From an uncultured Desulfuromonas sp. (GTDB lineage Bacteria; Desulfobacterota; Desulfuromonadia; Desulfuromonadales; Desulfuromonadaceae), in contig NZ_OY787469.1 of NCBI RefSeq assembly GCF_963678835.1, positions 2,418,001 through 2,482,000 of the forward strand: a stretch of 64,000 nucleotides of DNA. Direction: 5' to 3'. Shown piece by piece: positions 1 through 64,000 of this stretch. The stretch's first letter is position 1. Each line of letters starts with the position of its first letter. A program made the translations under genes and the position numbers. The notes beneath the pieces were generated by a model. The model was not told the origin of the DNA, did no database searches, and saw only the letters and a list, made by a program, of their open reading frames with translations.

Positions 1-1
1 A

Positions 2-1213
2 AAACAGGGGTTTGATCGGATCATTGACCGTTCTACGTCTGATGTCATTGACTTCAGTTACGCAGAGCAGGACTGGCGTGATTCACTGCTGGCTGCATTT
101 CCACACGAAGTTGCTGCCATTGATCGCTTTCAGCAGACGGTGTTGTCTATTTGTGATTCTTTGCCGTATCTCAATAATAACAAGACCTTTGGCGAAGAAG
201 GGTTATTTGCTCACGGTCAGGATGTCAGCCTGCAGGCGTTTGTTGCGGAATTAACGCAGGATTTTCGTTTGCGCGCGGCATTGTGTATGCATTGTTTACT
301 GCATGGCACCCCCCCGGACCAGATTCCACTGCGTCTTCATGCGGCAGTGGTTGGCCCTTATTGTCGTTCGGTACATGGTGTTCGTGGCGGGGGTGAGCAG
401 TTAAGTCAGGCGTTTGACGATTGTCTGCAACAGGCCGGTGTTGACCTGTTTTGCTCTTCTACGGTGACGGCCATGTCCGTGGGGCATGAGGGCGAGATTG
501 CCGGTGTTCTTCTCGCCTCCGGGCAGCAACTTGTTGCCAAGCAGGTTATCCATGCTGCGGACCCGCGCCTGTTGCTTGACTGGCTCGATGAACGCTGTTT
601 TCGTCCGGTGTATCGACGCCGTCTGGCCGCATTGCAGGAAACACAGTCTGCTCTGGTGTTGTTTGGTCGCAGTGCGCAACCCGTTGATGCGTTGGCGGGC
701 CGGAATTTGTATTTGGCGGACCTTCAACAGGGAACGCAGTTGTTTTCCGGAACCATTGCTCAGCGCCCTTTGTACCTGTCCTCTGCCGGACAGGGCTGTG
801 GCATCATCGGCATCATGCCGGAAGATTATGGGCGCTTTAAGCCCTGGCAAAACAGCTGTCGCGGCCAGCGTCCTGACGACTATCGGCACTTAAAACAGCA
901 GTGCTGTGAGCAGGTTCTGGAGCGCATTGAACAGGATGTGCCGGAGGTCGCACAAGCGCTTCAGCAGTCGTTTCTGGCCACGCCGCTGACGTTGCGGGAT
1001 TATTTGCACTACCCGCACGGCGCTGTGTATGGAATCAGCCATCAGTTGGCCCAATACCCCCTGCAGGTGGCCACTCGGGTGCGGGGACTCTATCTTTCGG
1101 GACAGGCCTTGGCGGCACCTGGATTGATGGGGGCGATGGTCGGTGCTTTTTATACCTGTGGCACCTTATTAGGACATCAACGCGTTGCAGAGGAGTTGAA
1201 CCAGTGGCATTAA
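2..1213 (+). CDS. CrtI-like (phytoene desaturase family) FAD oxidoreductase, 5' end outside window
   Basis: The reading frame is open from base 2, so the start and the N-terminal FAD-binding Rossmann motif lie to the left of the window. What is visible is about 403 residues of a CrtI/phytoene desaturase-type flavoprotein: a mid-region with GVRGGGEQLSQAF (typical of the part that selects the monomer chain and FAD), VIHAADPRLLLDWL, and a C-terminal end GLYLSGQALAAPGLMGAMVG that matches the family's conserved FAD-contacting tail. Such enzymes desaturate or isomerise polyene chains. The stop overlaps the next ketosynthase start by 10 bp, so it is part of the cluster. The substrate is unknown; it could act on the polyketide chain rather than on a carotenoid. 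Confidence 0.8.
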   Translation, partial: KQGFDRIIDRSTSDVIDFSYAEQDWRDSLLAAFPHEVAAIDRFQQTVLSICDSLPYLNNNKTFGEEGLFAHGQDVSLQAFVAELTQDFRLRAALCMHCLLHGTPPDQIPLRLHAAVVGPYCRSVHGVRGGGEQLSQAFDDCLQQAGVDLFCSSTVTAMSVGHEGEIAGVLLASGQQLVAKQVIHAADPRLLLDWLDERCFRPVYRRRLAALQETQSALVLFGRSAQPVDALAGRNLYLADLQQGTQLFSGTIAQRPLYLSSAGQGCGIIGIMPEDYGRFKPWQNSCRGQRPDDYRHLKQQCCEQVLERIEQDVPEVAQALQQSFLATPLTLRDYLHYPHGAVYGISHQLAQYPLQVATRVRGLYLSGQALAAPGLMGAMVGAFYTCGTLLGHQRVAEELNQWH

Positions 1214-2439
1214 ACAGAGTTGTGATCACCGGGATGGGAGCCGTTTCTCCATTTGGCGCAACCGTTGCTGATCTGCTCAGCGGGCTGTATGAAGGACGAA
1301 GCGCTGTAGCTTATTATGAAGCGTTACGCCAGGTCCAGGGGTTGCGCAGTTTGGTGGCCAGTCGCGTTCACGGCATTGACCCAAAGCAGATTGCCCGCAA
1401 GCATCGCCGTTCTATGTCGAAAATGTCGATTTACGCCACGCTTGCGGCAACCGAGGCCATGGCGCAGGCCGGAATTGACGAAAAGCTCTGTGCGTCAGGC
1501 GAGCTGGGGGTGGCGGTCGGTTCCACTGTCGGCAGCACTGAAGTAACTGAAGCTTTTTTTGAAGACTATTTTACCGACCACAGCCTTGAACGGATGAAAT
1601 CGACGCTGTTTTTTCAGATGATGAACCACACCTGTGCGTCCAACATTGCTCAAACGTTTAATATCACCGGTCGTCTCCTCGCGCCTTCGGCGGCCTGTGC
1701 CACAGGGAGTCAGGCGATCGGTTACGGCTATGAGATGATTGCTCAGGGCCATCAGCAGATGATGCTGTGTGGCGGTGCCGATGAACTGCATCCCTTGACC
1801 TGTGCCACCTTCGATGTGATGCATGCAGCTTCCACCGCCTACAATGATCAGGCGCAGCAGACGCCTCGACCCTTTGCCGCAGATCGCGACGGGATGGTGT
1901 GTGGTGAAGGCAGCGGTGTTGTCGTTCTTGAGTCGTTGGACTCCGCCCTTCGTCGTCAAGCCAATATCCTCGGTGAGGTGATTGGTTTTGCGACGGTTTC
2001 TGATCCGGGAAATATTGCCAATCCCGATGCACGGGTGATGGCGCACTGTATCCGTAAAGCCCTTGAGGCGGCAAATATTGATGCAGCCCAAGTCGATTAC
2101 GTCAATGCTCATGCCACGGCAACGGAGCAGGGGGATATTGCTGAGAGTCAGGCTATTGGTGACGTGTTTGACACCCCCGTGGCCGTAAGCAGCCTCAAAG
2201 GACATCTTGGACACACCATGGCTGCCAGTGGTGCCTTGGAGACGATTGCCACTGTCGACATGCTTCAGCAGGGCAAACTGATACCGACTCTGCACCTTGA
2301 AGATGTTGATCAGCGTTGTTGTGAACTCAATTATATCAAGAAGATAGAAGAAAAACCTTTAAGTTTTGCATTAAAAAATAATTTTGCTCTTGGCGGGGTG
2401 AATACCTCACTGGTTTTAAGGAGATATGACCATGACTGA
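1204..2439 (+). CDS. FabF-type beta-ketoacyl-ACP synthase (active triad present)
   Basis: 411-residue KAS II/FabF-like condensing enzyme. The N terminus VVITGMGAVSPFG is the family signature. The catalytic Cys is C165 in PSAACATGSQ, the first His is H303 in NAHATAT, and the second is H337 in KGHLGHT with K332, so it should be active in decarboxylative Claisen condensation of malonyl-ACP onto an acyl chain. It starts with GTG (MALNRV) inside the end of the CrtI-like gene, and its end overlaps the ACP gene, which suggests translational coupling. In aryl-polyene-type clusters a stand-alone ketosynthase like this performs an initiating or an elongating condensation; which one cannot be told from sequence alone. 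Confidence 0.93.
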   Translation: MALNRVVITGMGAVSPFGATVADLLSGLYEGRSAVAYYEALRQVQGLRSLVASRVHGIDPKQIARKHRRSMSKMSIYATLAATEAMAQAGIDEKLCASGELGVAVGSTVGSTEVTEAFFEDYFTDHSLERMKSTLFFQMMNHTCASNIAQTFNITGRLLAPSAACATGSQAIGYGYEMIAQGHQQMMLCGGADELHPLTCATFDVMHAASTAYNDQAQQTPRPFAADRDGMVCGEGSGVVVLESLDSALRRQANILGEVIGFATVSDPGNIANPDARVMAHCIRKALEAANIDAAQVDYVNAHATATEQGDIAESQAIGDVFDTPVAVSSLKGHLGHTMAASGALETIATVDMLQQGKLIPTLHLEDVDQRCCELNYIKKIEEKPLSFALKNNFALGGVNTSLVLRRYDHD

Positions 2440-2686
2440 ACAGGAAATCATCACCACGGTCAATACGGCCCTGGCGGAAGAATTTGAACTCGATCTGGAT
2501 GAAATGACCCCGGATGTATCACTGTATGAGGATCTGGGACTCGACAGTCTGGATACCGTAGATATGGTCATTGTTCTTGAAGGGGCGTTCAAGTTCAAGA
2601 TTCGTGAAGAAGCCGATGTCAAAGAGATCCGCACTCTGGGTGATATCCACGCGTTTGTTGCCAAGAAACTTGCTGCCGAATCCTGA
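2432..2686 (+). CDS. Acyl carrier protein (first of three)
   Basis: 84-residue acidic ACP with the phosphopantetheine attachment motif LGLDSLDTVDMV; the modified serine is S39. Two in-frame ATGs lie 6 bp apart. The one at 2432 is preferred because AGGAG ends about 9 bp upstream of it, while the ATG at 2426 is too close to that site. It overlaps the ketosynthase stop by 8 bp and abuts the acyltransferase. Its place between ketosynthase, acyltransferase and adenylating enzyme suggests that it carries the starter or the growing chain. The window has two further ACPs (21752 and 27813), so separate ACPs may serve starter and extender units. Confidence 0.93.
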   Translation: MTEQEIITTVNTALAEEFELDLDEMTPDVSLYEDLGLDSLDTVDMVIVLEGAFKFKIREEADVKEIRTLGDIHAFVAKKLAAES

Positions 2687-2692
2687 TTGTTC

Positions 2693-3481
2693 ATGAACAC
2701 TTATTCTCTGCTGCACGGAATCGCCATGAATGTCTGGATCTATAGCCTGCTGGTTCTGTGGACGGTACTTGGTCTATTTTTGAGTCCATTTCAGACGGCC
2801 TATCTGCGTCTGCGTCATCATTGGCCCGTTGACCGCGCTGTGCGTCACCTTATCTGGCTGTATGGGCGTGGTTGGCTGTTGCTGATCTCCCCGTTTGTGT
2901 CATTTTCTCGCGAAGGATTGACAGCGTCGGAGCTTCCTGAGCGCTGTGTGTTTGTCATCAACCATCTGTCGTTTTTTGATACCTATTTCATGGCGGCATT
3001 GCCGCACAGCGACGTTACTTTTGCCGTGCGTTCCTGGCCTTTTAAAATGTTTTGGTATCGTCTGTTCATGCGTTTGGCCAACTATCTTGAAGTGGAAGAT
3101 CTCAGCTGGCAACAAACCACGGAACGTGGCAAAGACATTTTGAAAAATGGCGGTTCCGTTCTGTTCTTTCCCGAGGGCCATCGCAGCCGCGATGGGAAAA
3201 TACAACGTTTTTATTCCGGTGCCTTTCAACTTGCCGTGGCGGCCCAATGTCCCGTGGTCCCTTTATGTATTACCGGTACCGATGTATTGCTGCCGCCAGG
3301 CCGTAAATGGTTGCGTCCGTGCCGGGTTCAGTTGCAGATTCTTGCGCCGGTGGCTGTGGATGATTATCAGTATGAGGGGGGGCATCTGGCTTTAAAGAAG
3401 AAAGTCAAAGCGGACATGGTTGAAGCGTTGGAAAAAATGACGGTGATGCAGGCCGCCGAGGTTGAGGTGGTGTCATGTTGA
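2693..3481 (+). CDS. PlsC-type 1-acylglycerol-3-phosphate O-acyltransferase family protein
   Basis: About 262 residues with an N-terminal membrane segment (roughly residues 12-32, rich in L/V/W) followed by a lysophospholipid acyltransferase domain. The catalytic HX4D motif is seen in NHLSFFDTYF and the acceptor-binding motif in FFPEGHRSRDG. The start could be TTG at 2687 or ATG at 2693; ATG is chosen. It probably transfers an acyl chain from ACP or CoA to a glycerolipid or related hydroxyl acceptor at the inner membrane. In this cluster the donor could be the finished aryl-polyene or modified acyl chain, which is inference. The 3' end overlaps the next gene by 7 bp. Confidence 0.85.
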   Translation: MNTYSLLHGIAMNVWIYSLLVLWTVLGLFLSPFQTAYLRLRHHWPVDRAVRHLIWLYGRGWLLLISPFVSFSREGLTASELPERCVFVINHLSFFDTYFMAALPHSDVTFAVRSWPFKMFWYRLFMRLANYLEVEDLSWQQTTERGKDILKNGGSVLFFPEGHRSRDGKIQRFYSGAFQLAVAAQCPVVPLCITGTDVLLPPGRKWLRPCRVQLQILAPVAVDDYQYEGGHLALKKKVKADMVEALEKMTVMQAAEVEVVSC

Positions 3482-4794
3482 GTTGCAGTGAACAACTGGC
3501 TTTTGCCGCCCCTGACGTGATCCGTGAGCAGCAGCAGATGTTGTTGCGGCAACATGTGGATTACATTGCCGGCCATTCCCGTTTTTATCAACGTATGGCG
3601 CGTGAGTATGGGATTGACCTTCGCGATGTCCGTTGTTATGACGACCTGGCCGAGCTGCCGTTTACCACCAAGGCCGATCTTGAGCAATACGGTGATGAGT
3701 TTCTCTGTGTTGAAGAACGTCAGGTGGCGGATATCTGTCTGACTTCCGGTACCACCGGCTTGCCCGTAGCGTTTATGCAGAGTCGTGACGATCTCGAACG
3801 GCTGTCATTTAATGAACAGTTGGCGTTTACCACTGCGGGGTTAACAGCGGACGACAGGGTGTTGATTGCAGCCGCCATTGATCGCTGTTTTATGGCTGGA
3901 ATGGCGTATTTTCTCGGCTTGAAAAAGATCGGGTCCACGGTGATTCGAGGCGGGTCGAGTTCGGTTTCCGTGGTGGCGCAGTTGATTGAACGGTTTCGCC
4001 CAAACGCGCTGGTAGGTGTGCCGACGCTGTTTCTCGCCCTGGCTCAGATTTTGCGCCAAAAAGGGATCGACCCACGCCAGTGTGGCGTCAAAAAACTGGT
4101 GTGCATTGGTGAGCCGGTGCGTCATCAGAATTTGACGCTGTCTGTTTTGGGCGAACGTCTGCAAGACCAGTGGGGCGCGGAAGTTTACGGTACCTATGCC
4201 AGCACTGAAATGGCCACGACCTTTGTCGATTGCAGCTGTGGCTGTGGCGGTCATTTGCCACCCGAGCTGATGGCGGTTGAGATCGTTGACGATCAGGGAA
4301 AGCGTGTTGCCGCCGGTCAAGCCGGTGAAGTTGTGGCCACACCACTTCAGGTGACGGGCATGCCGTTATTGCGTTTCAAAACAGGTGATGTGGCGACGCT
4401 TTACTGTGATCCCTGTGAGTGTGGACGCAACAGTTGGCGGATTGGTCCGGTGTTGGGGCGTAAAAACCAAATGCTCAAGTATCGCGGAACCACGGTGTAT
4501 CCCCCGGCGATCTTTGCGGTGTTGCAGGAGCTCAAAGAGGTTCAGGCGTTTTATATTGAAGTGCGCGACGATTATGCGCTGTCCGATCAGATTAAAGTGG
4601 TGGTTGGCAGCAGTTGCTCAGAGCTGACGTCGCATCATATTGAGGAGCTGTTGGCGGCACGCATTCGGGTCAAGCCCGAAGTGGTGATTGAGGATGTGGA
4701 TACGGTGCGGAGCCAGACCATGCAGGAAGATAAACGTAAGCCGGTGACGTTTTTTGATTATCGCACTTCTGGTGTTGGTGGAAGTGTCGTTTAA
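3475..4794 (+). CDS. PaaK/CapK-like adenylate-forming ligase (predicted aryl starter-activating enzyme)
   Basis: 439-residue phenylacetate-CoA-ligase-type AMP-binding protein. The nucleotide-binding loop is LTSGTTGLPVAF (around residue 91), followed by YGTYASTEM and FKTGDVATLYC. Paired cysteine clusters (CSCGCGG and CDPCECGR) resemble the structural cysteines of the PaaK family. It should adenylate an aromatic or small carboxylate and pass it to CoA or to an ACP. With an ammonia-lyase in the same cluster, 4-coumarate or cinnamate is the most economical substrate guess. It is shorter and more divergent than the two PaaK-like enzymes at 33479 and 35250, which fits a specialised role. The 607-bp repeat block begins right behind it. 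Confidence 0.8.
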   Translation: MLSCSEQLAFAAPDVIREQQQMLLRQHVDYIAGHSRFYQRMAREYGIDLRDVRCYDDLAELPFTTKADLEQYGDEFLCVEERQVADICLTSGTTGLPVAFMQSRDDLERLSFNEQLAFTTAGLTADDRVLIAAAIDRCFMAGMAYFLGLKKIGSTVIRGGSSSVSVVAQLIERFRPNALVGVPTLFLALAQILRQKGIDPRQCGVKKLVCIGEPVRHQNLTLSVLGERLQDQWGAEVYGTYASTEMATTFVDCSCGCGGHLPPELMAVEIVDDQGKRVAAGQAGEVVATPLQVTGMPLLRFKTGDVATLYCDPCECGRNSWRIGPVLGRKNQMLKYRGTTVYPPAIFAVLQELKEVQAFYIEVRDDYALSDQIKVVVGSSCSELTSHHIEELLAARIRVKPEVVIEDVDTVRSQTMQEDKRKPVTFFDYRTSGVGGSVV

Positions 4795-5049
4795 AGCTTC
4801 TTGTGTTGGACCACAGTTATTGAGCACCAAAGCTCTTCCGCTCAGCAGCGCCGAACAAGGGAGCTGAAGCCCCGTCACGTGCGTGCCACGAACGTGAACG
4901 GATGAGCAATTGGTTCCATCTTATGGACTACGGCAAATGCCAAACCAAGGTCAAGATCGCCGGGATTCGCCCCGGCAGGCGACATCCTTTTGGCAAGCCG
5001 CCCAAAAGGATGCAAAAGCCGGCCAGGGGTTCACAGTGATTTCTTAACT

Positions 5050-5656
5050 TGGATAGGATGGGTCGTTTTCCGTTATGCTTCACTGATTCGGCTCGTTGCC
5101 CTTTAGGTCAACGAATCGTGCTTCTCATGAGCAGTGGTATTGACGGTGATAACTCTCGTGATTTTGATCAACCAAGTTGTGCTGGCACCCCGGCAAAGAG
5201 GGAGTGGGCTTTGCCCACCCCACGGGCACTGACGTTGAACAGAACGCCAATTTTGAATATTGCTCCCAAGCTCTCCCGTACTGCAGCGCCGAACGCAAGG
5301 AGCTGGAGCCGTGATGATCGTCGGCAACTGTTTGAGCGTCAGCGAGTTTTGCCGACATCACGGCGGAAGCGGATGGAGTGAGGGAACTCGAAGAGCGCGA
5401 AGCCCGGGAGTCGATTTTGCGTTCCTTTTGTCGACGCAAAAGGGACCCGAGTGTGGGCGCGGAAGCCCACGTCACGTGGGCACCAACAATGCGAACGGAT
5501 GAAGTCCGCCGGAGCGGTTTGTTCCGTATGGTGGACCACAGAAGAACAAAATCAAGGTCAAGATCGCCGGGATTCGCCCCGGCAGGCGACATCCTTTTGG
5601 CAAGCCGCCCAAAAGGATGCAAAAGCCGGCTAGGGATTCACAGTGATTTCTTGACT
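5050..5656 (+). repeat. 607-bp repeat, copy A
   Basis: First complete unit. It begins at TGGATAGGATGGGTCG and ends just before the same anchor recurs at 5657. It differs from copy B mainly at the segment after the conserved ACGAATCGTGCTTCT stretch (about 5118-5175) and at about 5246-5270, while the central part around the GTCGAC hairpin is nearly identical. Part of the unit (about 5206-5241) is reused in the tail after copy C. Confidence 0.85.
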
Positions 5657-6263
5657 TGGATAGGATGAGTCGTTTTCCGTTATGCTTCACTGATTCGGCT
5701 CGTTGCCCTTTAGGTCAACGAATCGTGCTTCTTCTCAGCGATGGCATTGACGGTGATAAAAAACAGGAGCTTGATCAACCACGTTGTGCTGGCACCCCGG
5801 CAAAGAGGGAGTGGGCGTTGCCCACCCCACGGGCACTGACGTTGAACAGAGCCGCATTGGTCGGCATCGCACCCAAGCTCTCCCGTACTGCAGCGCCGAA
5901 CGCAAGGAGCTGGAGCCGTGATGATCGTCGGCAACTGTTTGAGCGTCAGCGAGTTTTGCCGACATCACGGCGGAAGCGGATGGAGTGAGGGAACTCGAAG
6001 AGCGCGAAGCCCGGGAGTCGATTTTGCGTTCCTTTTGTCGACGCAAAAGGGACCCGAGGTGTGGGCGCGGAAGCCCACGTCACGTGGGCACCAACAATGC
6101 GAACGGATGGAGTTCGCCGGAGCAATTTGTTCCGTATGGTGGACCACAGAAGAACAAAATCAAAGTCAAGATCGCCGGGATTCGCCCCGGCAGGCGACAT
6201 ACTTTTGGCAAGCCGCCCAAAAGGATGCAAAAGCCGGCTAGGGATTCACAGTGATTTCTTGAT
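5657..6263 (+). repeat. 607-bp repeat, copy B
   Basis: Second complete unit, the same length as copy A to the base. It is closer to copy C than to copy A in the variable stretch after the conserved ACGAATCGTGCTTCT segment (both carry the AAACAGGAGCTTGATC variant), which suggests that B and C arose by the later duplication. Confidence 0.85.
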
Positions 6264-6760
6264 TTAGATAGAATGGGTCGTTTTCCGTTATGCTTCACTG
6301 ATTCGGCTCGTTGCCCTTTAGGTCAACGAATCGTGCTTCTTCTCAGCGATGGCATTGATGGTGATAAAAAACAGGAGCTTGATCAACCAAGTTGTGCTGG
6401 CACCCCAGCAAAGAGGGAGTGGGCGTTGCCCACCCCACGGGCACTGACGTTGAACAGAGCCGCATTGGTCGGCATCGCATCCAAGCTCTCCCGTACTGCA
6501 GCGCCGAACGCAAGGAGCTGGAGCCGTGATGATCGTCGGCAACTGTTTGAGCGTTAGCGAGTTTTGCCGACATCACGGCGGAAGCGGATGGAGTGAGGGA
6601 ACTCGAAGAGCGCGAAGCCCGGGAGTCGATTTTGCGGTACTTTTGTCGACGCAAAAGTGCCCCGACGTGCGGGCGCGGAAGCCCGCGTCATGTGCGTACC
6701 AACAATGCGAACGGATGAAGTCCGCCGGGAGCGGTTTGTTTCGTGATGCGGACCACAGGC
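6264..6760 (+). repeat. 607-bp repeat, copy C (3'-truncated)
   Basis: Third unit, starting at TAGATAGAATGGGTCG. It follows copy B to about the GGACCACAG position (485-487 bases into the unit), with more substitutions toward its end (the GTCGAC hairpin arms have changed to GTACTTTTG/CAAAAGTGC, keeping complementarity). It then breaks off into a tail with a GTGGGC/GCCCAC hairpin at about 6778-6800. Confidence 0.8.
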
Positions 6761-6987
6761 GATCAAGATCAAAATCAGTGGGCTTTGCCCACCCCACGGG
6801 CATTAAAGTTGAACCGCCCGTGATGTGTGAGCAAATTCACGACACGTGCGTAGCCGCTGACGTGAACGGGCGAGCCTGTTTGAAGTGATCTGATTGTTGT
6901 GGCATGTGAAGGAACCATTTTACGTGTTTCACTGTATTTATGAACGTTTGAGACAAGATTTTTATCTGAAATGACGAGGGAAAGAAA

Positions 6988-8574
6988 ATGGCAGAAAAGA
7001 AATCAGTTGTTTTAACCGGTAATGATCTGACTGTGGAACAGATTATTGCTGTCGGCGTCGGTGACCTGAAGGTTGAGCTCGACGAACAGGCGTTGCAGCG
7101 TTGTCGTGACAGCCGCACTTTCCTGGAAGAGGCGGTCAATGCTCGTCATATTATTTACGGCGTCAATACATCGTTCGGCCCCATGTGCAACAAGATCATT
7201 GATGACAACGAGATCGAGGCACTACAGGTCAACCTGATTCGCAGCCATGCTGCCGGTCTTGGCGATCCGCTTAAGCCTTATATTGGCCTTGCCGTGATGC
7301 TCGTGCGACTCAATACGCTCGTCAAAGGCTACAGTGGCGTGCGGATTGAGCTGCTCGAGTTTATGCAGTGGATGATCAACGAAGGCGTTGCTCCTTATAT
7401 CCCCGAATGCGGCAGTGTCGGCGCTTCCGGTGACCTGATTCATCTGGCCCATCTGGCCCTGGGAATCATCGGTGAAGGCAACGTCTACTACCGCGATGAA
7501 CTACGCCCGGCTGCAGACGTTTTCGCCGAGTTGGGGCGCGAGCCGATGCGCTTGAGCTACAAAGAAGGCATTGCTCTGATGAACGGCACCAGCGCCATGA
7601 CCGCTCTGGCAGCTTTCGCCATTTTTGGTGCCAAGAAACTGTTGCGGGTCAGTTGTGTCACCGGGGCTTTCGGCATTGAATTGTTCGGCGGTATTGATGA
7701 TGCTTTCGACGAAGATCTGCACAAGATCAAGCCTCATCCTGGACAGGTGGAGATTGCCGAAATCATTCGCAACCTGTATCGCGGCTCCGGGAACATCACT
7801 CTGCGCGAGAATATGCATGACCAAATTCGCGGTCAGCACCAGGAAGGACTGGTCTTCGAAACCACCATCAATGTTCAGGATGTGTATTCCATCCGCTGCA
7901 CGCCTCAAGTTTTGGCCCCGGCGGCTGAGATGATTGAAAGTGCCACGCGCACCGTCGAGGTGGAAGCCAACTCCTCCAACGACAATCCGATCATTGTTCC
8001 GGACAAGAAAAAAATCATTCACGGTGGCAACTTCCACGGCCAGAGTATCGGTTTTGCCATGGATGCGTTGTGTATCAGCTTGTCAACACTGTGCAACTTG
8101 TCGGAACGGCGGCTTAATAAGCTGCTTGATAAAAACCTCAACGAAGGACTGCCTGAGCATCTGATCCCCGGCACTCTTGGCTTGACCATGGGGTTCATGG
8201 GATCGCAGTATCTGGCCACCTCGACCACGGCCGAGAATCGTCAGTTGGCCAACCCGGTGAGTACAAACTCCATCTCCTGTAACGCCTCCAATCAGGATGT
8301 TGTCAGCATGGGCACCGTGGCGGCACGCAAGGCATTCAAGCAGGTGAGCAACGCCAAGCACATCCTGACCATGGAGGTTTTGGCGGATATGCAAGCGCTG
8401 TCGTTCCGTAATGCTGATCGTCTTGGCCTGGGCACCTCACGCATTTATGCGGCTCTCAATGACGAATTTCAGATTTACGATAACAGCCGGGTGTTCCACG
8501 ATGATCTGGTCGCCATGCGTAAAAAGCTGTTTTCAAGCCAGATGTTCGATGATTTAAGTGGTTATTGGTCCTGA
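6988..8574 (+). CDS. Aromatic amino acid ammonia-lyase (HAL/TAL family)
   Basis: 528-residue MIO-dependent lyase. The MIO cofactor tripeptide is A146-S147-G148 in GSVGASGDLIHLAHLAL, and the conserved active-site tyrosine is in IIYGVNTSFGP (Y57). The substrate-selectivity pair is S86-H87 in NLIRSHAAG. SH is found in histidine lyases but also in characterised flavobacterial tyrosine ammonia-lyases that serve flexirubin clusters, whose context NLIRSH matches this one. It should therefore deaminate Tyr (or His/Phe) to the trans-acrylate. The neighbours (ligase, ketosynthases, ACPs) favour 4-coumarate as a polyene starter. The start at ATG 6988 follows GAGGGAAAG. The gene sits just after the repeat block and before the dehydratase. 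Confidence 0.9.
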   Translation: MAEKKSVVLTGNDLTVEQIIAVGVGDLKVELDEQALQRCRDSRTFLEEAVNARHIIYGVNTSFGPMCNKIIDDNEIEALQVNLIRSHAAGLGDPLKPYIGLAVMLVRLNTLVKGYSGVRIELLEFMQWMINEGVAPYIPECGSVGASGDLIHLAHLALGIIGEGNVYYRDELRPAADVFAELGREPMRLSYKEGIALMNGTSAMTALAAFAIFGAKKLLRVSCVTGAFGIELFGGIDDAFDEDLHKIKPHPGQVEIAEIIRNLYRGSGNITLRENMHDQIRGQHQEGLVFETTINVQDVYSIRCTPQVLAPAAEMIESATRTVEVEANSSNDNPIIVPDKKKIIHGGNFHGQSIGFAMDALCISLSTLCNLSERRLNKLLDKNLNEGLPEHLIPGTLGLTMGFMGSQYLATSTTAENRQLANPVSTNSISCNASNQDVVSMGTVAARKAFKQVSNAKHILTMEVLADMQALSFRNADRLGLGTSRIYAALNDEFQIYDNSRVFHDDLVAMRKKLFSSQMFDDLSGYWS

Positions 8575-8594
8575 TCTCCAGGGAGGGAAAACGG

Positions 8595-9035
8595 ATGACT
8601 TCAACGACAATGACGATGACTTTGCCCATGGCGGCGCAAAAATTGTTGCCCCACCGGCCGCCCATGCTGCTGGTGGATGCGCTGGTCGCATTTACGCCCG
8701 GGTGCGGCACGGTTGTCAGTGAAGTTCATGCCGAAGACCTGTTTGTCTGCGAAGACGGCAGCCTGGAACCTGTGGCCTTTATTGAGTTGATTGCTCAAAG
8801 CTATGCAGCGATCAAAGGCTATGAGGATACCCTGAACGGGGTTCCGGTGCGTGAGGGGTTTCTCGTGGGGGGACGTCAGGTCAAACTGTTGTCCAAGGCC
8901 CATGTCGGTGACCGGTTGACCATCGATATTGAGACCTCCGGTCAGCTGGAGGGTTTTTGTGTGGTTGACGGCGTGGTGCGCTGTGACGAAGAGATTCTTG
9001 CCGAGGGGAGTATCAAGCTATGGATTCGCGACTAA
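8595..9035 (+). CDS. Hot-dog 3-hydroxyacyl-ACP dehydratase (ApeP/FabZ-like)
   Basis: 146-residue single hot-dog protein. The N-terminal LLPHRPPMLLVD matches the FabZ LPHRxPFLLVD signature, and FIELIAQSYAAIKG carries the acidic residue expected at the FabZ catalytic Glu position. It should remove water from 3-hydroxyacyl-ACP to give a trans-2-enoyl chain; repeated without enoyl reduction this builds a polyene. The ATG at 8595 is chosen over upstream frames because GGGAGGG lies at optimal distance. It begins 20 bp after the ammonia-lyase stop and overlaps the LolA-like gene, as in aryl-polyene clusters. Confidence 0.85.
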   Translation: MTSTTMTMTLPMAAQKLLPHRPPMLLVDALVAFTPGCGTVVSEVHAEDLFVCEDGSLEPVAFIELIAQSYAAIKGYEDTLNGVPVREGFLVGGRQVKLLSKAHVGDRLTIDIETSGQLEGFCVVDGVVRCDEEILAEGSIKLWIRD

Positions 9036-9658
9036 TCCGTCTGTGTCTGATCCTGATGGTGTTTTTGCCCGCGATGGTGGTGGCACAACCCTTGCCCGAA
9101 GAGATGGCTGATGAAATCCGTCATTCGGCGGCTGAAGTGCAGACTTTGTCGAGTCAGTTTGTCCAGGAAAAATTCCTCAGCATGTTTGCCGAAACCTTGA
9201 CCTCTAACGGTCGTTTTTATTATCAGCGCCCCGATCAGTTGCGCTGGGAATTAACTGAGCCGGTTGGTTCCGGGTTTGTTCTCAATGGCGATCACGGCGA
9301 ACGCTGGCATGAGCGTGTTGACGGCAGTGAGCCGTTTCGGCTTGAAGATGATCCGGCCATGAGTTTGATCGCCGAACAACTTTTTGCCTGGGCTCGGGCT
9401 GATTTGCGCTGGCTGCAGGAGCATTATCAAATTGAGCTGATCGGTGTTGAACCAATCTGCCTGCGCCTGACACCTCCCGAAGGGCAGGGGCGGGCCTTTC
9501 TCGATCATCTGCTTATCCAGTTTTCCGATTCGGCGGCCTATGTCACTGAGGTGGAAATTCATGAGCAGGATGGCGATTATACGCGGATCCGTTTCAACCA
9601 CACGGATGTCAATGCGCCGTTGGCCGGCACGTTGTTCACTGGTCGGGAAGGGCTGTAG
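9020..9658 (+). CDS. LolA-like outer-membrane lipoprotein carrier
   Basis: 212 residues with a signal peptide (RLIRLCLILMVFLPAMVVAQ, cleavage near residue 23). The mature part has LolA-type features: an early segment on not-yet-secreted extension (SSQFVQEKFLSMFAETL), GRFYYQRPDQLRWELTEP and a beta-rich remainder. LolA proteins ferry acylated cargo across the periplasm in a hydrophobic half-barrel. Cluster-specific copies next to an MMPL exporter are a hallmark of aryl-polyene loci and probably carry the finished lipid. It overlaps the dehydratase by 16 bp and precedes the exporter by 11 bp. Confidence 0.88.
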   Translation: MDSRLIRLCLILMVFLPAMVVAQPLPEEMADEIRHSAAEVQTLSSQFVQEKFLSMFAETLTSNGRFYYQRPDQLRWELTEPVGSGFVLNGDHGERWHERVDGSEPFRLEDDPAMSLIAEQLFAWARADLRWLQEHYQIELIGVEPICLRLTPPEGQGRAFLDHLLIQFSDSAAYVTEVEIHEQDGDYTRIRFNHTDVNAPLAGTLFTGREGL

Positions 9659-9669
9659 CGGACAGACGG

Positions 9670-12054
9670 ATGATCTCGGTACTTTTTAACTATTTTCAGG
9701 GCCATCGACGGTTGCTGTTTGTGGTGTACGGCCTGTTTGTCGTGATCAGCTTTGTCCTGTTGATGCGCATTACGCCACAGGAAACCATCGATGCCATGTT
9801 GCCGGATGCAACGGACAGCACGGTGCGCGACGATTTCACCTGGTTGCAGCGTGCCCCATTTGCCCGCAAGGTGTTTATCGATCTTGAGGTTGGCGATCCG
9901 CAACAGCAGGCGGTCCTGAAGGCGGGTGGTAAAGCATTGGCCGTGGCCTTGGAAGAGCAACTGCAGACAACGGTCACGGACGGGCCGCCGATCCAGCAGC
10001 AGGCCACACTGCTCACTCATTTGAGTGAGGCAGTGCCGCGACTGGTGACGGAAGAGGATCTGCAGGTGATCGCCAAACGTCTCGCTGATGATGCGATCAT
10101 GACGGATCGCCTTGTTCAGATCAAGAGTCAGCTCATGACGCCGCAGGGGTGGTGGACCAAGGGGCAACTCCAGCGCGATCCACTGCAACTGTGGCAATTG
10201 AGCGCTGATCATCTGCGTGATTTGAATCCGTTTGCCGGTGCCGGCGGCGAACATGGCGCCTTTGTCAGTCGTGACGGTCGTCATCGTCTGCTGATGGTCG
10301 ATACCACGGTGGAGATTGGCGATGTGACGGCAAGTCGTCGCCTGCTCTCGGTGATCGATGCCGCGATTGCTGATATCCTGCCGCCGGAAGTGACGGCTAC
10401 GGTGGTCAGCGGACACCGCTATACCGTGGCCAATGCCGACACTGTTCAGCGAGATATCCGTGTGGTGTTCAGTGTGGCCAGTGTGGCGATTTTGTTGATC
10501 TTCATGGTGCTGTTGCACAATGTGCGTGCGCTGTGGGTGTTTTTTCTACCGGCCTCGGTGCTGGGAATCGCCGCCTTTATGGTAACGGTCTGGTTTCCAC
10601 AACTGTCCGGGATCACCCTGGGGTTCGGCGCGGTGTTGTTGGGGATCACCGTTGATTTCACTCTGCATGTGTTTTTTGCCCTGCGCAGTGGTGGCACGCC
10701 TCTCGGGGCGTTGCAGCGGTTGACCCGTCCGCTGGTGGGCAGTGCCCTGACCAGCTTTATGGCGTTCAGCGTCCTGTTGTATTCGACTCTGCCGGGGCAG
10801 CGACAACTGGCGGTGTTTTCTATGACAGCCATTGCTGCAGCGTTAGTGCTGGCACTGGTGGTCATGCCGCATCTGTGCGGTATTGCTTCGGGGGCCATGG
10901 CCCGATCCCGTCATGAGGCCGTCCGCCATCATCCTCGTGCCGCGTGGATTTGGCTGGTGGTTGTTATGGTCGCCGCGTTCGGCTGCAGTCGACTGACCTT
11001 TGATGGTGATCTGCGCCGTTTGAGCGTACAGACTGCTGCGTTAAGCCATGGTGAAGCGTTGATGAAACAGGTGTGGGGCGATGTGCGTAGCCGTACCCTG
11101 ATTTTTTCTCAGGGGAACCCTGAACACGATGCCCTGGCTGTGAATGCACGTGTCGCCGAGCTGATTGCGTCACAACAGAGCAGCGCCTCTCTGGTGTCCC
11201 TGGCAACACTTCTGCCGACAGAGCAACACCAGCAGCAGAGCCTGCTTCGCTGGCAGGATTTCTGGCAGCAGCATCAGCCACAATGGCAGCGATTTTGCGA
11301 ACTGGCGCAGCAACAGGGATTTTCAGCCACGGCGTTTGAATCGTTTGACACCGCGTTGTCGCAACCGTCGCCACTCCTCAATTTGGCGTTCTGGCAACAG
11401 GCCGGTTTGGGGACAGTAATTGAGGGTTTGCTGGTCACTGATCTTCCGCAGGGCACGGCCGTGGTCTCATTGCTCGACACCGGCAAGGCTGGAGAGGAAC
11501 GTGCTCTGGAACTGGACAGCCGTCTGGAACAGATTCCCGGTGTGGTTGTTGTTGACCAGAGTCAGTTTCGTCAGCAACTCAGTGCTCAAGTCGGTCATGA
11601 CTTTATCACCTTTATCCTGCGGGCGATGGCTGTTGTTGTGGTGGTGCTGGCGGTGTGGTATCGCCGACTGAATCGGATGGTGCTGGCTTTGTTGCCGGTG
11701 CTCGGTGGCCTGGTGGTGATGTTTGGTGTTATGGGCTGGCTGGGGTTGGCGTTTAACCTGTTCAATGTGATTGCTGCAATCTTGATTATCGGATTGGGTG
11801 TGGATTACGGCATCTTTATGGTCAATCGCTGTCAGTATGGAAGTGGAATGCATACCGACAAGGCGGTGCTGGTGTCGGCTCTGACCACACTGGCGGGGTT
11901 CGGTTCACTGGCCTTGGCGCGTCATCCGGCCATGTCCTCCATGGGGCTGACTGTTTTGTTCGGCATCAGTGCTGCGGTGCTGACCGCTTTACTGGTGGTG
12001 CCGACGGTTTATGCCCGCTGGTGTTCAACTTCGCCCAAGGGAGGATCGTCATGA
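9670..12054 (+). CDS. MMPL/RND-type lipid exporter
   Basis: 794-residue inner-membrane protein with the MMPL/RND layout: one TM helix at residues 12-30, a periplasmic domain to about 245, five to six helices at about 258-410 (FSVASVAILLIFMVLLHNV, FGAVLLGITVDFTLHVFFAL), a second periplasmic domain, and a second helix bundle at about 645-785 (LIIGLGVDYGIFMVNRC). The D in GITVDFTLH and GLGVDYGIF is at the place of the proton-relay Asp of the family. It probably extracts the finished lipid and hands it to the adjacent LolA-like carrier. It overlaps the next lipoprotein by 4 bp (ATGA). Confidence 0.9.
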   Translation: MISVLFNYFQGHRRLLFVVYGLFVVISFVLLMRITPQETIDAMLPDATDSTVRDDFTWLQRAPFARKVFIDLEVGDPQQQAVLKAGGKALAVALEEQLQTTVTDGPPIQQQATLLTHLSEAVPRLVTEEDLQVIAKRLADDAIMTDRLVQIKSQLMTPQGWWTKGQLQRDPLQLWQLSADHLRDLNPFAGAGGEHGAFVSRDGRHRLLMVDTTVEIGDVTASRRLLSVIDAAIADILPPEVTATVVSGHRYTVANADTVQRDIRVVFSVASVAILLIFMVLLHNVRALWVFFLPASVLGIAAFMVTVWFPQLSGITLGFGAVLLGITVDFTLHVFFALRSGGTPLGALQRLTRPLVGSALTSFMAFSVLLYSTLPGQRQLAVFSMTAIAAALVLALVVMPHLCGIASGAMARSRHEAVRHHPRAAWIWLVVVMVAAFGCSRLTFDGDLRRLSVQTAALSHGEALMKQVWGDVRSRTLIFSQGNPEHDALAVNARVAELIASQQSSASLVSLATLLPTEQHQQQSLLRWQDFWQQHQPQWQRFCELAQQQGFSATAFESFDTALSQPSPLLNLAFWQQAGLGTVIEGLLVTDLPQGTAVVSLLDTGKAGEERALELDSRLEQIPGVVVVDQSQFRQQLSAQVGHDFITFILRAMAVVVVVLAVWYRRLNRMVLALLPVLGGLVVMFGVMGWLGLAFNLFNVIAAILIIGLGVDYGIFMVNRCQYGSGMHTDKAVLVSALTTLAGFGSLALARHPAMSSMGLTVLFGISAAVLTALLVVPTVYARWCSTSPKGGSS

Positions 12055-12728
12055 AGCGTTACGCCCTGATTGCTCTGTTGCTCGCTGTGGTCCTGACCGC
12101 CTGCGGTCGTCCCACGCTACCTCCCCATTCGGGAGCGGTCAGTGAAGGCCTAAGTCCGTTACAACTGGTGACTCAGCATTGGTTGAGCGGCACGCAGCGT
12201 TATTTGTGTCGGCAAAGTGGTGTGCTGAAACTGCCCTGGCGGGAGATCCCATTGCAGGGTGTATTGCGTATCGACTGTGCTGCGCATGAGGCGCGTTTGG
12301 TGGCCATGGACAGCATGGGAGTGAAATTGTTCGATGTGACCGTGACCGTGACCGTGACCGGTGAGGATATGTCCCTGAACTATCTTTTGCCGTTGTTGGA
12401 AGAACATCCGCAATTGCCCAAGGTCGTAGCCGAAAGTGTCCGGCGGATTTTCTTAACACCGCAGCCCCAGGCAGGCGATCGCTTGCAGCCGCGTTGTGAC
12501 GGTCAGCCGTATCGACTGGTTTCAGATGCGCAAAGCGGGGCAGAGTTTACGTTTGGCGGTGATCCGATCCGTTTGCAGACCATCCGAGTTGCGACAGACG
12601 ATGAAAACTGGCAAGTGGATTATTTCAATGACTCAGATTCAGGAATGTTGCGGACACCGACGATGATTGTTCTTGACGACAAAAACTACCGTTTGACCCT
12701 GTGGATGGAGGAGGTGCGACAGTTATGA
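12051..12728 (+). CDS. DUF3261-type lipoprotein
   Basis: 225 residues. The ATG at 12051 (GGGAGG upstream, ATGA overlap with the exporter stop) gives a clean lipoprotein signal, LALLLAVV-type hydrophobic core and lipobox LTAC with Cys near residue 19. The rest is a beta-rich domain seen in DUF3261 proteins, which sit beside MMPL and LolA genes in aryl-polyene clusters and probably act at the outer membrane as LolB-like acceptors. A GTGACC hexamer repeated four times encodes VTVTVTVT in the middle. The exact role is not established. Confidence 0.78.
   Translation: MKRYALIALLLAVVLTACGRPTLPPHSGAVSEGLSPLQLVTQHWLSGTQRYLCRQSGVLKLPWREIPLQGVLRIDCAAHEARLVAMDSMGVKLFDVTVTVTVTGEDMSLNYLLPLLEEHPQLPKVVAESVRRIFLTPQPQAGDRLQPRCDGQPYRLVSDAQSGAEFTFGGDPIRLQTIRVATDDENWQVDYFNDSDSGMLRTPTMIVLDDKNYRLTLWMEEVRQL
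12336..12359 (+). repeat. (GTGACC)4 in-frame hexanucleotide repeat
   Basis: Four perfect tandem copies of GTGACC inside the DUF3261 lipoprotein gene, in frame and encoding alternating Val-Thr. Loss or gain of a unit would add or drop two residues of a beta strand without shifting the frame. Confidence 0.9.
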
Positions 12729-13093
12729 CCAGTCCGGTACGCAATGAGATACTCCATTCGAGCTGCACTGACCTGCGCATCGAACAGGACACGGCAGAGC
12801 AAAGCTTTGTTCTCAGTGAGGCGTTTATTGGTTTTAGCGGCCACTTTCCCGGCTATCCGATTGTGCCGGGAGTGATCCAGGTCCTGATGGCGCAGATTGT
12901 TGCCGAACAGGCTGGTCTCGTCTCCCAACCGCCGCTGGCCATGCAACGGGCCAAGTTCCATCGGCAGTTGCGTCCACAGGAGCGCATTGTCGTGCGGTGT
13001 ACGGCCAAAACGGTGCGTGGCAAGTCGGTGATTGATGCGGCGTTGCTGGTTGATGATGAACTGGCATCGACGTTCTGGCTGACGCTGGCGTAG
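12725..13093 (+). CDS. ApeI-like hot-dog dehydratase
   Basis: 122 residues from the ATG at 12725 (ATGA overlap with the lipoprotein). The core FSGHFPGYPIVPGVIQVLMAQ matches the FabA/FabZ GHFPxxPxxPGV motif that holds the catalytic His, but the Glu that follows in FabZ (in EAMAQ) is not at its usual place, as in the ApeI/thioester-dehydrase subgroup. It may act on polyene intermediates together with the first dehydratase. Its place between the lipoprotein and the thioesterase agrees with aryl-polyene cluster order. Confidence 0.8.
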   Translation: MTSPVRNEILHSSCTDLRIEQDTAEQSFVLSEAFIGFSGHFPGYPIVPGVIQVLMAQIVAEQAGLVSQPPLAMQRAKFHRQLRPQERIVVRCTAKTVRGKSVIDAALLVDDELASTFWLTLA

Positions 13094-13106
13094 GGGATAG
13101 AGGTTT

Positions 13107-13568
13107 ATGGCAAAAAAAGGGTGGTTTCCAGTAATCGAACAGGCACCAGCTCCGCTGACGTTGACTGTTAAACGTCACGTCCGTTTTGAAGAAGTGGATG
13201 CGGTAGGCATTGTCTGGCATGGCCGATATCCGAGCTATTTTGAAGATGCTCGCGTTGCTCTCGGAGCGCATTACGGTTTGGGCTATATGGATTTCTATGC
13301 TCAAGGCGTTGTCGCACCAATTAAGAAATTGCACATTGATTATGTTCAGCCGTTGCGTTTTGAGGAGTGGTTTACCATCGAAGGTTTGTGGCACTGGACG
13401 GAAGCGGCGCGGTTGAACTTTGAATTTATTCTACGCAATGAACAACAACAGGTGGTCACACGCGGTTACAGTGTCCAGATGTTGTTGGATACCGATCATA
13501 ATATTCTGGTGGTGCCACCACCGTTTTATCAGGATTTTTTACGTCGCTGGAAAGAGGGAACCCTGTGA
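13107..13568 (+). CDS. Acyl-CoA/ACP thioesterase, 4HBT (YbgC) family
   Basis: 153-residue hot-dog thioesterase. The motif EEVDAVGIVWHGRYPSYFED is the 4-hydroxybenzoyl-CoA thioesterase signature with the catalytic Asp in VDAVG and the following H-x-x-Y. It could release or proofread acyl chains from an ACP, and in aryl-polyene clusters a homologous gene sits in the same place. It begins 13 bp after the dehydratase, and its stop overlaps the ketosynthase GTG start. Confidence 0.88.
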   Translation: MAKKGWFPVIEQAPAPLTLTVKRHVRFEEVDAVGIVWHGRYPSYFEDARVALGAHYGLGYMDFYAQGVVAPIKKLHIDYVQPLRFEEWFTIEGLWHWTEAARLNFEFILRNEQQQVVTRGYSVQMLLDTDHNILVVPPPFYQDFLRRWKEGTL

Positions 13569-14701
13569 AAAACGTTGTGATTACCCACGGCAGCGCCGTG
13601 ACCGGCTTGGGAACGTCCCTTGATGCCACGTGGGAGGCTTTGAGCGACGGGCGCTCGGCAATCGCCGAGGTGGACCGATTTAATACTGACCATTATCTGG
13701 CCAAGGTGGCGGCCTGTGTCCCGGACCTGGCCGCCGATGCCACTGGCTCACGGCTGTATCCGCTGCTCGATCAGATGCTTGCTCAACTGCCGCAGTTGCC
13801 GCAAGAGACCCGTCTGTTTACCGCAACCACCAAAGGGGCGATTGACCTGTTGGAACAGGGCCAGCGCGATGGCCGCGAAGCCGCGCAACTGCAAGCCAGT
13901 TTGCCGGTGACCATGACCCGCTGGGTGGCGGATAAGCTGGGCAGCGCTGATCCGGGGCAAAATGTCAATGCCGCCTGTGCGTCATCCACTCAGGCCATCG
14001 CCCGTGGCGCTGCGTTGATTGCCCACGGCCGGGCCAACTGTGTTGTGGTGGTGTGTGCCGACCTGGTCAGTGAGTTTGTCTTGTCCGGGTTTTCGGCGTT
14101 ACAGGCGTTGTCGCGTTTGCCGAGTCGACCGTTTGACGTTGAACGCAGTGGCTTGACCCTGGGAGAAGGAGCGGCGGCCGTGGTGTTGATGGATGAGGAT
14201 ACTGCCCTCCGACATGGTCTGCCCACGGATATCCACTTGTGTGGCTGGGGCATTGCCAATGATGCCAACCATATTACCGCTCCGGCCCGTGACGGCTGTG
14301 GACTGATCCTTGCGGTGGAACAGGCGCTGACGTGCGCCGGACTGGCTGCGGATGACGTGGCGGCCATCAGCGCCCACGGTACCGGCACGGTGTACAACGA
14401 TATGATGGAGTTGACCGCTTTTAATCAGTTGTTTGGTGACCGGCATCTGCCGATCAATTCCATTAAAGGAGCCCTCGGTCATACCCTGGGGGCCGCCGGT
14501 GGTCTGGAAGTGGCTCTGGCGTTGCCTGCATTGCGCCGACGCAGTTTGCCGCCCACCTGTGGCCTGGAACAGGCTGAACCGCTGGCCGGTGAACGGGTGA
14601 AGAATGTGCCGCAGCCTTTCAGTGGCGATGTGCTGTTGTCGACCAATTCCGGTTTTGGCGGCGTCAATGCCGCCCTGTTGCTGCAACGGAGGGATACATG
14701 A
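13565..14701 (+). CDS. Beta-ketoacyl-ACP synthase (KS alpha-like, triad present)
   Basis: 378 residues starting from GTG at 13565, overlapping the thioesterase stop. Catalytic residues are C138 in NAACASSTQA, H271 in SAHGTGT and H306 in KGALGHTLGAAGG, so condensation activity is expected. It ends in ATGA shared with the next gene, a half-length ketosynthase-like protein without a complete triad. That pairing resembles the KS/chain-length-factor pairs of type II polyketide systems and of aryl-polyene clusters. Confidence 0.92.
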   Translation: MKNVVITHGSAVTGLGTSLDATWEALSDGRSAIAEVDRFNTDHYLAKVAACVPDLAADATGSRLYPLLDQMLAQLPQLPQETRLFTATTKGAIDLLEQGQRDGREAAQLQASLPVTMTRWVADKLGSADPGQNVNAACASSTQAIARGAALIAHGRANCVVVVCADLVSEFVLSGFSALQALSRLPSRPFDVERSGLTLGEGAAAVVLMDEDTALRHGLPTDIHLCGWGIANDANHITAPARDGCGLILAVEQALTCAGLAADDVAAISAHGTGTVYNDMMELTAFNQLFGDRHLPINSIKGALGHTLGAAGGLEVALALPALRRRSLPPTCGLEQAEPLAGERVKNVPQPFSGDVLLSTNSGFGGVNAALLLQRRDT

Positions 14702-15381
14702 ACCGCTATCGCATTGCCGGATTCGGCTGGGTGAGCAGTTATGGTTTCGGTCGCGGTTTCAGCAGTGGTTTTTCCGGATTTGGTCCCGGTACGTTACCGC
14801 AACTGCAGCGCCAGGATCTGTTTGATAAACCGGATCGTCGTTTTGGACGGATGGACCCGTTTTCGCGGCTGGGTCTGGCCGGCATTACTCTGGCCCTGCA
14901 GGATGCCGGTATGGACCACTGGCAGGAGAAGCGGCCGGTGGCCATTTTGGCGGAAACCTACAGCGGCTGTCTGGAGACCGATTGCGACTATTTCACCACG
15001 GTGATTCCCGAGCATGGCGCCCTGGCCAGTCCACAGCTGTTTGCCTATACCTTGTCCAATACCTTTCTTGGTGAGGCGGCTTTACGTTTCGGATTAACCG
15101 GCTGTTGTGAGGTGGTTAACAGTTGCCGTCCGGACGGTTTGGCTGTGGTGGACAATGCGCTTGATCTGCTGGATAACGGTGAGGCCGAAGCCGTGGTGGT
15201 CGGGTTTTGTGATCTCGATGGCTACGGCGTGTTGCAGGCACCGGGCAGTTTGTTTCTGGTGGTGGATAAATCGGCACCTTCTGCACAATTGACCCTGACA
15301 CGTGAGGCGTCTGGTGCCTTGTCCCTGTCCGGACAGCCCATTGCCTGTGCCATGGCGTTGCTCACACGACTAAAGTCGTGA
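14698..15381 (+). CDS. Half-length, catalytically degenerate ketosynthase-like protein
   Basis: 227 residues that align with only the N-terminal half of a ketosynthase (RIAGFGWVSSYGFGRGF at the start, then the strand GEAEAVVVGFCDLDGYG). At the nucleophile region it has VVNSCRPDGLAVV, where a gapless alignment puts Arg at the Cys position, and there is no C-terminal half with the two His. It is therefore likely to be a structural partner (chain-length-factor-like) of the preceding ketosynthase or a decayed remnant. The frame is intact and overlaps its neighbour, which argues for a functional product. Confidence 0.8.
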   Translation: MNRYRIAGFGWVSSYGFGRGFSSGFSGFGPGTLPQLQRQDLFDKPDRRFGRMDPFSRLGLAGITLALQDAGMDHWQEKRPVAILAETYSGCLETDCDYFTTVIPEHGALASPQLFAYTLSNTFLGEAALRFGLTGCCEVVNSCRPDGLAVVDNALDLLDNGEAEAVVVGFCDLDGYGVLQAPGSLFLVVDKSAPSAQLTLTREASGALSLSGQPIACAMALLTRLKS

Positions 15382-15497
15382 CTGGGCCGGGAGTGTCGTT
15401 GGATAGGACAAAACAGCAGGGCTTCGCGTTGAACGCGTCCATCTGCTGATACGATAACGAATGAACGCATAAAGGGAACAAAAAGGGAGAACAATCG

Positions 15498-16763
15498 ATG
15501 AAAATGAAGTTGGTTTATCCGCGCTGGGCCAAGCTGGAACGGCAAACCGAGTTTCACCTGCCGCCCCATGGACCGGTGGTGTTTGCCGCGACCATTCCCG
15601 AGGATGTTGAGGTCAGCTTTACCGATGAAAACGTCCAGACCCTGGATTTTGACGAATCGGCGGATCTGGTGGCGCTGTCTGTTATGCTCACCTGTCAGTT
15701 GCCGCGAGCCTTTGAGATTGCGGCCGAGTATCGCAAGCGTGGAAAACCCGTGATGTTCGGTGGCATTGCCACCATGTTGCACGCCGAAGAAGTGCAGCAG
15801 CATGCCGACTGTGTGTTTATCGGTGAAGCGGAAGGGCGTACCGAGCAGGTGATTCGCGACTTTGAGCGTGGTGAACTCAAGCCGGTGTACAACTACCTGC
15901 AGCAACATCCGCCCATCGAACTGGTGGGGACGGCACGCCGCGAGATCCTTGATCGTAACTGTTATAACTACCGTGGCGTCCAGATGCTCGATCTGGTGCA
16001 TGCCTCGCGTGGTTGTAAGTTTAAATGTTTTCCCTGTTGTACCGGCTATCTCGGCGGTCATGAATTCCGCCCCCGGCCCATTGAAAAGGTTATCGCCGAG
16101 ATGGAGGCGATTCCCAATAACCGCATGTTCATTGTCGATAACTCCATGGCTCAGGACAAACAGTGGCTTCTGGAACTTTTCGAGGCCATGAAGCCGCTCA
16201 AAAAGAAGTGGGTGTCTCATCCACTGCTTGATGACGATGATGTGCTTAAGGCGGCTGCAGATGCTGGCGCCTGGTATGTCTATCAAGCGGTGTTTGACAC
16301 GTCGGATGTCATTCGCAACCGCATCAAACGGCTCAAGGATTTCGGCATCGGCGTCGAAGGCACCATCATTCTCGGCACCGATGATCAAAGTGCTGACGAT
16401 ATCCGGCGTCTGGTCGATTTTCTCATCGAAGTGGAGCTGGATGTGGCCGAGTTCACCATCCTCACGCCATTCCCCCATTCGCCGATCCGTGCCCAGTTGG
16501 AAAATGAGGGCCGTCTGCTCGATAACGGCTGGGGGGATTACACGGCGGATAAGGTGGTGTTTCAACCGAAGCAGATGTCCGTGGACACCCTGCAGGATCT
16601 GTTCTATTACGCCTGGGATACCTTCAACGCCGACGGTGGCTATCAGCTGAAAATGGGTAAATTGTTCAAGCAAGTGATTTCCCGTGAGATGGATGACGGC
16701 ACATACCGTCGCTACGATGCCAAGCGTAAGCGTCAGTTCAATCTCAACAGGACCGCGTCATGA
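15498..16763 (+). CDS. Radical SAM protein with B12-type N-terminal domain, no. 1
   Basis: 421 residues. The radical SAM cluster motif is C173-x3-C177-x2-C180 in ASRGCKFKCFPCC. The N-terminal 130 residues form a Rossmann-like region (ADLVALSVMLTCQ, GKPVMFGGIATMLH, DCVFIGEAEG) like the B12-binding domain of class B radical SAM enzymes, although the DxHxxG lower-ligand motif is not seen. The extra Cys after the motif is unusual. The first of three such genes in tandem (15498-19580), each overlapping the next. A strong RBS (GGGAG) precedes ATG 15498. Possible reactions include methylation, cyclisation or C-C bond formation on an acyl chain; the substrate is unknown. Confidence 0.85.
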   Translation: MKMKLVYPRWAKLERQTEFHLPPHGPVVFAATIPEDVEVSFTDENVQTLDFDESADLVALSVMLTCQLPRAFEIAAEYRKRGKPVMFGGIATMLHAEEVQQHADCVFIGEAEGRTEQVIRDFERGELKPVYNYLQQHPPIELVGTARREILDRNCYNYRGVQMLDLVHASRGCKFKCFPCCTGYLGGHEFRPRPIEKVIAEMEAIPNNRMFIVDNSMAQDKQWLLELFEAMKPLKKKWVSHPLLDDDDVLKAAADAGAWYVYQAVFDTSDVIRNRIKRLKDFGIGVEGTIILGTDDQSADDIRRLVDFLIEVELDVAEFTILTPFPHSPIRAQLENEGRLLDNGWGDYTADKVVFQPKQMSVDTLQDLFYYAWDTFNADGGYQLKMGKLFKQVISREMDDGTYRRYDAKRKRQFNLNRTAS

Positions 16764-18133
16764 GTCGTGTTTTTCTGATCTCCTCCAACATCTCCACGGA
16801 CCCGTATCCGGTGTATCCGCTGGGCATGGCTATTGTCGCCGGTGCTTTGGATGGTGCGGGACACGAGGTGCGGCAGTTTGATTTTCTGGTGTATGACCAG
16901 GACTGTCGTCGTCTGCAGGGAGATCTGGAAGCGTTTAATGCGGATGTGGTCTGCCTGTCGTTGCGCAACATCGACAATGTCGACTCATTCAGCTCGGATA
17001 AAAACTGGTATCTCACGGATGCCAAACGGTTGATCGAAACGATTCGTACCATCAGCTCGGCTCCGGTTGTCGTTGGTGGCCCGGCATTTTCCATTCTCCC
17101 TGAAGAGATTCTCAGCTACCTCGGTGCCGATTATGGTGTGGTCGGCGAAGGTGAGCAGGCTGTACCAACGTTGATCGACCGGATCAGCCGTGGTGAACAG
17201 GTCGAGGCAATCACCTGTGGCAATCAACCGTTGCAGGGCGATGAGATGGGTCACCCGTTGCTGGTTCCGGAATTTGTCGACTATTACCAGCAGCACAGTG
17301 GTTTGATCAATTTACAGACTAAACGTGGTTGCCCGTTTAAATGTGTCTATTGCACCTATCCCGGTTTGGAAGGCCACCGTTTTCGGCCACGGCCGGTGGA
17401 CGCGGTGGTCGAGGATTTGGCCCGCCTTAAACGCGACCATGCCACCAGCACGGTGTTTTTCACCGATTCGATCTTTAACGATCCGCAAGGCCTGTATCTT
17501 GAGTTGGCCGAAGAGATGGTACGCCGTGACTTGGACATCCGCTGGTGTGCTTTTTTCCGACCTCAGGGGTTGAGCCGGGAGGTGTTGCAACTGCTGAAAC
17601 GTGCCGGGCTGTATGCCATGGAGATGGGAACCGATGCCGCCTGTGACACCACCCTGGCCGGACTTGATAAGGGGTTTGGCTTTGATGAAGTGCTTGCCTG
17701 TCAGCAGGCGGCCATTGCCGAGCAGGTGCCCTGCGCCCATTTCATCATGTTCGGCGGGCCGAATGAGACGCCGGACACGGTGGCTGAAGGGCTGTCTAAT
17801 ATTGCCAAATTGGAGCACTGTGTGGTGTTTGCTTTTTCCGGCATCCGTATTCTACCCAAGTCACGCCTGCTGGAGCGAGCCGTTGCTGATCAGGTCATTG
17901 AGCCGGGCACGTCGTTGATCAAGCCGATCTACTATTTTTCACCGCACATTGAGGTTGAGCCGATGAACCAGATGATTCTTGATTCGTTCAATGGCCGCCG
18001 TGATCGCATCTTCCCGCCATCGGATGGCCAGGAGAAGATGGCGGTAATGAATAATTTCGGTTTCAAGGGAATTTTGTGGGATCATCTGATCCGTTTTGAC
18101 ACTCCGGGCCGCAGGAGACGCCGTGCACGCTGA
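16760..18133 (+). CDS. B12-binding/radical SAM protein, no. 2
   Basis: 457 residues. The N-terminal domain reads like a cobalamin-binding Rossmann fold (FLISSNISTDPYPVYPLGMA, ADVVCLSLRNID, APVVVGGPAFSILPEEIL, YGVVGEGEQAVPTLI), followed by the radical SAM motif C191-x3-C195-x2-C198 in TKRGCPFKCVYCTYPG. It resembles the family named 'lipid biosynthesis B12-binding/radical SAM protein', recalled from ladderane-type clusters; this is memory, not a search result. It overlaps no. 1 by ATGA and no. 3 by about 11 bp. The Arg-rich tail RRRRRAR is odd. Confidence 0.87.
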   Translation: MSRVFLISSNISTDPYPVYPLGMAIVAGALDGAGHEVRQFDFLVYDQDCRRLQGDLEAFNADVVCLSLRNIDNVDSFSSDKNWYLTDAKRLIETIRTISSAPVVVGGPAFSILPEEILSYLGADYGVVGEGEQAVPTLIDRISRGEQVEAITCGNQPLQGDEMGHPLLVPEFVDYYQQHSGLINLQTKRGCPFKCVYCTYPGLEGHRFRPRPVDAVVEDLARLKRDHATSTVFFTDSIFNDPQGLYLELAEEMVRRDLDIRWCAFFRPQGLSREVLQLLKRAGLYAMEMGTDAACDTTLAGLDKGFGFDEVLACQQAAIAEQVPCAHFIMFGGPNETPDTVAEGLSNIAKLEHCVVFAFSGIRILPKSRLLERAVADQVIEPGTSLIKPIYYFSPHIEVEPMNQMILDSFNGRRDRIFPPSDGQEKMAVMNNFGFKGILWDHLIRFDTPGRRRRRAR

Positions 18134-19580
18134 TCTGGATCGACAACGGGTTTTGCTGGTACATCCCCTTGGTTACGCCAGTGGCCAGGCCGGACACGAT
18201 GTATCGCGGCTGGCCAATATCATGCCGCCTTTGGGTCTGGCCAGTATCGCTGCCTACCTGATGGAGCGGGGGCTGCAGGTTGATATCATCGACTGTTACG
18301 CGCGGCCCGACTCGGATCAGGCGATCTGTGACTACGTGCGTCAGCACCGTCCGGCGTGGCTGGGGCTGAGTTGCACCACCTCCAGTTTTCTCGACGGGGT
18401 GCGCATTGCCGAACTGGCGCGTGATGCCTGCCCCGGGCTTAAAGTGGCAGCCGGTGGTGCCCATGTGTCGGCGTTAAAAGAGACGTTACTCAGTGATTAT
18501 CCGCAGCTGGATGCCCTGGTGGTCGGTGAAGGGGAAGAGACCCTCTATCAACTGGCGTCGGCCACCAACGATGATTATACAGCCCTTTCAGGCGTGGTGT
18601 GTCGCACTGATGACGGCGAAGTGGTGTTCAACGGTTACCGTGAACCGGCACTCGATCTGGATGCTCTGCCGTTTCCGGCTTACGATAAGCTGGAGGGGTT
18701 TCCCGAGGCGTATCAGTTGCCGATTTTCAATTATCCCAAAGCGCCCAACACCAGCTGTATTTCCAGCCGTGGGTGTCCGTACGCGTGTAGTTACTGTGAC
18801 CGCTCGGTGTTCCGGCGCACGTTTCGGTACAACTCTGCAGATTATCTGTACCGTCATCTGCAGCATCTGCGCGAGCGTTACGATATCCGTCATATCAACT
18901 TTTATGACGATCAGTTCACGTTTCACCGCCAGCGGGTGATCGATTTCTGTCAGCGGATGATTGACCAGCCCCTCGGCATGACGTTTAACTGCGCCATCCG
19001 TGCTGAGCATGTCGATGATGAACTGATTGCGTTGATGAAACGGGCGGGCTGCTGGATGATGAGCCTCGGCATTGAGACCGGTGATCCCGAGTTGCTGGCC
19101 CAGCACCGTCAGAATCCCGATCTTGACATGTTGGCCAACACCATCCGTCTGATCAAGAAACATGGTATTCGCGTTAAAGGGTTGATGATGGTCGGCCTGC
19201 CCGGTGAGAGTGAACAGAGTGTGCGACGCAGTATTGAGTACATTCTCAAACTGCCCATTGATGATCTCAATGTTGCCAAGTTTACGCCGTTTCCGGGCTC
19301 GCCGCTCTACGAAAACATCCATGAGTTGGGTGTGTTTGACGAAGACTGGGCCAAAATGGATTGCATGCGTTTCCAGTTTATTCCCCACGGAATGAGTGAG
19401 GAAAAGCTCGAAGAGCTGTTTCTGACCTTTTACAAGAAACACTTTCGCCGCAATGATGTGATCTGGGGCTATGTGACCATGTTGTGGAAGTCACCGCACA
19501 GTTGGGGGCGCTTTGTCCGCAATCTCGGCGGATTCCTGTCGTTTGCCCGCAAAGGGAAACGGCTGGGCGATGAGGGGTGA
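18123..19580 (+). CDS. B12-binding/radical SAM protein, no. 3
   Basis: 485 residues from GTG 18123, chosen because AGGAG lies 7 bp upstream; TTG 18096 is less likely. N-terminal domain: VLLVHPLGYASGQAG, PPLGLASIAAYLMERG, VDIIDCYAR, VAAGGAHVSALKE, ALVVGEGEETL, typical of B12-binding Rossmann domains of radical SAM enzymes. The [4Fe-4S] motif is C218-x3-C222-x2-C225 in SSRGCPYACSYCDRS, and GLMMVGLPGESEQSV and FTPFPGSPLY follow as usual in this class. It probably acts in series with the two upstream radical SAM proteins. The last stop region carries the SD of the next gene. Confidence 0.88.
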   Translation: MHADLDRQRVLLVHPLGYASGQAGHDVSRLANIMPPLGLASIAAYLMERGLQVDIIDCYARPDSDQAICDYVRQHRPAWLGLSCTTSSFLDGVRIAELARDACPGLKVAAGGAHVSALKETLLSDYPQLDALVVGEGEETLYQLASATNDDYTALSGVVCRTDDGEVVFNGYREPALDLDALPFPAYDKLEGFPEAYQLPIFNYPKAPNTSCISSRGCPYACSYCDRSVFRRTFRYNSADYLYRHLQHLRERYDIRHINFYDDQFTFHRQRVIDFCQRMIDQPLGMTFNCAIRAEHVDDELIALMKRAGCWMMSLGIETGDPELLAQHRQNPDLDMLANTIRLIKKHGIRVKGLMMVGLPGESEQSVRRSIEYILKLPIDDLNVAKFTPFPGSPLYENIHELGVFDEDWAKMDCMRFQFIPHGMSEEKLEELFLTFYKKHFRRNDVIWGYVTMLWKSPHSWGRFVRNLGGFLSFARKGKRLGDEG

Positions 19581-19584
19581 TAAG

Positions 19585-20784
19585 GTGACGGGAGTGACGG
19601 ACCGTTCTCAAATCCTGGTGGCGATTCCGGTCTACAACCACGCGGCAACCTTGCGTGACGTGGTGGAGCGCTGTCTGCAGCAACACGATCAGGTATTGGT
19701 GGTGGATGACGGCAGTGAGAATGCTGTGGCGTCGTTGATTGACGATTTGCCCGTTGCGGTGTTGCGACACAACCACAATTGCGGCAAAGGAGCGGCGATT
19801 CTGACGGCGGCGGAGTATGCCAAACAGCAGGGAATGAGGCATCTGATTATCCTCGACGCTGACGGGCAACATTTTCCTGAAGATCTGCCGCGGTTTTTTG
19901 CCGCGATTGAACAGGAGCCGCTGGCGATTCATGTCGGGTTGCGTGATTTTACTGCCGCGGATATTCCGGGCAGCTCACGGTTTGGCCGACGGTTTTCCAA
20001 TTTCTGGCTCAGGGTACAGACCGGTCAAACATTGGGCGATGTGCAGAGCGGCTATCGAGCCTATCCTGTGGCGGTGTTTGATCATTTGAGCTTCAGTGAT
20101 TGCCACTACTCGTTTGAGGTGGAGGTACTGGTCAAGGCCAATTGGGCCGGTGTGCCGCTGCGCGACGTGCCGATTCAGGTCTATTATGCGCCGGGCAAGG
20201 CGCGGGTGTCTCATTTTAACAAATTGACGGACAACCTGCGGCTGTCGTGGCTCAATACCCGGCTGTGCCTGCGTTCCATTGCGCCCTGGCCGCATAAACG
20301 GCTGGTCAAGCGACAACAACCGCCGTTCAGTTGGCGACGGCCTGTGAGTTCATTGCGTCAGTTGCTGGCGCAGAATGTGTCCCCGGCCAGAATCGGACTG
20401 GCCATGGCCGTGGGAGTGTTGCTCGGCGCATTGCCATTGATCGCCTGCCACACGGTGGTGACGCTGTTTGTTGCCGGCTTTCTCGGCCTCAACCGCTATC
20501 TGGCTGTTGCGGCGGGGAATCTGTGCATGCCGCCGCTGGTGCCGGCGCTGTGTATCGAGGTGGGCTTCTATCTGCGCCATGGTCGCTGGCTGACGGACAT
20601 CACGTTGGAGACTCTCGGCGCCCAGGCGCTGGAGCGGGTTTATGAGTGGTTTCTCGGCTCCTTGCTGGTGGGACCGCTGCTGGCCGTTGTGGTGGGTGGA
20701 CTGGTGTATGTCATTGCCGTGGGCCTGGTAGGCGATATGGATAAAACCGTTAAAGAAACGTGTTCGGAGCACGGGGAATCATGA
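19585..20784 (+). CDS. Glycosyltransferase family 2 with C-terminal DUF2062 membrane domain
   Basis: 399 residues from GTG 19585 (GAGGGG 9 bp upstream; ATG 19570 is the alternative). The first 240 residues are a GT2 domain: VAIPVYNHAATLRDVV, VLVVDDGSE, GKGAAILTAAEYA, LIILDADGQH (DxD-like), SGYRAYPV, typical of polyprenyl-phosphate/dolichol-type sugar transferases. About residues 250-399 match DUF2062 with three or four TM helices (GLAMAVGVLLGALPLIAC, YLAVAAGNLCMPPLVPAL). It may add a sugar to the lipid product. It overlaps the preceding radical SAM gene region by juxtaposition and the next acyltransferase by ATGA. Confidence 0.88.
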   Translation: MTGVTDRSQILVAIPVYNHAATLRDVVERCLQQHDQVLVVDDGSENAVASLIDDLPVAVLRHNHNCGKGAAILTAAEYAKQQGMRHLIILDADGQHFPEDLPRFFAAIEQEPLAIHVGLRDFTAADIPGSSRFGRRFSNFWLRVQTGQTLGDVQSGYRAYPVAVFDHLSFSDCHYSFEVEVLVKANWAGVPLRDVPIQVYYAPGKARVSHFNKLTDNLRLSWLNTRLCLRSIAPWPHKRLVKRQQPPFSWRRPVSSLRQLLAQNVSPARIGLAMAVGVLLGALPLIACHTVVTLFVAGFLGLNRYLAVAAGNLCMPPLVPALCIEVGFYLRHGRWLTDITLETLGAQALERVYEWFLGSLLVGPLLAVVVGGLVYVIAVGLVGDMDKTVKETCSEHGES

Positions 20785-21716
20785 CCGGACAGACAAGTGA
20801 AAAATTGGCTGAACCAACCAGCGAACAGGTGCAACGGCCCCTTGGCTCAAAGCTGGGTTATCAGGCGTTTTATGTGATGATTCGCAGTGGCGGACGGCGG
20901 GCGGCATACGCACTGTTGTATTTTGTCGTCGCCTTTTATATTCTGTTTCGCCCCCAGGTGCGGCGCAGTTGTCGACCATACCTCAAGCGGCGCTTTGTGG
21001 AGGCCGGTGAAGATGGCCTGTGGTGGCACAGCTACCGGATGGTCCTCGATTTCGGCAAGGTGCTGGTCGATCGGGCCGTGGTCGGCATGCTCGGGCCTGA
21101 CCGGCTCAAGGTGGCCCTGCACGGACGGGAGCAATTGCTGGAGATCCGCAATCGCCGTCAGGGGATGATCCTGATGATGTCGCATGTCGGCTGTTGGCAG
21201 GTGGCTATGTCGGCGCTGAACTTTCTTGAAGAGCCGGTGCATATGGTGATGCATCAGGATGACGGCAGTCTGGAGCGGCACTATTACGAATATGCCGAAC
21301 AGGAATGCCCCTATCGCACCATTGATCCACGTGGTTTCCTTGGTGGCACTCTGGAGATGATGGGGGTGTTGAAACAGGGCATGATTCTGGCGGTGATGGG
21401 CGACCGGCTGCCGCCCCATGAGCGTAATGTGGTGACGGTGGAGTTTCTCGGTGAAGCTGTGGCGCTGCCGTTCAGTTCGTTTCAGTTGGCATCGGCTACC
21501 GGGGCACCGATTGTGGTGATGATGACGCGTAAAAGCGCCGGTGATCGCTATGAAATGGAGTTGATCGACGAGATTCGCGTGCCACAGGGGTTGGGACGCA
21601 AAGCCGAGGCTTATCGACCTTATGTGCAACAGTATGCGGATGCCCTGGCCGGTTATTGCCGGGAAAATCCGTATCAGTTTTACAATTTCTTTGATATGTG
21701 GGATGACTGTAAATAA
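20781..21716 (+). CDS. LpxL/HtrB-type lysophospholipid acyltransferase-like protein
   Basis: 311 residues from ATG 20781 (GGGGAAT upstream, ATGA overlap). A membrane anchor at about residues 33-53 (AYALLYFVVAFYILF) is followed by the acyltransferase domain. The active-site motif HX4(D/E) is altered: MSHVGCWQVA reads His-x4-Gln, compared with HLGNWE in LpxL. GDRLPPHERN and FSSFQLASATGAPIV are other family landmarks. It may be an active variant or a binding-only protein. Similar genes are present in aryl-polyene clusters, where they may attach the polyene to a glycan or lipid. Confidence 0.82.
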   Translation: MTGQTSEKLAEPTSEQVQRPLGSKLGYQAFYVMIRSGGRRAAYALLYFVVAFYILFRPQVRRSCRPYLKRRFVEAGEDGLWWHSYRMVLDFGKVLVDRAVVGMLGPDRLKVALHGREQLLEIRNRRQGMILMMSHVGCWQVAMSALNFLEEPVHMVMHQDDGSLERHYYEYAEQECPYRTIDPRGFLGGTLEMMGVLKQGMILAVMGDRLPPHERNVVTVEFLGEAVALPFSSFQLASATGAPIVVMMTRKSAGDRYEMELIDEIRVPQGLGRKAEAYRPYVQQYADALAGYCRENPYQFYNFFDMWDDCK

Positions 21717-21751
21717 GTTAGTGGAATCAACCGTTTTGAACAGGAGACATT

Positions 21752-22003
21752 ATGACAACCAAGGAAAAACTCAAAAATATTCTGGTTGAAGATCTCAACC
21801 TTGAGGATATCACACCGCAAGAGATTGCCGACGATGAGCCGTTGTTCGGTGAAGGCCTCGGCCTGGATTCGCTCGATGCCGTTGAACTGGTGGTGCTGGT
21901 TCAGAAGCATTTTGGTGTCGAGATTAAGGATATGGAAGAGGGCCGTCCGGCTCTGCAATCCATCAACAGCTTGGCTGAATTCATCGAAGCCAATCAGGAG
22001 TAA
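21752..22003 (+). CDS. Acyl carrier protein (second of three)
   Basis: 83 residues, strongly acidic, with the phosphopantetheine site GLGLDSLDAVELV at S40. SD GGAG (AACAGGAGAC) lies 8-10 bp upstream of ATG 21752. The ketosynthase gene starts 4 bp after its stop. The ACP-KS-CLF order (21752-24280) is a compact type II polyketide core, so this ACP is the likely carrier of the growing chain for that pair. Confidence 0.94.
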   Translation: MTTKEKLKNILVEDLNLEDITPQEIADDEPLFGEGLGLDSLDAVELVVLVQKHFGVEIKDMEEGRPALQSINSLAEFIEANQE

Positions 22004-22007
22004 ATAA

Positions 22008-23195
22008 ATGGCAAATCGCATTGCGGTGACCGGAATCGGCTGCCTGAGTGCAGCGGGCAACACCTTGGAACAAGCGATGGCGTCCATGCTGGGCGGCGAG
22101 CGCCATGGTGGTGATCCTTTACGATTTACGACCACGCACGCTGATGTCTATCCGGTGTTTTCCATCGCTGACGACTTTGAGCAGGTTAGTCAGCGTGACA
22201 TGTTGCGCACCAGCCGCCTTGGTCTGGCTGCCGCCGGGCAGGCCGTGACCCAATCGGGGTGGTCTCTGGAGGCATTACGTGGTCTGCGGGTCGGGGTGTG
22301 TATGGGCACCACGGTGGGCAGTGCGATGAACAACGAGCCGTTTTATGCCGGTTACCGTGATGGAGAGTCGCCGGAGATGACACCGATCAATCGTTTTCTC
22401 GGCAGCAATCCGGCTGCGGTGATCAGTCGTCATTTCGGTTTTAACGGTCCGACTCAGACCATTGTCAATGCCTGTTCCTCGGGCACGGATGCCATCGGAC
22501 TGGCTTCGGCGTGGATTCAGTGCGGATTGTGCGATGTGGTGTTGGCTGGCGGTGCGGATGAGTTGTGTCGTACCACCTATAACGGGTTCGCCTCGTTGCA
22601 GATCAGTTCGACAAGGCTGTGTCGTCCGTTTGATGCCGAGCGCAGTGGCTTGAACTTGGGCGAAGGCGCCGGGGTGTTGGTGCTCGAATCGGATGCCAGT
22701 GCCCGCCATCGCCAGGTTGCGGCTCAGGGCTATATTCTCGGTTATGGCAGCGGTACTGATGGCTGGCATCTGACGGCACCACATCCGGAGGGGCGAGGCC
22801 TCAAGCAGGCGCTGGCCGAAGCATTGCGTGTCAGTCGCGTGCAACCGAAGCAACTGGGGTTTGTCAATACCCACGGTACGGGGACCAAAGACAATGATCG
22901 GGTGGAAAGTCTGGTGCTGCGTGACTGTCTCAAAGGACTTCCGTTTCATTCCACCAAGGGCTACACTGGCCATACCCTCGGCGCGGCTGGGGCGATTGAG
23001 GCGGCTTTTGTCCTCGGGTTTTTACAGCGGGGAAAAATTCCTGCCAGTGCCGGGTTTACGACCATGGATGATGAGTTGGCGACAGTGCCGGTAACGCAAG
23101 TGCATGAGTTTGATAGTTCGTTGGCGCTGTCTGAATCACTGGCGTTTGGTGGTAACAATGCCGTGCTGGTGTTTGAGCGCGGGGAGGTGGTGTGA
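22008..23195 (+). CDS. Beta-ketoacyl-ACP synthase (KS alpha-like, triad present)
   Basis: 395 residues. Catalytic residues are C156 in NACSSGTDAIG, H289 in NTHGTGTKDND and H322 in KGYTGHTLGAAG. All KS landmarks are intact. The gene lies directly between an ACP and a Cys-less ketosynthase partner, so it should form a KS/CLF-like heterodimer that controls elongation and chain length. Its stop overlaps the GTG preceding the partner's ATG. Among the three complete ketosynthases of the cluster this one has the clearest partner. Confidence 0.93.
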   Translation: MANRIAVTGIGCLSAAGNTLEQAMASMLGGERHGGDPLRFTTTHADVYPVFSIADDFEQVSQRDMLRTSRLGLAAAGQAVTQSGWSLEALRGLRVGVCMGTTVGSAMNNEPFYAGYRDGESPEMTPINRFLGSNPAAVISRHFGFNGPTQTIVNACSSGTDAIGLASAWIQCGLCDVVLAGGADELCRTTYNGFASLQISSTRLCRPFDAERSGLNLGEGAGVLVLESDASARHRQVAAQGYILGYGSGTDGWHLTAPHPEGRGLKQALAEALRVSRVQPKQLGFVNTHGTGTKDNDRVESLVLRDCLKGLPFHSTKGYTGHTLGAAGAIEAAFVLGFLQRGKIPASAGFTTMDDELATVPVTQVHEFDSSLALSESLAFGGNNAVLVFERGEVV

Positions 23196-24280
23196 TGAAT
23201 CTACTTTCTCAACCCGTTGCAATTCAAGGGATCGGTTGTGTCGGAGGTTTTGGTCAGGGGGGAGACGCCTTTATCCGCGCCCTTCAGCAGGAAACAGACC
23301 GACCACAGATACTCGACCAGTGCCATGGCGATGGGCAGGCCTATTACCCGGCCTTTTTCGCCAAAACCGATGGTCTGGATGAATTTGTTGCCAAGCGTTC
23401 TCTGCGCCGCCTTGATCATTATTCCCGCCTGGCGTTGCTCGGTGGTTGTATGGCGTTGGCCGATGCCGGAATTGATGCCGACAAACGGGAGAAGGTTGGC
23501 GTGATCGTCGCCAGCGGTTACGGGGCTGCGGCCACCACCTTTGGGTTTCTCGATTCAGTGCTGGAGGATGGTGATCACTGCGCGTCACCGACGGCATTTT
23601 CCAACTCGGTACACAATGTGGCCGGTGCCTATCTGTCAATGCAGTTGGGCATTCATGGGCCCAACCTGACCTTGAGTCAGTTTGACATGTCGGTAACGGC
23701 GGCGTTGCACAATGCCGTATGCTGGTTGCAGCAGGGCCGGGTGGATACGGTGCTGGTCGGCGGTGTTGATGAACATTGTGCCGTGCTCAACTACTGTTAT
23801 GGCCGTTATTTTGCTGATGAGCCGGTGCCTGAACGCATCGAGCCGTTTGCTTTCGATAAACAGACGGCGATCCCCGGCGAGGGGGCGGCGTTTCTGGTCT
23901 TAAGTCGTGATCCGAAAAAAGCACGCTATGGCTATATTGATGCTCTTTGTGGCGGTCATGTCGAGTCGGGCGGCGATGCGTTGATTCAGCGTTCTCCGGT
24001 GTTGCTCGGTGCCGATGGTCAGCGGCATAGTGCCTGTTGGTACCGCCAGAGTATCGGCACGCCGAAAACCAGTTGCAGTCATGTTTACGGCAGTTTGCCC
24101 TGTGGTCAGGCCTTTGATCTGGTGGCTGCTGCGCTCATGGTGCGCGACCAGCAATGTCATGCACTGAGTAGCCGAGAGGAAGAGTGCGCACCGATCCGTC
24201 AGGTGACCAGCATCAAGTGTGGTGCAGACGGTCAGTTTGGTGCCGTTCGGGTGACCCGAGGATTTGGGAAGGGACGTTAG
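23195..24280 (+). CDS. Chain-length-factor-like ketosynthase (no nucleophile Cys)
   Basis: 361 residues from ATG 23195 (GGGGAGG 7 bp upstream; the GTG at 23192 is an alternative). KS fold markers (VAIQGIGCVGGFG at the start, KVGVIVASGYGAA, RVDTVLVGGVDEH, PGEGAAFLVLS) are present, but the nucleophile region is LSQFDMSVTAAL, with no Cys in place, and the GHT motif is replaced by SHVYGSLPCGQAF. It is thus a non-condensing partner of the preceding ketosynthase, like KS beta/CLF or ApeC-type proteins, expected to set the chain-length pocket. It ends 5 bp before the next gene's ATG. Confidence 0.85.
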   Translation: MNLLSQPVAIQGIGCVGGFGQGGDAFIRALQQETDRPQILDQCHGDGQAYYPAFFAKTDGLDEFVAKRSLRRLDHYSRLALLGGCMALADAGIDADKREKVGVIVASGYGAAATTFGFLDSVLEDGDHCASPTAFSNSVHNVAGAYLSMQLGIHGPNLTLSQFDMSVTAALHNAVCWLQQGRVDTVLVGGVDEHCAVLNYCYGRYFADEPVPERIEPFAFDKQTAIPGEGAAFLVLSRDPKKARYGYIDALCGGHVESGGDALIQRSPVLLGADGQRHSACWYRQSIGTPKTSCSHVYGSLPCGQAFDLVAAALMVRDQQCHALSSREEECAPIRQVTSIKCGADGQFGAVRVTRGFGKGR

Positions 24281-24285
24281 AAATT

Positions 24286-24717
24286 ATGCGAGACAAGGAA
24301 GTACCCCAGGACAAGGGTGTTCTGGACGACAAAAAAGTGGTCAGTTATGCCTTGAACGATCAGGGGCGCTATTGCCTGACGCCCAGCGCCGGCTGGGAGC
24401 CGGTCAATTGCGCCAATCGTCTGGCGTGGGAAGATATTCAGGCGGAGTTGAAACTGGTGCGCGCCCAAATTGACAAGGGCGAGATGAGTCCTCTTGCCTA
24501 TTATATGACCCGTGCGCAGATGGATGTTGCTCTGTTGTCTCGTTACTCGGGCATAGCCCGCTGGCGGGTGCGTCGTCACCTGAAACCCAAGGTGTTTGAC
24601 AACCTGTCCACCTCTTACCGACAGTGTTACGCCGGGTTGTTCAATATTTCCGTAGAGCAGCTGCGTGAAGTTCCCGAACAGGATCAATTGCCCATGGCGG
24701 ATGAGGAGCAAGAATGA
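24286..24717 (+). CDS. Uncharacterised 143-aa protein with possible HTH region
   Basis: 143 residues from ATG 24286; a longer frame to 24184 is only a shadow overlapping the CLF gene. I do not recognise the family with certainty. The C-terminal half has a segment (MTRAQMDVALLSRYSGIARW, followed by RVRRHLKPKVFDNLS) that reads like an Xre-type helix-turn-helix plus its stabilising helix: 'alls rysgi arwrvrrhl' spacing is typical. The N-terminal half is acidic and polar without membrane or signal segments. It overlaps the next gene by ATGA inside the cluster, so it could be a cluster regulator or a small accessory factor. Confidence 0.6.
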   Translation: MRDKEVPQDKGVLDDKKVVSYALNDQGRYCLTPSAGWEPVNCANRLAWEDIQAELKLVRAQIDKGEMSPLAYYMTRAQMDVALLSRYSGIARWRVRRHLKPKVFDNLSTSYRQCYAGLFNISVEQLREVPEQDQLPMADEEQE

Positions 24718-25736
24718 CTGTTGATTTTCCTCATCGCCAATCGGCGCATTGTGAAAGTGGCGCGGTGGCCAATTTGCTGACCCATGCCGGATTGCCTGTT
24801 TCAGAAGCCATGGCCTTCGGCCTTGGCGGTGGGCTGTTTTTCGGCTATGTACCGTTTGTCAAACTCAATGGCTTGCCGTTGACCACCTATCGCTGCCGTC
24901 CGGGTGGCATTTTCAGCCGGGTGACCAAGGGGTTGCATTGCCCGGTGCATCAACAACGTTACCGCAGTCAACAGCAGGCCATGGATGATCTGGACCGGCT
25001 GCTTGCCGAAGGGGTTGCTGTTGGCGTTCAGACCAGTGTGTTCTGGTTGCCGTATATCCCCGCGGCACTACGTTTTCATTTTAATGCCCACAATTTGATT
25101 GTGATTGGTAAAGAGGGGTCTCGCTATCTGATCAGTGATCCGGTGATGCCGGAGCTGGTGTGGTGTGAGGCCGATGATCTGGTTAAAGCCCGCTTTGCTC
25201 AGGGCGCTCTGGCACCACGTGGCCGCTGTTATTATTTGAAAGAGCCGCCGCAGGTAACCGATCTGCGTCAACCGGCGTTGCGCGGCATGAAAATCGTCTG
25301 TCGCGACATGCAGGCTCCGGTGCCGGTGGGTGGCATTCGCGGCATGCGTTTTTTGGCTAAGAGTATGCGTCAATGGGAGCAACGTTACGGCACGCGCCGG
25401 GCCATTTCCTGTCTGGCGCAACTGATTCGCATGCAGGAGGAGATTGGCACCGGTGGCGCTGGCTTCCGTTTTATCTATGCGGCCTTCCTTCAGGAATGTG
25501 CGGAACTCTACGATCATCAGGCGTTGAGCGGCTTGGCCGAACGGTTGACCGAGATCGGTGATGGTTGGCGTGATTTGGCGGTGAATGCCGCCCGGCGCTG
25601 TAAGGGCCGTGATGATTCAATCACGTTTGATACTCTGGCTGATCAGGTTGCTCATCAGGCGGATGTTGAGGAACCGTTCTACCGTGATCTGCGACTGGTG
25701 GTGAAGGACGTGCAGCGAAAGTTGAAACAGGGATGA
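24714..25736 (+). CDS. BtrH-like (BtrH_N/DUF4872) acyltransferase-type protein
   Basis: 340 residues. The N-terminal half has the pattern of BtrH_N domains: HRQSAHCESGAVANLL near residue 13, with a candidate nucleophile Cys, and FNAHNLIVIGK with a candidate His near 125, as in cysteine-protease-fold acyltransferases. The C-terminal half matches DUF4872-like helical content. BtrH transfers an acyl group from an ACP onto an amino sugar in butirosin biosynthesis; the same chemistry would transfer an acyl chain from one of the three cluster ACPs to an amine or sugar acceptor. It overlaps both neighbours by ATGA and is followed directly by an ABC exporter. Confidence 0.75.
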   Translation: MTVDFPHRQSAHCESGAVANLLTHAGLPVSEAMAFGLGGGLFFGYVPFVKLNGLPLTTYRCRPGGIFSRVTKGLHCPVHQQRYRSQQQAMDDLDRLLAEGVAVGVQTSVFWLPYIPAALRFHFNAHNLIVIGKEGSRYLISDPVMPELVWCEADDLVKARFAQGALAPRGRCYYLKEPPQVTDLRQPALRGMKIVCRDMQAPVPVGGIRGMRFLAKSMRQWEQRYGTRRAISCLAQLIRMQEEIGTGGAGFRFIYAAFLQECAELYDHQALSGLAERLTEIGDGWRDLAVNAARRCKGRDDSITFDTLADQVAHQADVEEPFYRDLRLVVKDVQRKLKQG

Positions 25737-26482
25737 CCTGCCTGGCGCTAGAGGCTTCCTCACTGGTCAAACACTACCGAGGCCAGAATTCTCCTGCGGT
25801 AAACGGCATTGATCTGTCGTTACAGACCGGAGAATTGATTGCTCTACTTGGACCCAACGGTGCCGGAAAGACCACCACCATCTCCATGCTATCGACGCTG
25901 ATGCGTCCCGACAGCGGCACGTTGACCCTTCATGGGGTGGATGCGCTGCGAGCGCCGCAATCGGTTCGCCGGTTGATCGGTATGGTTCCACAGGATCTGG
26001 CACTGTACCCCAGCCTGACATTGGCTGAGAATCTGCGCTTCTGGGGACGGTTGTACGGTCTGAACGGTACCCACCTTGAGCAGAGCCTGACGGCCTGTGT
26101 GACAATGACCGGACTGGAGGATGTCACCCAGCGGCGCATTGATACCTTTTCCGGCGGCATGAAACGGCGGGCCAATCTGGCTGCCGGAATCATTCACCAG
26201 CCCCAAATCCTGTTTCTTGATGAACCAACCGTCGGCATTGACGCGCAGTCGCGTCACTTGATTCTCACCAACCTGCGGCAACTCAATGCAAATGGCATGA
26301 CCATGGTTTACACCACCCATTACATGGAGGAGGTCAGTCAACTGTGTCAACGGGTGGTGGTGATCGACGAAGGGCGTGAAGTGGTGTCCGGGGCGGTTGA
26401 TGCTCTGTTGGCTGACCATCCGGAATGTGCTCATCTTGAGGATCTTTTTCTCAAGCTGACCGGCAAGCAGTTGAGGGATTGA
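25733..26482 (+). CDS. ABC transporter ATP-binding protein
   Basis: 249 residues with all ABC ATPase motifs: Walker A GPNGAGKTT, Q-loop MVPQDLAL, signature FSGGMKRRAN, Walker B LFLDEPTVGID and the switch His in TTHYMEE. It resembles the ABC-2 (drug/lipid efflux) exporters. The ABC permease follows 1 bp later, so it should energise export of the cluster product or of an intermediate lipid. It overlaps the BtrH-like gene by ATGA. Confidence 0.93.
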   Translation: MTCLALEASSLVKHYRGQNSPAVNGIDLSLQTGELIALLGPNGAGKTTTISMLSTLMRPDSGTLTLHGVDALRAPQSVRRLIGMVPQDLALYPSLTLAENLRFWGRLYGLNGTHLEQSLTACVTMTGLEDVTQRRIDTFSGGMKRRANLAAGIIHQPQILFLDEPTVGIDAQSRHLILTNLRQLNANGMTMVYTTHYMEEVSQLCQRVVVIDEGREVVSGAVDALLADHPECAHLEDLFLKLTGKQLRD

Positions 26483-26483
26483 T

Positions 26484-27791
26484 ATGATCGGGCAACTGTG
26501 GGCGGTGATCGTCAAGGAACTGCAATTGCTGCGGCGCGACCGCGGGGGGCTGGCTGTGCTGTTTATCATGCCGGTGGCATTGGTGCTGGTGGTCTGTCTG
26601 GTTCAGGATAATATTCTTAAAACATCGGGAGCAGCCGCTGTTGATGTGCTGGTTGTTGATCATGATCAGTCCACTTTTGGGCCGTGGTTTATCAGTCAGT
26701 TGCAGCAACAGGGAGACGTGCGCGTTTCTGTGGCAACTGACGATCTTAGATTTGCCGAAGCGCAACGCCAGGTTGAACGGGGTGATTATCAATTCGGGGT
26801 CTATCTGTCGCCTCAGCTGAGCCACTCTCTGCAGCAGGCGGTGGACAGTCAGGTTCGACGACAGCTTTTCTCGCCTGCATCATCTCAAGACAGCGCAATG
26901 CCATCGTTATTCTACTCCTTTGATCCGGCGGTTCAGGGCGGCCTGCGTGCCGGATTGACCGGTCTGATCGATCAACTTGTCCGCCGCCATCGTGCCGAAT
27001 TATGCCTTGAGGCCTTTCAGCGCTACCTGCCGAAACGGGTCGAACATTATGTGACGGTGCAATTGGGACCGATGTTTTCTCAAGCACTGGCGCAACATCC
27101 GCTTGAGTTGGATGTGAGCGTTGAGTCCAGCGAAATGATGGTGGCTCCGCTGGAGAGCGAAGCGGGATTTACCATGCCCACGTCGATACAGCACAATGTT
27201 CCAGCCTGGTCCATCTTCGGACTGTTTTTTATTGTTCTGCCGCTGGCCACGGTGATGTTACAGGAGCGCTCTCAAGGAGTCTTTGTCCGTCTGCAGCTGA
27301 TCCCCGGTTCCATGGTGCCGCTTCTGGTCGGCCGAGTGGTGGCTTATCTGATGATCAGCCTGGTGCAGTTTGCATTGATGCTTGGTGTCGGTCGGACGCT
27401 GTTACCCCTGTTGGGAACCGACCATCTTGATCTTCACGGCCAGGTGCCGTCTTTGTTGGTTGTCAGTTTATGTGTTGCTCTGGCGGCCTGCGGTTTTGGT
27501 TTGTTGCTCGGTGTTTATGCCCGCAGCAGTCAGCAGGCCAGCTTGACGGCAGCTGTGACCATTGTTATTTTTGCCGCCCTTGGTGGGATCATGATCCCGG
27601 TCTATCTGATGCCAGAGGTGATGCAGCACGTCAGTGTCATTTCGCCGCTGGGCTGGGGGATGGAAGCCATGCAGATTCTCGTGTTGCGCGGTGGATGTTT
27701 GGCTGAAACCTGGCCGTATCTGTTGCGGTTGGTGATCTGCTTTATTGTCTGTTGTTTTTTTGCCTGGCGCGGCTTGCGTCGGCGCTGTTGA
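26484..27791 (+). CDS. ABC-2 family membrane permease
   Basis: 435 residues. One N-terminal TM helix (about residues 23-43, AVLFIMPVALVLVVCLVQD), a large periplasmic loop to about 245, then five or six TM helices to the end (SIFGLFFIVLPLATVMLQERSQG, LVVSLCVALAACGFGLLLGV, TIVIFAALGGIMIPVYL), the ABC2 membrane-type layout with the conserved ERSQG after the second helix. It pairs with the preceding ATPase, probably as a homodimer-forming exporter. A small gap and a strong SD (AGGGAGG) lead to the last ACP. Confidence 0.92.
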   Translation: MIGQLWAVIVKELQLLRRDRGGLAVLFIMPVALVLVVCLVQDNILKTSGAAAVDVLVVDHDQSTFGPWFISQLQQQGDVRVSVATDDLRFAEAQRQVERGDYQFGVYLSPQLSHSLQQAVDSQVRRQLFSPASSQDSAMPSLFYSFDPAVQGGLRAGLTGLIDQLVRRHRAELCLEAFQRYLPKRVEHYVTVQLGPMFSQALAQHPLELDVSVESSEMMVAPLESEAGFTMPTSIQHNVPAWSIFGLFFIVLPLATVMLQERSQGVFVRLQLIPGSMVPLLVGRVVAYLMISLVQFALMLGVGRTLLPLLGTDHLDLHGQVPSLLVVSLCVALAACGFGLLLGVYARSSQQASLTAAVTIVIFAALGGIMIPVYLMPEVMQHVSVISPLGWGMEAMQILVLRGGCLAETWPYLLRLVICFIVCCFFAWRGLRRRC

Positions 27792-27812
27792 TTTTTTTAG
27801 GGAGGACGTGTC

Positions 27813-28079
27813 ATGAGTCGTCAACAACTCTATCGTGAGTTACAAGATCTAATTATCGAAGCCTGCCATATTCAGGAGGAGTATCCTGATCTGATCGATC
27901 CGCAGGTCTCGTTGATCGGTCCGGATTCCCCTCTGGGGCTGGATTCGCTGGATGCTGTGGAGATCGTTGTTGCTGTGCAGCGTCATTATAATGTGCGCAT
28001 CGGTGGGGAAGACACCGGCCGTGAAGCACTGGATACGTTGAACGCCCTGGCGGATTTTGTTGAATCTCACACATCTTAG
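27813..28079 (+). CDS. Acyl carrier protein (third of three)
   Basis: 88 residues with phosphopantetheine motif LGLDSLDAVEIVVAVQ at S45. ATG 27813 follows GGGAGG. Its N-terminal helix is longer than in the other two (SRQQLYRELQDLIIEACHIQ). It stands after the ABC exporter and is the last gene of the cluster, so its partner enzymes are not obvious; loading of the starter or feeding of the BtrH-like transferase are possibilities. Confidence 0.93.
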   Translation: MSRQQLYRELQDLIIEACHIQEEYPDLIDPQVSLIGPDSPLGLDSLDAVEIVVAVQRHYNVRIGGEDTGREALDTLNALADFVESHTS

Positions 28080-28414
28080 GTAACGATTGAGTGCAAGAGA
28101 CTTTTCGCTGTGGCAGAACTGTCTGTCATGCCACAGGTTTCATCTCTTTGTTTTTATCCCGTTTTGATTGTTTATTGATCCCCGGTTTCCGATCCTGTTG
28201 CAGACGGCATTAACAGGAGGGGAGACGTTCATGAGTTTAACCCTTTTTGCGGTTGTCAAACAGCGACACCTCGGTTATATTCGCAACGTTTTTTGTCAGT
28301 AAAACTCATCAAAAACTCATCTTTCCATGGCGTCTCGTCAAGTGGCTGGCGGCGCTGTAGAAGCACGGGGTTCGTTCAGTCTCGGGCGGAATGAACGGAT
28401 CGTGGAGGTTTGTT
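28080..28414 (+). other. Intergenic stretch ending the biosynthetic cluster
   Basis: 335 bases between the last ACP and the Na/Pi cotransporter. It holds an 8-bp hairpin (CTGTGGCA with TGCCACAG, 28108-28136) without a clean T-run, a 23-codon ORF with a strong SD, and a small direct repeat, AAAACTCATC/AAAAACTCATC, near 28301-28320. No promoter or Pho box could be assigned with confidence. Confidence 0.6.
28231..28302 (+). CDS. Possible 23-aa small ORF / leader peptide
   Basis: ATG 28231 is preceded by AACAGGAGGGGAG, a near-perfect Shine-Dalgarno, 9-10 bp upstream, and encodes MSLTLFAVVKQRHLGYIRNV plus FCQ before TAA at 28300. The sequence resembles no family known to me. The SD is stronger than those of most neighbours, which supports translation. 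It may be a leader or simply a chance frame before the transporter. Confidence 0.3.
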   Translation: MSLTLFAVVKQRHLGYIRNVFCQ

Positions 28415-30103
28415 ATGTCGGCGTTGTTGAGCCAGGACTTGCTGTTTGGATTGTTGGGTGGTCTGGGATTGTTCCTGTTTGGCATGAAGATCATGTCGGA
28501 GGGGTTGCAAAAGGTCGCCGGAAACCGGATGCGCAAGATTCTTGCTGCGTTGACCAACAATCGCTATGTCGCTGCCTTTGTCGGACTGGCCGTCACGGCG
28601 ATTATCCAGTCGTCAAGCGCCACAACGGTCATGGTGGTCGGCTTTGTCAATGCCGGTCTGATGTCGCTGGTTCAGGCGATCGGGGTGGTGCTTGGTGCCA
28701 ATGTCGGCACCACGGTCACGGCGCAGTTGATCGCCTTTAAGATTACCAAATTCGCCCTGCCTGCCATTGGAGTGGGGGTCGGCCTGAAACTGTTTTCCAA
28801 GCGTAAAAGCTGGGTTTACATGGGCGAAATTATCCTCGGCTTCGGCATTTTGTTTTATGGCTTGTCGGTGATGAAGCATGCGTTCGACCCGGTCAAGACC
28901 AGCGAAGAGTTTCGCCACATCTTCACCCTGGTAGGAGATAATCACCTGCTGGCGGTGGCGGTAGGCGCTGTGCTGACAGTCATTGTCCAGAGCAGCAGCG
29001 CCACCATCGGCATCACTCTGGCTCTGGCCACCAGCGGTTTGCTGACGTTTGAAGGCAGCATGGCACTGATTCTGGGCGAAAACATCGGCACTACGATTAC
29101 CGCCAATCTGGCGGCCATCGGAACCAACGTCGCGGCGCGACGCACCGCCATGTCGCATTTCTTGTTTAATGTCATCGGCGTGGCTTACATGTTACTTCTG
29201 TTTCCTTACTTTACGGCGTTTATCGAGTGGCTGACACCCGGTGACGCCGATTTTGTTATTACCACCCAGCAACAGGCGCATGATCTGATGATGGCCGTGG
29301 GCGACAAACCCTATATTGCCCGCCATATTGCTAATACCCACAGTCTGTTCAATGTGCTCAATGTGCTGATTTTTTTGCCGTTGGTTGGTCTGTTGGCTAA
29401 ACTCGCAACCCGACTGGTTCCCGGTGAAGATGTTGAGGTGGAGTTCCATCTCAAGTATATTGACAATCGTGTCCTCAATACACCGCCGCTGGCCATCAGT
29501 CAGGCGCGTTCCGAAACCAACCGCATGGCCGAGCTGTGCCTTGAATGTCTTGATGATACGTTGCGCTTTATGCGGACCCGTGATAGCCGCATGCTTGAGG
29601 GATTGCGCAAAAAAGAGGATCTCATCGATCTGCTGCAAAAGGAGATCATCGATTTTCTGGTGGCGGTTTCCCAGCGGCCCATCTCTCAAGAATTATCTAA
29701 AGAGATCTCCTCGTTGATGCATATGGTTAATGATCTGGAGAAAGTTGGCGACTACTGTGAAAACCTGTGGGAGCTCGGAGTGCGAAAAATGGAGGAACGG
29801 GTCAACTTCTCCCAGATGGCTATGGGCGAGTTTGATGATCTGGCCGGACACACTCGCGAATTTCTTGCCTTTGTCAAAGCAGCCATGGAACGCAAGGATG
29901 TCACGATCGGTGAAAAAGCCCAGTTTATGGAAAACCGTATTGATGATCTAGAAGAGCGACTGCGGTTGAATCACATCGCCCGCCTCAATACCGGCGAATG
30001 TTCGGTGACTCCGGGGCTGATCTTCATCGATATGTTACACAATTTTGAAAAGATCGGTGATCATACGCATAGCGTTTCGCGAGCCCTCATCGGAAAAAAA
30101 TAG
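28415..30103 (+). CDS. NptA/PNaS-family Na+/phosphate cotransporter with PhoU-like C-terminal domain
   Basis: 562 residues from ATG 28415 (GTGGAGG upstream). The membrane half holds the two inverted Na/Pi cotransport repeats with QSSSA motifs: TAIIQSSSATTVMVVG near residue 62 and TVIVQSSSATIGITLA near 188. From about residue 370 a helical PhoU-like domain follows (LMHMVNDLEKVGDYCENLWE, MLHNFEKIGDHTHS) with the E/DxxxD-type metal-binding spacing. It should import phosphate with sodium, its activity tuned by the PhoU-like tail. Its last base overlaps the GTG of the exopolyphosphatase-type gene, so the two are co-expressed. Confidence 0.93.
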   Translation: MSALLSQDLLFGLLGGLGLFLFGMKIMSEGLQKVAGNRMRKILAALTNNRYVAAFVGLAVTAIIQSSSATTVMVVGFVNAGLMSLVQAIGVVLGANVGTTVTAQLIAFKITKFALPAIGVGVGLKLFSKRKSWVYMGEIILGFGILFYGLSVMKHAFDPVKTSEEFRHIFTLVGDNHLLAVAVGAVLTVIVQSSSATIGITLALATSGLLTFEGSMALILGENIGTTITANLAAIGTNVAARRTAMSHFLFNVIGVAYMLLLFPYFTAFIEWLTPGDADFVITTQQQAHDLMMAVGDKPYIARHIANTHSLFNVLNVLIFLPLVGLLAKLATRLVPGEDVEVEFHLKYIDNRVLNTPPLAISQARSETNRMAELCLECLDDTLRFMRTRDSRMLEGLRKKEDLIDLLQKEIIDFLVAVSQRPISQELSKEISSLMHMVNDLEKVGDYCENLWELGVRKMEERVNFSQMAMGEFDDLAGHTREFLAFVKAAMERKDVTIGEKAQFMENRIDDLEERLRLNHIARLNTGECSVTPGLIFIDMLHNFEKIGDHTHSVSRALIGKK

Positions 30104-31026
30104 TGGCGGCTGTGATTGATGTGGGTTCTCACACCGTTCGGCTGTTGATTGCCGATCTGGTTGAGGATACTCTGGTACGTCGCCACTACGACCATGTGGT
30201 CACCCATCTCGGACGAGGTGTTGCTGAACATCACGCTCTGTCCGTCCCTTCGCTTTGCGCGACTCTGGCGGTGTTGGAGTCTTTTGCTGCGACCATCGTC
30301 GATTTTGGTCAGCGAGACATCCGCGTTGTTGGCACGGAAGCGTTGCGTGCCGCACATAACCGCCAAGAATTGATTACGTTGTTTGAAAAACGGACCGGGT
30401 TGCATCTGGAGGTTCTTGATAGTCAGCAAGAAGCGCTCTACATGGCGCATGGTGTCCTGCAGGCGCTGCGCCCACCTCCGCAACGCGCGGTTATTTTTGA
30501 TATTGGTGGAGCCAGCACCGAGTTTGTCTGTGTTGAGCGCGGTCAGTTGCGTTTTCAAAGCAGCTATCGCATCGGGGTGGTTTCCTTATGTGACTGCGAC
30601 GATCCGCATCAACGGATGACGCAGTGTGCCGACCAGTTGGTCAACGATCTACGTGGTTTTGGTTTGTGGCCCGCTGTGCAGCGCGATTGGGTTCTGGTTG
30701 GCACTGCCGGTACGGTGACAACCCTGGCTGCGGCACAGATGAAAATGACGGACTACTGCCCGGAAAGAATCAACAACTTTCACCTTGAAGCTCTCAAACT
30801 TGATGCCTTGAGCTGTCGGCTGGCTCCCTTGACCTCTGCCGAACGCGAACTGTTGCCGGGAATTGAAGCGGGGCGGGGTGAAACCATCTTTGCCGGAGTG
30901 CAGTTTGTCCGGTTTCTTCTTGAACTTTTTAAACGCGACGTTATGACCGTCAGCGACGCTGGATTATTGCAAGGTGTTTTCTGGTGTACCTGGGGGCAAA
31001 GTACTGTTTTAGCAGCCGTTGATTGA
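30103..31026 (+). CDS. Ppx/GppA-family exopolyphosphatase
   Basis: 307 residues from GTG 30103. Actin-fold phosphatase motifs: AAVIDVGSHTVRLLIAD (P-loop 1), DSQQEALYMAHGVLQAL, FDIGGASTEFVCVE (phosphate 2) and VLVGTAGTVTTLAA. The 307-residue length matches the short Ppx type without the HD extension. It probably removes terminal phosphates from polyphosphate or pppGpp. Coupling with a Na/Pi transporter suggests phosphate-storage control. The sequence just downstream carries a strong promoter for iorA. Confidence 0.88.
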   Translation: MAAVIDVGSHTVRLLIADLVEDTLVRRHYDHVVTHLGRGVAEHHALSVPSLCATLAVLESFAATIVDFGQRDIRVVGTEALRAAHNRQELITLFEKRTGLHLEVLDSQQEALYMAHGVLQALRPPPQRAVIFDIGGASTEFVCVERGQLRFQSSYRIGVVSLCDCDDPHQRMTQCADQLVNDLRGFGLWPAVQRDWVLVGTAGTVTTLAAAQMKMTDYCPERINNFHLEALKLDALSCRLAPLTSAERELLPGIEAGRGETIFAGVQFVRFLLELFKRDVMTVSDAGLLQGVFWCTWGQSTVLAAVD

Positions 31027-31051
31027 CACCGCAACGGCGTTCACTTATAGT
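31023..31051 (+). promoter_or_regulatory. Sigma-70 promoter for iorA
   Basis: TTGACA (31023-31028), a 17-bp spacer and TATAGT (31046-31051), almost consensus, 63 bp upstream of the iorA ATG. It lies across the end of the exopolyphosphatase gene. Confidence 0.75.
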
Positions 31052-31113
31052 CGGCGTTTAGTTGAAATGTTCGTAGTGATTGAATCCATCGAACGCTTGA
31101 GTGAGAGGACAGC

Positions 31114-32880
31114 ATGAGTAAAGAAATTTTATCTGGAAATGAAGCGATCGCCCGTGGGGCGTTCGAAGCCGGGGTCAAGGTAGCGGTGGCCTATCCGGGG
31201 ACGCCAAGTACCGAGATTCTGGAAAATACAGCCCATTACCCCTCCATTGATTCTTCCTGGGCACCGAACGAGAAGGTGGCTTTGGAAGTGGGGATCGGCT
31301 CCTGTTTTGGCGGTGCTCGCAGCCTGGTGACCATGAAACACGTCGGCCTTAATGTTGCGGCCGATCCGTTATTCACCCTGTCATACACCGGGGTGCGTGG
31401 TGGACTGGTCCTGGCTGTTGCCGATGATCCCGAGTTGCATTCTTCGCAGGATGAGCAAGACAGCCGCCATTATGCCCGGGCCGCTAAGGTGCCGATGTTT
31501 GAACCGTCGGACAGTCAGGAATGTCTTGATTTTACCCGGCTGGCCTTTGAGGCCGCTGAGCAGTTTGATACGCCGATTTTTTTACGCACGACAACGCGTA
31601 TTTCTCACTCCAAATCGATTGTTGAAACCGGTGAACCGGTCACCGGTTTGCCTGAGCCGAGTCTGGAGCGCAACCCTCCCAAGTTCGTCATGTTGCCGGG
31701 CAACGCCCGCAAGCGCCACGTGGTGGTTGAGGAGCAATTGCTGAAGATGGCTGAATGGTCATGCAGCCAGTCGTTCAACCGGGTGGAAGAGCGCAGCAGT
31801 GATGTTGGCGTGATTACGGCCGGCATTGCCTACCAATATGCCCGTGAAGTCTTGCCCGAGGCCTCGGTCCTCAAACTGGGCCTGGTTTATCCGTTGCCGA
31901 CGCAACTGGTTAAGGATTTTGCCCGTCGTTTCAAAACGCTCTATGTCATTGAAGAATTGGAACCGTTTCTCGAAGATCAGATCCGGGCGCTGGGGATTGA
32001 CGTTATCGGTAAAGACAAGCTGCCGATCTGTGGTGAATTGACTCCCGGACGGGTGCGTGATGCCTTGCTGGCGGAAAAATCACAACCGGCTTATGAAACA
32101 AGCCTTGATCTGCCCAACCGTCCGCCCAATATGTGTCCGGGCTGTCCGCATCGCGGTGTCTTCTATGCTCTGAACCGCCTTAAAGCGTTTGTGACCGGCG
32201 ATATCGGTTGTTACACGCTTGGTTTCATGCCGCCGTTGTCGGCTATGGACACCTGTGTGTGTATGGGGGCCAGTGTCGGCAATGCTTCCGGTCTGAACAA
32301 AGTGTTGACCGGGCCGGACAAACAGAAAGTTGTCGGCGTGATTGGCGATTCCACCTTTCTGCATACCGGCATTAATGGTTTGATGGACATGGTTTACAAT
32401 GGTTCGACAGCCACACTGATCATTCTGGATAACCGCATTACCGCTATGACCGGTCGCCAGGAAAATCCCGCTTCCGGGTTTACCCTGGCCGGTGATCCCA
32501 GTGCTCGGGTTGATCTGGAGCAACTGTGTCGCAGCGTTGGTATCCGTTCGGTGCGCAAAGTCAATCCGTGGAATCTTGAGGAAACCCGTCAGGTGATCAA
32601 GGAGGAGATGGAACGCGAGGAGCCTTCGGTCGTGATCACCGAAGCGCCGTGTATTCTGATCAAACGTGATGTGGGACAACGTAAAGCGCCGTTGGTCATT
32701 GATCCGAATAAATGTACCGGCTGCAAGGCCTGTCTGAAAATCGGTTGCCCGGCCATTGAATGGCAACCGGATGCCGGCGAACGCGGTAAAGCCTATGTCA
32801 ACCCATTGTTGTGTGTTGGGTGCGGGATCTGTGATCAACTGTGCAAGTTTGATGCATATAGCGAGGTGACCCATGACTAA
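31114..32880 (+). CDS. iorA: Indolepyruvate:ferredoxin oxidoreductase, alpha subunit
   Basis: 588 residues. The N-terminal pyrimidine domain (AVAYPGTPSTEILENTAHYP), a middle domain, the TPP-binding domain with GDIGCYTLG and CVCMGASVGNASG, and two C-terminal [4Fe-4S] ferredoxin motifs (CTGCKACLKIGC and CVGCGICDQLCKFDA) follow the known IorA order. With IorB it oxidatively decarboxylates aryl pyruvates to arylacetyl-CoA, reducing ferredoxin. It overlaps iorB by 8 bp. Arylacetate-CoA-ligase-like genes follow, which supports a role in aromatic amino acid use. Confidence 0.95.
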   Translation: MSKEILSGNEAIARGAFEAGVKVAVAYPGTPSTEILENTAHYPSIDSSWAPNEKVALEVGIGSCFGGARSLVTMKHVGLNVAADPLFTLSYTGVRGGLVLAVADDPELHSSQDEQDSRHYARAAKVPMFEPSDSQECLDFTRLAFEAAEQFDTPIFLRTTTRISHSKSIVETGEPVTGLPEPSLERNPPKFVMLPGNARKRHVVVEEQLLKMAEWSCSQSFNRVEERSSDVGVITAGIAYQYAREVLPEASVLKLGLVYPLPTQLVKDFARRFKTLYVIEELEPFLEDQIRALGIDVIGKDKLPICGELTPGRVRDALLAEKSQPAYETSLDLPNRPPNMCPGCPHRGVFYALNRLKAFVTGDIGCYTLGFMPPLSAMDTCVCMGASVGNASGLNKVLTGPDKQKVVGVIGDSTFLHTGINGLMDMVYNGSTATLIILDNRITAMTGRQENPASGFTLAGDPSARVDLEQLCRSVGIRSVRKVNPWNLEETRQVIKEEMEREEPSVVITEAPCILIKRDVGQRKAPLVIDPNKCTGCKACLKIGCPAIEWQPDAGERGKAYVNPLLCVGCGICDQLCKFDAYSEVTHD

Positions 32881-33451
32881 AGTAACCAATATTCTGTTGG
32901 CCGGTGTGGGTGGTCAGGGAACTTTGCTGGCCAGTGAGGTGTTGTCCGAAGTGTTGATGCTGGCAGGCTATGATGTGAAAAAGAATGAAATTCACGGCAT
33001 GTCCCAGCGTGGCGGCAGCGTCTCTTCACATGTTCGGTTCGGCGAACACGTGCATTCGCCGATCATCCCGGAAGGGGAGACGGATATCCTGTTTGGTTTT
33101 GAGCTGTTGGAAACCTACCGTAACTTGCCGTTGTTGAAAAAGGGCGGTGCGGTGATTACCAATAACCTGAAATTGATGCCGCCGTCGGTGGCGACCGGTC
33201 AGGAACGATATCCCGAGGGCCTCGAAGAACTGATCTGCCAACAGGTGGAAAAGTCTCAAGTGGTTGACGGGCTGGCTCTGGCTATGGAGGCGGGAAACCC
33301 GCGCACTGTCAATATTGTTTTACTCGGAGCTTTATCGACAAAATTGGATCTGACGGCTGAATTGTGGCAACAGGCGATTCGTAAAATGGTTCCGAAAAAG
33401 TTTCTCGAAGAAAACCTGCGGGCATTTGAACTTGGTCGTCAGGCCGCGTAA
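32873..33451 (+). CDS. iorB: Indolepyruvate:ferredoxin oxidoreductase, beta subunit
   Basis: 192 residues of the POR/KOR gamma-type fold: NILLAGVGGQGTLLASEVLSE at the start, HGMSQRGGSVSSHVRFG in the middle and PEGETDILFGFELLETYR, all typical of IorB. It completes the alpha-beta holoenzyme with IorA. It begins 8 bp before the end of iorA and ends 27 bp before the PaaK-like gene. Confidence 0.95.
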   Translation: MTKVTNILLAGVGGQGTLLASEVLSEVLMLAGYDVKKNEIHGMSQRGGSVSSHVRFGEHVHSPIIPEGETDILFGFELLETYRNLPLLKKGGAVITNNLKLMPPSVATGQERYPEGLEELICQQVEKSQVVDGLALAMEAGNPRTVNIVLLGALSTKLDLTAELWQQAIRKMVPKKFLEENLRAFELGRQAA

Positions 33452-33478
33452 CTGTCAATGGTTAAAAAGAGGTGACGC

Positions 33479-34780
33479 ATGATCTGGAATGAAGATTTTG
33501 AGACTTTACCGCGCGAGGCGATTGAAGCCCTGCAGTTGACTCGCTTGAAACAGACGGTTGAACGGGTTTATGCCATGGTGCCGTTTTATCGCGACAGCTT
33601 CAATAAGGCGGGCATCACTCCGGCGGATATCCGTTCGCTGGATGATTTGCAACATCTTCCGTTTACTCTCAAACAGGACATGCGCGACAACTACCCCTAT
33701 GGTTTGTTTGCCGTGCCCCTGGACCAGATCGTGCGTATTCATGCATCCTCAGGCACCACCGGCAAGCCGACGGTGGTTGGATACACCAAGCGGGATATCG
33801 ACACTTGGTCGGAGCTAATGGCGCGCTCCTTCATGGCCTCCGGCGCCAGCCGTGGTGATGTAATTCACAACGCCTACGGTTATGGCCTGTTTACCGGTGG
33901 TCTTGGTGCCCATTATGGGGCGGAACGCCTTGGTGCCTCGGTCATTCCCATGTCGGGCGGCAACACCAAGAAGCAGATCATGATCATGCAGGACTTTGGT
34001 TCGTCGGTGATCACCTGTACGCCATCTTACAGCCTGTATCTGGCCGAAGCGTTGGCTGACGAAGGGATTGATATTGCTGATTTGAAGTTGCGGGTTGGTA
34101 TTCTCGGCGCTGAGCCGTGGAGTGAATCAATGCGTGGCGAAATCGAGGAAAAACTTGGGATTAAGGCCATCGATATTTATGGCCTGTCTGAGATCATGGG
34201 GCCTGGGGTCGGTATTGAATGCATCGAAGCCCAGCACGGTCTGCATATCTGGGAAGACCACTTCATCCCGGAAATTATCGACCCGGTAAGCGGCAAAGTG
34301 CTGCCCCATGGTGAAAAAGGTGAGCTGGTGCTGACCACCATCACCAAAGAGGGGATTCCGCTGATCCGTTACCGGACACGTGATATCACCCGAATTATTT
34401 CCGAGCCTTGCATTTGTGGTCGTACCCATCTTCGGATAGAGCGACTCAGTGGTCGCAGCGATGATATGCTGATTGTCCGCGGCGTCAATGTCTTCCCGTC
34501 GCAGATTGAAAGTGTTCTGTGTCGTATCGATGGTGTGGCACCGCACTATCAGCTGATTGTTGATCGCGAGGAAAATTTGGATAGTCTTGAAGTGCAGGTG
34601 GAGGTCAATGAGCAGACCTTCTCCGATGAAGTGAAACAGATGCAGGAGCTCAGTGCCGTGATTCGCAAGGACATTAAAGATCTGCTCGGCATTACCTGTA
34701 AAGTACGCCTGGTTGAGCCCAAGACCATCGCCCGCAGCGAAGGCAAGGCGCAGCGGGTTATTGATCGTCGTCAGGGCTAA
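33479..34780 (+). CDS. Phenylacetate-CoA ligase family protein (PaaK-like) 1
   Basis: 433 residues. The adenylation P-loop is [16 protein letters not shown] (near residue 90); other motifs are [22 protein letters not shown] and a C-terminal CICGRTH with Cys residues at the linker. It should make arylacetyl-CoA from arylacetate, ATP and CoA, or the reverse to make ATP. The gene follows iorAB with an SD GAGGTG before ATG 33479. It is a close paralogue of the enzyme at 35250, with which it shares most motifs. Confidence 0.93.
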
Positions 34781-34808
34781 TCTGTAATCCTGTTGAGGGA
34801 GAGTGCCA

Positions 34809-35240
34809 ATGAAAGTAGAACAGATTTCCATCTTTATTGAGAACAAATCGGGTCGTTTGGCGGAAGTTACCCAGGCGTTGGGTGACAGTGGTGTGAATAT
34901 TCGTGCTTTGTCTCTGGCCGACACCTCTGATTTTGGTATTTTACGACTCATCGTTGATAAAACGGATGTGGCCAAGCAGGCGTTGAAGGAGAAGGGCTTT
35001 ACCGTCAATAAGACCGCTGTAGTCGCGGTTGAGGTGCCGGATCGCCCGACGGGCCTGGCCGGGATTCTCAAGGTGCTTGATAAGGGCGGTGTGAATGTTG
35101 AGTACATGTACGCCTTTGTTGAGCGTTGTGGCGAAAATGCCGTGATCATTTTCCGCTTTGATGATCCCGAGGCCGCGATTCCCGTTTTGACTGAAAATGG
35201 CGTGCGTGTTCTTGAAGGAGACCGCGTCTACACCATGTAA
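34809..35240 (+). CDS. Protein with two ACT domains
   Basis: 143 residues from ATG 34809 (GAGGGAGAG upstream; GTG 34803 is less likely). The two halves are both ACT-like: [20 protein letters not shown] at residue 4 and [20 protein letters not shown] near 75, each with the Gly-turn and buried-helix pattern of amino acid-binding ACT domains. It stands between two PaaK-like genes and behind iorAB, so it probably senses an aromatic amino acid and regulates the pathway. No catalytic domain is attached. Confidence 0.88.
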
Positions 35241-35249
35241 CTGGACAGG

Positions 35250-36581
35250 ATGATGACCCAGACTGTAATGAAAAAAACAACTCAGATATGGGATCGCGAG
35301 CATGAATGCATGTCGCGTGATGAATTAGAGGCGCTGCAACTGCAACGACTGCAGCAGACTCTTGAACGGGTCAACAGCCATGTTCCCTGTTATCAAAACA
35401 AGTTTGCCGCCCTGGGCTTGAATGTCTCGGACGTGCGCAGCTTGGAAGATTTGGCGAAGTTGCCGTTTACCACCAAGGAAGATTTGCGGCTCAATTACCC
35501 CTACGGTATGTTTGCCGTGCCGATGCGCGAGGTGGTGCGGATTCACTCCTCCTCGGGCACGACGGGCAAGCCGACTGTGGTTGGTTACACCCGCAACGAT
35601 CTGAACACTTGGACCAATCTGGCGGCACGTTTCATGACCGCTGCTGGAGTGACCCCGGATGACATTGTTCATATTGCCTTCGGCTATGGCTTATTTACCG
35701 GAGCCTTTGGGTTGCATTACGGTGCCGAAGAGATCGGTGCCTCGGTGATTCCCATCTCCAGCGGTAATACCGATAAGCAGATCATGATCATGCAGGATTA
35801 TCAGTCCAGCGCCTTGGTGTGTACCCCGTCCTATGCATTGACTCTGGCAGACCGGATGGAGAAACAGGGTATTGATCCTCACCGCCTCTCCCTTAAGGTT
35901 GGTCTGTTCGGTGGTGAGCCGTGGAGTGAGGAGATGCGCCGTGAAATCGAGAAGCGGCTGGGCGTTATCGCAACGGATAACTATGGTCTTTCCGAAGTGA
36001 TGGGGCCGGGCGTTGCCGGTGAATGTCAGCATCAATGCGGTATGCACATCTTTGAAGATCATTTTATTGCAGAAATCATCAATCCGGAAACCGGCGAAGT
36101 GCTGCCGCGCGGCGCTGCCGGCGAACTGGTTCTAACCAGTATCACCAAAGAAGCGTTTCCGATTATCCGTTATCGCACACGGGACATCACGCAGTTATCA
36201 TATGAAACCTGTGCCTGTGGTCGTACCCACGTGCGTATGGCAAAAACCATGGGACGCTCGGATGATATGCTGATCATCAAGGGGGTTAACGTCTTCCCGA
36301 CTCAGATCGAAGAAGTGTTGTTTCAGGTTGATGGCTGTGAGCCACATTACCAGCTGGTTGTTGATCGTGTCGGCACCATGGATACGCTGGAAGTGCAGGT
36401 GGAAGTCAACGAGCGAATTTTCTTTGATGAGATGCGAAAGCAGCGGGCGTTTGTCGAGCAATTGGAGAAACGATTGTTGTCGATGCTCGGAGTGGGAGCC
36501 AAAGTGAAACTGGTTGAACCGTCGAGCATGCCACGTCATGAGGGTAAGGCCAATCGTGTTATTGACCGGCGCGGTCTCTAA
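35250..36581 (+). CDS. Phenylacetate-CoA ligase family protein (PaaK-like) 2
   Basis: 443 residues. [38 protein letters not shown] and [10 protein letters not shown] give the same family motifs as in the enzyme at 33479. ATG 35250 is chosen but ATG 35253 or 35268 are possible because the SD is unclear. The N-terminal extension [17 protein letters not shown] is not in the paralogue. It probably activates a related arylacetate, giving the pathway two specificities. tRNA-Pro and its promoter follow directly. Confidence 0.92.
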
Positions 36582-36604
36582 TAGAAAAAATCGAATAATT
36601 TCTC

Positions 36605-36633
36605 TTGACTTGACCCGCCAAATACTGGACAAT
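36605..36633 (+). promoter_or_regulatory. Probable promoter for tRNA-Pro
   Basis: TTGACT (36605-36610), a 17-bp spacer and GACAAT (36628-36633), 17 bp upstream of the tRNA; the distance fits a short 5' leader. Confidence 0.6.
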
Positions 36634-36649
36634 CCGCATCGTTATTCGT

Positions 36650-36728
<79 letters not shown>

Positions 36729-36740
36729 TATAATGACTGA

Positions 36741-36770
36741 GCACTCAGGAGATATCCTGAGTGCTTTTTT
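36741..36770 (+). terminator. Intrinsic terminator after tRNA-Pro
   Basis: A 10-bp perfect stem GCACTCAGGA/TCCTGAGTGC with GATA loop, followed by six T residues. Confidence 0.9.
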
Positions 36771-37027
36771 GTTTTAACCTGTTTCATTCGGAACAGGGTT
36801 TTCTCGGTTCCTTTCTTTGTCCGTCCAACCTGTTTGATTTATAGAAAAAACGCAAAACTTCGCGGTTGAAATGTGTTAGTCTATTCGCCGTAACGAGTCC
36901 GTGATATCGCGATAATCAGAGCAGTTAGGGCTTTTTTTTCGTCACTGTTCTGCTGCTGTGATGGTGTTATCCATTCAACGTTATTGATTCTATGAGTTTT
37001 TTTATTTAATTAATCTTTATGTGTGAG

Positions 37028-37044
37028 TTGGTCTGTTCTTTGCT
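37028..37044 (+). promoter_or_regulatory. Candidate sigma-54 promoter for the signalling operon
   Basis: TTGG (37028-37031) and TTGC (37040-37043) are spaced as in -24/-12 promoters (GG-N10-GC); the central part matches the consensus poorly. It ends 54 bp upstream of the response regulator ATG. The 327 bases from 36771 to 37097 otherwise hold no gene; an AT-rich stretch lies at about 36985-37020. Confidence 0.4.
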
Positions 37045-37097
37045 TCCAAAGCTTAGTGGAGTAAGGAAAACCACGCTACCGATCTAGGGAGATATTT

Positions 37098-37466
37098 ATG
37101 GCTAAAATTCTTGTTGCTGATGATAGTAAAACTGAAATGGCTTTTTTGCTCGATGCCCTTAAAGGGACCGGACATTCCATTGTGACTGCTGTTGACGGTA
37201 AAGAGGCAGAAGAAAAAGCAATGGCCGAGCCGTTCGATCTTATTATTCTCGATGTGATCATGCCCAATAAAAACGGTTTTCAGGTGTGCCGGTCTCTAAA
37301 GAAAAATCCAAAATTCAAAGATATTCCAATTATTCTGACAACGTCTAAGTCTGGCGAGAGCGACAAGTTCTGGGGGAAAAAACAAGGGGCGGATGAGTAT
37401 ATTACCAAACCCTATGAGCCTGTTGAAATTCTGATCGCAGTCAAAAAATATCTGGGAGGCGCCTAG
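37098..37466 (+). CDS. Single-domain CheY-like response regulator
   Basis: 122-residue receiver domain only. Acidic pocket D8-D9 (VADDSK), phosphorylation site D52 (LILDVIMP), T81 in ILTTSK and K104 in YITKPYEP. Lacks an output domain and so works as CheY, PilG or PilH do, by binding a partner. It begins the signalling operon, with GGGAG upstream, and overlaps by one base the GTG of the next gene. Its partner kinase is probably CheA at 41215. Confidence 0.92.
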   Translation: MAKILVADDSKTEMAFLLDALKGTGHSIVTAVDGKEAEEKAMAEPFDLIILDVIMPNKNGFQVCRSLKKNPKFKDIPIILTTSKSGESDKFWGKKQGADEYITKPYEPVEILIAVKKYLGGA

Positions 37467-37993
37467 TGGATCTGGCTTCGGTCTTCAGAAAGTTTGCCGC
37501 TGAGGGTACCGGCCAACTTGCCTTGAAATTTGCCGATACGACCCATCTGTGCAAAATCTCCATTGAAAATGGAGAAGCGGTTTATATCAAACTCGGAACC
37601 CTGTCTCCAGAAGAAACTTTGGCTGAGATCGCTGGTAAAGAGTTGATTGAAGCCAACTTTATTAAGGGGTTTTCTCCTCGCAAACGGTTGGAATCTCCGA
37701 TTACTGCACAGCTGGTCGGTGAAGAAAGTGGTGACGTTTCCAGTAACGTTTCCAGTGAAACACGTCACATTGTCACCAGTTCCATTCCGGGTGATGTCGT
37801 GTTGCGCCTGATGAATGATTATATCGATATTGTCGGACCTCTTGGGGTCGTCATCGTTGAGAAATTCATCAAAACGACCGGATATGTTCGTGGTGAAGCC
37901 ATTGACGCCGCAATTTACACCGCACTTCTAGAGCAGTTACTGATTGATATCCCCGAATCGATGCGTGAGGAATTTCAATCAAATCATTCTTAA
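37466..37993 (+). CDS. PATAN/DUF4388-like uncharacterised signalling protein
   Basis: 175 residues from GTG 37466. The first 80 residues resemble the PATAN/DUF4388 domain (GTGQLALKFADTTHLCKISI, EAVYIKLGTLSPEETLAEI), as in the receiver-PATAN regulator at 38960. A Ser/Thr/Val-rich linker (ESGDVSSNVSSETRHIV) follows, then a helical end with DIVGPLGVVIVEKF. No catalytic motif is seen. It probably works as a binding adaptor of the chemosensory operon. Family assignment is tentative. Confidence 0.6.
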   Translation: MDLASVFRKFAAEGTGQLALKFADTTHLCKISIENGEAVYIKLGTLSPEETLAEIAGKELIEANFIKGFSPRKRLESPITAQLVGEESGDVSSNVSSETRHIVTSSIPGDVVLRLMNDYIDIVGPLGVVIVEKFIKTTGYVRGEAIDAAIYTALLEQLLIDIPESMREEFQSNHS

Positions 37994-38041
37994 ATTTGTA
38001 TTTTAAGCTGTTGTGACAGTTGCAACTTTTGGGAGGGAACT

Positions 38042-38923
38042 ATGCTGAAGAATATGTCCATTCGTAAGCGTGTTGTTGTCATGCTTGCTATTGTCTATCT
38101 GGTTTCGCTTGTCCTGGCGATCGCCGGTGGTGCTTACGTGCTACGAAAAGATGCGATCCGTGAAGCCCAGGAAAAAACAGATCTGTTTGCTGCGGTGATG
38201 TCCAGCTCTGCCCGTTATCTGCATAACGTGATCCGTCCCAAAGCCGAAGAGTTGGTTCCCGAAGACGCCTACTTTCCTGAAAGCGGGGTTGGCGTGTTGA
38301 TGCTTACCGAGGTTGCCCGCTATATTCAGGAAGAATATCCCGAGTATATTTTCCGTTTTGCTTCGCCCAATCCTCTCAATCCTGAAAGTCTTGCCAGTGA
38401 ATTGGAAGAGAACGTCATTATGGGTTTTGAAGATGGCGAGTACTCAGAGTGGAAAGGTTTTGCCGACCGTGACGGGACCAGTTTTTATGCCGTTGCCAAG
38501 CCGTTGATTGCCGGTTCCGACTGTATCTCCTGCCACGATGTTCCTGAGGTGGCACATCCCAGCCAGGTTGAGAAATACGGTTCCCATTCCGGTTACGGTT
38601 ACCTCGAGGGAGATGTTGTCGGTGCGCGGTTCATCTATGTTCCTTTGGAAGCCGTTCGTGATCAGGCGATTACCCGTATCGGCTATTTTTCTGCCGCCTT
38701 CAGTATTTTCTTCCTTTTGGTTTTGTTTGCCGTCGACCGTTTCATTGTCGGCAGTGTTGTTCGTCCCATCGAACATATCGTTGATGTTTCTGAAGATATC
38801 AGTCGCGGAAAACTTGATCGCGAGTTTGAAGTCAAAACCAATGACGAGATTAAACTTCTTGCCGATGCATTTGATCGGATGAAGGTATCTTTAGCTAAAG
38901 CGATGGATATTCTTCGTCAGTAA
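38042..38923 (+). CDS. Heme c-binding membrane sensor with HAMP domain (DUF3365-like)
   Basis: 293 residues. TM1 at about 11-33, a periplasmic Tll0287/DUF3365-like domain with a single heme c site C161-I-S-C164-H165 (SDCISCHDVP), TM2 at about 214-234 and a HAMP domain (VVRPIEHIVDVSEDISRGKL) to the end. No kinase, methyl-accepting or other output domain follows. It probably senses redox state or a small ligand at the heme and signals through HAMP to partner proteins such as the MCP at 43506. An SD GGGAGG precedes ATG 38042. Confidence 0.87.
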   Translation: MLKNMSIRKRVVVMLAIVYLVSLVLAIAGGAYVLRKDAIREAQEKTDLFAAVMSSSARYLHNVIRPKAEELVPEDAYFPESGVGVLMLTEVARYIQEEYPEYIFRFASPNPLNPESLASELEENVIMGFEDGEYSEWKGFADRDGTSFYAVAKPLIAGSDCISCHDVPEVAHPSQVEKYGSHSGYGYLEGDVVGARFIYVPLEAVRDQAITRIGYFSAAFSIFFLLVLFAVDRFIVGSVVRPIEHIVDVSEDISRGKLDREFEVKTNDEIKLLADAFDRMKVSLAKAMDILRQ

Positions 38924-38959
38924 TTTTTCTACGATTTACAGAAGCAAGGAGCGATAAAT

Positions 38960-40285
38960 ATGTCTGTTGAAGATAAAAAAACGATTCTCGTTGTCGATGA
39001 TTCTCCCACGGTTCGTCGTCTGGTCGAGCTGGTCCTTACGCAAAACGGTTATGAAGTTTTGAGTGCCGAGGATGGCGAAAAAGGCTTGGAGATGGCAAGG
39101 CAGCACCTGCCTTCTGTGGTTCTGGTTGATTTCGTCATGCCCAAGATGAATGGGCATATGTTCTGTAAAATGTTACGGGAAGACGATAATCTTAAAGATG
39201 TTCCCGTCATTCTGATTTCATCGAAAAGCGAGGTTGTTGGCCACGCCTTTGAAGCCAGTTTTGGCATTGTTCATTATTTTACCAAGCCGTTTGAGCCGGA
39301 AGATCTGGTGGCCAAGATCCGAGAAGTCAGTGCTGAAGTCAGCGGTGAGTCTGTCGCCGAACAGAGGGGGGAACCTGCTGTTGAGTCGCCATCAGCACAA
39401 TCTGGCTCGTTAAGTGGACTCAGTGGGGCGCCGGAAGATATTGATAAATTACTTGATTCTCTCAACGACCGCTTTGACAAGGTGGTGAGACGTTATTTCC
39501 AGAAAGATTTTCCGGTTCTGATGAAAAACGTGATGTCTGACACCTTGAAAGAGACAGGTCTGATTAAACACCAGACGTTGATTCTCTCCGGGGATCTGAC
39601 GCGTATGGACCTTCCGGAGCTGTTGACGTTTTGTGCCAATACCCGCCAAAGTGGTCGGCTGTCGATTTTTTCCAATGACACTTTTGCTGAAATTTTTATC
39701 GATAACGGCAAATTTGTTTTTGCCACGGCCAGCCAGAAGGGCAAACACCGCTTTTTGACCGATCTGATCTGCCAGGATAATCGCTTTAGTTGTGACATGC
39801 TGGGCCTACAGCGTGTTGTTGAGGAAGCGCGTCAAAATAATTTGCCCATCGGTCGTGCTTTGGTTGAGAAAGAACTGATCAGTGAAGATGATCTGATGTA
39901 TTACTTGCGCCAGCATGCTCAGGATGCTCTCAATACGGCGATCAACACCCATAGTGGCAATTTTTTTCTGGAAAAAGACGACCTGCCTTTCAATCTTGAA
40001 GATATCAGTTTCCGCATCCCTATGTATCAGGTTCTTCTCGAAGGGGTACGTGAGCGGTTCTTGCGCAATGAATTCACCAGGGATGATCTTGTTGTGACCC
40101 GTTTGCCCCTCTGTCTTGAAGCGGCTCAAGAGGGGCTGCTCAGTGAAGAAGAGCAGTCGCTGACCTTGGTGCTGGATGGGACGAAAACCCTTGGTCAGGT
40201 CTGTGAAGAGAGCACGCTCGACGATGAAATGGTGCGCAAAAGTTGTCAGATTTTGTATCAGGCCGGATTGGCTTCAGCGCGATAG
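38960..40285 (+). CDS. Response regulator with REC and DUF4388 (PATAN) domains
   Basis: 441 residues. Receiver domain at 1-125 with D13-D14 (VVDDSP), phosphoacceptor D57 (VLVDFVMP) and K near 112 (YFTKPFEP). A low-complexity Ser/Glu-rich linker (about 127-155) is followed by a helical stretch and the PATAN domain at about 205-290 (SGDLTRMDLPELLTFCANTR, SGRLSIFSNDTFAEIFIDNG), then a second, DUF4388-associated region. The output acts by protein-protein contact. It starts after AAGCAAGGAG and fits the operon as a second CheY-type output. Confidence 0.88.
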   Translation: MSVEDKKTILVVDDSPTVRRLVELVLTQNGYEVLSAEDGEKGLEMARQHLPSVVLVDFVMPKMNGHMFCKMLREDDNLKDVPVILISSKSEVVGHAFEASFGIVHYFTKPFEPEDLVAKIREVSAEVSGESVAEQRGEPAVESPSAQSGSLSGLSGAPEDIDKLLDSLNDRFDKVVRRYFQKDFPVLMKNVMSDTLKETGLIKHQTLILSGDLTRMDLPELLTFCANTRQSGRLSIFSNDTFAEIFIDNGKFVFATASQKGKHRFLTDLICQDNRFSCDMLGLQRVVEEARQNNLPIGRALVEKELISEDDLMYYLRQHAQDALNTAINTHSGNFFLEKDDLPFNLEDISFRIPMYQVLLEGVRERFLRNEFTRDDLVVTRLPLCLEAAQEGLLSEEEQSLTLVLDGTKTLGQVCEESTLDDEMVRKSCQILYQAGLASAR

Positions 40286-40392
40286 AAATCTGTTGGTCAT
40301 TTTGTAACAAGAACCTCGCGATATTTCTTGTAATGTTCCATGCGCCTCTTTGCATGAGGTGTCGGATGTGCTCATATAAATGAGGGGTTTTG

Positions 40393-41214
40393 ATGTCTGA
40401 TTATCAGGATAGTTTGCTGCCAATTTTTATTGAGGAAACCGAAGAAGGATTGGCGCTTATCCATAAATTACTGTCTGCTTGGGAGGACGATGCTATTGAT
40501 GCTGACATCCTTGAAGACGCCCGGCGGGCAGCTCATACCATTAAAGGAACGGCCGGGCTGGTCAAACGTACCCGTTCCAGTGATACGGCAAAAAGTCTCG
40601 AAAATTTTCTTGATCACTTCAATGATTCGGGATTGTCGCTCAGCGAGTCCGACGTACAGCAGGTCCGCCAGTGGTATGAAAAACTTCAAGAACTGCTTGA
40701 TTGTGCCAAAAGAGGGACGCCGGAACCGGAAGAGCAGGAGTTTGGTGAGTTTACCGAAGGGGCAAACAGCCTGATTGAGGATCAGGGCAGTGACTTGATC
40801 AATGATTTTGCCTTGCCCTTTATGATGAAGCTGCATCAGGCAACTGAAGATGAGCAGGAGGCTGTCAAACCGGTCTGTTGCCGGTTTTACCTTGGTGGTC
40901 GTCAGTATTTTATTGCGGTTGAACATGTTCTCGAGATTTCAGAATCGCTGCCGATCACTTACCTTCCTTATGGCCCCAACTACATTGTCGGTTTGATCAA
41001 TCAGCGCGGCAACGTGATTCCGGTGATCGATCTATCCGCTCTGGAACAGCGTGACGTGGTATTGCCGAAAAACTTCTTTCTGGTGATTGCCGGTCAGGAG
41101 AGTGATCAAGTCGCATTTATCAGCGATACGTTACCTAACCTGAATCTCAAAACGGCCGGCCATGAAATTGATGTTGTTGCATTTATTGATGAACACCGTG
41201 TGAAGGTTTCATAG
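40393..41214 (+). CDS. Hpt-CheW fusion protein
   Basis: 273 residues from ATG 40393. An N-terminal Hpt domain has the phosphorylatable His48 in RRAAHTIKGTAGLVKR, then a linker rich in Glu (ETDEDEQEAV-like) and a CheW domain from about residue 160: VCCRFYLGGRQYFIAVEHVL, LPYGPNYIVGLINQRGNVIP. A fused Hpt-CheW is unusual. It may both scaffold the MCP-CheA array and act as a phosphate relay or sink for the CheA-REC hybrid. It ends 1 bp before cheA. Confidence 0.88.
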   Translation: MSDYQDSLLPIFIEETEEGLALIHKLLSAWEDDAIDADILEDARRAAHTIKGTAGLVKRTRSSDTAKSLENFLDHFNDSGLSLSESDVQQVRQWYEKLQELLDCAKRGTPEPEEQEFGEFTEGANSLIEDQGSDLINDFALPFMMKLHQATEDEQEAVKPVCCRFYLGGRQYFIAVEHVLEISESLPITYLPYGPNYIVGLINQRGNVIPVIDLSALEQRDVVLPKNFFLVIAGQESDQVAFISDTLPNLNLKTAGHEIDVVAFIDEHRVKVS

Positions 41215-43464
41215 ATGGCTATTTCTGAGTCTGCAAAAAGTATTTTCTTCGAAGAAGCTGACGAGCATTTAACAATTCTCGAATCGGGACTGCTCGAAAT
41301 GGAACAGCGTGGAGCGCAACAGGTCGAAGCCTCTCTGGTGGATAAGCTGTTCCGTTCTGCCCACACGCTCAAAGGAGCTTCAGCGCTACTTAAGTTTAAT
41401 TCCATCAGCGAAATTTCTCACGAACTGGAAAATCTTCTGGAAAATTTCAAAGCGGGCAGTGTAGTCCCTTCCGATCTGCTGCTTGATGTGATGCTGGCAT
41501 CTCTTGACAGTATGCGCACTATGCTGAAGATGACTCATTTGCCTGATTATCGTGAAACTGCAGCTGCGTCCGCCGAAAGAGCGTGTCGATCCCTGCAGGC
41601 CGCCCAGGCTGGCGACTATGAAGAAGTCGCCATTGCTGAATTGGAGGAGGCTCCGGCGCAGCAGTTAAGCAACAGCGTGAAGGTTGGTGTTGATAAGATT
41701 GATCAGATGATGAATCTTCTTGGTGAAATGACCATCACCAAGACTCATCTTCTTGAACAGCTTGGCTCTGTTGAGGCCATGAAAGAGGAAATTGATTTTG
41801 CGCGGGAGCGCCTGTTGCGCGAAGTTACGGCCTTTTCTGAACGGTATGAGTACACCAACCCGGAAGAAAAAGGGGATGAGGGCAGCTCCGAAACAACGAT
41901 CTCTGATTTTGATGAGCTGGAGTTTGACCGCTATGATGAATTAAATCTTTTCTCGCGCAAGCTGCAGGAGATCAGTAATGACATCAACGAAGCGGTGATT
42001 TCAATCCGTAGTTTTTTCGGTCAGGTCAGTGTTGATGTTGAAGCGATTGACCGGATGACCTCGGAGATGAAAGAGCGCATTTCTGAAATTCGCACCTTGC
42101 CGGTTGATCATCTCTATCAGCGTTTTCGCCGTTCAATGCGCAATCTCTCCAAAGATAACAATAAACAAGTGGATCTCGTTCTCGAGGGGGGCGATACCCG
42201 CTTGGGACGTACGATCATCGATGGTCTTTTCGATCCACTTCTGCATGTTTTGCGTAATGCCGTTGCTCATGGCCTGGAGACCCCTGAAGAGCGTAAATCG
42301 TTGGGTAAACCAACGACGGGAACGATCAAAATCTCTACTCGTCGGAGTGGCTCAACGGCGACCATTACCATTTCTGATGATGGTCGGGGAATTCAGGTGG
42401 AAAAAGTGCGCTCCAAGGCCATTCGATTGGGATGGGTTACCGAAGAGGATAAACTGGATCGCAAGGATCTGATAGACCTGATTTTCCGTCCCGGCTTCAG
42501 CACCAAGGAGGAAGCGGATGACACGTCCGGTCGTGGCGTAGGTATGGATGTGGTTCTTGATCGCCTGTCGGCGTTGAATGGAACCGTTGATGTGCGTACG
42601 ACTGCCGGGGAGGGGACGGAGTTTGTTTTGCAGATTCCACTGTCTTTGATCATTATCAATGTCATTCAGTTTCGTCTCGGTAATCAGTTTTTTATCCTTC
42701 CGTCAGCCTTGATTGAGGAGATTCAAGAAGTTACCAGTCTTGAGATTGTTGATAGTCAGGTTGTTCGTCAGGATGAAAGTTATCAGGTTGTTGATCTGAG
42801 CCAGCGCTTCCATATTCCTGTAACCGATGCGTCACGACAGAGTGTGTTGTTTGTTCGCACCTTGGGATCGCGACTTGGGTTGATGGTCGAAGAGATTATC
42901 AGTCAGGAAGATACCGTTATTCGTCCTTTTGGTACCATGTTGGCGGAAATGCCATGTTTTTCCGGAACCAGTGTTTCCGGTGGTGGGGATGTGCGGCTGG
43001 CTATTAACCCGACACGATTGTCACAGGTCCTTGAAAGCGCCCAGAGTATTGACGTTCCTGAACCCGTCGAAAGTGTTGGAGCGAAATCAGCATCAGCACG
43101 TGTCCTGGTCGTCGACGATTCACTGAGTATCCGTAAATATGCGTCAATGATTCTTGAGGCCCATGGCGTTGAGGTTCTGCTGGCAACCAATGGGCATGAA
43201 GCTCTTGAAGTCCTGGAAGATGAAAAGGTCGATATGATTCTGACAGACCTCGAAATGCCGGTAATGCATGGCTATGAGCTGCTCAGTGAACTCAGTCGTC
43301 GTGAAAACCTGTGTATGATACCAACGGTTGTTATTACATCGCGTTCTGGTGGAAATCATCAGGAAAAGGCTTTTAAATTAGGTGCTTCAGACTATCTTGT
43401 TAAACCATTCGACGAAGAATCTCTGATTCGCATGATTCGCGAATACACTCTTTGTTCGATTTAA
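41215..43464 (+). CDS. CheA-type hybrid histidine kinase with C-terminal receiver
   Basis: 749 residues. P1/Hpt domain with His50 (RSAHTLKGASALLK), a dimerisation region (about 170-320), a HATPase domain (HVLRNAVAHGLETPEER N-box, DDGRGIQ, GFSTKEEADDTSGRGVGMDV), a CheW-like P5 domain (about 480-600) and a C-terminal receiver (VLVVDDSLSIRKYAS with MILTDLEMPVMHG and YLVKPFDEE). This is the core kinase of the operon. No CheR, CheB, CheC or CheX is visible in the window, which is unusual for an adapting system. Confidence 0.94.
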   Translation: MAISESAKSIFFEEADEHLTILESGLLEMEQRGAQQVEASLVDKLFRSAHTLKGASALLKFNSISEISHELENLLENFKAGSVVPSDLLLDVMLASLDSMRTMLKMTHLPDYRETAAASAERACRSLQAAQAGDYEEVAIAELEEAPAQQLSNSVKVGVDKIDQMMNLLGEMTITKTHLLEQLGSVEAMKEEIDFARERLLREVTAFSERYEYTNPEEKGDEGSSETTISDFDELEFDRYDELNLFSRKLQEISNDINEAVISIRSFFGQVSVDVEAIDRMTSEMKERISEIRTLPVDHLYQRFRRSMRNLSKDNNKQVDLVLEGGDTRLGRTIIDGLFDPLLHVLRNAVAHGLETPEERKSLGKPTTGTIKISTRRSGSTATITISDDGRGIQVEKVRSKAIRLGWVTEEDKLDRKDLIDLIFRPGFSTKEEADDTSGRGVGMDVVLDRLSALNGTVDVRTTAGEGTEFVLQIPLSLIIINVIQFRLGNQFFILPSALIEEIQEVTSLEIVDSQVVRQDESYQVVDLSQRFHIPVTDASRQSVLFVRTLGSRLGLMVEEIISQEDTVIRPFGTMLAEMPCFSGTSVSGGGDVRLAINPTRLSQVLESAQSIDVPEPVESVGAKSASARVLVVDDSLSIRKYASMILEAHGVEVLLATNGHEALEVLEDEKVDMILTDLEMPVMHGYELLSELSRRENLCMIPTVVITSRSGGNHQEKAFKLGASDYLVKPFDEESLIRMIREYTLCSI

Positions 43465-43505
43465 GGTTGTGTTGTTTTTGATTTCTAAAGGGAGGCCGTT
43501 TCATT

Positions 43506-45329
43506 ATGGCGAAAACTGCTGCTAAGCCACTAACGATTAAAAAGATTACGGGTCGAAGTATTACTTCGTTGTCCTTTCTGGTCGTGCTGGTCCTGGCGAT
43601 GAGTGTGGGTGTGTACTATTACCTGACCAACCAGGCCAAGCTTCAAACGGATGAAAATATCGCTCAGCTGTCCTTGACCGATGAGCTGACACGTGGTTTT
43701 TCACGCTTGCAGGTTCTTGAAGGTAATATGACTCTGGCCGCCATCAAGAATGATCCGGACGAATTTGACAGGCGTTCTGAAGCTGTTCTTGATCATCTCA
43801 TGGCATTGCAGGATCTGCTTGACAGGTTGGAAGCCTATGCGGAAACGCAACGCCTTGAATTTCAGCGCATGACTGAGACACTGAGCGTTATTTTCTCTGA
43901 AGTTTCCGTTGATCTTGAAGAGGGAATGGTGCAATTGGAGGAGGGGGCTTCAGTGAGAAGTCTTGCTCCGATGTATGCGCGTTATAATCAGAACGTGCGT
44001 GAACTGGATGATGATGTTTCCCAGCTGCGTAAAATGATTGTCAAACAGATCCGACTTAATCATCAACTCAAGGATCAAGACCGCATCTATTATGGTGGTG
44101 CTGCAGCGTCACTGTTACTGTTGCTGCTGTTCATTATGTTGTCTACCCATTGGAACAACCGGATGGTTGTTTCGCTGCGTGAATTGCGCAACAGCATTGA
44201 GCGCATTAATTTGGGAGACTTCTCTGAGGTTGACATTAAGCCAAAAGATGAAATTGCTGCCACGGCTTTGATGTTTAATCAGACCTTGGAGCAGTACAAA
44301 GACGCCATTATTGCCGATTCCGAACGTGAGTCCACCCAGCTTAATCTGATCAACTTTCTTGAAGTTGTTAGCGAGGCTGCTGATGGTGACTTGTCGCTCA
44401 AAGCTCCGGTTACGGCGGATGCTTTCGGCTCGATTGCCGACGCGTATAACCTGATGATCGAAAGTTTGTCGGACCTGCTTCAGGACACACGTCAAAATGC
44501 TCAGGACGTAGGAAAACAGACCAAGAATCTGATCCAGATTTTCTCCGAAATGGAGATGGGGGCTGACACGCAGTCCGATCAGGTTGAAAAGGCTATCGAG
44601 GCAGTCCGGAGTTCCGCCCTTGCTGCAAAGGATATCTCTGAAAAGGCTTCCCAGGCGCAAGAAACATCCAACCAGGTTGACGTCGTTACCGCACGTGGTA
44701 GCAATCTGGTTACCGATAACATCGAAGGGATGCAGTTAATTCGTGTCACCGTACAGGTGATCAACAAGAAGATGAAATCGCTTTCCGAACGTCTGCTGGA
44801 AATCGGTACAATTTCCCAATTGATCTCTGAAATTGCGACACGTACCACCATCTTGGCGATGAACGCCTCAATCGAGGCCTCCCGTGCCGGTGAACAAGGT
44901 CGAGGCTTCTTGGTTATCTCCGATGAGATTAAACGTCTGGCTGACAAATCGGCAGAAGCGACCAAGCAGATTAATGGTGTTATCAAATCGATCCAGACGG
45001 AGGCGGGTGAAGTCACAGCGTCACTGGAAGAAGAAACCAAAACTGTTGAAGTTCAGACACGACTTGCTCAAGATACCGGCGAGGCCTTCCATGCGATCCA
45101 GGAAGCCATTCAGCAGTCAAAAGGCGTTGTCACCGAGATTTCAACGTTATCGTCCAAGCAGCTAGAGATGACAAATAACGTTGAGCAGTCCATGGAAAAA
45201 GTGTCTGAAATTTCAGAGTTGACATTGAAACAGGTTAAAGATTCTGCAGCCATTACAACCGGACTGACAGAACAGTCAACTGTTCTTCTTAGTTCTGTTG
45301 ATACGTTCCACCTGGCTGAGGATGAGTAA
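43506..45329 (+). CDS. Methyl-accepting chemotaxis protein
   Basis: 607 residues. TM1 at about 18-38 (SLSFLVVLVLAMSVGVYYYL), a 160-residue helical periplasmic 4HB-type domain, TM2 near 198-214 (SLLLLLLFIMLSTHW), HAMP (NSIERINLGDFSEVDIKP), then the signalling domain with hairpin tip EIATRTTILAMNASIEASRA and a long coiled coil. The hairpin sequence differs from the E. coli type, as in PilJ-like receptors. It follows the kinase in the operon and should be its receptor. Confidence 0.93.
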   Translation: MAKTAAKPLTIKKITGRSITSLSFLVVLVLAMSVGVYYYLTNQAKLQTDENIAQLSLTDELTRGFSRLQVLEGNMTLAAIKNDPDEFDRRSEAVLDHLMALQDLLDRLEAYAETQRLEFQRMTETLSVIFSEVSVDLEEGMVQLEEGASVRSLAPMYARYNQNVRELDDDVSQLRKMIVKQIRLNHQLKDQDRIYYGGAAASLLLLLLFIMLSTHWNNRMVVSLRELRNSIERINLGDFSEVDIKPKDEIAATALMFNQTLEQYKDAIIADSERESTQLNLINFLEVVSEAADGDLSLKAPVTADAFGSIADAYNLMIESLSDLLQDTRQNAQDVGKQTKNLIQIFSEMEMGADTQSDQVEKAIEAVRSSALAAKDISEKASQAQETSNQVDVVTARGSNLVTDNIEGMQLIRVTVQVINKKMKSLSERLLEIGTISQLISEIATRTTILAMNASIEASRAGEQGRGFLVISDEIKRLADKSAEATKQINGVIKSIQTEAGEVTASLEEETKTVEVQTRLAQDTGEAFHAIQEAIQQSKGVVTEISTLSSKQLEMTNNVEQSMEKVSEISELTLKQVKDSAAITTGLTEQSTVLLSSVDTFHLAEDE

Positions 45330-45361
45330 CTTTCCCCCACACTTCGCGCAAGGAGTCCGAT

Positions 45362-45682
45362 ATGAAAAAAACGCTGTTCGTCACACTGTGTATCTTTTGC
45401 CTGGTTGCTTTTTCCAGCTCCGCATTTGCCGCTAGGGGCTGGCGCGCCGGTAAAAAAACGTACAAATCGGTCTGTATGAGCTGCCACAAGCGGGGCGGTG
45501 AGGCGCAACGGCTCAAATTGAATCAGTGGAGTAAAGCGAAGTGGACCAAGTATTTTGCTGAAGAAAAAAAGGGTAAGCATGAAGGCCCTTGGGGCCAGTT
45601 AACGGATGAGGAAAAAGACAACCTTCTGAAATACTTTCATAAATATGCTAAAGACGATCATACCCGTCTCGGTTGTGGTTAA
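45362..45682 (+). CDS. Small periplasmic monoheme c-type cytochrome
   Basis: 106 residues with a signal peptide (cleavage after AFA, residue 23) and one heme site C38-M-S-C41-H42 (VCMSCHKRGG). The rest is basic and carries a Met-free tail (LGCG), so the distal ligand is not obvious; a His or Lys may serve. It closes the chemosensory operon, which also encodes a heme-containing sensor, so it may be an electron donor or a redox partner of that sensor. A terminator follows 32 bp after its stop. A decayed homologue lies downstream (45973-46285). Confidence 0.88.
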   Translation: MKKTLFVTLCIFCLVAFSSSAFAARGWRAGKKTYKSVCMSCHKRGGEAQRLKLNQWSKAKWTKYFAEEKKGKHEGPWGQLTDEEKDNLLKYFHKYAKDDHTRLGCG

Positions 45683-45713
45683 ACACCCCCACCGTGTAGC
45701 ATAAATCGATTTT

Positions 45714-45742
45714 AAAGCCCCGCAATTTTTGCGGGGCTTTTT
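45714..45742 (+). terminator. Intrinsic terminator of the signalling operon
   Basis: AAAGCCCCGC/GCGGGGCTTT, a 10-bp stem with a T/A-rich loop, followed by TTTT. Confidence 0.92.
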
Positions 45743-45972
45743 AGCGGGATGTTGAAAAAAGTCCCGTCCGGGGATTTTCCAACGAAGCAAGCCGAGAATG
45801 TGATTTTCATCTTGCTTATAAAATCAAGTATTTGAAAACCTGCCCCTTGATTTTGATCGCCCGTCCATGGGCTCCATAGCCTGCACGGCCAATAAACCGC
45901 CTTGGCGTAATCTGTGGACTAATATATAGAAAAAAACGACTGTTCGTTTTTTCTATCCTATTTGTTGGAATT

Positions 45973-46285
45973 ATGCTTAAAAAGCATTGTATTGAATAGG
46001 GACTTGTTCTGTCGATTGGTGTTGTTCAGCCTGCTTGTGCCGGTGTCGCTTGGGCTGCAGGAAAATTTTTTTCAAAGAGGACTGTAAAAAATGCCATAGT
46101 CGAAGTGGTGCTGGCGAGCGTTTGAAAAGAAGTGACTATCACCGTGATTTCTGGACTGAATTGAACATCCGATGGATGAACTGCATCAGCAGCCGTAGGA
46201 TTCTCTTTATGGGGGGGATAAGTCGGAGTTCTTTATACATGCAACCAGCAAGTGCTTTGAGCAGAAAATGAAGCTGGGCTGTTAG
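45973..46285 (+). pseudogene. Decayed homologue of the small monoheme cytochrome
   Basis: Pieces of the cytochrome at 45362 are found in three frames. ATG 45973 opens MLKKHCIE, then a TAG, then an in-frame signal-peptide-like run GLVLSIGVVQPACAGVAWAAGK. A frameshift in the run of A and T near 46062 leads to FFKEDCKKCHSRSGAGERLK, matching CMSCHKRGGEAQRLK of the intact gene. A second shift near 46172 gives MDELHQQP, a stop, and SEFFIHATSKCFEQKMKLGC, which matches the KYFHKYA...RLGCG tail. Two stops and two frameshifts show loss of function. Confidence 0.75.
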
Positions 46286-46312
46286 TGCGTGTTATCCGTT
46301 TGAATATCCACC

Positions 46313-46483
46313 TAGTGTCCTGTTTGGTTCGTTCTTTCTTTCTTTAGCCCAATTCTGGCCCTTTTTACCGCTGTCTACGTTCTGTCTTCTCTGCTTGGCT
46401 TAGGCCAGGCTTGCGGCGACACGCCTTGACAACAGAAAAAATGACACAGAATTCATACAAACAACGCACTAAACTGGACACTA
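46313..46483. mobile_element. MITE-like element, 171 bp, with 21-bp terminal inverted repeats
   Basis: The ends form an inverted repeat: TAGTGTCCTGTTTGGTTCGTT at the left (46313-46333) and its reverse complement at the right (46463-46483) with 18 of 21 matching. The outermost TA could be target-site bases, as for Tc1/IS630 relatives, which is inference. No open frame for a transposase lies inside, so it would need a helper. It lies 28 bp after the cytochrome pseudogene. Confidence 0.65.
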
Positions 46484-46529
46484 CAACGACCGTTTGAGCT
46501 ATAAATTTCCCGTTGATGAGAGCTTCTTT

Positions 46530-48392
46530 TTATTCAGTTGCAGAAATGTCGGCTTCAACCACAAACCGCTTGATTTTGCGTGTGGTTGTTTTAGGGAATT
46601 CATCTTCACGCAAGGTGAACCGTTTAACACGTTTGTAGTCGGCCAGTTGTTTGCCAATCTTTAAAACTTCATCGCGAATCAAACCCTCAACCGCTTTATG
46701 CTCCAGAGGGTAGAGGCCCTGCTCCTGAGCATAACTGTCTATCACTTCCTGATCCGGATAGATTTGTGCATGAACTTCTTCAGCCGTTGGGCTGACTTTG
46801 TGTCCATAGATCATAACTTCCTGGATAAACGGGCTGTTGAGCAGTTCGTTCTCAATTTCCTCGGGGTAAACATTCTTGCCGTTCGGGGTAACGATCAAAT
46901 TTTTAACCCGGCCACAGATGCTCAGATAGCCATCGGAATCAATTTTGCCCATATCTCCGGTATGGTACCAGCCGTCGACGAGCACTTCATTGGTTGCGTC
47001 GGCGTTTTTGTAGTAGCCCTTCATGACATTGGGCCCTTTACAAAGGATCTCGCCGACGCCCTCATCGTTGGGGTCGGCAATTTTAACCTGAACCGATGAC
47101 AGGGGACGACCAACAGTTCCGAGACGCATTTTTCCGGGTTGTTCTGCTGTGATAACCGGTGAGGTTTCGGTGATGCCGTAGCCTTGGTAAATCTGGATGT
47201 CCAGCTCCTTGAACTGGGCGGCGACGGCAGGATCAAGTGCTGCTCCGCCACTGACAAAAATCGTTCCAGCGCCGAGAGTCTCGCGAACCTTCTTAGCCAC
47301 GACAGTGCGGGTCAACGGCAGAGAGTACAATGCTTTGGACACCTTTTTGCTATTGATCCCTTTCATGATGCGGTCGAGGAAAATCCGATAAACTGCCGGT
47401 ACGCCCAGCAGGAAGGTGGGCTTGACTTCGGCAAGGTTTTCTCCGAGTTTCTTTAATGATTCGGCAAAAGAGATGGTTCCTCCCAGAGCCAGGGGGAGCA
47501 GGATGCCGCACACTTGCTCAAATACATGATTGATCGGTAAGAACGACAACGTGTGAATGCGTTGATCCAGTTGGAAATGGGGGATTAGATCCTTGACATT
47601 GGATGTGATGTTGCCATGGCTGAGGATTGCGCCCTTGGATCGCCCTGTAGTTCCGGAGGTGTAAAGAATCACGGCCGTATCTTCGGCGGTGATGGGTGCT
47701 GGTTCAATGGTACTGTTCTTGATGAACTGGTCATAATCGAGCAGAACCCCTTTTTTCAAAGCGTCTTTCATCAGGTTGGCGCCCGGTGAAAACAGGTCTG
47801 GAGCTTCACTGTTGCTCAGAGTTGGAGAAGCCGAGGTGAGAAGCTGGTGGGTTTTGTTGGCCAGAAGTTCAAGTTTCTCCGCCTGTTCGCGCGGTATGTT
47901 CAATGTATTAACCAGCGAGTGCCATTCGGTGATTAGGTCACCAATAATGGCAAATGTCTCAGAGGCTTGCCCGCGACGATTTAACGTGTTGTCCATCACA
48001 ACAATGTGTTGCAGATCGGTCAAGTTCTTACGGAGTTCAAGCAGATCCTCAACGTAACTTTCTACGGTGAAAACGACATTGACCTCACTGTCGATAAGAA
48101 CATGTCGCAACTCGTTCTGTTTAAGTTCCTTGTCAATGGGGATGACGACACCGCCCTGTTTAAGAACGCCGAGATAAGTGGTGATCCAGCACATGGAAGA
48201 GGGCGCCAGCAACGCGATATGGTTGTTCTGACTGATCCCCAGTTGATCAAGACCGGCAGCGACTTTGTCCGATTCTCGCCAAAGGTCGGCATAGGTAAGG
48301 GTTTGCCAACGTTTATTTTTTTTTTCGCGCAGTGCGGTGGCGTTGGGATGTTTCTGACAGCTGGATTGGATTAGTTCAATGATTGTACTCAC
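46530..48392 (-). CDS. Long-chain acyl-CoA synthetase (AMP-forming)
   Basis: 620 residues on the minus strand, starting at 48392. ANL-superfamily motifs: VILYTSGTTGRSKGAILSH (A3), YQGYGITETSPVITAEQPG, GWYHTGDMGKIDSDGYLSIC, GRVKNLIVTPNGKNVYPEE and the C-terminal TTRKIKR lysine loop. It should activate long-chain fatty acids to acyl-CoA by way of acyl-AMP. It is the only minus-strand gene of the window, transcribed towards the MITE-like element and diverging from tRNA-Val and thrS. Its promoter must lie in 48393-48570; no clear -35/-10 is claimed. Confidence 0.93.
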   Translation of the reverse strand: MSTIIELIQSSCQKHPNATALREKKNKRWQTLTYADLWRESDKVAAGLDQLGISQNNHIALLAPSSMCWITTYLGVLKQGGVVIPIDKELKQNELRHVLIDSEVNVVFTVESYVEDLLELRKNLTDLQHIVVMDNTLNRRGQASETFAIIGDLITEWHSLVNTLNIPREQAEKLELLANKTHQLLTSASPTLSNSEAPDLFSPGANLMKDALKKGVLLDYDQFIKNSTIEPAPITAEDTAVILYTSGTTGRSKGAILSHGNITSNVKDLIPHFQLDQRIHTLSFLPINHVFEQVCGILLPLALGGTISFAESLKKLGENLAEVKPTFLLGVPAVYRIFLDRIMKGINSKKVSKALYSLPLTRTVVAKKVRETLGAGTIFVSGGAALDPAVAAQFKELDIQIYQGYGITETSPVITAEQPGKMRLGTVGRPLSSVQVKIADPNDEGVGEILCKGPNVMKGYYKNADATNEVLVDGWYHTGDMGKIDSDGYLSICGRVKNLIVTPNGKNVYPEEIENELLNSPFIQEVMIYGHKVSPTAEEVHAQIYPDQEVIDSYAQEQGLYPLEHKAVEGLIRDEVLKIGKQLADYKRVKRFTLREDEFPKTTTRKIKRFVVEADISATE

Positions 48393-48572
48393 GCGGACCT
48401 CGGAAAAGACAGCTTTGCCATGATGCTAACAACGATGTTAACAAGATATTTACAGCTGGCAAGTCTAGCTGTCGCACCCTGCTTTTAGCAAGAAAAATGT
48501 TAACTTCGCCGTTTGTTGGTCAATTGTGCTATGCTGTTGAAATTAGTTGATGCAATTACACAAGAAAAGGTC

Positions 48573-48601
48573 TTGACATTGTTGGGACGTTCTTGTAAAA
48601 C
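48573..48601 (+). promoter_or_regulatory. Promoter for tRNA-Val
   Basis: TTGACA (48573-48578), 17 bp, then TAAAAC (48596-48601), 21 bp upstream of the tRNA. The stretch 48393-48572 has no other feature that I can support. Confidence 0.65.
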
Positions 48602-48621
48602 TTGCCTCCGTTACAGCTCGC

Positions 48622-48696
48622 AGGCACGTAGCTCAGTGGGAGAGCACCACCTTGACACGGTGGGGGTCGGCGGTTCAATCCCGCCCGTGCCTACCA
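48622..48696 (+). tRNA. tRNA-Val (anticodon GAC)
   Basis: 75-nt cloverleaf: acceptor AGGCACG/CGTGCCT, D arm GCTC/GAGC, anticodon stem CCACC/GGTGG with loop TTGACAC (GAC, reading GUC/GUU), T arm with TTCAATC, encoded CCA. Confidence 0.95.
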
Positions 48697-48723
48697 TAAA
48701 CCATAAAGCTGTTTACAGAGACG

Positions 48724-48748
48724 AAAGGCATCCCGCGGATGCCTTTTT
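48724..48748 (+). terminator. Intrinsic terminator between tRNA-Val and thrS
   Basis: AAAGGCATCC/GGATGCCTTT with a CGC loop and T-run. It ends only 18 bp before the thrS ATG; no promoter is seen between them, so thrS may depend on read-through. Confidence 0.9.
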
Positions 48749-48766
48749 GCGTATATGGAGATTTCA

Positions 48767-50683
48767 ATGGCCCAGATTGCGATTCAGTTGCCCGATGGTT
48801 CCAAGCGTGAGTATCCCGCTGGTGTAACGTCCATGGAAATTGCTCAGTCCATTGGTGAAGGACTGGCACGACAAACGGTTGCCGCGAAGGTTGACGGTGA
48901 GCTGGTTGATGTTCAAAAAGAGATCGTCAAAGACGCTCAGGTGGAACTGATTACGCTTTCGAGTGATGAGGGCTTGGAAGTTTATCGCCATACGGCAGCT
49001 CATGTCATGGCCCAAGCTGTTAAAGATCTGTTCGGTAAAGATGTTCAGGTCACGATTGGTCCGGCCGTTAAAGATGGTTTTTATTACGATTTTTATTGTG
49101 AAAATCATACCTTTACTCCCGAAGATTTTGAGCGTATCGAAGCACGGATGAAAGAGGTGATTAAGGAAAATCTGCCGATTGTCCGTTCTGAGATGAGCAG
49201 TGATGACGCCATTGCCCTGTTTAAAGAGATGGGGGAGGATTTCAAGGTTGAATTGATTGAAGATTTGGGCGCTGATACGGTTTCTTTATATCGGCAAGGA
49301 GATTTTGTCGACCTGTGTCGCGGTCCGCATTTGCCCAGTACCGGAAAACTCAAAGCATTCAAATTGACCAGTGTTGCCGGTGCCTATTGGCGCGGTGACG
49401 AAAAACGCGAGATGCTGCAACGTATTTACGCCACGGCCTTTCCCGACAAGAAACAGCTTAAAAAACATCTGGAGCGTCTGGAAGAGGCGCGAAAGCGCGA
49501 TCATCGTAAGCTCGGCCGCGAACTGGATCTGTTCTCCTTTAGTGAGGAAGCTGGCGCTGGTCTGGTGATCTGGCATCCCAAAGGAGCTATGCTGCGTACG
49601 GTCATTGAGGATTTTGAGCGCCGTGAACATCTGCGACGTGGTTATGACATTGTTCAAGGCCCGCAAATATTGCGCACTGATTTGTGGAAGACGTCAGGAC
49701 ATTACGAGAATTACCGTGAAAACATGTATTTTACGGAGGTTGATGAACAGGGCTTTGGCATTAAGCCGATGAACTGCCTGGCGCATATGCTGATCTACAA
49801 AAGTAAGATGCGTTCCTACCGTGATCTGCCGCAACGCTATTTTGAGTTGGGGACAGTGCACCGTCATGAAAAATCCGGTGTTCTGCATGGGCTGACTCGA
49901 GTGCGTGGCTTTACTCAGGATGACGCACATATTCTGTGTGCTCCCGAGCAGCTGGATGGCGAGATCAAAGGAGTGCTCTCCTTTGTTCAGGATGTCATGG
50001 GCATCTTTGGCTTTGAGTTTGAAATGGAGCTCTCTACCCGCCCGGAAAAATCCATCGGCAGTGATGAGGATTGGACTCGGGCAACCGATGCTTTGCTCGG
50101 AGCGCTAAAGGATACCGGCCTGCCTTATGATATCAATGAAGGGGATGGCGCATTTTATGGTCCGAAGATCGACATTAAGCTAAAGGACGCCCTTGACAGG
50201 TATTGGCAGTGTGCTACAATCCAGTGCGATTTTACGCTACCTGAGCGATTTGACCTCAATTATGTCGGTACGGACGGAGAAAAACATCGGCCTGTGATGG
50301 TTCATCGAGTCATACTGGGTTCGATTGAGCGCTTTATCGGCATTCTGATTGAGCATTTTTCAGGAAATTTTCCATTGTGGATTTCTCCGGTTCAAGCTGT
50401 TGTCATCAATGTGACGGATAGCCAACTGGAGTATACTCAGAAGGTTACTGACCATCTGCGAAATGCAGGTGTGCGTGTGCAGTCTGATGTGCGTAATGAA
50501 AAATTGGGCTTCAAAATTCGTGAAGCTCAAATGCAGAAAATTCCTTATATGCTGGTCATTGGGGATAAGGAGATGGAGCAGGGTACTGTCACCCCTCGTT
50601 TCCGCAACGGAGACAATCTCGAACCGATGACTCCGGAACAGTTCTGTAAATTTGTGCAGGAAGAAAGTACGAAATATCATTAG
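48767..50683 (+). CDS. thrS: Threonyl-tRNA synthetase
   Basis: 638 residues from ATG 48767 (GGAG 7 bp upstream; ATG 48755 is too near the terminator). TGS-like N-terminal domain ([19 protein letters not shown]), editing domain [15 protein letters not shown], catalytic core with motif 2 ([20 protein letters not shown]) and motif 3 ([19 protein letters not shown]), then an anticodon-binding C-terminal domain. It charges tRNA-Thr. It leads the conserved thrS-infC-rpmI-rplT-pheST-ihfA string. Confidence 0.97.
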
Positions 50684-50694
50684 GAGGTGTCACC

Positions 50695-51210
50695 ATAGCT
50701 AAGCAAGAAACAAATATTAATCGGTCAATCCGGGCACGGGAAGTTCGGGTTGTGGATGATGAAGGCGAACAGCTCGGAGTTATGTCTCTGGACGATGCTC
50801 TGGGGGCTGCGGCAGATCGTGGATTGGACCTTGTTGAGGTTTCTCCCAATGCCAAGCCACCCGTGTGTCGCATTATGGACTATGGCAAGTACAAGTATCA
50901 GCTGCAAAAACGTGCTGCCGAAGCCAAGAAAAAAGCGGCTCGAGTTGAAGTAAAAGAAGTCAAGCTTCGTCCGAAGACGGAAATCCATGATTTCAACGTC
51001 AAGGTGAAGAATGTTCGTCGTTTTCTTGATGCTGGCAACAAGGTCAAAGTTACGATCATGTTTCGTGGTCGTGAGGTGACACATCCCGAGTTCGGCCGCG
51101 AACTCCTCCAACGCGTGGCTGATGAAGTTGCTGATATCGGTGTAGTTGAATTTTTCCCCAGTATGCAGGGGCGGTTCATGCATATGGTGATGGCACCAAA
51201 CAAGAAATAA
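50695..51210 (+). CDS. infC: Translation initiation factor IF-3, AUA start codon
   Basis: 171 residues. There is no ATG in frame at the expected start. ATA 50695 lies 5 bp behind TAGGAGGTG and gives the normal IF3 N terminus AKQETNINRSIRAREVRVVD, with the full N domain to about residue 85, while a start at the first in-frame ATG (50752) would cut off 19 residues. Rare AUU/AUA starts are the known basis of IF3 autoregulation, in which IF3 rejects its own start codon. The C-terminal domain (KLRPKTEIHDFNVKVKNVRR, FRGREVTHPEFGRELL) is intact. Confidence 0.93.
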   Translation: MAKQETNINRSIRAREVRVVDDEGEQLGVMSLDDALGAAADRGLDLVEVSPNAKPPVCRIMDYGKYKYQLQKRAAEAKKKAARVEVKEVKLRPKTEIHDFNVKVKNVRRFLDAGNKVKVTIMFRGREVTHPEFGRELLQRVADEVADIGVVEFFPSMQGRFMHMVMAPNKK

Positions 51211-51267
51211 AGATGTGTTACCCTGATGGGTGTTGCACATAAAATTGATCAATGAAGGAGATTGGGG

Positions 51268-51465
51268 ATGCCCAAAATTAAAACTAACCGTGGTGCTGCA
51301 AAGCGCTTTCGTAAAACCGGAACCGGAAAAATCCGTCGCAATAAGGCGTTTACCAGCCATATTCTGACCAAAAAGACCACCAAGCGTAAGCGTGATTTGC
51401 GTCACGGCACGATTGTCGATGCCGCGGATCATAAAAATATCAGTTGCCTGATTCCTTACAAATAG
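51268..51465 (+). CDS. rpmI: Ribosomal protein bL35
   Basis: 65 residues from ATG 51268 (AAGGAG 8 bp upstream; TTG 51262 rejected). The sequence [20 protein letters not shown] is canonical L35. It sits between infC and rplT as in most bacteria. Confidence 0.97.
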
Positions 51466-51585
51466 GGAACGGCAACTCGGCTTAAGTCCGTGAACTGTTG
51501 GGATACAATTGTCTCCCCCTTCAGATCCGGCAGTGATCCCACTCTGAGGTGAGGTCACTTATTTTAATACTAGAAGGAGTACAAC

Positions 51586-51942
51586 ATGCCGAGAGTAAAA
51601 AGAGGTTTCAAAGCGAGACGTAGACGTAACAAGGTTCTTAAACTGGCCAAAGGTTATCGTGGCGCACGCAGTAAGCTGTTTCGCAGTGCCACCGAAGCCG
51701 TTGACCGGGCCCTGAATTATGCCTACCGTGACCGCCGTGTCAAAAAGCGGGACTTCCGCGCCTTATGGATTGCCCGTATTAACGCAGCGGCACGCCTGAA
51801 TGGTCTGAACTACAGCCGACTGGTTTATGGTCTTAAGCAGGCTGAAATTGGCCTTGACCGCAAAGTGCTTGCCGAGATTGCAGTAACGGATCCCGCTGCA
51901 TTCACTGCCGTAGTAGAAAAAGCCAAGGCTCAGATCCAGTAA
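51586..51942 (+). CDS. rplT: Ribosomal protein bL20
   Basis: 118 residues, [20 protein letters not shown] at the start and the RNA-binding basic N-terminal arm. L20 also represses its own operon in other bacteria by binding the leader; the 120-base gap 51466-51585 before it could hold such a site, which is not proven here. SD AAGGAG precedes ATG. Confidence 0.97.
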
Positions 51943-51953
51943 CAAGAACGATA

Positions 51954-51985
51954 AAAGAGATGGGGCCACCTCATCTCTTTTTTTA
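51954..51985 (+). terminator. Intrinsic terminator after rplT
   Basis: AAAGAGATG/CATCTCTTT, a 9-bp stem extended by GG/CC pairs over a short CCA loop, then a run of T. It lies 85 bp upstream of pheS. Confidence 0.85.
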
Positions 51986-52000
51986 TTTTGCATGTACGAT

Positions 52001-52024
52001 GATGGAAGCCACATGGCTTCCATC
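52001..52024 (+). promoter_or_regulatory. Perfect hairpin in the pheS leader
   Basis: GATGGAAGCC/GGCTTCCATC with an ACAT loop, a 10-bp perfect stem between the terminator and pheS (ATG 52070). No T-run follows at once. Its role is unknown; attenuation or mRNA stabilisation are both possible. Confidence 0.6.
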
Positions 52025-52069
52025 ATTTGTTTATAGCTGACAATCTCAGCGTACAGACCAAGAGGACTT

Positions 52070-53086
52070 ATGAAGGAAAAACTCGAAGCAATGTTGACCG
52101 TAGCGAAGCAGGAACTTGCTGATGCTGTGGATGAAACGGCTCTCCAGGATGTCCGTGTTCGGTTCTTGGGTAAAAAAGGTGAATTGACTGCCATCATGAA
52201 AGGGATGGGGGGCTTGTCTTCCGACGAACGCCCGGTTGTCGGTGCCGTTGCCAACCGAGTCAAGGATGAATTGTCCGCACAATTCGACCAGCGCCTTACG
52301 GTGTTGAAACAACAGGCCATTGTACAAAAGCTGGCCAATGAAAAGATCGATGTTTCACTGCCCGGTCGCCGCAGTTTGGTCGGTTCAAAACATCCTGTTA
52401 CCCTGGTTGTCGAAGAGTTGGTCGAGATTTTTTCCTCGTTAGGTTTCTGTGTCGCCGAAGGCCCTGAGGTTGAGCAGGATTTCTATAATTTTGAAGCGTT
52501 GAATATTCCTAAGGATCATCCTGCTCGGGATATGCAGGATACATTTTATATTAACGACGACGTGGTTCTGAGAACCCACACCTCGCCTGTTCAGATCCGT
52601 TCAATGATTAAACAGGAGCCTCCTGTGCGCGTTATCGCCCCAGGAACGGTCTATCGCCGTGATTCCGATATTACCCACAGTCCGATGTTCCACCAGATTG
52701 AAGGCTTTATGGTGGATGAAAATATCACTTTTGGCGATCTGAAGGGAATCCTGACCACGTTTATTCATGAGTGCTTTGGCAAGTCGGTAGGCGTCCGTTT
52801 TCGTCCGTCCTTTTTCCCGTTTACCGAGCCCAGCGCTGAAGTGGATATCCAGTGTGTGATTTGTGGGGGAAAAGGGTGCCGTGTGTGTAAAAATTCGGGT
52901 TGGTTGGAAATTCTTGGCAGCGGCATGATTGATCCCGAAGTCTTCAAATCCGTGAATTATGATTCTGAGCGTTACAGCGGGTTCGCCTTTGGTATGGGGC
53001 TGGAGCGGATTGCCATGTTGAAGTATGGCGTCAACGATTTGCGCTTGTTCTTTGAAAACGATGTGCGCTTTTTGCGCCAGTTTTAA
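52070..53086 (+). CDS. pheS: Phenylalanyl-tRNA synthetase, alpha subunit
   Basis: 338 residues. N-terminal coiled coil (to about 85), then the class II core with motif 2 ([20 protein letters not shown]) and motif 3 ([18 protein letters not shown]), and a Cys cluster [12 protein letters not shown] typical of a zinc-bearing PheS. It forms the alpha2-beta2 enzyme with PheT 59 bp downstream. Ends at TAA 53084-53086. Confidence 0.96.
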
Positions 53087-53145
53087 GTGAAACGCAGCCG
53101 TATTAAAGCCATGCAGGGTTTCAACGACGTAAAAGGAATTTCAAC

Positions 53146-55560
53146 ATGAATGTTACATATAAATGGTTAAAAGAGTTTGTCGATTTCGATCTGGATGGTG
53201 ACCAGTTGTCACACCAACTGACCATGGCTGGTTTGGAAGTCGATTACATGGAGCACCTTGGCGCCGGGCTGGATAGTGTCATCGTTGCTCAGCTCGATCA
53301 GGTCGAGGCTCACCCTGATGCAGATAAACTGACCATGTGTCAGGTGAATACCGGCACAGAGGTTATTCCTGTGGTCTGTGGGGCTAAAAATCACAAACAG
53401 GGTGATCTGATCGCCCTGGCCCAGGTTGGGACGGTTTTACCCGGTGACTTTAAAATTAAAAAATCAAAGATTCGCGGGGCGGTTTCCCAAGGGATGCTGT
53501 GTTCTGAAAAGGAGCTGGGCCTGGCCGAGGAATCGGAAGGTATTTTGATCCTTCCTCAGGGGTTGACGCTTGGAACTCCGGTTTTTGACGCTCTCGGACT
53601 CAAAGATATTCGCTACGAAATCGGTTTGACGCCAAATCGAGCCGATTGCCTCAGTGTTGCTGGTGTGGCCCGAGAAGTTGCAGCCATGGTTGGAAAATCC
53701 ATGACGCTGCCGGAAGTGGCGCCGGTTGAAGAGGCAGAAGAAAAGATTGAAACGCTGACTTCTGTGACCATTGAGGATGCAGATGGTTGCCCTCGCTATA
53801 TGGCGCGACTCATTCAGGGGGTCAAGATTGGTCCTTCACCGGAGTGGTTGGTGCGACGTCTTGAATCTGTTGGGCAGCGTTCAATCAATAACGTTGTCGA
53901 TGTGACGAATTATCTGCTGATGGAGCTGGGGCATCCTCTCCACGCCTTTGATTTCGGTTCGTTGCGCGGTCAGCGTATTATTGTCAAGCGTGCTGCAGAG
54001 GGTGAATCTTTTGTTACTCTGGATGGCCAAACCCGTGCTCTTCAGAGTAATGATATGGTCATTTGTGATGCTGAGGGGTCCGTGGCTCTGGCTGGCGTCA
54101 TGGGAGGTGAGAATTCCGAGGTCGAGGATGATACCGTTGATGTGTTGCTGGAAAGTGCTTACTTTGATCCGATTTCGATCCGTCGCACCAGCAAGCGGTT
54201 GGGGATTCATTCCGAGGCGTCTCACCGCTTTGAGCGTGGTGCGGATATTGACACCGTTCCCGTAGCGCTTGAACGCGCCACGGCGTTGATTCAGCAATTG
54301 GCAGGTGGCCAGGTCGCTAAAGGCGCGATCGATACCTGTCCCGAGGCGCTTGAAAAACGGTCTGTTGCCATCACTGTAAACAAGACAAACCGTCTGCTGG
54401 GTCTGGATTTGAGTCTGCCGCAAATTGATGCATTGCTGCGCTCCATCGAACTGGAGACAACACCATTAGACGGAGGGGACGAAGGCTTGCAGGTTGCTAT
54501 TCCCATGTCCCGCCACGATCTGGAGCGCGAAGTTGATCTGATTGAAGAGGTGGCGCGTCTCAATGGTTATGACAACATTCCGGTGACGATGCCGGCAAGC
54601 CGTGTGGTGCACCGTCGTAAAGAAACACAGCAAAGTTTTGTTACGCAGTTGCGCAATGCCATGGTGGCCCAAGGCGCGCGCGAAATTATCAACTATTCCT
54701 TTGTTTCACCCGCATCCTGGGATAAAATTCAGCTGGAGCAGGATGATCCGCGACGCACCAATGTTCGTATCCTCAATCCGTTGACAGAAGAACAGTCCGT
54801 GATGCGAACCAGCCTGGTTCCGAGCATGTTGGAGGTTGTGTCACGAAATCTGGCTTATCGAAGCGATGATTTGCGCCTGTTTGAGTTGCGCCCGGTATTT
54901 AATGTTGTCGCCGACCAGGATCAGCCGTGCGAAGTTGTTAACCTCTGCGCCATATTAACTGGTCGCCGCGAGGTGGAAGGCTGGTCGCAGCAGGATGGTG
55001 CCGTTGACTTCTTTGATCTTAAGGGACTTGTTGAAGTTGTCGGCCAACAGTTGAATCTGTCCTCATTGCAGGTTGAGGCAGATGCGTGTCAAAGTTATCT
55101 GCACCCGGGAAAATCATGTCGCCTTTACAGTGGTAAAAAACGCATTGGCGTTATGGGCGAAGTTCATCCCGTTGTTCAGGATGCCTATGATATCAATCAA
55201 CCGGTTTTCCTGGTCGAGTTGGATGTCCCGGCTATGATTGCCGGTCGAGCACAGGCGACCTGTTTTCAGCAAATCTCGCGTTTCCCTGATGTCTATCGTG
55301 ACAGCGCAATTCTCATTGGCGATGAGGTCTCAGCCGATCAGGTTCTCAAGGTGATTGGTTCGGTTAAAGTGAAAAATTTAGATGACGTTGTGCTGTTTGA
55401 TCTGTACAGTGGAAAAGGTATTCCCGAAGGGAAGAAGAGTCTGGCTTTCAGGGTCCGTTATCGTTCTACCGAAAAAACTCTCACCGATGACGAAATTAAT
55501 AAAATGCACGCCAAGATCGTAAAGTCATTAGAGAAAAATCTTGGTGCGGAGATCAGATAG
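53146..55560 (+). CDS. pheT: Phenylalanyl-tRNA synthetase, beta subunit
   Basis: 804 residues in the standard bacterial order: tRNA-binding EMAP-like domain (about 40-150), B3/B4 editing domain (about 210-390, with ALAGVMGGENSEV), B5, core-like region and C-terminal FDX-ACB domain (QISRFPDVYRDSAILIGDEV). A tetramer with PheS. SD AAGGA before ATG 53146. An 8-bp hairpin (CAGCCTCC/GGAGGCTG, 55567-55584) directly follows its stop. Confidence 0.96.
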   Translation: MNVTYKWLKEFVDFDLDGDQLSHQLTMAGLEVDYMEHLGAGLDSVIVAQLDQVEAHPDADKLTMCQVNTGTEVIPVVCGAKNHKQGDLIALAQVGTVLPGDFKIKKSKIRGAVSQGMLCSEKELGLAEESEGILILPQGLTLGTPVFDALGLKDIRYEIGLTPNRADCLSVAGVAREVAAMVGKSMTLPEVAPVEEAEEKIETLTSVTIEDADGCPRYMARLIQGVKIGPSPEWLVRRLESVGQRSINNVVDVTNYLLMELGHPLHAFDFGSLRGQRIIVKRAAEGESFVTLDGQTRALQSNDMVICDAEGSVALAGVMGGENSEVEDDTVDVLLESAYFDPISIRRTSKRLGIHSEASHRFERGADIDTVPVALERATALIQQLAGGQVAKGAIDTCPEALEKRSVAITVNKTNRLLGLDLSLPQIDALLRSIELETTPLDGGDEGLQVAIPMSRHDLEREVDLIEEVARLNGYDNIPVTMPASRVVHRRKETQQSFVTQLRNAMVAQGAREIINYSFVSPASWDKIQLEQDDPRRTNVRILNPLTEEQSVMRTSLVPSMLEVVSRNLAYRSDDLRLFELRPVFNVVADQDQPCEVVNLCAILTGRREVEGWSQQDGAVDFFDLKGLVEVVGQQLNLSSLQVEADACQSYLHPGKSCRLYSGKKRIGVMGEVHPVVQDAYDINQPVFLVELDVPAMIAGRAQATCFQQISRFPDVYRDSAILIGDEVSADQVLKVIGSVKVKNLDDVVLFDLYSGKGIPEGKKSLAFRVRYRSTEKTLTDDEINKMHAKIVKSLEKNLGAEIR

Positions 55561-55649
55561 CTCTTGCAGCCTCCCCGGAGGCTGTGTTATAAACCGTTTA
55601 AAATCAACGTTCTGTCGATTCAGTCGAATTTTTATGATATGGAGGTATT

Positions 55650-55931
55650 ATGACAAAAGCGGATCTTGTGGAAAATGTATATTTCAAGACAGGTTTTTCT
55701 AAGAAGGAATCCGCTGAGATTGTTGAAACGGTTTTCGAGCTGATGAAAGACACGCTTGAAGATGGCGATAAAATTAAAATCGCCGGTTTTGGCAATTTTG
55801 TTGTAAAGCAGAAGGCCACACGTCGGGGTCGTAACCCACAGACCGGTGAAGAGATCGAGATCAGCTCACGCAAGATTCTCACCTTCAAACCGAGTCAAGT
55901 ACTAAAGACAGCGATTAACGAAGGGGACTGA
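55650..55931 (+). CDS. ihfA: Integration host factor alpha subunit
   Basis: 93-residue HU/IHF protein: [20 protein letters not shown] at the start, then [21 protein letters not shown] with the DNA-intercalating beta arm (RNPQTG). Its place after pheT marks it as the alpha subunit; a separate HU cannot be strictly excluded. SD GGAGG before ATG. The stop overlaps the terminator stem. Confidence 0.9.
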
Positions 55932-55945
55932 CCAGTCCCCTTTTT
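55921..55945 (+). terminator. Terminator overlapping the ihfA stop
   Basis: AAGGGGACT/AGTCCCCTT with GACC loop and TTTTT. The left arm includes the last codons and the stop of ihfA. Confidence 0.88.
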
Positions 55946-55957
55946 CATACTTACTCC

Positions 55958-56299
55958 ATGAATGTCGAGATTCCGGACAAACTTTTCTTCAAAATCGGTG
56001 AAGTAGCCTCAATTACGGGCGTTAAGCCTCATGTTTTGCGCTACTGGGAATCGGAATTCGGCGCTTTTTCACCTTCCAAAAGCCGTTCTCAACAACGTCA
56101 ATATCAAAAAAAAGATATTGAGCTGGTTCTTCAGCTCAAAGATCTCCTGTATAATCAAGGATTCACGATTGCCGGGGCACGCAAAGCACTCAAGACGAAC
56201 AAAGGCAGTGCGCCCAAAACTGTGCAAAAGAGTGATCGTGAGCATTTGCTTGAGATTCGCACTGAATTACGCAACTTGAGAAAACGCCTTGATGACTGA
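55958..56299 (+). CDS. MerR-family regulator
   Basis: 113 residues. The N-terminal winged HTH is [20 protein letters not shown] followed by [20 protein letters not shown], the MerR signature with the R-Y-W-E at the second helix. The C-terminal half is a coiled coil ([20 protein letters not shown]) without an effector domain. It overlaps surE by 8 bp. The target is unknown. Confidence 0.85.
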
Positions 56300-57056
56300 C
56301 GCGCGGCAGCCACCATTGATCATGGTCACCAATGACGATGGCATTTTGGCGCCCGGCATTCAATCACTTGCTGATTCTTTGCAAAGTCTCGGCGAAGTGG
56401 TGGTTGTTGCTCCAGACCGTGAACGCAGTGCTGCCGGACATTCGATGACTCTTCATCAGCCGGTGAGGGCGGATCAGATCGCTGAAAATCGATTTGCTGT
56501 TGATGGCACTCCGACAGATTGTGTCAACCTGGCGATTCATGGACTGTTACCGTATCGACCGACACTGGTTGTCTCCGGTATCAATCGCGGGAGCAATCTC
56601 GCTGATGATATTACCTATTCAGGTACGGTTGCCGCAGCCATGGAAGCAATGCTAATGCAAGTACCGGCATTGGCGGTGTCCCTGGAGATTGTCTCTGACC
56701 GGGTTGCAGACTACAGTATTGCCGCACATCATGCCTATGTGGTTGCGCGGCAGATTCTCGAACATGGTTTACCTCCCGATACGTTTTTGAACCTCAATGT
56801 TCCCCACGGAAAACCCAAAGGGGTGAGAATCACGCGGCAGGGGAAACGGCTTTATGATAACAAAATTGAGAGAAAACAGGATCCACGTGGCCGAACCTAT
56901 TATTGGTTGGGGGGAAACTTGTTAGATTTTAACCGGCAAAAGGAGTGTGATTGTGGCGCTATTGCTGATGGGTATGTATCCTTAACCCCGCTCCATCTCG
57001 ATCTGACAAATTATAAGTCGGTTCAACATCTGTCTGGTTGGGAACTCGATTCCTGA
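56292..57056 (+). CDS. surE: 5'-nucleotidase SurE
   Basis: 254 residues from ATG 56292 (TTG 56289 is alternative). Metal-binding [38 protein letters not shown] and [20 protein letters not shown] are all SurE motifs. It hydrolyses 5'-nucleotides. It precedes pcm by 22 bp and belongs with pcm, nlpD and rpoS, the stationary-phase survival string. Confidence 0.96.
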
Positions 57057-57078
57057 CGTTTCTGGAAATGTAACAATT

Positions 57079-57723
57079 ATGGATTATTCTATCGCTCGTC
57101 GGCGAATGGTCGCCCAACACATCGTTTCGCGAGGCATTCATGATGCTGATCTCATTCATGTCATGGAGGAGGTGCCACGCCATCTGTTTGTTGAAGAAGC
57201 CCTGCAAAGTCAGGCTTATACCGACTATGCCTTGCCCATCGGAGAGAAACAGACTATTTCCCAGCCCTATATGGTGGCTGTGATGACTGAGGCGCTGCAA
57301 CTGAAACGTGGTGACCGGGTTCTCGAAGTGGGAACGGGGTCAGGTTATCAGGCCGCTGTGTTATCGCGGCTCGTTGCCCATGTCTACAGTGTTGAGCGGA
57401 TTGCTACCCTGGCCAGGCGCGCGCGCCGTATTCTCGATAAAATCGGTAGCAGCAATGTTCATATCCAGGTTGCGGATGGGACGATCGGTTGGAAGGATCA
57501 GGCGCCGTTCGATGGCATTATCGTCACAGCCGGGGCACCACAGGTCCCTGAGGATTATCTTGAGCAACTGGTTGTCGGTGGCCGTCTGGTTATTCCTGTT
57601 GGCGATAGCGGTCAACAGGTGCTTAAACGAGTGACCCGGGTGGCGGAGCAGCAATTTGATGAAGAAGAGATTTTACCGTGCCGGTTTGTTCCCCTCATTG
57701 GTGAACACGGTTGGAGTCAATAA
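57079..57723 (+). CDS. pcm: Protein-L-isoaspartate O-methyltransferase
   Basis: 214 residues with the SAM-binding motif VLEVGTGSGYQAAVLSRLV and the ISQPYMVAVMTEAL substrate segment. It repairs isoaspartyl damage in proteins. It ends 2 bp before the YqaA-like gene's GTG start. Confidence 0.95.
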   Translation: MDYSIARRRMVAQHIVSRGIHDADLIHVMEEVPRHLFVEEALQSQAYTDYALPIGEKQTISQPYMVAVMTEALQLKRGDRVLEVGTGSGYQAAVLSRLVAHVYSVERIATLARRARRILDKIGSSNVHIQVADGTIGWKDQAPFDGIIVTAGAPQVPEDYLEQLVVGGRLVIPVGDSGQQVLKRVTRVAEQQFDEEEILPCRFVPLIGEHGWSQ

Positions 57724-57725
57724 TT

Positions 57726-58322
57726 GTGACAGCTCTGGTTCGTCGTCTTTATGATTGGGTGTTGAGTTGGGCGGATTCACCCTATGCGACGGTGGCATTG
57801 TTTTTCCTGGCGCTGGCGGAATCGTCCTTTTTTCCCATTCCTCCGGATGTGCTGTTGCTGGCCCTGTGCCTGTCATTGCCGGCAATGGCACCGCGCTATG
57901 CTTTGATCTGTACTTTAGGATCTGTTCTCGGTGGAATGCTTGGCTATCTGATTGGTTTTTCTTTTTGGGAATCGACCTCGCAGTTGTTTTTTACCTGGGT
58001 TCCGGGATTTACTCCAGAGCTTTTTGCCCGTATTCAGCATTTATTTCAACAGTATGATTTTTGGTTTGTTTTTACGGCTGGTTTTACACCGATCCCGTAT
58101 AAAATCATTACCGTTGGCGCCGGGGTGTTCAATCTTCAATTTATCATTTTTGTCGTTGCTTCCTGTATCAGCCGTGGGTTACGATTTTTTTTGATCGCCT
58201 GGCTTGTCAGCCGCTATGGGGCGGCAGCCCGTTCTTTTATTGATGAGAATTTCAACCGTTTAACCATCGCATTCACCGTGTTGCTGGTTGGTGGTTTTGT
58301 TGTGGTTCGCTACGTGTTTTAA
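57726..58322 (+). CDS. YqaA/DedA-type membrane protein
   Basis: 198 residues from GTG 57726. Hydrophobic segments at about 15-60 (FFLALAESSFFPIPPDVLLL), 62-85 and 125-195 with the VTT/SNARE-associated motif FTAGFTPIPYKIITVGAGV. YqaA-like proteins are poorly understood membrane proteins of the DedA superfamily, likely in lipid transport. It stands between pcm and nlpD in the same string. Confidence 0.87.
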   Translation: MTALVRRLYDWVLSWADSPYATVALFFLALAESSFFPIPPDVLLLALCLSLPAMAPRYALICTLGSVLGGMLGYLIGFSFWESTSQLFFTWVPGFTPELFARIQHLFQQYDFWFVFTAGFTPIPYKIITVGAGVFNLQFIIFVVASCISRGLRFFLIAWLVSRYGAAARSFIDENFNRLTIAFTVLLVGGFVVVRYVF

Positions 58323-58363
58323 GTCTTGTCGGGAGACCTTCCGAAAAAGGAGAATGGCCTCTG

Positions 58364-59116
58364 ATGCGTGTTATCGCACTGACCTTGTTGACACTGATAA
58401 CCCTGGTGGCGTGCGCGATATCAGGGGTGAATCACGTTGTCCAGCCGGGGCAGACGCTCTACCGTATCAGTAAAACCTATGGGGTTTCCGCCGATAAAAT
58501 CGCCGCTTACAACCATGTTAAAGATCCTACCCAGATCAAAGCTGGTGAATCCTTATGGATTCCGGGGGTCCGTCATACGCGTACCGTCGCTGTTGTGCCG
58601 GGTACGGCACACACGACCTCTCAAAAAAGCACACCGAAAGTGGTACGAAAGAAAAAAGTCACTCCAGCGAAAACAGTGAAGAAGAAAAAAACACCGACCA
58701 AGACGACGCAACCTGCGCGTAACGCGCCCCATGTGGCGGCAAAAAAAGGGCTTCTGGACTGGCCAGTGCGGGGCAGGGTGCTACAGACGTACGGTGTGAA
58801 AAATGGTGAACGCAGTAAGGGGATTGTGATTGCGGCATCCGCAGGAACCCCCGTACGTTGCGCTGCGGCAGGGCAGGTGATTTACAGTGGCAGTGGTATC
58901 AAGGGGTATGGTCACCTGCTGATTGTCAAGCATAGTGACAATCTCTACACGGTTTATGGTCATAACCGTTCCACGCTGGTCAAGACCGGTGCATTTGTCA
59001 ATAAGGGCCAGACGATTGCCTTATCGGGCCGTGTGCCTTCGCTGGGACAAGGTGGGGTGCATTTTGAAGTCAGGCAGGGAAATCAAGCGGTTAATCCGGC
59101 TTTTTACTTGCCATGA
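58364..59116 (+). CDS. nlpD: NlpD-like LysM/M23 lipoprotein
   Basis: 250 residues. Lipobox LVACA with Cys near 17, LysM domain (NHVVQPGQTLYRISKTYGVS), a Lys/Thr-rich linker (about 90-125) and an M23-like domain from about 130. The M23 zinc ligands are degenerate: the place of the first His reads SKGIVIAAS and only one His remains in GGVHFEVR, so it should activate amidases rather than cut peptidoglycan itself, like NlpD/EnvC. rpoS follows 75 bp later. Confidence 0.88.
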   Translation: MRVIALTLLTLITLVACAISGVNHVVQPGQTLYRISKTYGVSADKIAAYNHVKDPTQIKAGESLWIPGVRHTRTVAVVPGTAHTTSQKSTPKVVRKKKVTPAKTVKKKKTPTKTTQPARNAPHVAAKKGLLDWPVRGRVLQTYGVKNGERSKGIVIAASAGTPVRCAAAGQVIYSGSGIKGYGHLLIVKHSDNLYTVYGHNRSTLVKTGAFVNKGQTIALSGRVPSLGQGGVHFEVRQGNQAVNPAFYLP

Positions 59117-59191
59117 CACACGCATTTTAATACCTTTAAATTTCCGTGGTTTTCAATGTTGTCAGATGTTTAATCCCAGGATGGAGGGACC

Positions 59192-60082
59192 ATGTCAGCA
59201 GAAAAGGCGAGCGATAGTTCCAAAAAGAAAAGAACGAAGGCTTCAACGGCGAGGGAAACCTCTGGTGATGATGCCATCAAATATTATCTGCACGACATCC
59301 AGAAATCCAAATTGTTAACAGCGGAAGAAGAACGGGCTCTTGCTACACGGGTTGAAGCCGGAGATGAGCAGGCCCGTGCTAAAATGATTGAATCCAACCT
59401 GCGCCTGGTGGTCAAGATTGCCAAACGCTATATGAATCGTGGTTTGCCGTTTCTTGATCTGATCGAGGAAGGCAATATGGGATTGATTAAAGCGGTAGAG
59501 CGCTTTCAGGTCGCCAAGGAATGCCGTTTTTCAACCTATGCCACCTGGTGGATTCGTCAGTCGATTGAACGTGCACTGGTGAATCAAAGTCGAACGATTC
59601 GTCTGCCGGTTCATGTTTCAGATAACGTCAATCGCATGCTTAAGGCCACCAAAGAGGTGCTTAAAAAATTAAACCATGAGCCTTCAGAGGAACAAATTGC
59701 TGAGGCGATGGGGGCTCCTGTCGAAGAGGTGCGGCGTCTGCAGCAATTGGTCAAAAAAACCTACTCCATTGAGCATCCATTGGGTGACAACGATAATTAT
59801 TCTCTGATGGATACCCTTGAAGATTCTTCGGTGATCAATCCGGCGGAACTGCTGGAAAATCAGGATCAGTATGACTTTGTGAATAAATGGCTGTCCAGCT
59901 TGAAAGAGAATGAGCGTGACATTCTCATGCTGCGTTTCGGCCTGAATGATTGTGAACCGGAGACTCTGGATACGATCGGTAAACGTTACGGAGTGACACG
60001 GGAGCGAATTCGTCAGATTGAGGCAAAGAGCCTTGATAAATTACGGCGCATGATGCGCGAAGAAGCTGAAAACCAACTGTAG
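59192..60082 (+). CDS. rpoS: RNA polymerase sigma factor RpoS
   Basis: 296 residues. Region 1.2 ([20 protein letters not shown]), region 2 ([20 protein letters not shown]), region 3 ([20 protein letters not shown]) and region 4 with the [19 protein letters not shown]. It is a group 2 sigma factor placed after nlpD as in many Proteobacteria, which supports RpoS over another paralogue. GGAGGG precedes ATG 59192. Confidence 0.93.
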
Positions 60083-60111
60083 GATATATCCGATCCATAA
60101 GAGGAGTAACA

Positions 60112-60627
60112 GTGGAAGAACTGAAAAGCATCATTCGGGATATTCCCGATTTTCCCAAAAAAGGGATTGTTTTTAAGGATATTACGACATTGCTCGCTGA
60201 TGGTAAGAGCTTTCATCGTATGATTGATTTGATCGCTCATCGTTACATCGGCCAGAAAATCGATAAAATTGTCGGTGTTGAAGCACGGGGCTTTCTATTG
60301 GGCTCAGCTTTGGCCTATAAATTAGGCGTCGGAATTGCGTTGGTGCGCAAACCCGGGAAACTGCCGTATAAAACCTTGAAAAAGACCTACGATCTTGAGT
60401 ATGGCACCGATACCCTCGAAATCCATGAAGACGCTTTTCAACCGGGTGAACGCGTGCTTATTGCCGATGATCTGTTGGCTACCGGCGGTACGGTTACTGC
60501 CGTCGTTGAACTGGTTGAGGAACTTGGTGCTGATCTGGTTGAATGTGCGTTTCTTGCCGAACTCGATTTTCTTAAAGGTCGTGATCGTTTGCCGGAGAAC
60601 AAGGTCTTCAGCCTGTTGCATTTTTAA
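60112..60627 (+). CDS. apt: Adenine phosphoribosyltransferase
   Basis: 171 residues from GTG 60112 (GAGGAG upstream). PRPP-binding loop [40 protein letters not shown] and [20 protein letters not shown] are Apt signatures. It salvages adenine to AMP. The promoter of tRNA-Arg begins 10 bp after its stop. Confidence 0.95.
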
Positions 60628-60636
60628 TATAAAGCC

Positions 60637-60665
60637 TTGCCATGGGTTATGGTGTGGGCTATAAA
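60637..60665 (+). promoter_or_regulatory. Promoter for tRNA-Arg
   Basis: TTGCCA (60637-60642), 17 bp, TATAAA (60660-60665), 11 bp upstream of the tRNA. Confidence 0.75.
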
Positions 60666-60675
60666 TATCGACTTT

Positions 60676-60752
<77 letters not shown>

Positions 60753-60760
60753 ATAAAATT

Positions 60761-60796
60761 AAGCCTTTAGCGTTGATTCGCTAGGGGCTTTTTTAT
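60761..60796 (+). terminator. Terminator after tRNA-Arg
   Basis: AAGCCTTTAGCG with CGCTAGGGGCTT (two G-U pairs) and TTTTTTA. Confidence 0.85.
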
Positions 60797-60929
60797 TGTT
60801 TTTAGGCGCTTGATCCAGGCCTTTTCTGTCATGATCTACATCATATTCGGCGGCAGGCTTGTTTCTTTGCTCGACCTTTGAATGAAGCTTCTGTAATATT
60901 TAAATTGTGTTGCATTGAAGGGGGGACAG

Positions 60930-62015
60930 ATGACTTTGAATGAACGCCTGGAGCGTATCCATGATCAGATTCAACAGAGCTGCAAGTCCGTTGGTCGGAT
61001 TGCCGTGGCTTTGTATGACGACAAAACTGATATTCTCCATACCTTTTTATCCAGTAGCGAGCAAAATCCATTTCGCAATTATCAGATTCCTCTTTCTCAG
61101 GTTCCGTCCTTGAACACTCTGGCGCAGTCCGGGGAAAATCGCCTTATACAGGACATCCCGGCAAGCCTGGCACACTCGCCTTCACACCACAGCGAACGAA
61201 TCATTCGCAGTGGTTATTGTTCCAGTCTGACCATACCGCTGATGCTACAGGGCAAATTTTTGGGTTTTCTGTTCTATGACTCATTTGACAAAGATGGCTT
61301 TTCCCAAGCCATCCAAGGAACGCTGAATTTATACGCGCAACTCATTTGTGAAACGATTTCACACGATCTGGCGTCGATAAAAACATTGCGCGGCGCTGTG
61401 GTGACGGCTCGAGAATTCAGCCGTCAGCGTGATGAAGAAACCGCCGCCCATTTGTCGCGGATGGCGTATTATTCGCGCTTGATCGCCATGGAAGTCAGTG
61501 ATCAATACCAGATCAGCGAAGAGATTATCGAGTATATTCACCAGTTTGCTCCGCTTCATGATATCGGCAAAGTGGCCATCCCGGATCGAATTCTCCTTAA
61601 AAATACCCGTTTGACCGATGATGAACGTGAGGTGATGCGCTCTCATGTTCTTCGTGGCGTGGAAATTGTTGACCTGATGATCGATGAGTTTGATTTGGGA
61701 ACCGTGCGCCATATCGAGTTACTGCGCAATATTATTGCCGGGCATCACGAACGGTTTGATGGCTCCGGCTATCCTTCCGGTCAGCAGGGGTTGGCTATTC
61801 CCGTGGAAAGTCGTATTATCGCAGTGGCTGATGTTTTCGATGCCTTGACAACACAGCGTCCTTATAAACCCGCCTGGTCTTTTGACGAGGCTCTGACCCA
61901 GATGCAGACAACCGAGTCTGCATTCTACGATCCAGCCTGTGTGGCGGCCCTTGCCAAGCGACGCGATGATGTGGAAGCAATTCGTTGTCGTTTCGTCGAT
62001 CCACCTGCAGACTGA
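60930..62015 (+). CDS. HD-GYP phosphodiesterase-like protein with GAF-like N-terminal part
   Basis: 361 residues from ATG 60930 (GGGGGGAC upstream). The first 150 residues are GAF-like (RIAVALYDDKTDILHTFLSS, SLTIPLMLQGKFLGFLFYDS). The HD-GYP part has HDIGKVAIPDRILLKN and HHERFDGSGYPSG, so the metal-binding HD and the GYP motif are intact; hydrolysis of cyclic di-GMP is expected. Placed after tRNA-Arg and before a DUF1847 gene. Confidence 0.9.
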   Translation: MTLNERLERIHDQIQQSCKSVGRIAVALYDDKTDILHTFLSSSEQNPFRNYQIPLSQVPSLNTLAQSGENRLIQDIPASLAHSPSHHSERIIRSGYCSSLTIPLMLQGKFLGFLFYDSFDKDGFSQAIQGTLNLYAQLICETISHDLASIKTLRGAVVTAREFSRQRDEETAAHLSRMAYYSRLIAMEVSDQYQISEEIIEYIHQFAPLHDIGKVAIPDRILLKNTRLTDDEREVMRSHVLRGVEIVDLMIDEFDLGTVRHIELLRNIIAGHHERFDGSGYPSGQQGLAIPVESRIIAVADVFDALTTQRPYKPAWSFDEALTQMQTTESAFYDPACVAALAKRRDDVEAIRCRFVDPPAD

Positions 62016-62032
62016 TCTTTCAAGGAAACCGT

Positions 62033-62743
62033 ATGAGTTCAAAGAAAAATTATCAATGTCACCGCTGCCTTGGCGTCTGGGAAAAGACCGGGCGAACCTC
62101 GTGCAGTGCTCCTCCTGGAAAAATCAAAGCTCCGGCCGACTGTCCCGGCCAACAGCAGGATCTGATTCACCAATGTTTCGACCAGTACTGTGATGATACG
62201 GAACAGGCCCGTCTGGCTCAAGTCGCAGCGCGGGTGGAAGGGTTGTGCTATCAGTCTGATTCCGATGAACAGTCGGTGCATCCGCGTTGGACGCGTGTCG
62301 AGGATACTATTGCCCTGGCTAAACTAATGGGCTATCAGACCATCGGTATTGCGACCTGTCTTGGCTTGTTGGCGGAAACCCGTCAATTGAGTGAAATTCT
62401 CGAAGCCCAAGGATTTGATGTGGTTTCCGTGTGCTGTAAAGCCGGGGGAATTGATAAAATTAAACTGGGGATTGAAGAGCAGGATAAAGTGCGCCCAGGC
62501 CATTACGAAGCGGCCTGTAATCCGATTGCCCAGGCAGCGTTCCTCAATGACTCCAAGACCGATATGAATATCATTGTTGGATTATGCGTCGGTCACGATA
62601 TGTTGTTTAATCTCCATTCCAAGGCTCCGGTCACGACTCTCGTAGCCAAGGATCGGGTTACCGGTCACAATCCTGTCAGTGTTCTTTATGGACAGAATTT
62701 TTACTACAAACGGTTGAAGAAATCGCCGTTGAAGGTCGACTGA
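62033..62743 (+). CDS. DUF1847 metal-binding domain protein
   Basis: 236 residues from ATG 62033. An N-terminal zinc-like motif CHRCLGVWEKTGRTSC and further Cys/His through the chain (ADCPGQQQDLIHQC, SVCCKAGGIDKIKLGI, EAACNPIAQAAFLN, GLCVGHDMLFNLHS). The Cys-rich pattern matches DUF1847 proteins, a family of unknown role that probably binds metals. It lies between the HD-GYP gene and a phosphodiesterase gene. Confidence 0.82.
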   Translation: MSSKKNYQCHRCLGVWEKTGRTSCSAPPGKIKAPADCPGQQQDLIHQCFDQYCDDTEQARLAQVAARVEGLCYQSDSDEQSVHPRWTRVEDTIALAKLMGYQTIGIATCLGLLAETRQLSEILEAQGFDVVSVCCKAGGIDKIKLGIEEQDKVRPGHYEAACNPIAQAAFLNDSKTDMNIIVGLCVGHDMLFNLHSKAPVTTLVAKDRVTGHNPVSVLYGQNFYYKRLKKSPLKVD

Positions 62744-62776
62744 AAATTTCCCTCCCTGTGGAAGTGAAGGTGACTT

Positions 62777-63508
62777 ATGCACGTCGGTCAGTTTGTTGCT
62801 CATCGTGGCTATCGGAGCGATTATCCGGAAAATACGCTTTTGGCCCATCAAATGGCTGTTGAAGCGGGCGCCCTGTTTGTGGAAACCGATATCCAGATGA
62901 GTGCCGATGGTGTTCCGGTGTTGTATCATGATATCGACATGTTGCGTCTCAGTGGCCTGCAGCGAAGGCTCGACGAGTTTACCGCGCACCAATTGACGCA
63001 GGTCCGTGTTTGCGAGCCGGAACGGTTCGGAAGCCGCTTTGAGCAGGAACCGCTGGCAACACTCGATGCCTTCGTTGCCTGGCTGGCGGAGCGACCACAG
63101 GTTACGGCCTACATTGAAATCAAGCCGGAATGTCGCCAGGGCTATGGGTTAAACGCCGTCGTCCAGATTCTCAATCGGTTGCGCTCTGTCTTTGCACAAG
63201 TTGTGATTATCAGTTTTGATCTTGATAGTATCGGTTTGGCCCGTCACATCGGTGCGCCACGTGTCGGCGTGGTTTTGAGTACCTGGCAGACCGTGCAGAT
63301 GTCGGTCGTCAACCAGATTCAACCGGATGTTTTTTTCTGTGATGCTTATCTGGTTCCCGACACTGTTGATCTGTCTTCGCTTAAGACGCCTTTTGTGATC
63401 TACGAAGTTTCAGAGTTTTCCAAAGCCGAATACTGGTTGTCGCGTGGCGCCGCTCAGGTTGAGACGTACAACATCGGGACGATGCTCGAAACTCTGGCGA
63501 AAAAGTGA
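62777..63508 (+). CDS. Glycerophosphodiester phosphodiesterase
   Basis: 243 residues. TIM-barrel GDPD motifs: FVAHRGYRSDYPENT, LFVETDIQMSADGVPVLYHD, TAYIEIKPECRQGYG. It hydrolyses glycerophosphodiesters to sn-glycerol-3-phosphate. No signal peptide, so it acts in the cytoplasm. AAGTGAAGGTG precedes ATG 62777. Confidence 0.93.
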   Translation: MHVGQFVAHRGYRSDYPENTLLAHQMAVEAGALFVETDIQMSADGVPVLYHDIDMLRLSGLQRRLDEFTAHQLTQVRVCEPERFGSRFEQEPLATLDAFVAWLAERPQVTAYIEIKPECRQGYGLNAVVQILNRLRSVFAQVVIISFDLDSIGLARHIGAPRVGVVLSTWQTVQMSVVNQIQPDVFFCDAYLVPDTVDLSSLKTPFVIYEVSEFSKAEYWLSRGAAQVETYNIGTMLETLAKK

Positions 63509-63552
63509 TAGGGTAGGCGCATTTAAATGATTGAGTGGATAGGAGTGAAATG

Positions 63553-63945
63553 ATGGATATTGCAGATGATGCGCGTTGTTTTGTGTGTGGCCCGGAAAAC
63601 TCCCGTGGTTTGCAGGCAAAATTTGAGATGGACCCTGAACGATTGCGCTCCCATTGTCAAATTTCTTTACCAGGTGATTTTCAGGGCTGGCAAGATGTGG
63701 TCCATGGCGGCATGCTGGCCACATTGTTGGATGAAGCATCCATTTACGCCTGTCGGACTATTGCGCCTCGCTGCGTGACAGCAGAGCTGTCGGTACGCTT
63801 TAAGAAACCGGTTCCTGTCGATACACCGTTGGAGATCAACGCGGAGGTGGTTGAACAGAAGAAGCGGGTGTTTCTGGTCGAGGCCTCGATTGTTATCAAT
63901 GGAATTGTCCATGCCGAAGCCAGTACTAAAGTGTTTCGGCTGTAA
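63553..63945 (+). CDS. PaaI-like hot-dog thioesterase
   Basis: 130 residues from ATG 63553 (AGGAG 7 bp upstream; ATG 63550 is an alternative). DVVHGGMLATLLDEASIYAC is the HGG-xxxxLxD motif of PaaI-type thioesterases; CFVCGPENSRGL is the N-terminal Cys-containing motif of this subgroup. It should hydrolyse acyl-CoA. Confidence 0.88.
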   Translation: MDIADDARCFVCGPENSRGLQAKFEMDPERLRSHCQISLPGDFQGWQDVVHGGMLATLLDEASIYACRTIAPRCVTAELSVRFKKPVPVDTPLEINAEVVEQKKRVFLVEASIVINGIVHAEASTKVFRL

Positions 63946-63966
63946 TCTGCGACAACAGGGACTCAA

Positions 63967-64000
63967 ATGACATACAACGATATTTTGCGTCGTTTCCGTT
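63967..64000 (+). CDS. Start of a DUF1456/YehS-like gene, cut by window end
   Basis: ATG 63967 followed by TYNDILRRFR is the N terminus of DUF1456 (YehS)-type proteins, which typically begin M-T-N-N-D-I-L-R-R. Only 11 codons are visible, so the call is limited. Confidence 0.5.
   Translation, partial: MTYNDILRRFR

What the first reader, a model, noticed from the sequence alone, without database searches (positions are those of the whole stretch)
2..28079. Aryl-polyene/flexirubin-like cluster hybridised with three radical SAM proteins and a CrtI-like desaturase
Aryl-polyene-type parts (ammonia-lyase, adenylating ligase, two KS/CLF-like pairs plus a lone KS, two hot-dog dehydratases, thioesterase, LolA, MMPL, DUF3261) share one overlapping operon with three consecutive B12-type radical SAM genes, a CrtI-like desaturase, a GT2-DUF2062 fusion, a BtrH-like transferase and an ABC exporter. 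CrtI-like desaturase with B12/radical SAM and multiple FabF/ACP genes recalls the ladderane-candidate clusters of anammox bacteria, so an aromatic-primed, radically modified lipid could be made here. The product is unknown to me.
Basis: partly seen in the sequence, partly recalled or inferred. Interest (0 to 1): 0.85.

Follow-up and report, generated by a model that had tools for sequence, protein, structure and literature searches.

The report
Anaerobic flexirubin-like pigment-lipid gene cluster
A long gene cluster in a bacterium from an oxygen-avoiding group looks like an oxygen-free version of the pathway for flexirubin-like yellow-orange membrane pigments, and it carries an enzyme family linked to the exotic ladderane lipids, so those enzymes may work on pigment-like chains.

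Summary
The cluster is real, starts about 2.3 kb left of the window (fabG, a ketosynthase and the start of the CrtI-like gene lie outside) and ends with the ACP at 28079. Much of its left part matches aryl-polyene type II PKS genes. 24184-24717 is DarG family and the "BtrH-like transferase" is DarH, a name from dialkylresorcinol/flexirubin clusters. In this genome the pair lies about 88 kb away; in 14 of 20 relatives picked for inspection it lies directly beside the cluster. Of 277 genomes, 52 have DarB, 51 DarH, 48 both; 25 of these 48 have the two within 10 kb. Four DarB-less relatives lack DarG, DarH, the ABC exporter and the last ACP. Best reading: an aryl-polyene acid joined by DarH to a DarB-made ring, sent to the outer membrane and tailored by B12 radical-SAM enzymes, one of NCBIfam's "ladderane" family TIGR04072. 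PUFA/hydrocarbon genes (pfa, ole) lie elsewhere. Several flexirubin cut-offs are missed and DarA is untested, so it is not filed as flexirubin. A cyclised, ladderane-like lipid is not excluded but has no direct support. No product is known.

The parts
2..1213 (+). CrtI/CrtD-like FAD desaturase or isomerase, C-terminal 403 codons; the gene starts at about -319. Upstream, outside the window: KS1 (about -1488 to -253) and fabG (about -2264 to -1527).
   Evidence: AF2 of an orthologue pLDDT 88, Foldseek top 4rep gamma-carotenoid desaturase; no PDB sequence match at 0.001; fabG FlxB 304.5 bits, cut-off 340
1204..2439 (+). KS2, ApeR-type ketosynthase with C-H-H triad
   Evidence: 41% identity to E. 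coli CFT073 ApeR; only PDB hits below 1e-70 are 4ewg and 7f27; triad
2426..2686 (+). ACP1
   Evidence: PF00550, DSL motif, 41% to ApeF
2687..3481 (+). PlsC-type acyltransferase (AT1)
   Evidence: PF01553; no BLAST match to ApeD
3475..4794 (+). AMP-forming aryl acid ligase, FlxY-like
   Evidence: FlxY_rubin 495.7 bits, cut-off 520
4831..6814 (+). Genome-wide ~607-bp repeat, about 3.5 copies, inserted in the operon
6988..8574 (+). MIO aromatic ammonia-lyase (starter supply, likely tyrosine ammonia-lyase)
   Evidence: PF00221; closest PDB tyrosine aminomutase 2rjr; ASG, SH and NQD motifs; FlxA and hutH cut-offs both missed
8565..9035 (+). hot-dog dehydratase, ApeP-like
   Evidence: 31% to ApeP, E 1.6e-5; weak FabZ; no Pfam match
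9020..9658 (+). LolA-type periplasmic carrier
   Evidence: PF03548; LolA2_flexi 97.9 bits, cut-off 125
9670..12054 (+). MMPL/RND exporter
   Evidence: PF03176; ApeM match E 2e-11
12021..12728 (+). lipoprotein in the ApeN/DUF3261 position
   Evidence: position; weak LPAM_1 and LolB hits only
12701..13093 (+). FabA-like dehydratase, ApeI-like
   Evidence: PF07977; ApeI E 0.004
13107..13568 (+). 4HBT thioesterase, ApeK-like
   Evidence: PF13279; ApeK 28%, E 2e-14
13565..14701 (+). KS3 ketosynthase
14698..15381 (+). CLF3, short chain-length factor without catalytic Cys (Arg at that column, as in ApeC)
15498..16763 (+). rS1, B12-binding radical-SAM protein, highly conserved, no NCBIfam family over cut-off
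   Evidence: AF2 pLDDT 68, Foldseek top AprD4 6fd2
16760..18133 (+). rS2, TIGR04072 rSAM_ladder_B12
   Evidence: 698.5 bits, cut-off 360; closest PDB TsrM 6wte
18096..19580 (+). rS3, HpnJ/BchE-like B12 radical-SAM protein (under those cut-offs)
   Evidence: closest PDB AprD4 6fd2
19513..20784 (+). GT2 glycosyltransferase fused to DUF2062 (ApeJ N-terminal half)
   Evidence: ApeJ 36%
20760..21716 (+). LpxL-type acyltransferase (ApeJ C-terminal half)
   Evidence: ApeJ 25%, E 2e-16
21752..22003 (+). ACP2
   Evidence: 44% to ApeE
22008..23195 (+). KS4, ApeO-like ketosynthase
   Evidence: 33% to ApeO over 398 aa
23192..24280 (+). CLF4, chain-length factor (Asp at the Cys column)
24184..24717 (+). 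DarG-family protein
   Evidence: NF053536 139.4 bits, cut-off 70
24714..25736 (+). DarH, BtrH-related acyltransferase (proposed ester coupling)
   Evidence: NF053550 463.6 bits, cut-off 300; single copy in the genome
25733..26482 (+). ABC exporter ATPase
26484..27791 (+). ABC-2 permease
27813..28079 (+). ACP3, end of operon. The partner genes DarB (StlD/DarB family) and a B12 radical-SAM gene lie outside the window at C1:2534588-2535721 (-) and just upstream of it, about 88 kb to the right.

Best explanation
The cluster encodes an anaerobic, flexirubin-like aryl-polyene lipid. Proposed steps: the ammonia-lyase makes 4-coumarate (or cinnamate) and the FlxY-like ligase activates it. The ApeR-like KS2 and the KS3/CLF3 and KS4/CLF4 pairs, with FabG and two dehydratases on ACP1/ACP2, extend it to a conjugated polyene. 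The CrtI/CrtD-like flavoprotein adjusts double bonds (desaturation or isomerisation). DarB, encoded elsewhere in this genome but beside the cluster in relatives, with ACP3 condenses two fatty-acyl units to a cyclohexanedione/resorcinol-type ring. DarH, with DarG, transfers the polyene acyl group from ACP to that ring; GT2 and the acyltransferases make or load a lipid anchor. The ABC exporter, MMPL, LolA and lipoprotein move the product to the outer membrane. Four B12 radical-SAM proteins (three here, one beside DarB) do oxygen-free tailoring, most likely C-methylation. Shown here: gene identities, conservation, the linkage of DarB to the cluster and the block-wise presence or absence of the Dar genes. 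Inferred: every reaction, the order of steps and the structure.
For: Ape counterparts by BLAST against E. coli CFT073: ApeR-KS2 41%, ApeQ-fabG 45%, ApeO-KS4 33%, ApeJ-GT2 36% and AT2 25%, ApeK, L, M, E, F, P. KS2's only PDB hits below 1e-70 are 4ewg and 7f27; PMC8358021 (passages) calls 4EWG an ApeR homologue. DarG family and DarH are over curated cut-offs; DarH rings in 0 of 14 control genomes. A StlD/DarB-family KS (548 bits, cut-off 450) sits next to a B12 radical-SAM gene in the same genome; closest PDB is StlD, 393 bits. Class-wide, 277 genomes: DarB 52, DarH 51, both 48; DarB with an rS1 orthologue 49 of 52; DarB with the lyase 41 of 52. Of the 48 with DarB and DarH, 25 have them within 10 kb, 6 on one contig farther apart (this genome among them), 17 on different contigs. 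Of 20 relatives fetched, chosen with these coordinates in view, 14 have DarB and its radical-SAM partner 165-2037 bp from ACP3 and convergent to it; G034 and G089 have DarB farther off; the 4 without DarB (G062, G163, G191, G258) lack DarG, DarH, both ABC genes and ACP3 in the fetched stretch and have no DarH match anywhere. The Azoarcus dar cluster also holds BtrH-like, ABC and ACP genes (PMC3949708, gene table in passage). C. pinensis FlxA is HAL-like at motif 1 yet acts as TAL (PMC3992019, passages).
Against: Several flexirubin cut-offs are missed: FlxA 471.9 of 700, FlxY 495.7 of 520, FlxB 304.5 of 340, LolA2_flexi 97.9 of 125, flexirubin_DarG 135.4 of 170, DarB 'exception' model 451.7 of 550; LolB2_flexi has no match in the genome. 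ApeA, B, C, D, G, H and N have no convincing BLAST match. No DarA was recognised beside DarB, and DarA was not tested genome-wide. 11 of 52 DarB genomes have no lyase at E 1e-120; the 10 of them searched have only 200-224-bit ligase paralogues, so an aryl starter is not universal. DarB could make a free signal or lipid rather than an ester partner. Fisher tests ignore phylogeny. No product is known.
Confidence: 0.6

Rival explanations
1. Aryl-polyene pigment lipid without a Dar ring: the polyene acid is fixed to a glycolipid anchor as in ordinary APE clusters, and the DarB/DarH/ABC module makes and exports a separate alkyl-cyclohexanedione or resorcinol.
For: The polyene part occurs without the Dar block in G062, G163, G191, G258. 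GT2/AT2 resemble ApeJ. DarB lies about 88 kb from the cluster in this genome.
Against: DarG and DarH overlap each other, and DarG overlaps CLF4, in the same operon. DarB and DarH are within 10 kb in 25 of 48 genomes with both, and 49 of 52 DarB genomes have an rS1 orthologue.
Confidence: 0.22
2. Ladderane-like lipid: radical-SAM enzymes and the CrtI-like protein cyclise a polyene into fused rings.
For: rS2 is TIGR04072 rSAM_ladder_B12. Rattray 2009 lists SAM, phytoene dehydrogenase, ligase, GT and membrane-protein genes in Kuenenia (PMC2649909, Results and Discussion parts read).
Against: Rattray found no ladderanes in Desulfotalea psychrophila, which has a similar cluster. The closest solved relatives of rS2 and rS3 are TsrM and AprD4. 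The other genes fit APE/flexirubin families.
Confidence: 0.1
3. PUFA / polyunsaturated hydrocarbon pathway, as Rattray 2009 proposed for the Desulfotalea cluster.
For: FASII-like cluster with CrtI-like protein and radical-SAM enzymes (PMC2649909).
Against: This genome carries a PfaA-type PUFA synthase (over the family cut-off with its neighbours in the frame) and an oleABCD-like run (the OleC-type protein is under the olefin beta-lactone synthetase cut-offs, 669 of 850 and 657 of 900) at other loci. An ammonia-lyase, DarH and Lol parts have no evident role in that pathway.
Confidence: 0.05

Closest known systems
Flexirubin flx/dar clusters (Chitinophaga pinensis, Flavobacterium johnsoniae; PMC3992019 passages)
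   Same: Ammonia-lyase, FlxY-like ligase, several ketosynthases, SDR, dehydratases, LolA, GT, acyltransferase, exporter, a DarB-family gene; DarG by NCBIfam name
   Different: CrtI-like protein and 3+1 B12 radical-SAM genes; DarA not recognised; no SAM methyltransferase or halogenase domain among the operon proteins scanned; scores under most flexirubin cut-offs; host group of anaerobes (recalled)
Arcuflavin arc/dar clusters of Azoarcus sp. BH72 (PMC3949708, passages with gene table)
   Same: Polyene genes in blocks separate from the dar block; dar block with BtrH-like, ABC ATPase and permease, ACP
   Different: There the starter comes from a XanB2-type enzyme; here an ammonia-lyase; no radical-SAM gene in the printed table
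E. coli CFT073 aryl polyene cluster (apeA-R)
   Same: ApeR, Q, P, O, M, L, K, J, F, E counterparts
   Different: No ammonia-lyase, Dar, CrtI-like or radical-SAM gene in its gene table (PMC8253772 passages); ApeA, B, C, D, G, H, N without convincing BLAST match here, though CLF, acyltransferase and ligase genes fill some of those roles
Ladderane-candidate FASII clusters of anammox bacteria and Desulfotalea (PMC2649909)
   Same: Radical-SAM, phytoene dehydrogenase-like, phenylacetate-CoA-ligase-like, GT, membrane-protein genes and many FabF paralogues; NCBIfam names the rS2 family after ladderanes
   Different: No ammonia-lyase, DarB or DarH mentioned in the parts read; anammox sequences were not compared here

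Membership tests
Aryl polyene (APE) type II PKS cluster | KS with a short CLF partner lacking the catalytic Cys | tested here: met
   CLF3 has Arg and CLF4 Asp at the Cys column; KS1-KS4 keep C-H-H. BLAST to ApeC itself is not significant
Aryl polyene (APE) type II PKS cluster | second, ApeR-type ketosynthase and ApeQ-type reductase | tested here: met
   KS2 41% to ApeR, fabG 45% to ApeQ; PDB hits 4ewg, 7f27
Aryl polyene (APE) type II PKS cluster | two hot-dog dehydratases ApeI and ApeP | tested here: inconclusive
   ApeP match E 1.6e-5, ApeI match only E 0.004
Aryl polyene (APE) type II PKS cluster | LolA, MMPL, LolB-like export set | tested here: inconclusive
   LolA and MMPL met; ApeN/DUF3261 not detected by Pfam or BLAST
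Aryl polyene (APE) type II PKS cluster | aryl polyene product | not testable with these tools
   needs chemistry
Flexirubin pathway | tyrosine ammonia-lyase FlxA equivalog | tested here: not met
   471.9 bits, cut-off 700; an ammonia-lyase of unproven substrate is present
Flexirubin pathway | FlxY ligase equivalog | tested here: not met
   495.7 bits, cut-off 520
Flexirubin pathway | DarH acyltransferase and DarG family | tested here: met
   463.6 of 300; 139.4 of 70, though flexirubin_DarG 135.4 of 170 is missed
Flexirubin pathway | DarB ring-forming ketosynthase in the genome | tested here: inconclusive
   StlD/DarB subfamily met (548 of 450), DarB exception model not met (451.7 of 550)
Flexirubin pathway | DarA aromatase | not tested
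   Accession unknown to me; two guessed NCBIfam accessions were other families. Three neighbours of DarB in the own genome scanned with NCBIfam gave no DarA name
Ladderane-candidate cluster | TIGR04072 radical-SAM protein | tested here: met
   698.5 bits, cut-off 360
Ladderane-candidate cluster | ladderane product / anammox host | not testable with these tools
   The nearest lyase relatives are mostly Desulfuromonadales MAGs; product unknown

The most novel reading that the evidence does not exclude
The TIGR04072 radical-SAM enzymes act on conjugated polyenes made by aryl-polyene-type KS/CLF systems and stitch or cross-link them. Anammox ladderane clusters would then be descendants of aryl-polyene machinery, and the Desulfuromonadales cluster would make a related aromatic-ended, radically cyclised polyene lipid that can be studied in pure culture.
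Probability: 0.12. Interest if true: 0.92.

Novelty: new variant of a known kind. Interest (0 to 1): 0.6.

Why it matters
Clusters annotated as 'ladderane' in non-anammox bacteria have unknown functions (PMC9902471, passages). Showing that one cluster carrying the TIGR04072 gene looks like an aryl-polyene/Dar system, present in a cultured species, gives a concrete product class to look for and a handle on what TIGR04072 enzymes do. It also suggests that flexirubin-like membrane pigments exist in anaerobes, with B12 radical-SAM chemistry standing in for aerobic tailoring.

Tried and rejected
Rejected: ladderane product as first choice; PUFA/hydrocarbon role (pfa and ole loci found elsewhere); a chance neighbourhood of unrelated genes (conserved order). 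My early label 'DH2' for 24184-24717 was wrong; it is DarG family. The ~607-bp repeat was checked as a possible RNA element: no Rfam match over the gathering score in that stretch; it is a genome-wide repeat.

Led nowhere: plasmid searches for DarH and DarB neighbours, meant to yield a DarA sequence; guessed NCBIfam accessions for DarA; first guess of the E. coli ape coordinates; one failed script (redone). The rS1 model has low confidence (pLDDT 68), so its fold match is only supportive. Celluxanthene clusters (PMC12144888, parts 1 and 2 of 4 read) use an iterative type I PKS and are not this system. The short 'TAL(52)' match for G232 was not examined further; that genome is not among the lyase hits. 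The 20 relatives were picked after seeing the coordinates, so 14 of 20 is not a frequency; one search gives the class-wide count from the listed places.


Full report
What is there. The window is C1:2418001-2482000 of a 4.5-Mb genome. Its nearest lyase relatives in the species collection are mostly Desulfuromonas and Desulfuromonadales MAGs (94% downward; the tool says very near genomes may be left out). That this group is anaerobic is recalled. The reported gene set is present. The operon starts outside the window with fabG, KS1 and the first 107 codons of a CrtI-like gene and runs, mostly with overlapping or closely spaced genes, to ACP3 at 28079. The one large break is a 2,193-bp gap between ligase and lyase, filled by a ~607-bp repeat with 168 matches in the genome. 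Of the 13 relatives where the gap could be measured, 11 have -1 to 129 bp, G191 has 576 bp, and G034 of the same genus has 936 bp with a repeat copy.

Names. KS2 is ApeR-like; KS4 and part of KS3 are ApeO-like; fabG is ApeQ-like; GT2 plus AT2 match the two halves of ApeJ; ApeE, F, K, L, M and P have matches, ApeI only weakly, and ApeA, B, C, D, G, H and N have no convincing BLAST match. PDB hits of KS2 below 1e-70 are 4ewg and 7f27 only; PMC8358021 (passages) identifies 4EWG as an ApeR homologue. KS1-KS4 keep Cys-His-His while the CLFs have Arg and Asp at the Cys column. The ligase is FlxY-like, just under the cut-off. The lyase has the MIO Ala-Ser-Gly, SH at one selectivity motif and NQD. C. 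pinensis FlxA was described as HAL-like at motif 1 and TAL/PAL-like at motif 2, and is a TAL (PMC3992019, passages). That our NQD is that second motif, and SH the first, is my recalled alignment. 24184-24717 is DarG family and 24714-25736 is DarH, both over cut-off. The second radical-SAM protein is TIGR04072 rSAM_ladder_B12 at 698.5 bits. The first is under Pfam's radical-SAM cut-off and stands on its CX3CX2C motif and fold match.

The missing partner. The own genome has 4 matches to the KASIII C-terminal family. One, at C1:2534588-2535721, is StlD/DarB family (548 bits, cut-off 450; the stricter DarB model gives 451.7 of 550) and stands beside a B12 radical-SAM gene. It lies about 88 kb from the end of the cluster. 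Twenty relatives were fetched, chosen with hit coordinates in view. In 14 the DarB + radical-SAM pair lies 165-2037 bp from ACP3, convergent to the operon. In G034 and G089 DarB is farther off. In G062, G163, G191 and G258 no DarB was found at E 1e-40; DarG, DarH, both ABC genes and ACP3 are missing from the fetched stretch, and those genomes have no DarH match. In G148 DarG and DarH stand at the other end of the cluster.

Class-wide counts, 277 genomes. DarB 52, DarH 51, lyase 55 at E 1e-120. rS1 orthologues: 66, being the genomes with a listed match of at least 60% identity among 155 with any match at 1e-40. The other 89 I dropped as paralogues; those listed have 32-38% identity, and some were below the listing, so short orthologous fragments could be missed. 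DarB and DarH together 48; DarB only G028, G061, G127, G213; DarH only G086, G126, G134; DarB with rS1 49; DarB with lyase 41. Of the 48 genomes with DarB and DarH, 25 have them within 10 kb, 6 on one contig farther apart (G000, G034, G035, G067, G089, G148) and 17 on different contigs; of the 49 with DarB and rS1, 17 have them within 20 kb, 4 farther on one contig and 28 on different contigs. Many assemblies are fragmented, so different contigs are uninformative. Fisher p-values (2.9e-45 for DarB/DarH) ignore shared ancestry. Eleven DarB genomes have no lyase at the cut-off; ten of these were searched for the ligase and have best FlxY-family scores of 200-224 bits against 495 here. In G079, G094 and G232, and in DarB-less G062, the site between AT1 and the dehydratase holds only a few hundred bases. 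So lyase and ligase are missing together and the starter module is separable; what primes those systems is unknown.

Other loci that bear on rivals. The same genome has a PfaA-type synthase at C1:2641643 (over the family cut-off with its neighbours in the frame) and an oleABCD-like run at C1:2748905-2753581 (the OleA-type and OleC-type proteins pass PRK09258 and PRK09274, the latter under the olefin beta-lactone synthetase cut-offs, and OleD rests on position and reading only). These can account for polyunsaturated hydrocarbons without this cluster, against the proposal of Rattray 2009 for the similar Desulfotalea cluster. Whether Desulfotalea has such loci was not checked.

Wider spread. Of 58 lyase loci I count 47 with at least three further window-cluster genes in the fetched DNA; L042 has two, and ten have none or only weak matches. 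They include Geomonas isolates, Desulfuromusa kysingii, Desulfobacterales, and MAGs labelled Planctomycetes, Phycisphaerales and Victivallales. rS1 is among the most conserved proteins (median 75% identity in 17 contexts, after ACP2 with 78 and the lyase with 77; CrtI-like only 38), so the radical-SAM genes look like core parts. They are not all indispensable: G163 keeps only rS3, G191 rS2 and rS3, G258 rS1 and rS2.

Folds. A CrtI-like orthologue models well (pLDDT 88) and matches gamma-carotenoid desaturase 4rep and CrtI 4dgk first; by sequence alone no PDB chain matched. The rS1 model is weak (68); its best match is AprD4 6fd2, then TsrM. The closest solved sequences are TsrM for rS2 and AprD4 for rS3. 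The chemistry of such families varies (recalled), so the reaction cannot be read from them.

Mechanism. Aryl starter, polyene chain on ACPs, ring from DarB, acyl transfer by DarH, outer-membrane transport by Lol/MMPL/ABC parts, B12 radical-SAM tailoring. Gene identities and linkage are shown; every reaction is inferred. The Azoarcus arcuflavin system is a precedent: polyene genes at azo0253-0264 and azo3910-3921, dar genes in their own block azo0283-0293 with BtrH-like, ABC and ACP genes (PMC3949708, gene table in a passage).

Literature. Rattray 2009 (abstract, part 1 of Results, part 1 of Discussion read) already reported similar clusters in Geobacter and Pelobacter. PMC9902471 (passages) reports 'ladderane' clusters in Desulfobacterota and other phyla with unknown function. 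Searches: aryl polyene with Geobacter (two papers, one opened at passages, neither title on this cluster); ladderane, arylpolyene and Geobacter (none); flexirubin, resorcinol and aryl polyene with Desulfuromonas, Pelobacter, Geobacter (84 papers, 20 listed, all 20 with zero for flexirubin, dialkylresorcinol and aryl polyene); ladderane with aryl polyene (53 papers, 20 listed; 28, 20 listed, of which PMC11968836 and PMC8358021 were then opened at passages). In what I saw, no paper links this cluster to flexirubin. The library holds open-licence papers only, so this is not proof of absence.

Verdict. A conserved aryl-polyene-type II PKS cluster in a Dar-linked, radical-SAM-rich variant. It looks as if it works like a flexirubin pathway but is not filed as one, because several flexirubin cut-offs are missed and DarA is untested.

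Noticed in passing
window 4831-6814: A ~607-bp repeat, about 3.5 tandem copies, sits inside the operon; 168 matches genome-wide; no Rfam match over the gathering score there.
   Followed up: partly
window 31114-36581: Ferredoxin-dependent 2-oxoacid oxidoreductase genes (TPP/POR, Fer4 domains) followed by two AMP-binding genes with AMP-binding_C_2 domains (phenylacetate-CoA-ligase type) and an ACT-domain gene; arylpyruvate metabolism next door to the aryl pathway, maybe coincidence.
   Followed up: partly
G079, G094, G232, G062 contexts (L130-L135, L138-L139): Clusters without ammonia-lyase and ligase but otherwise largely complete; the chain starter there is unknown.
   Followed up: partly
L129:15503-16990: Polysaccharide deacetylase and SAM-methyltransferase domains in one open frame near the GT2/DarB end of the cluster in G178; deacetylase genes are also listed for flexirubin, arcuflavin and Kuenenia clusters in the papers read.
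   Followed up: partly
L134:11399-12913: In G232 the CrtI-like gene sits between the two ABC genes instead of near KS2.
   Followed up: partly
L129:10014-11717: A carbamoyltransferase gene lies between ACP3 and DarB in G178.
   Followed up: no
G067 C8: DarB lies about 13 kb on the other side of rS1 from DarH, unlike most relatives with both on one contig.
   Followed up: no
window 51486-51579: L20-Deltaproteobacteria ribosomal protein leader (Rfam RF03126).
   Followed up: no
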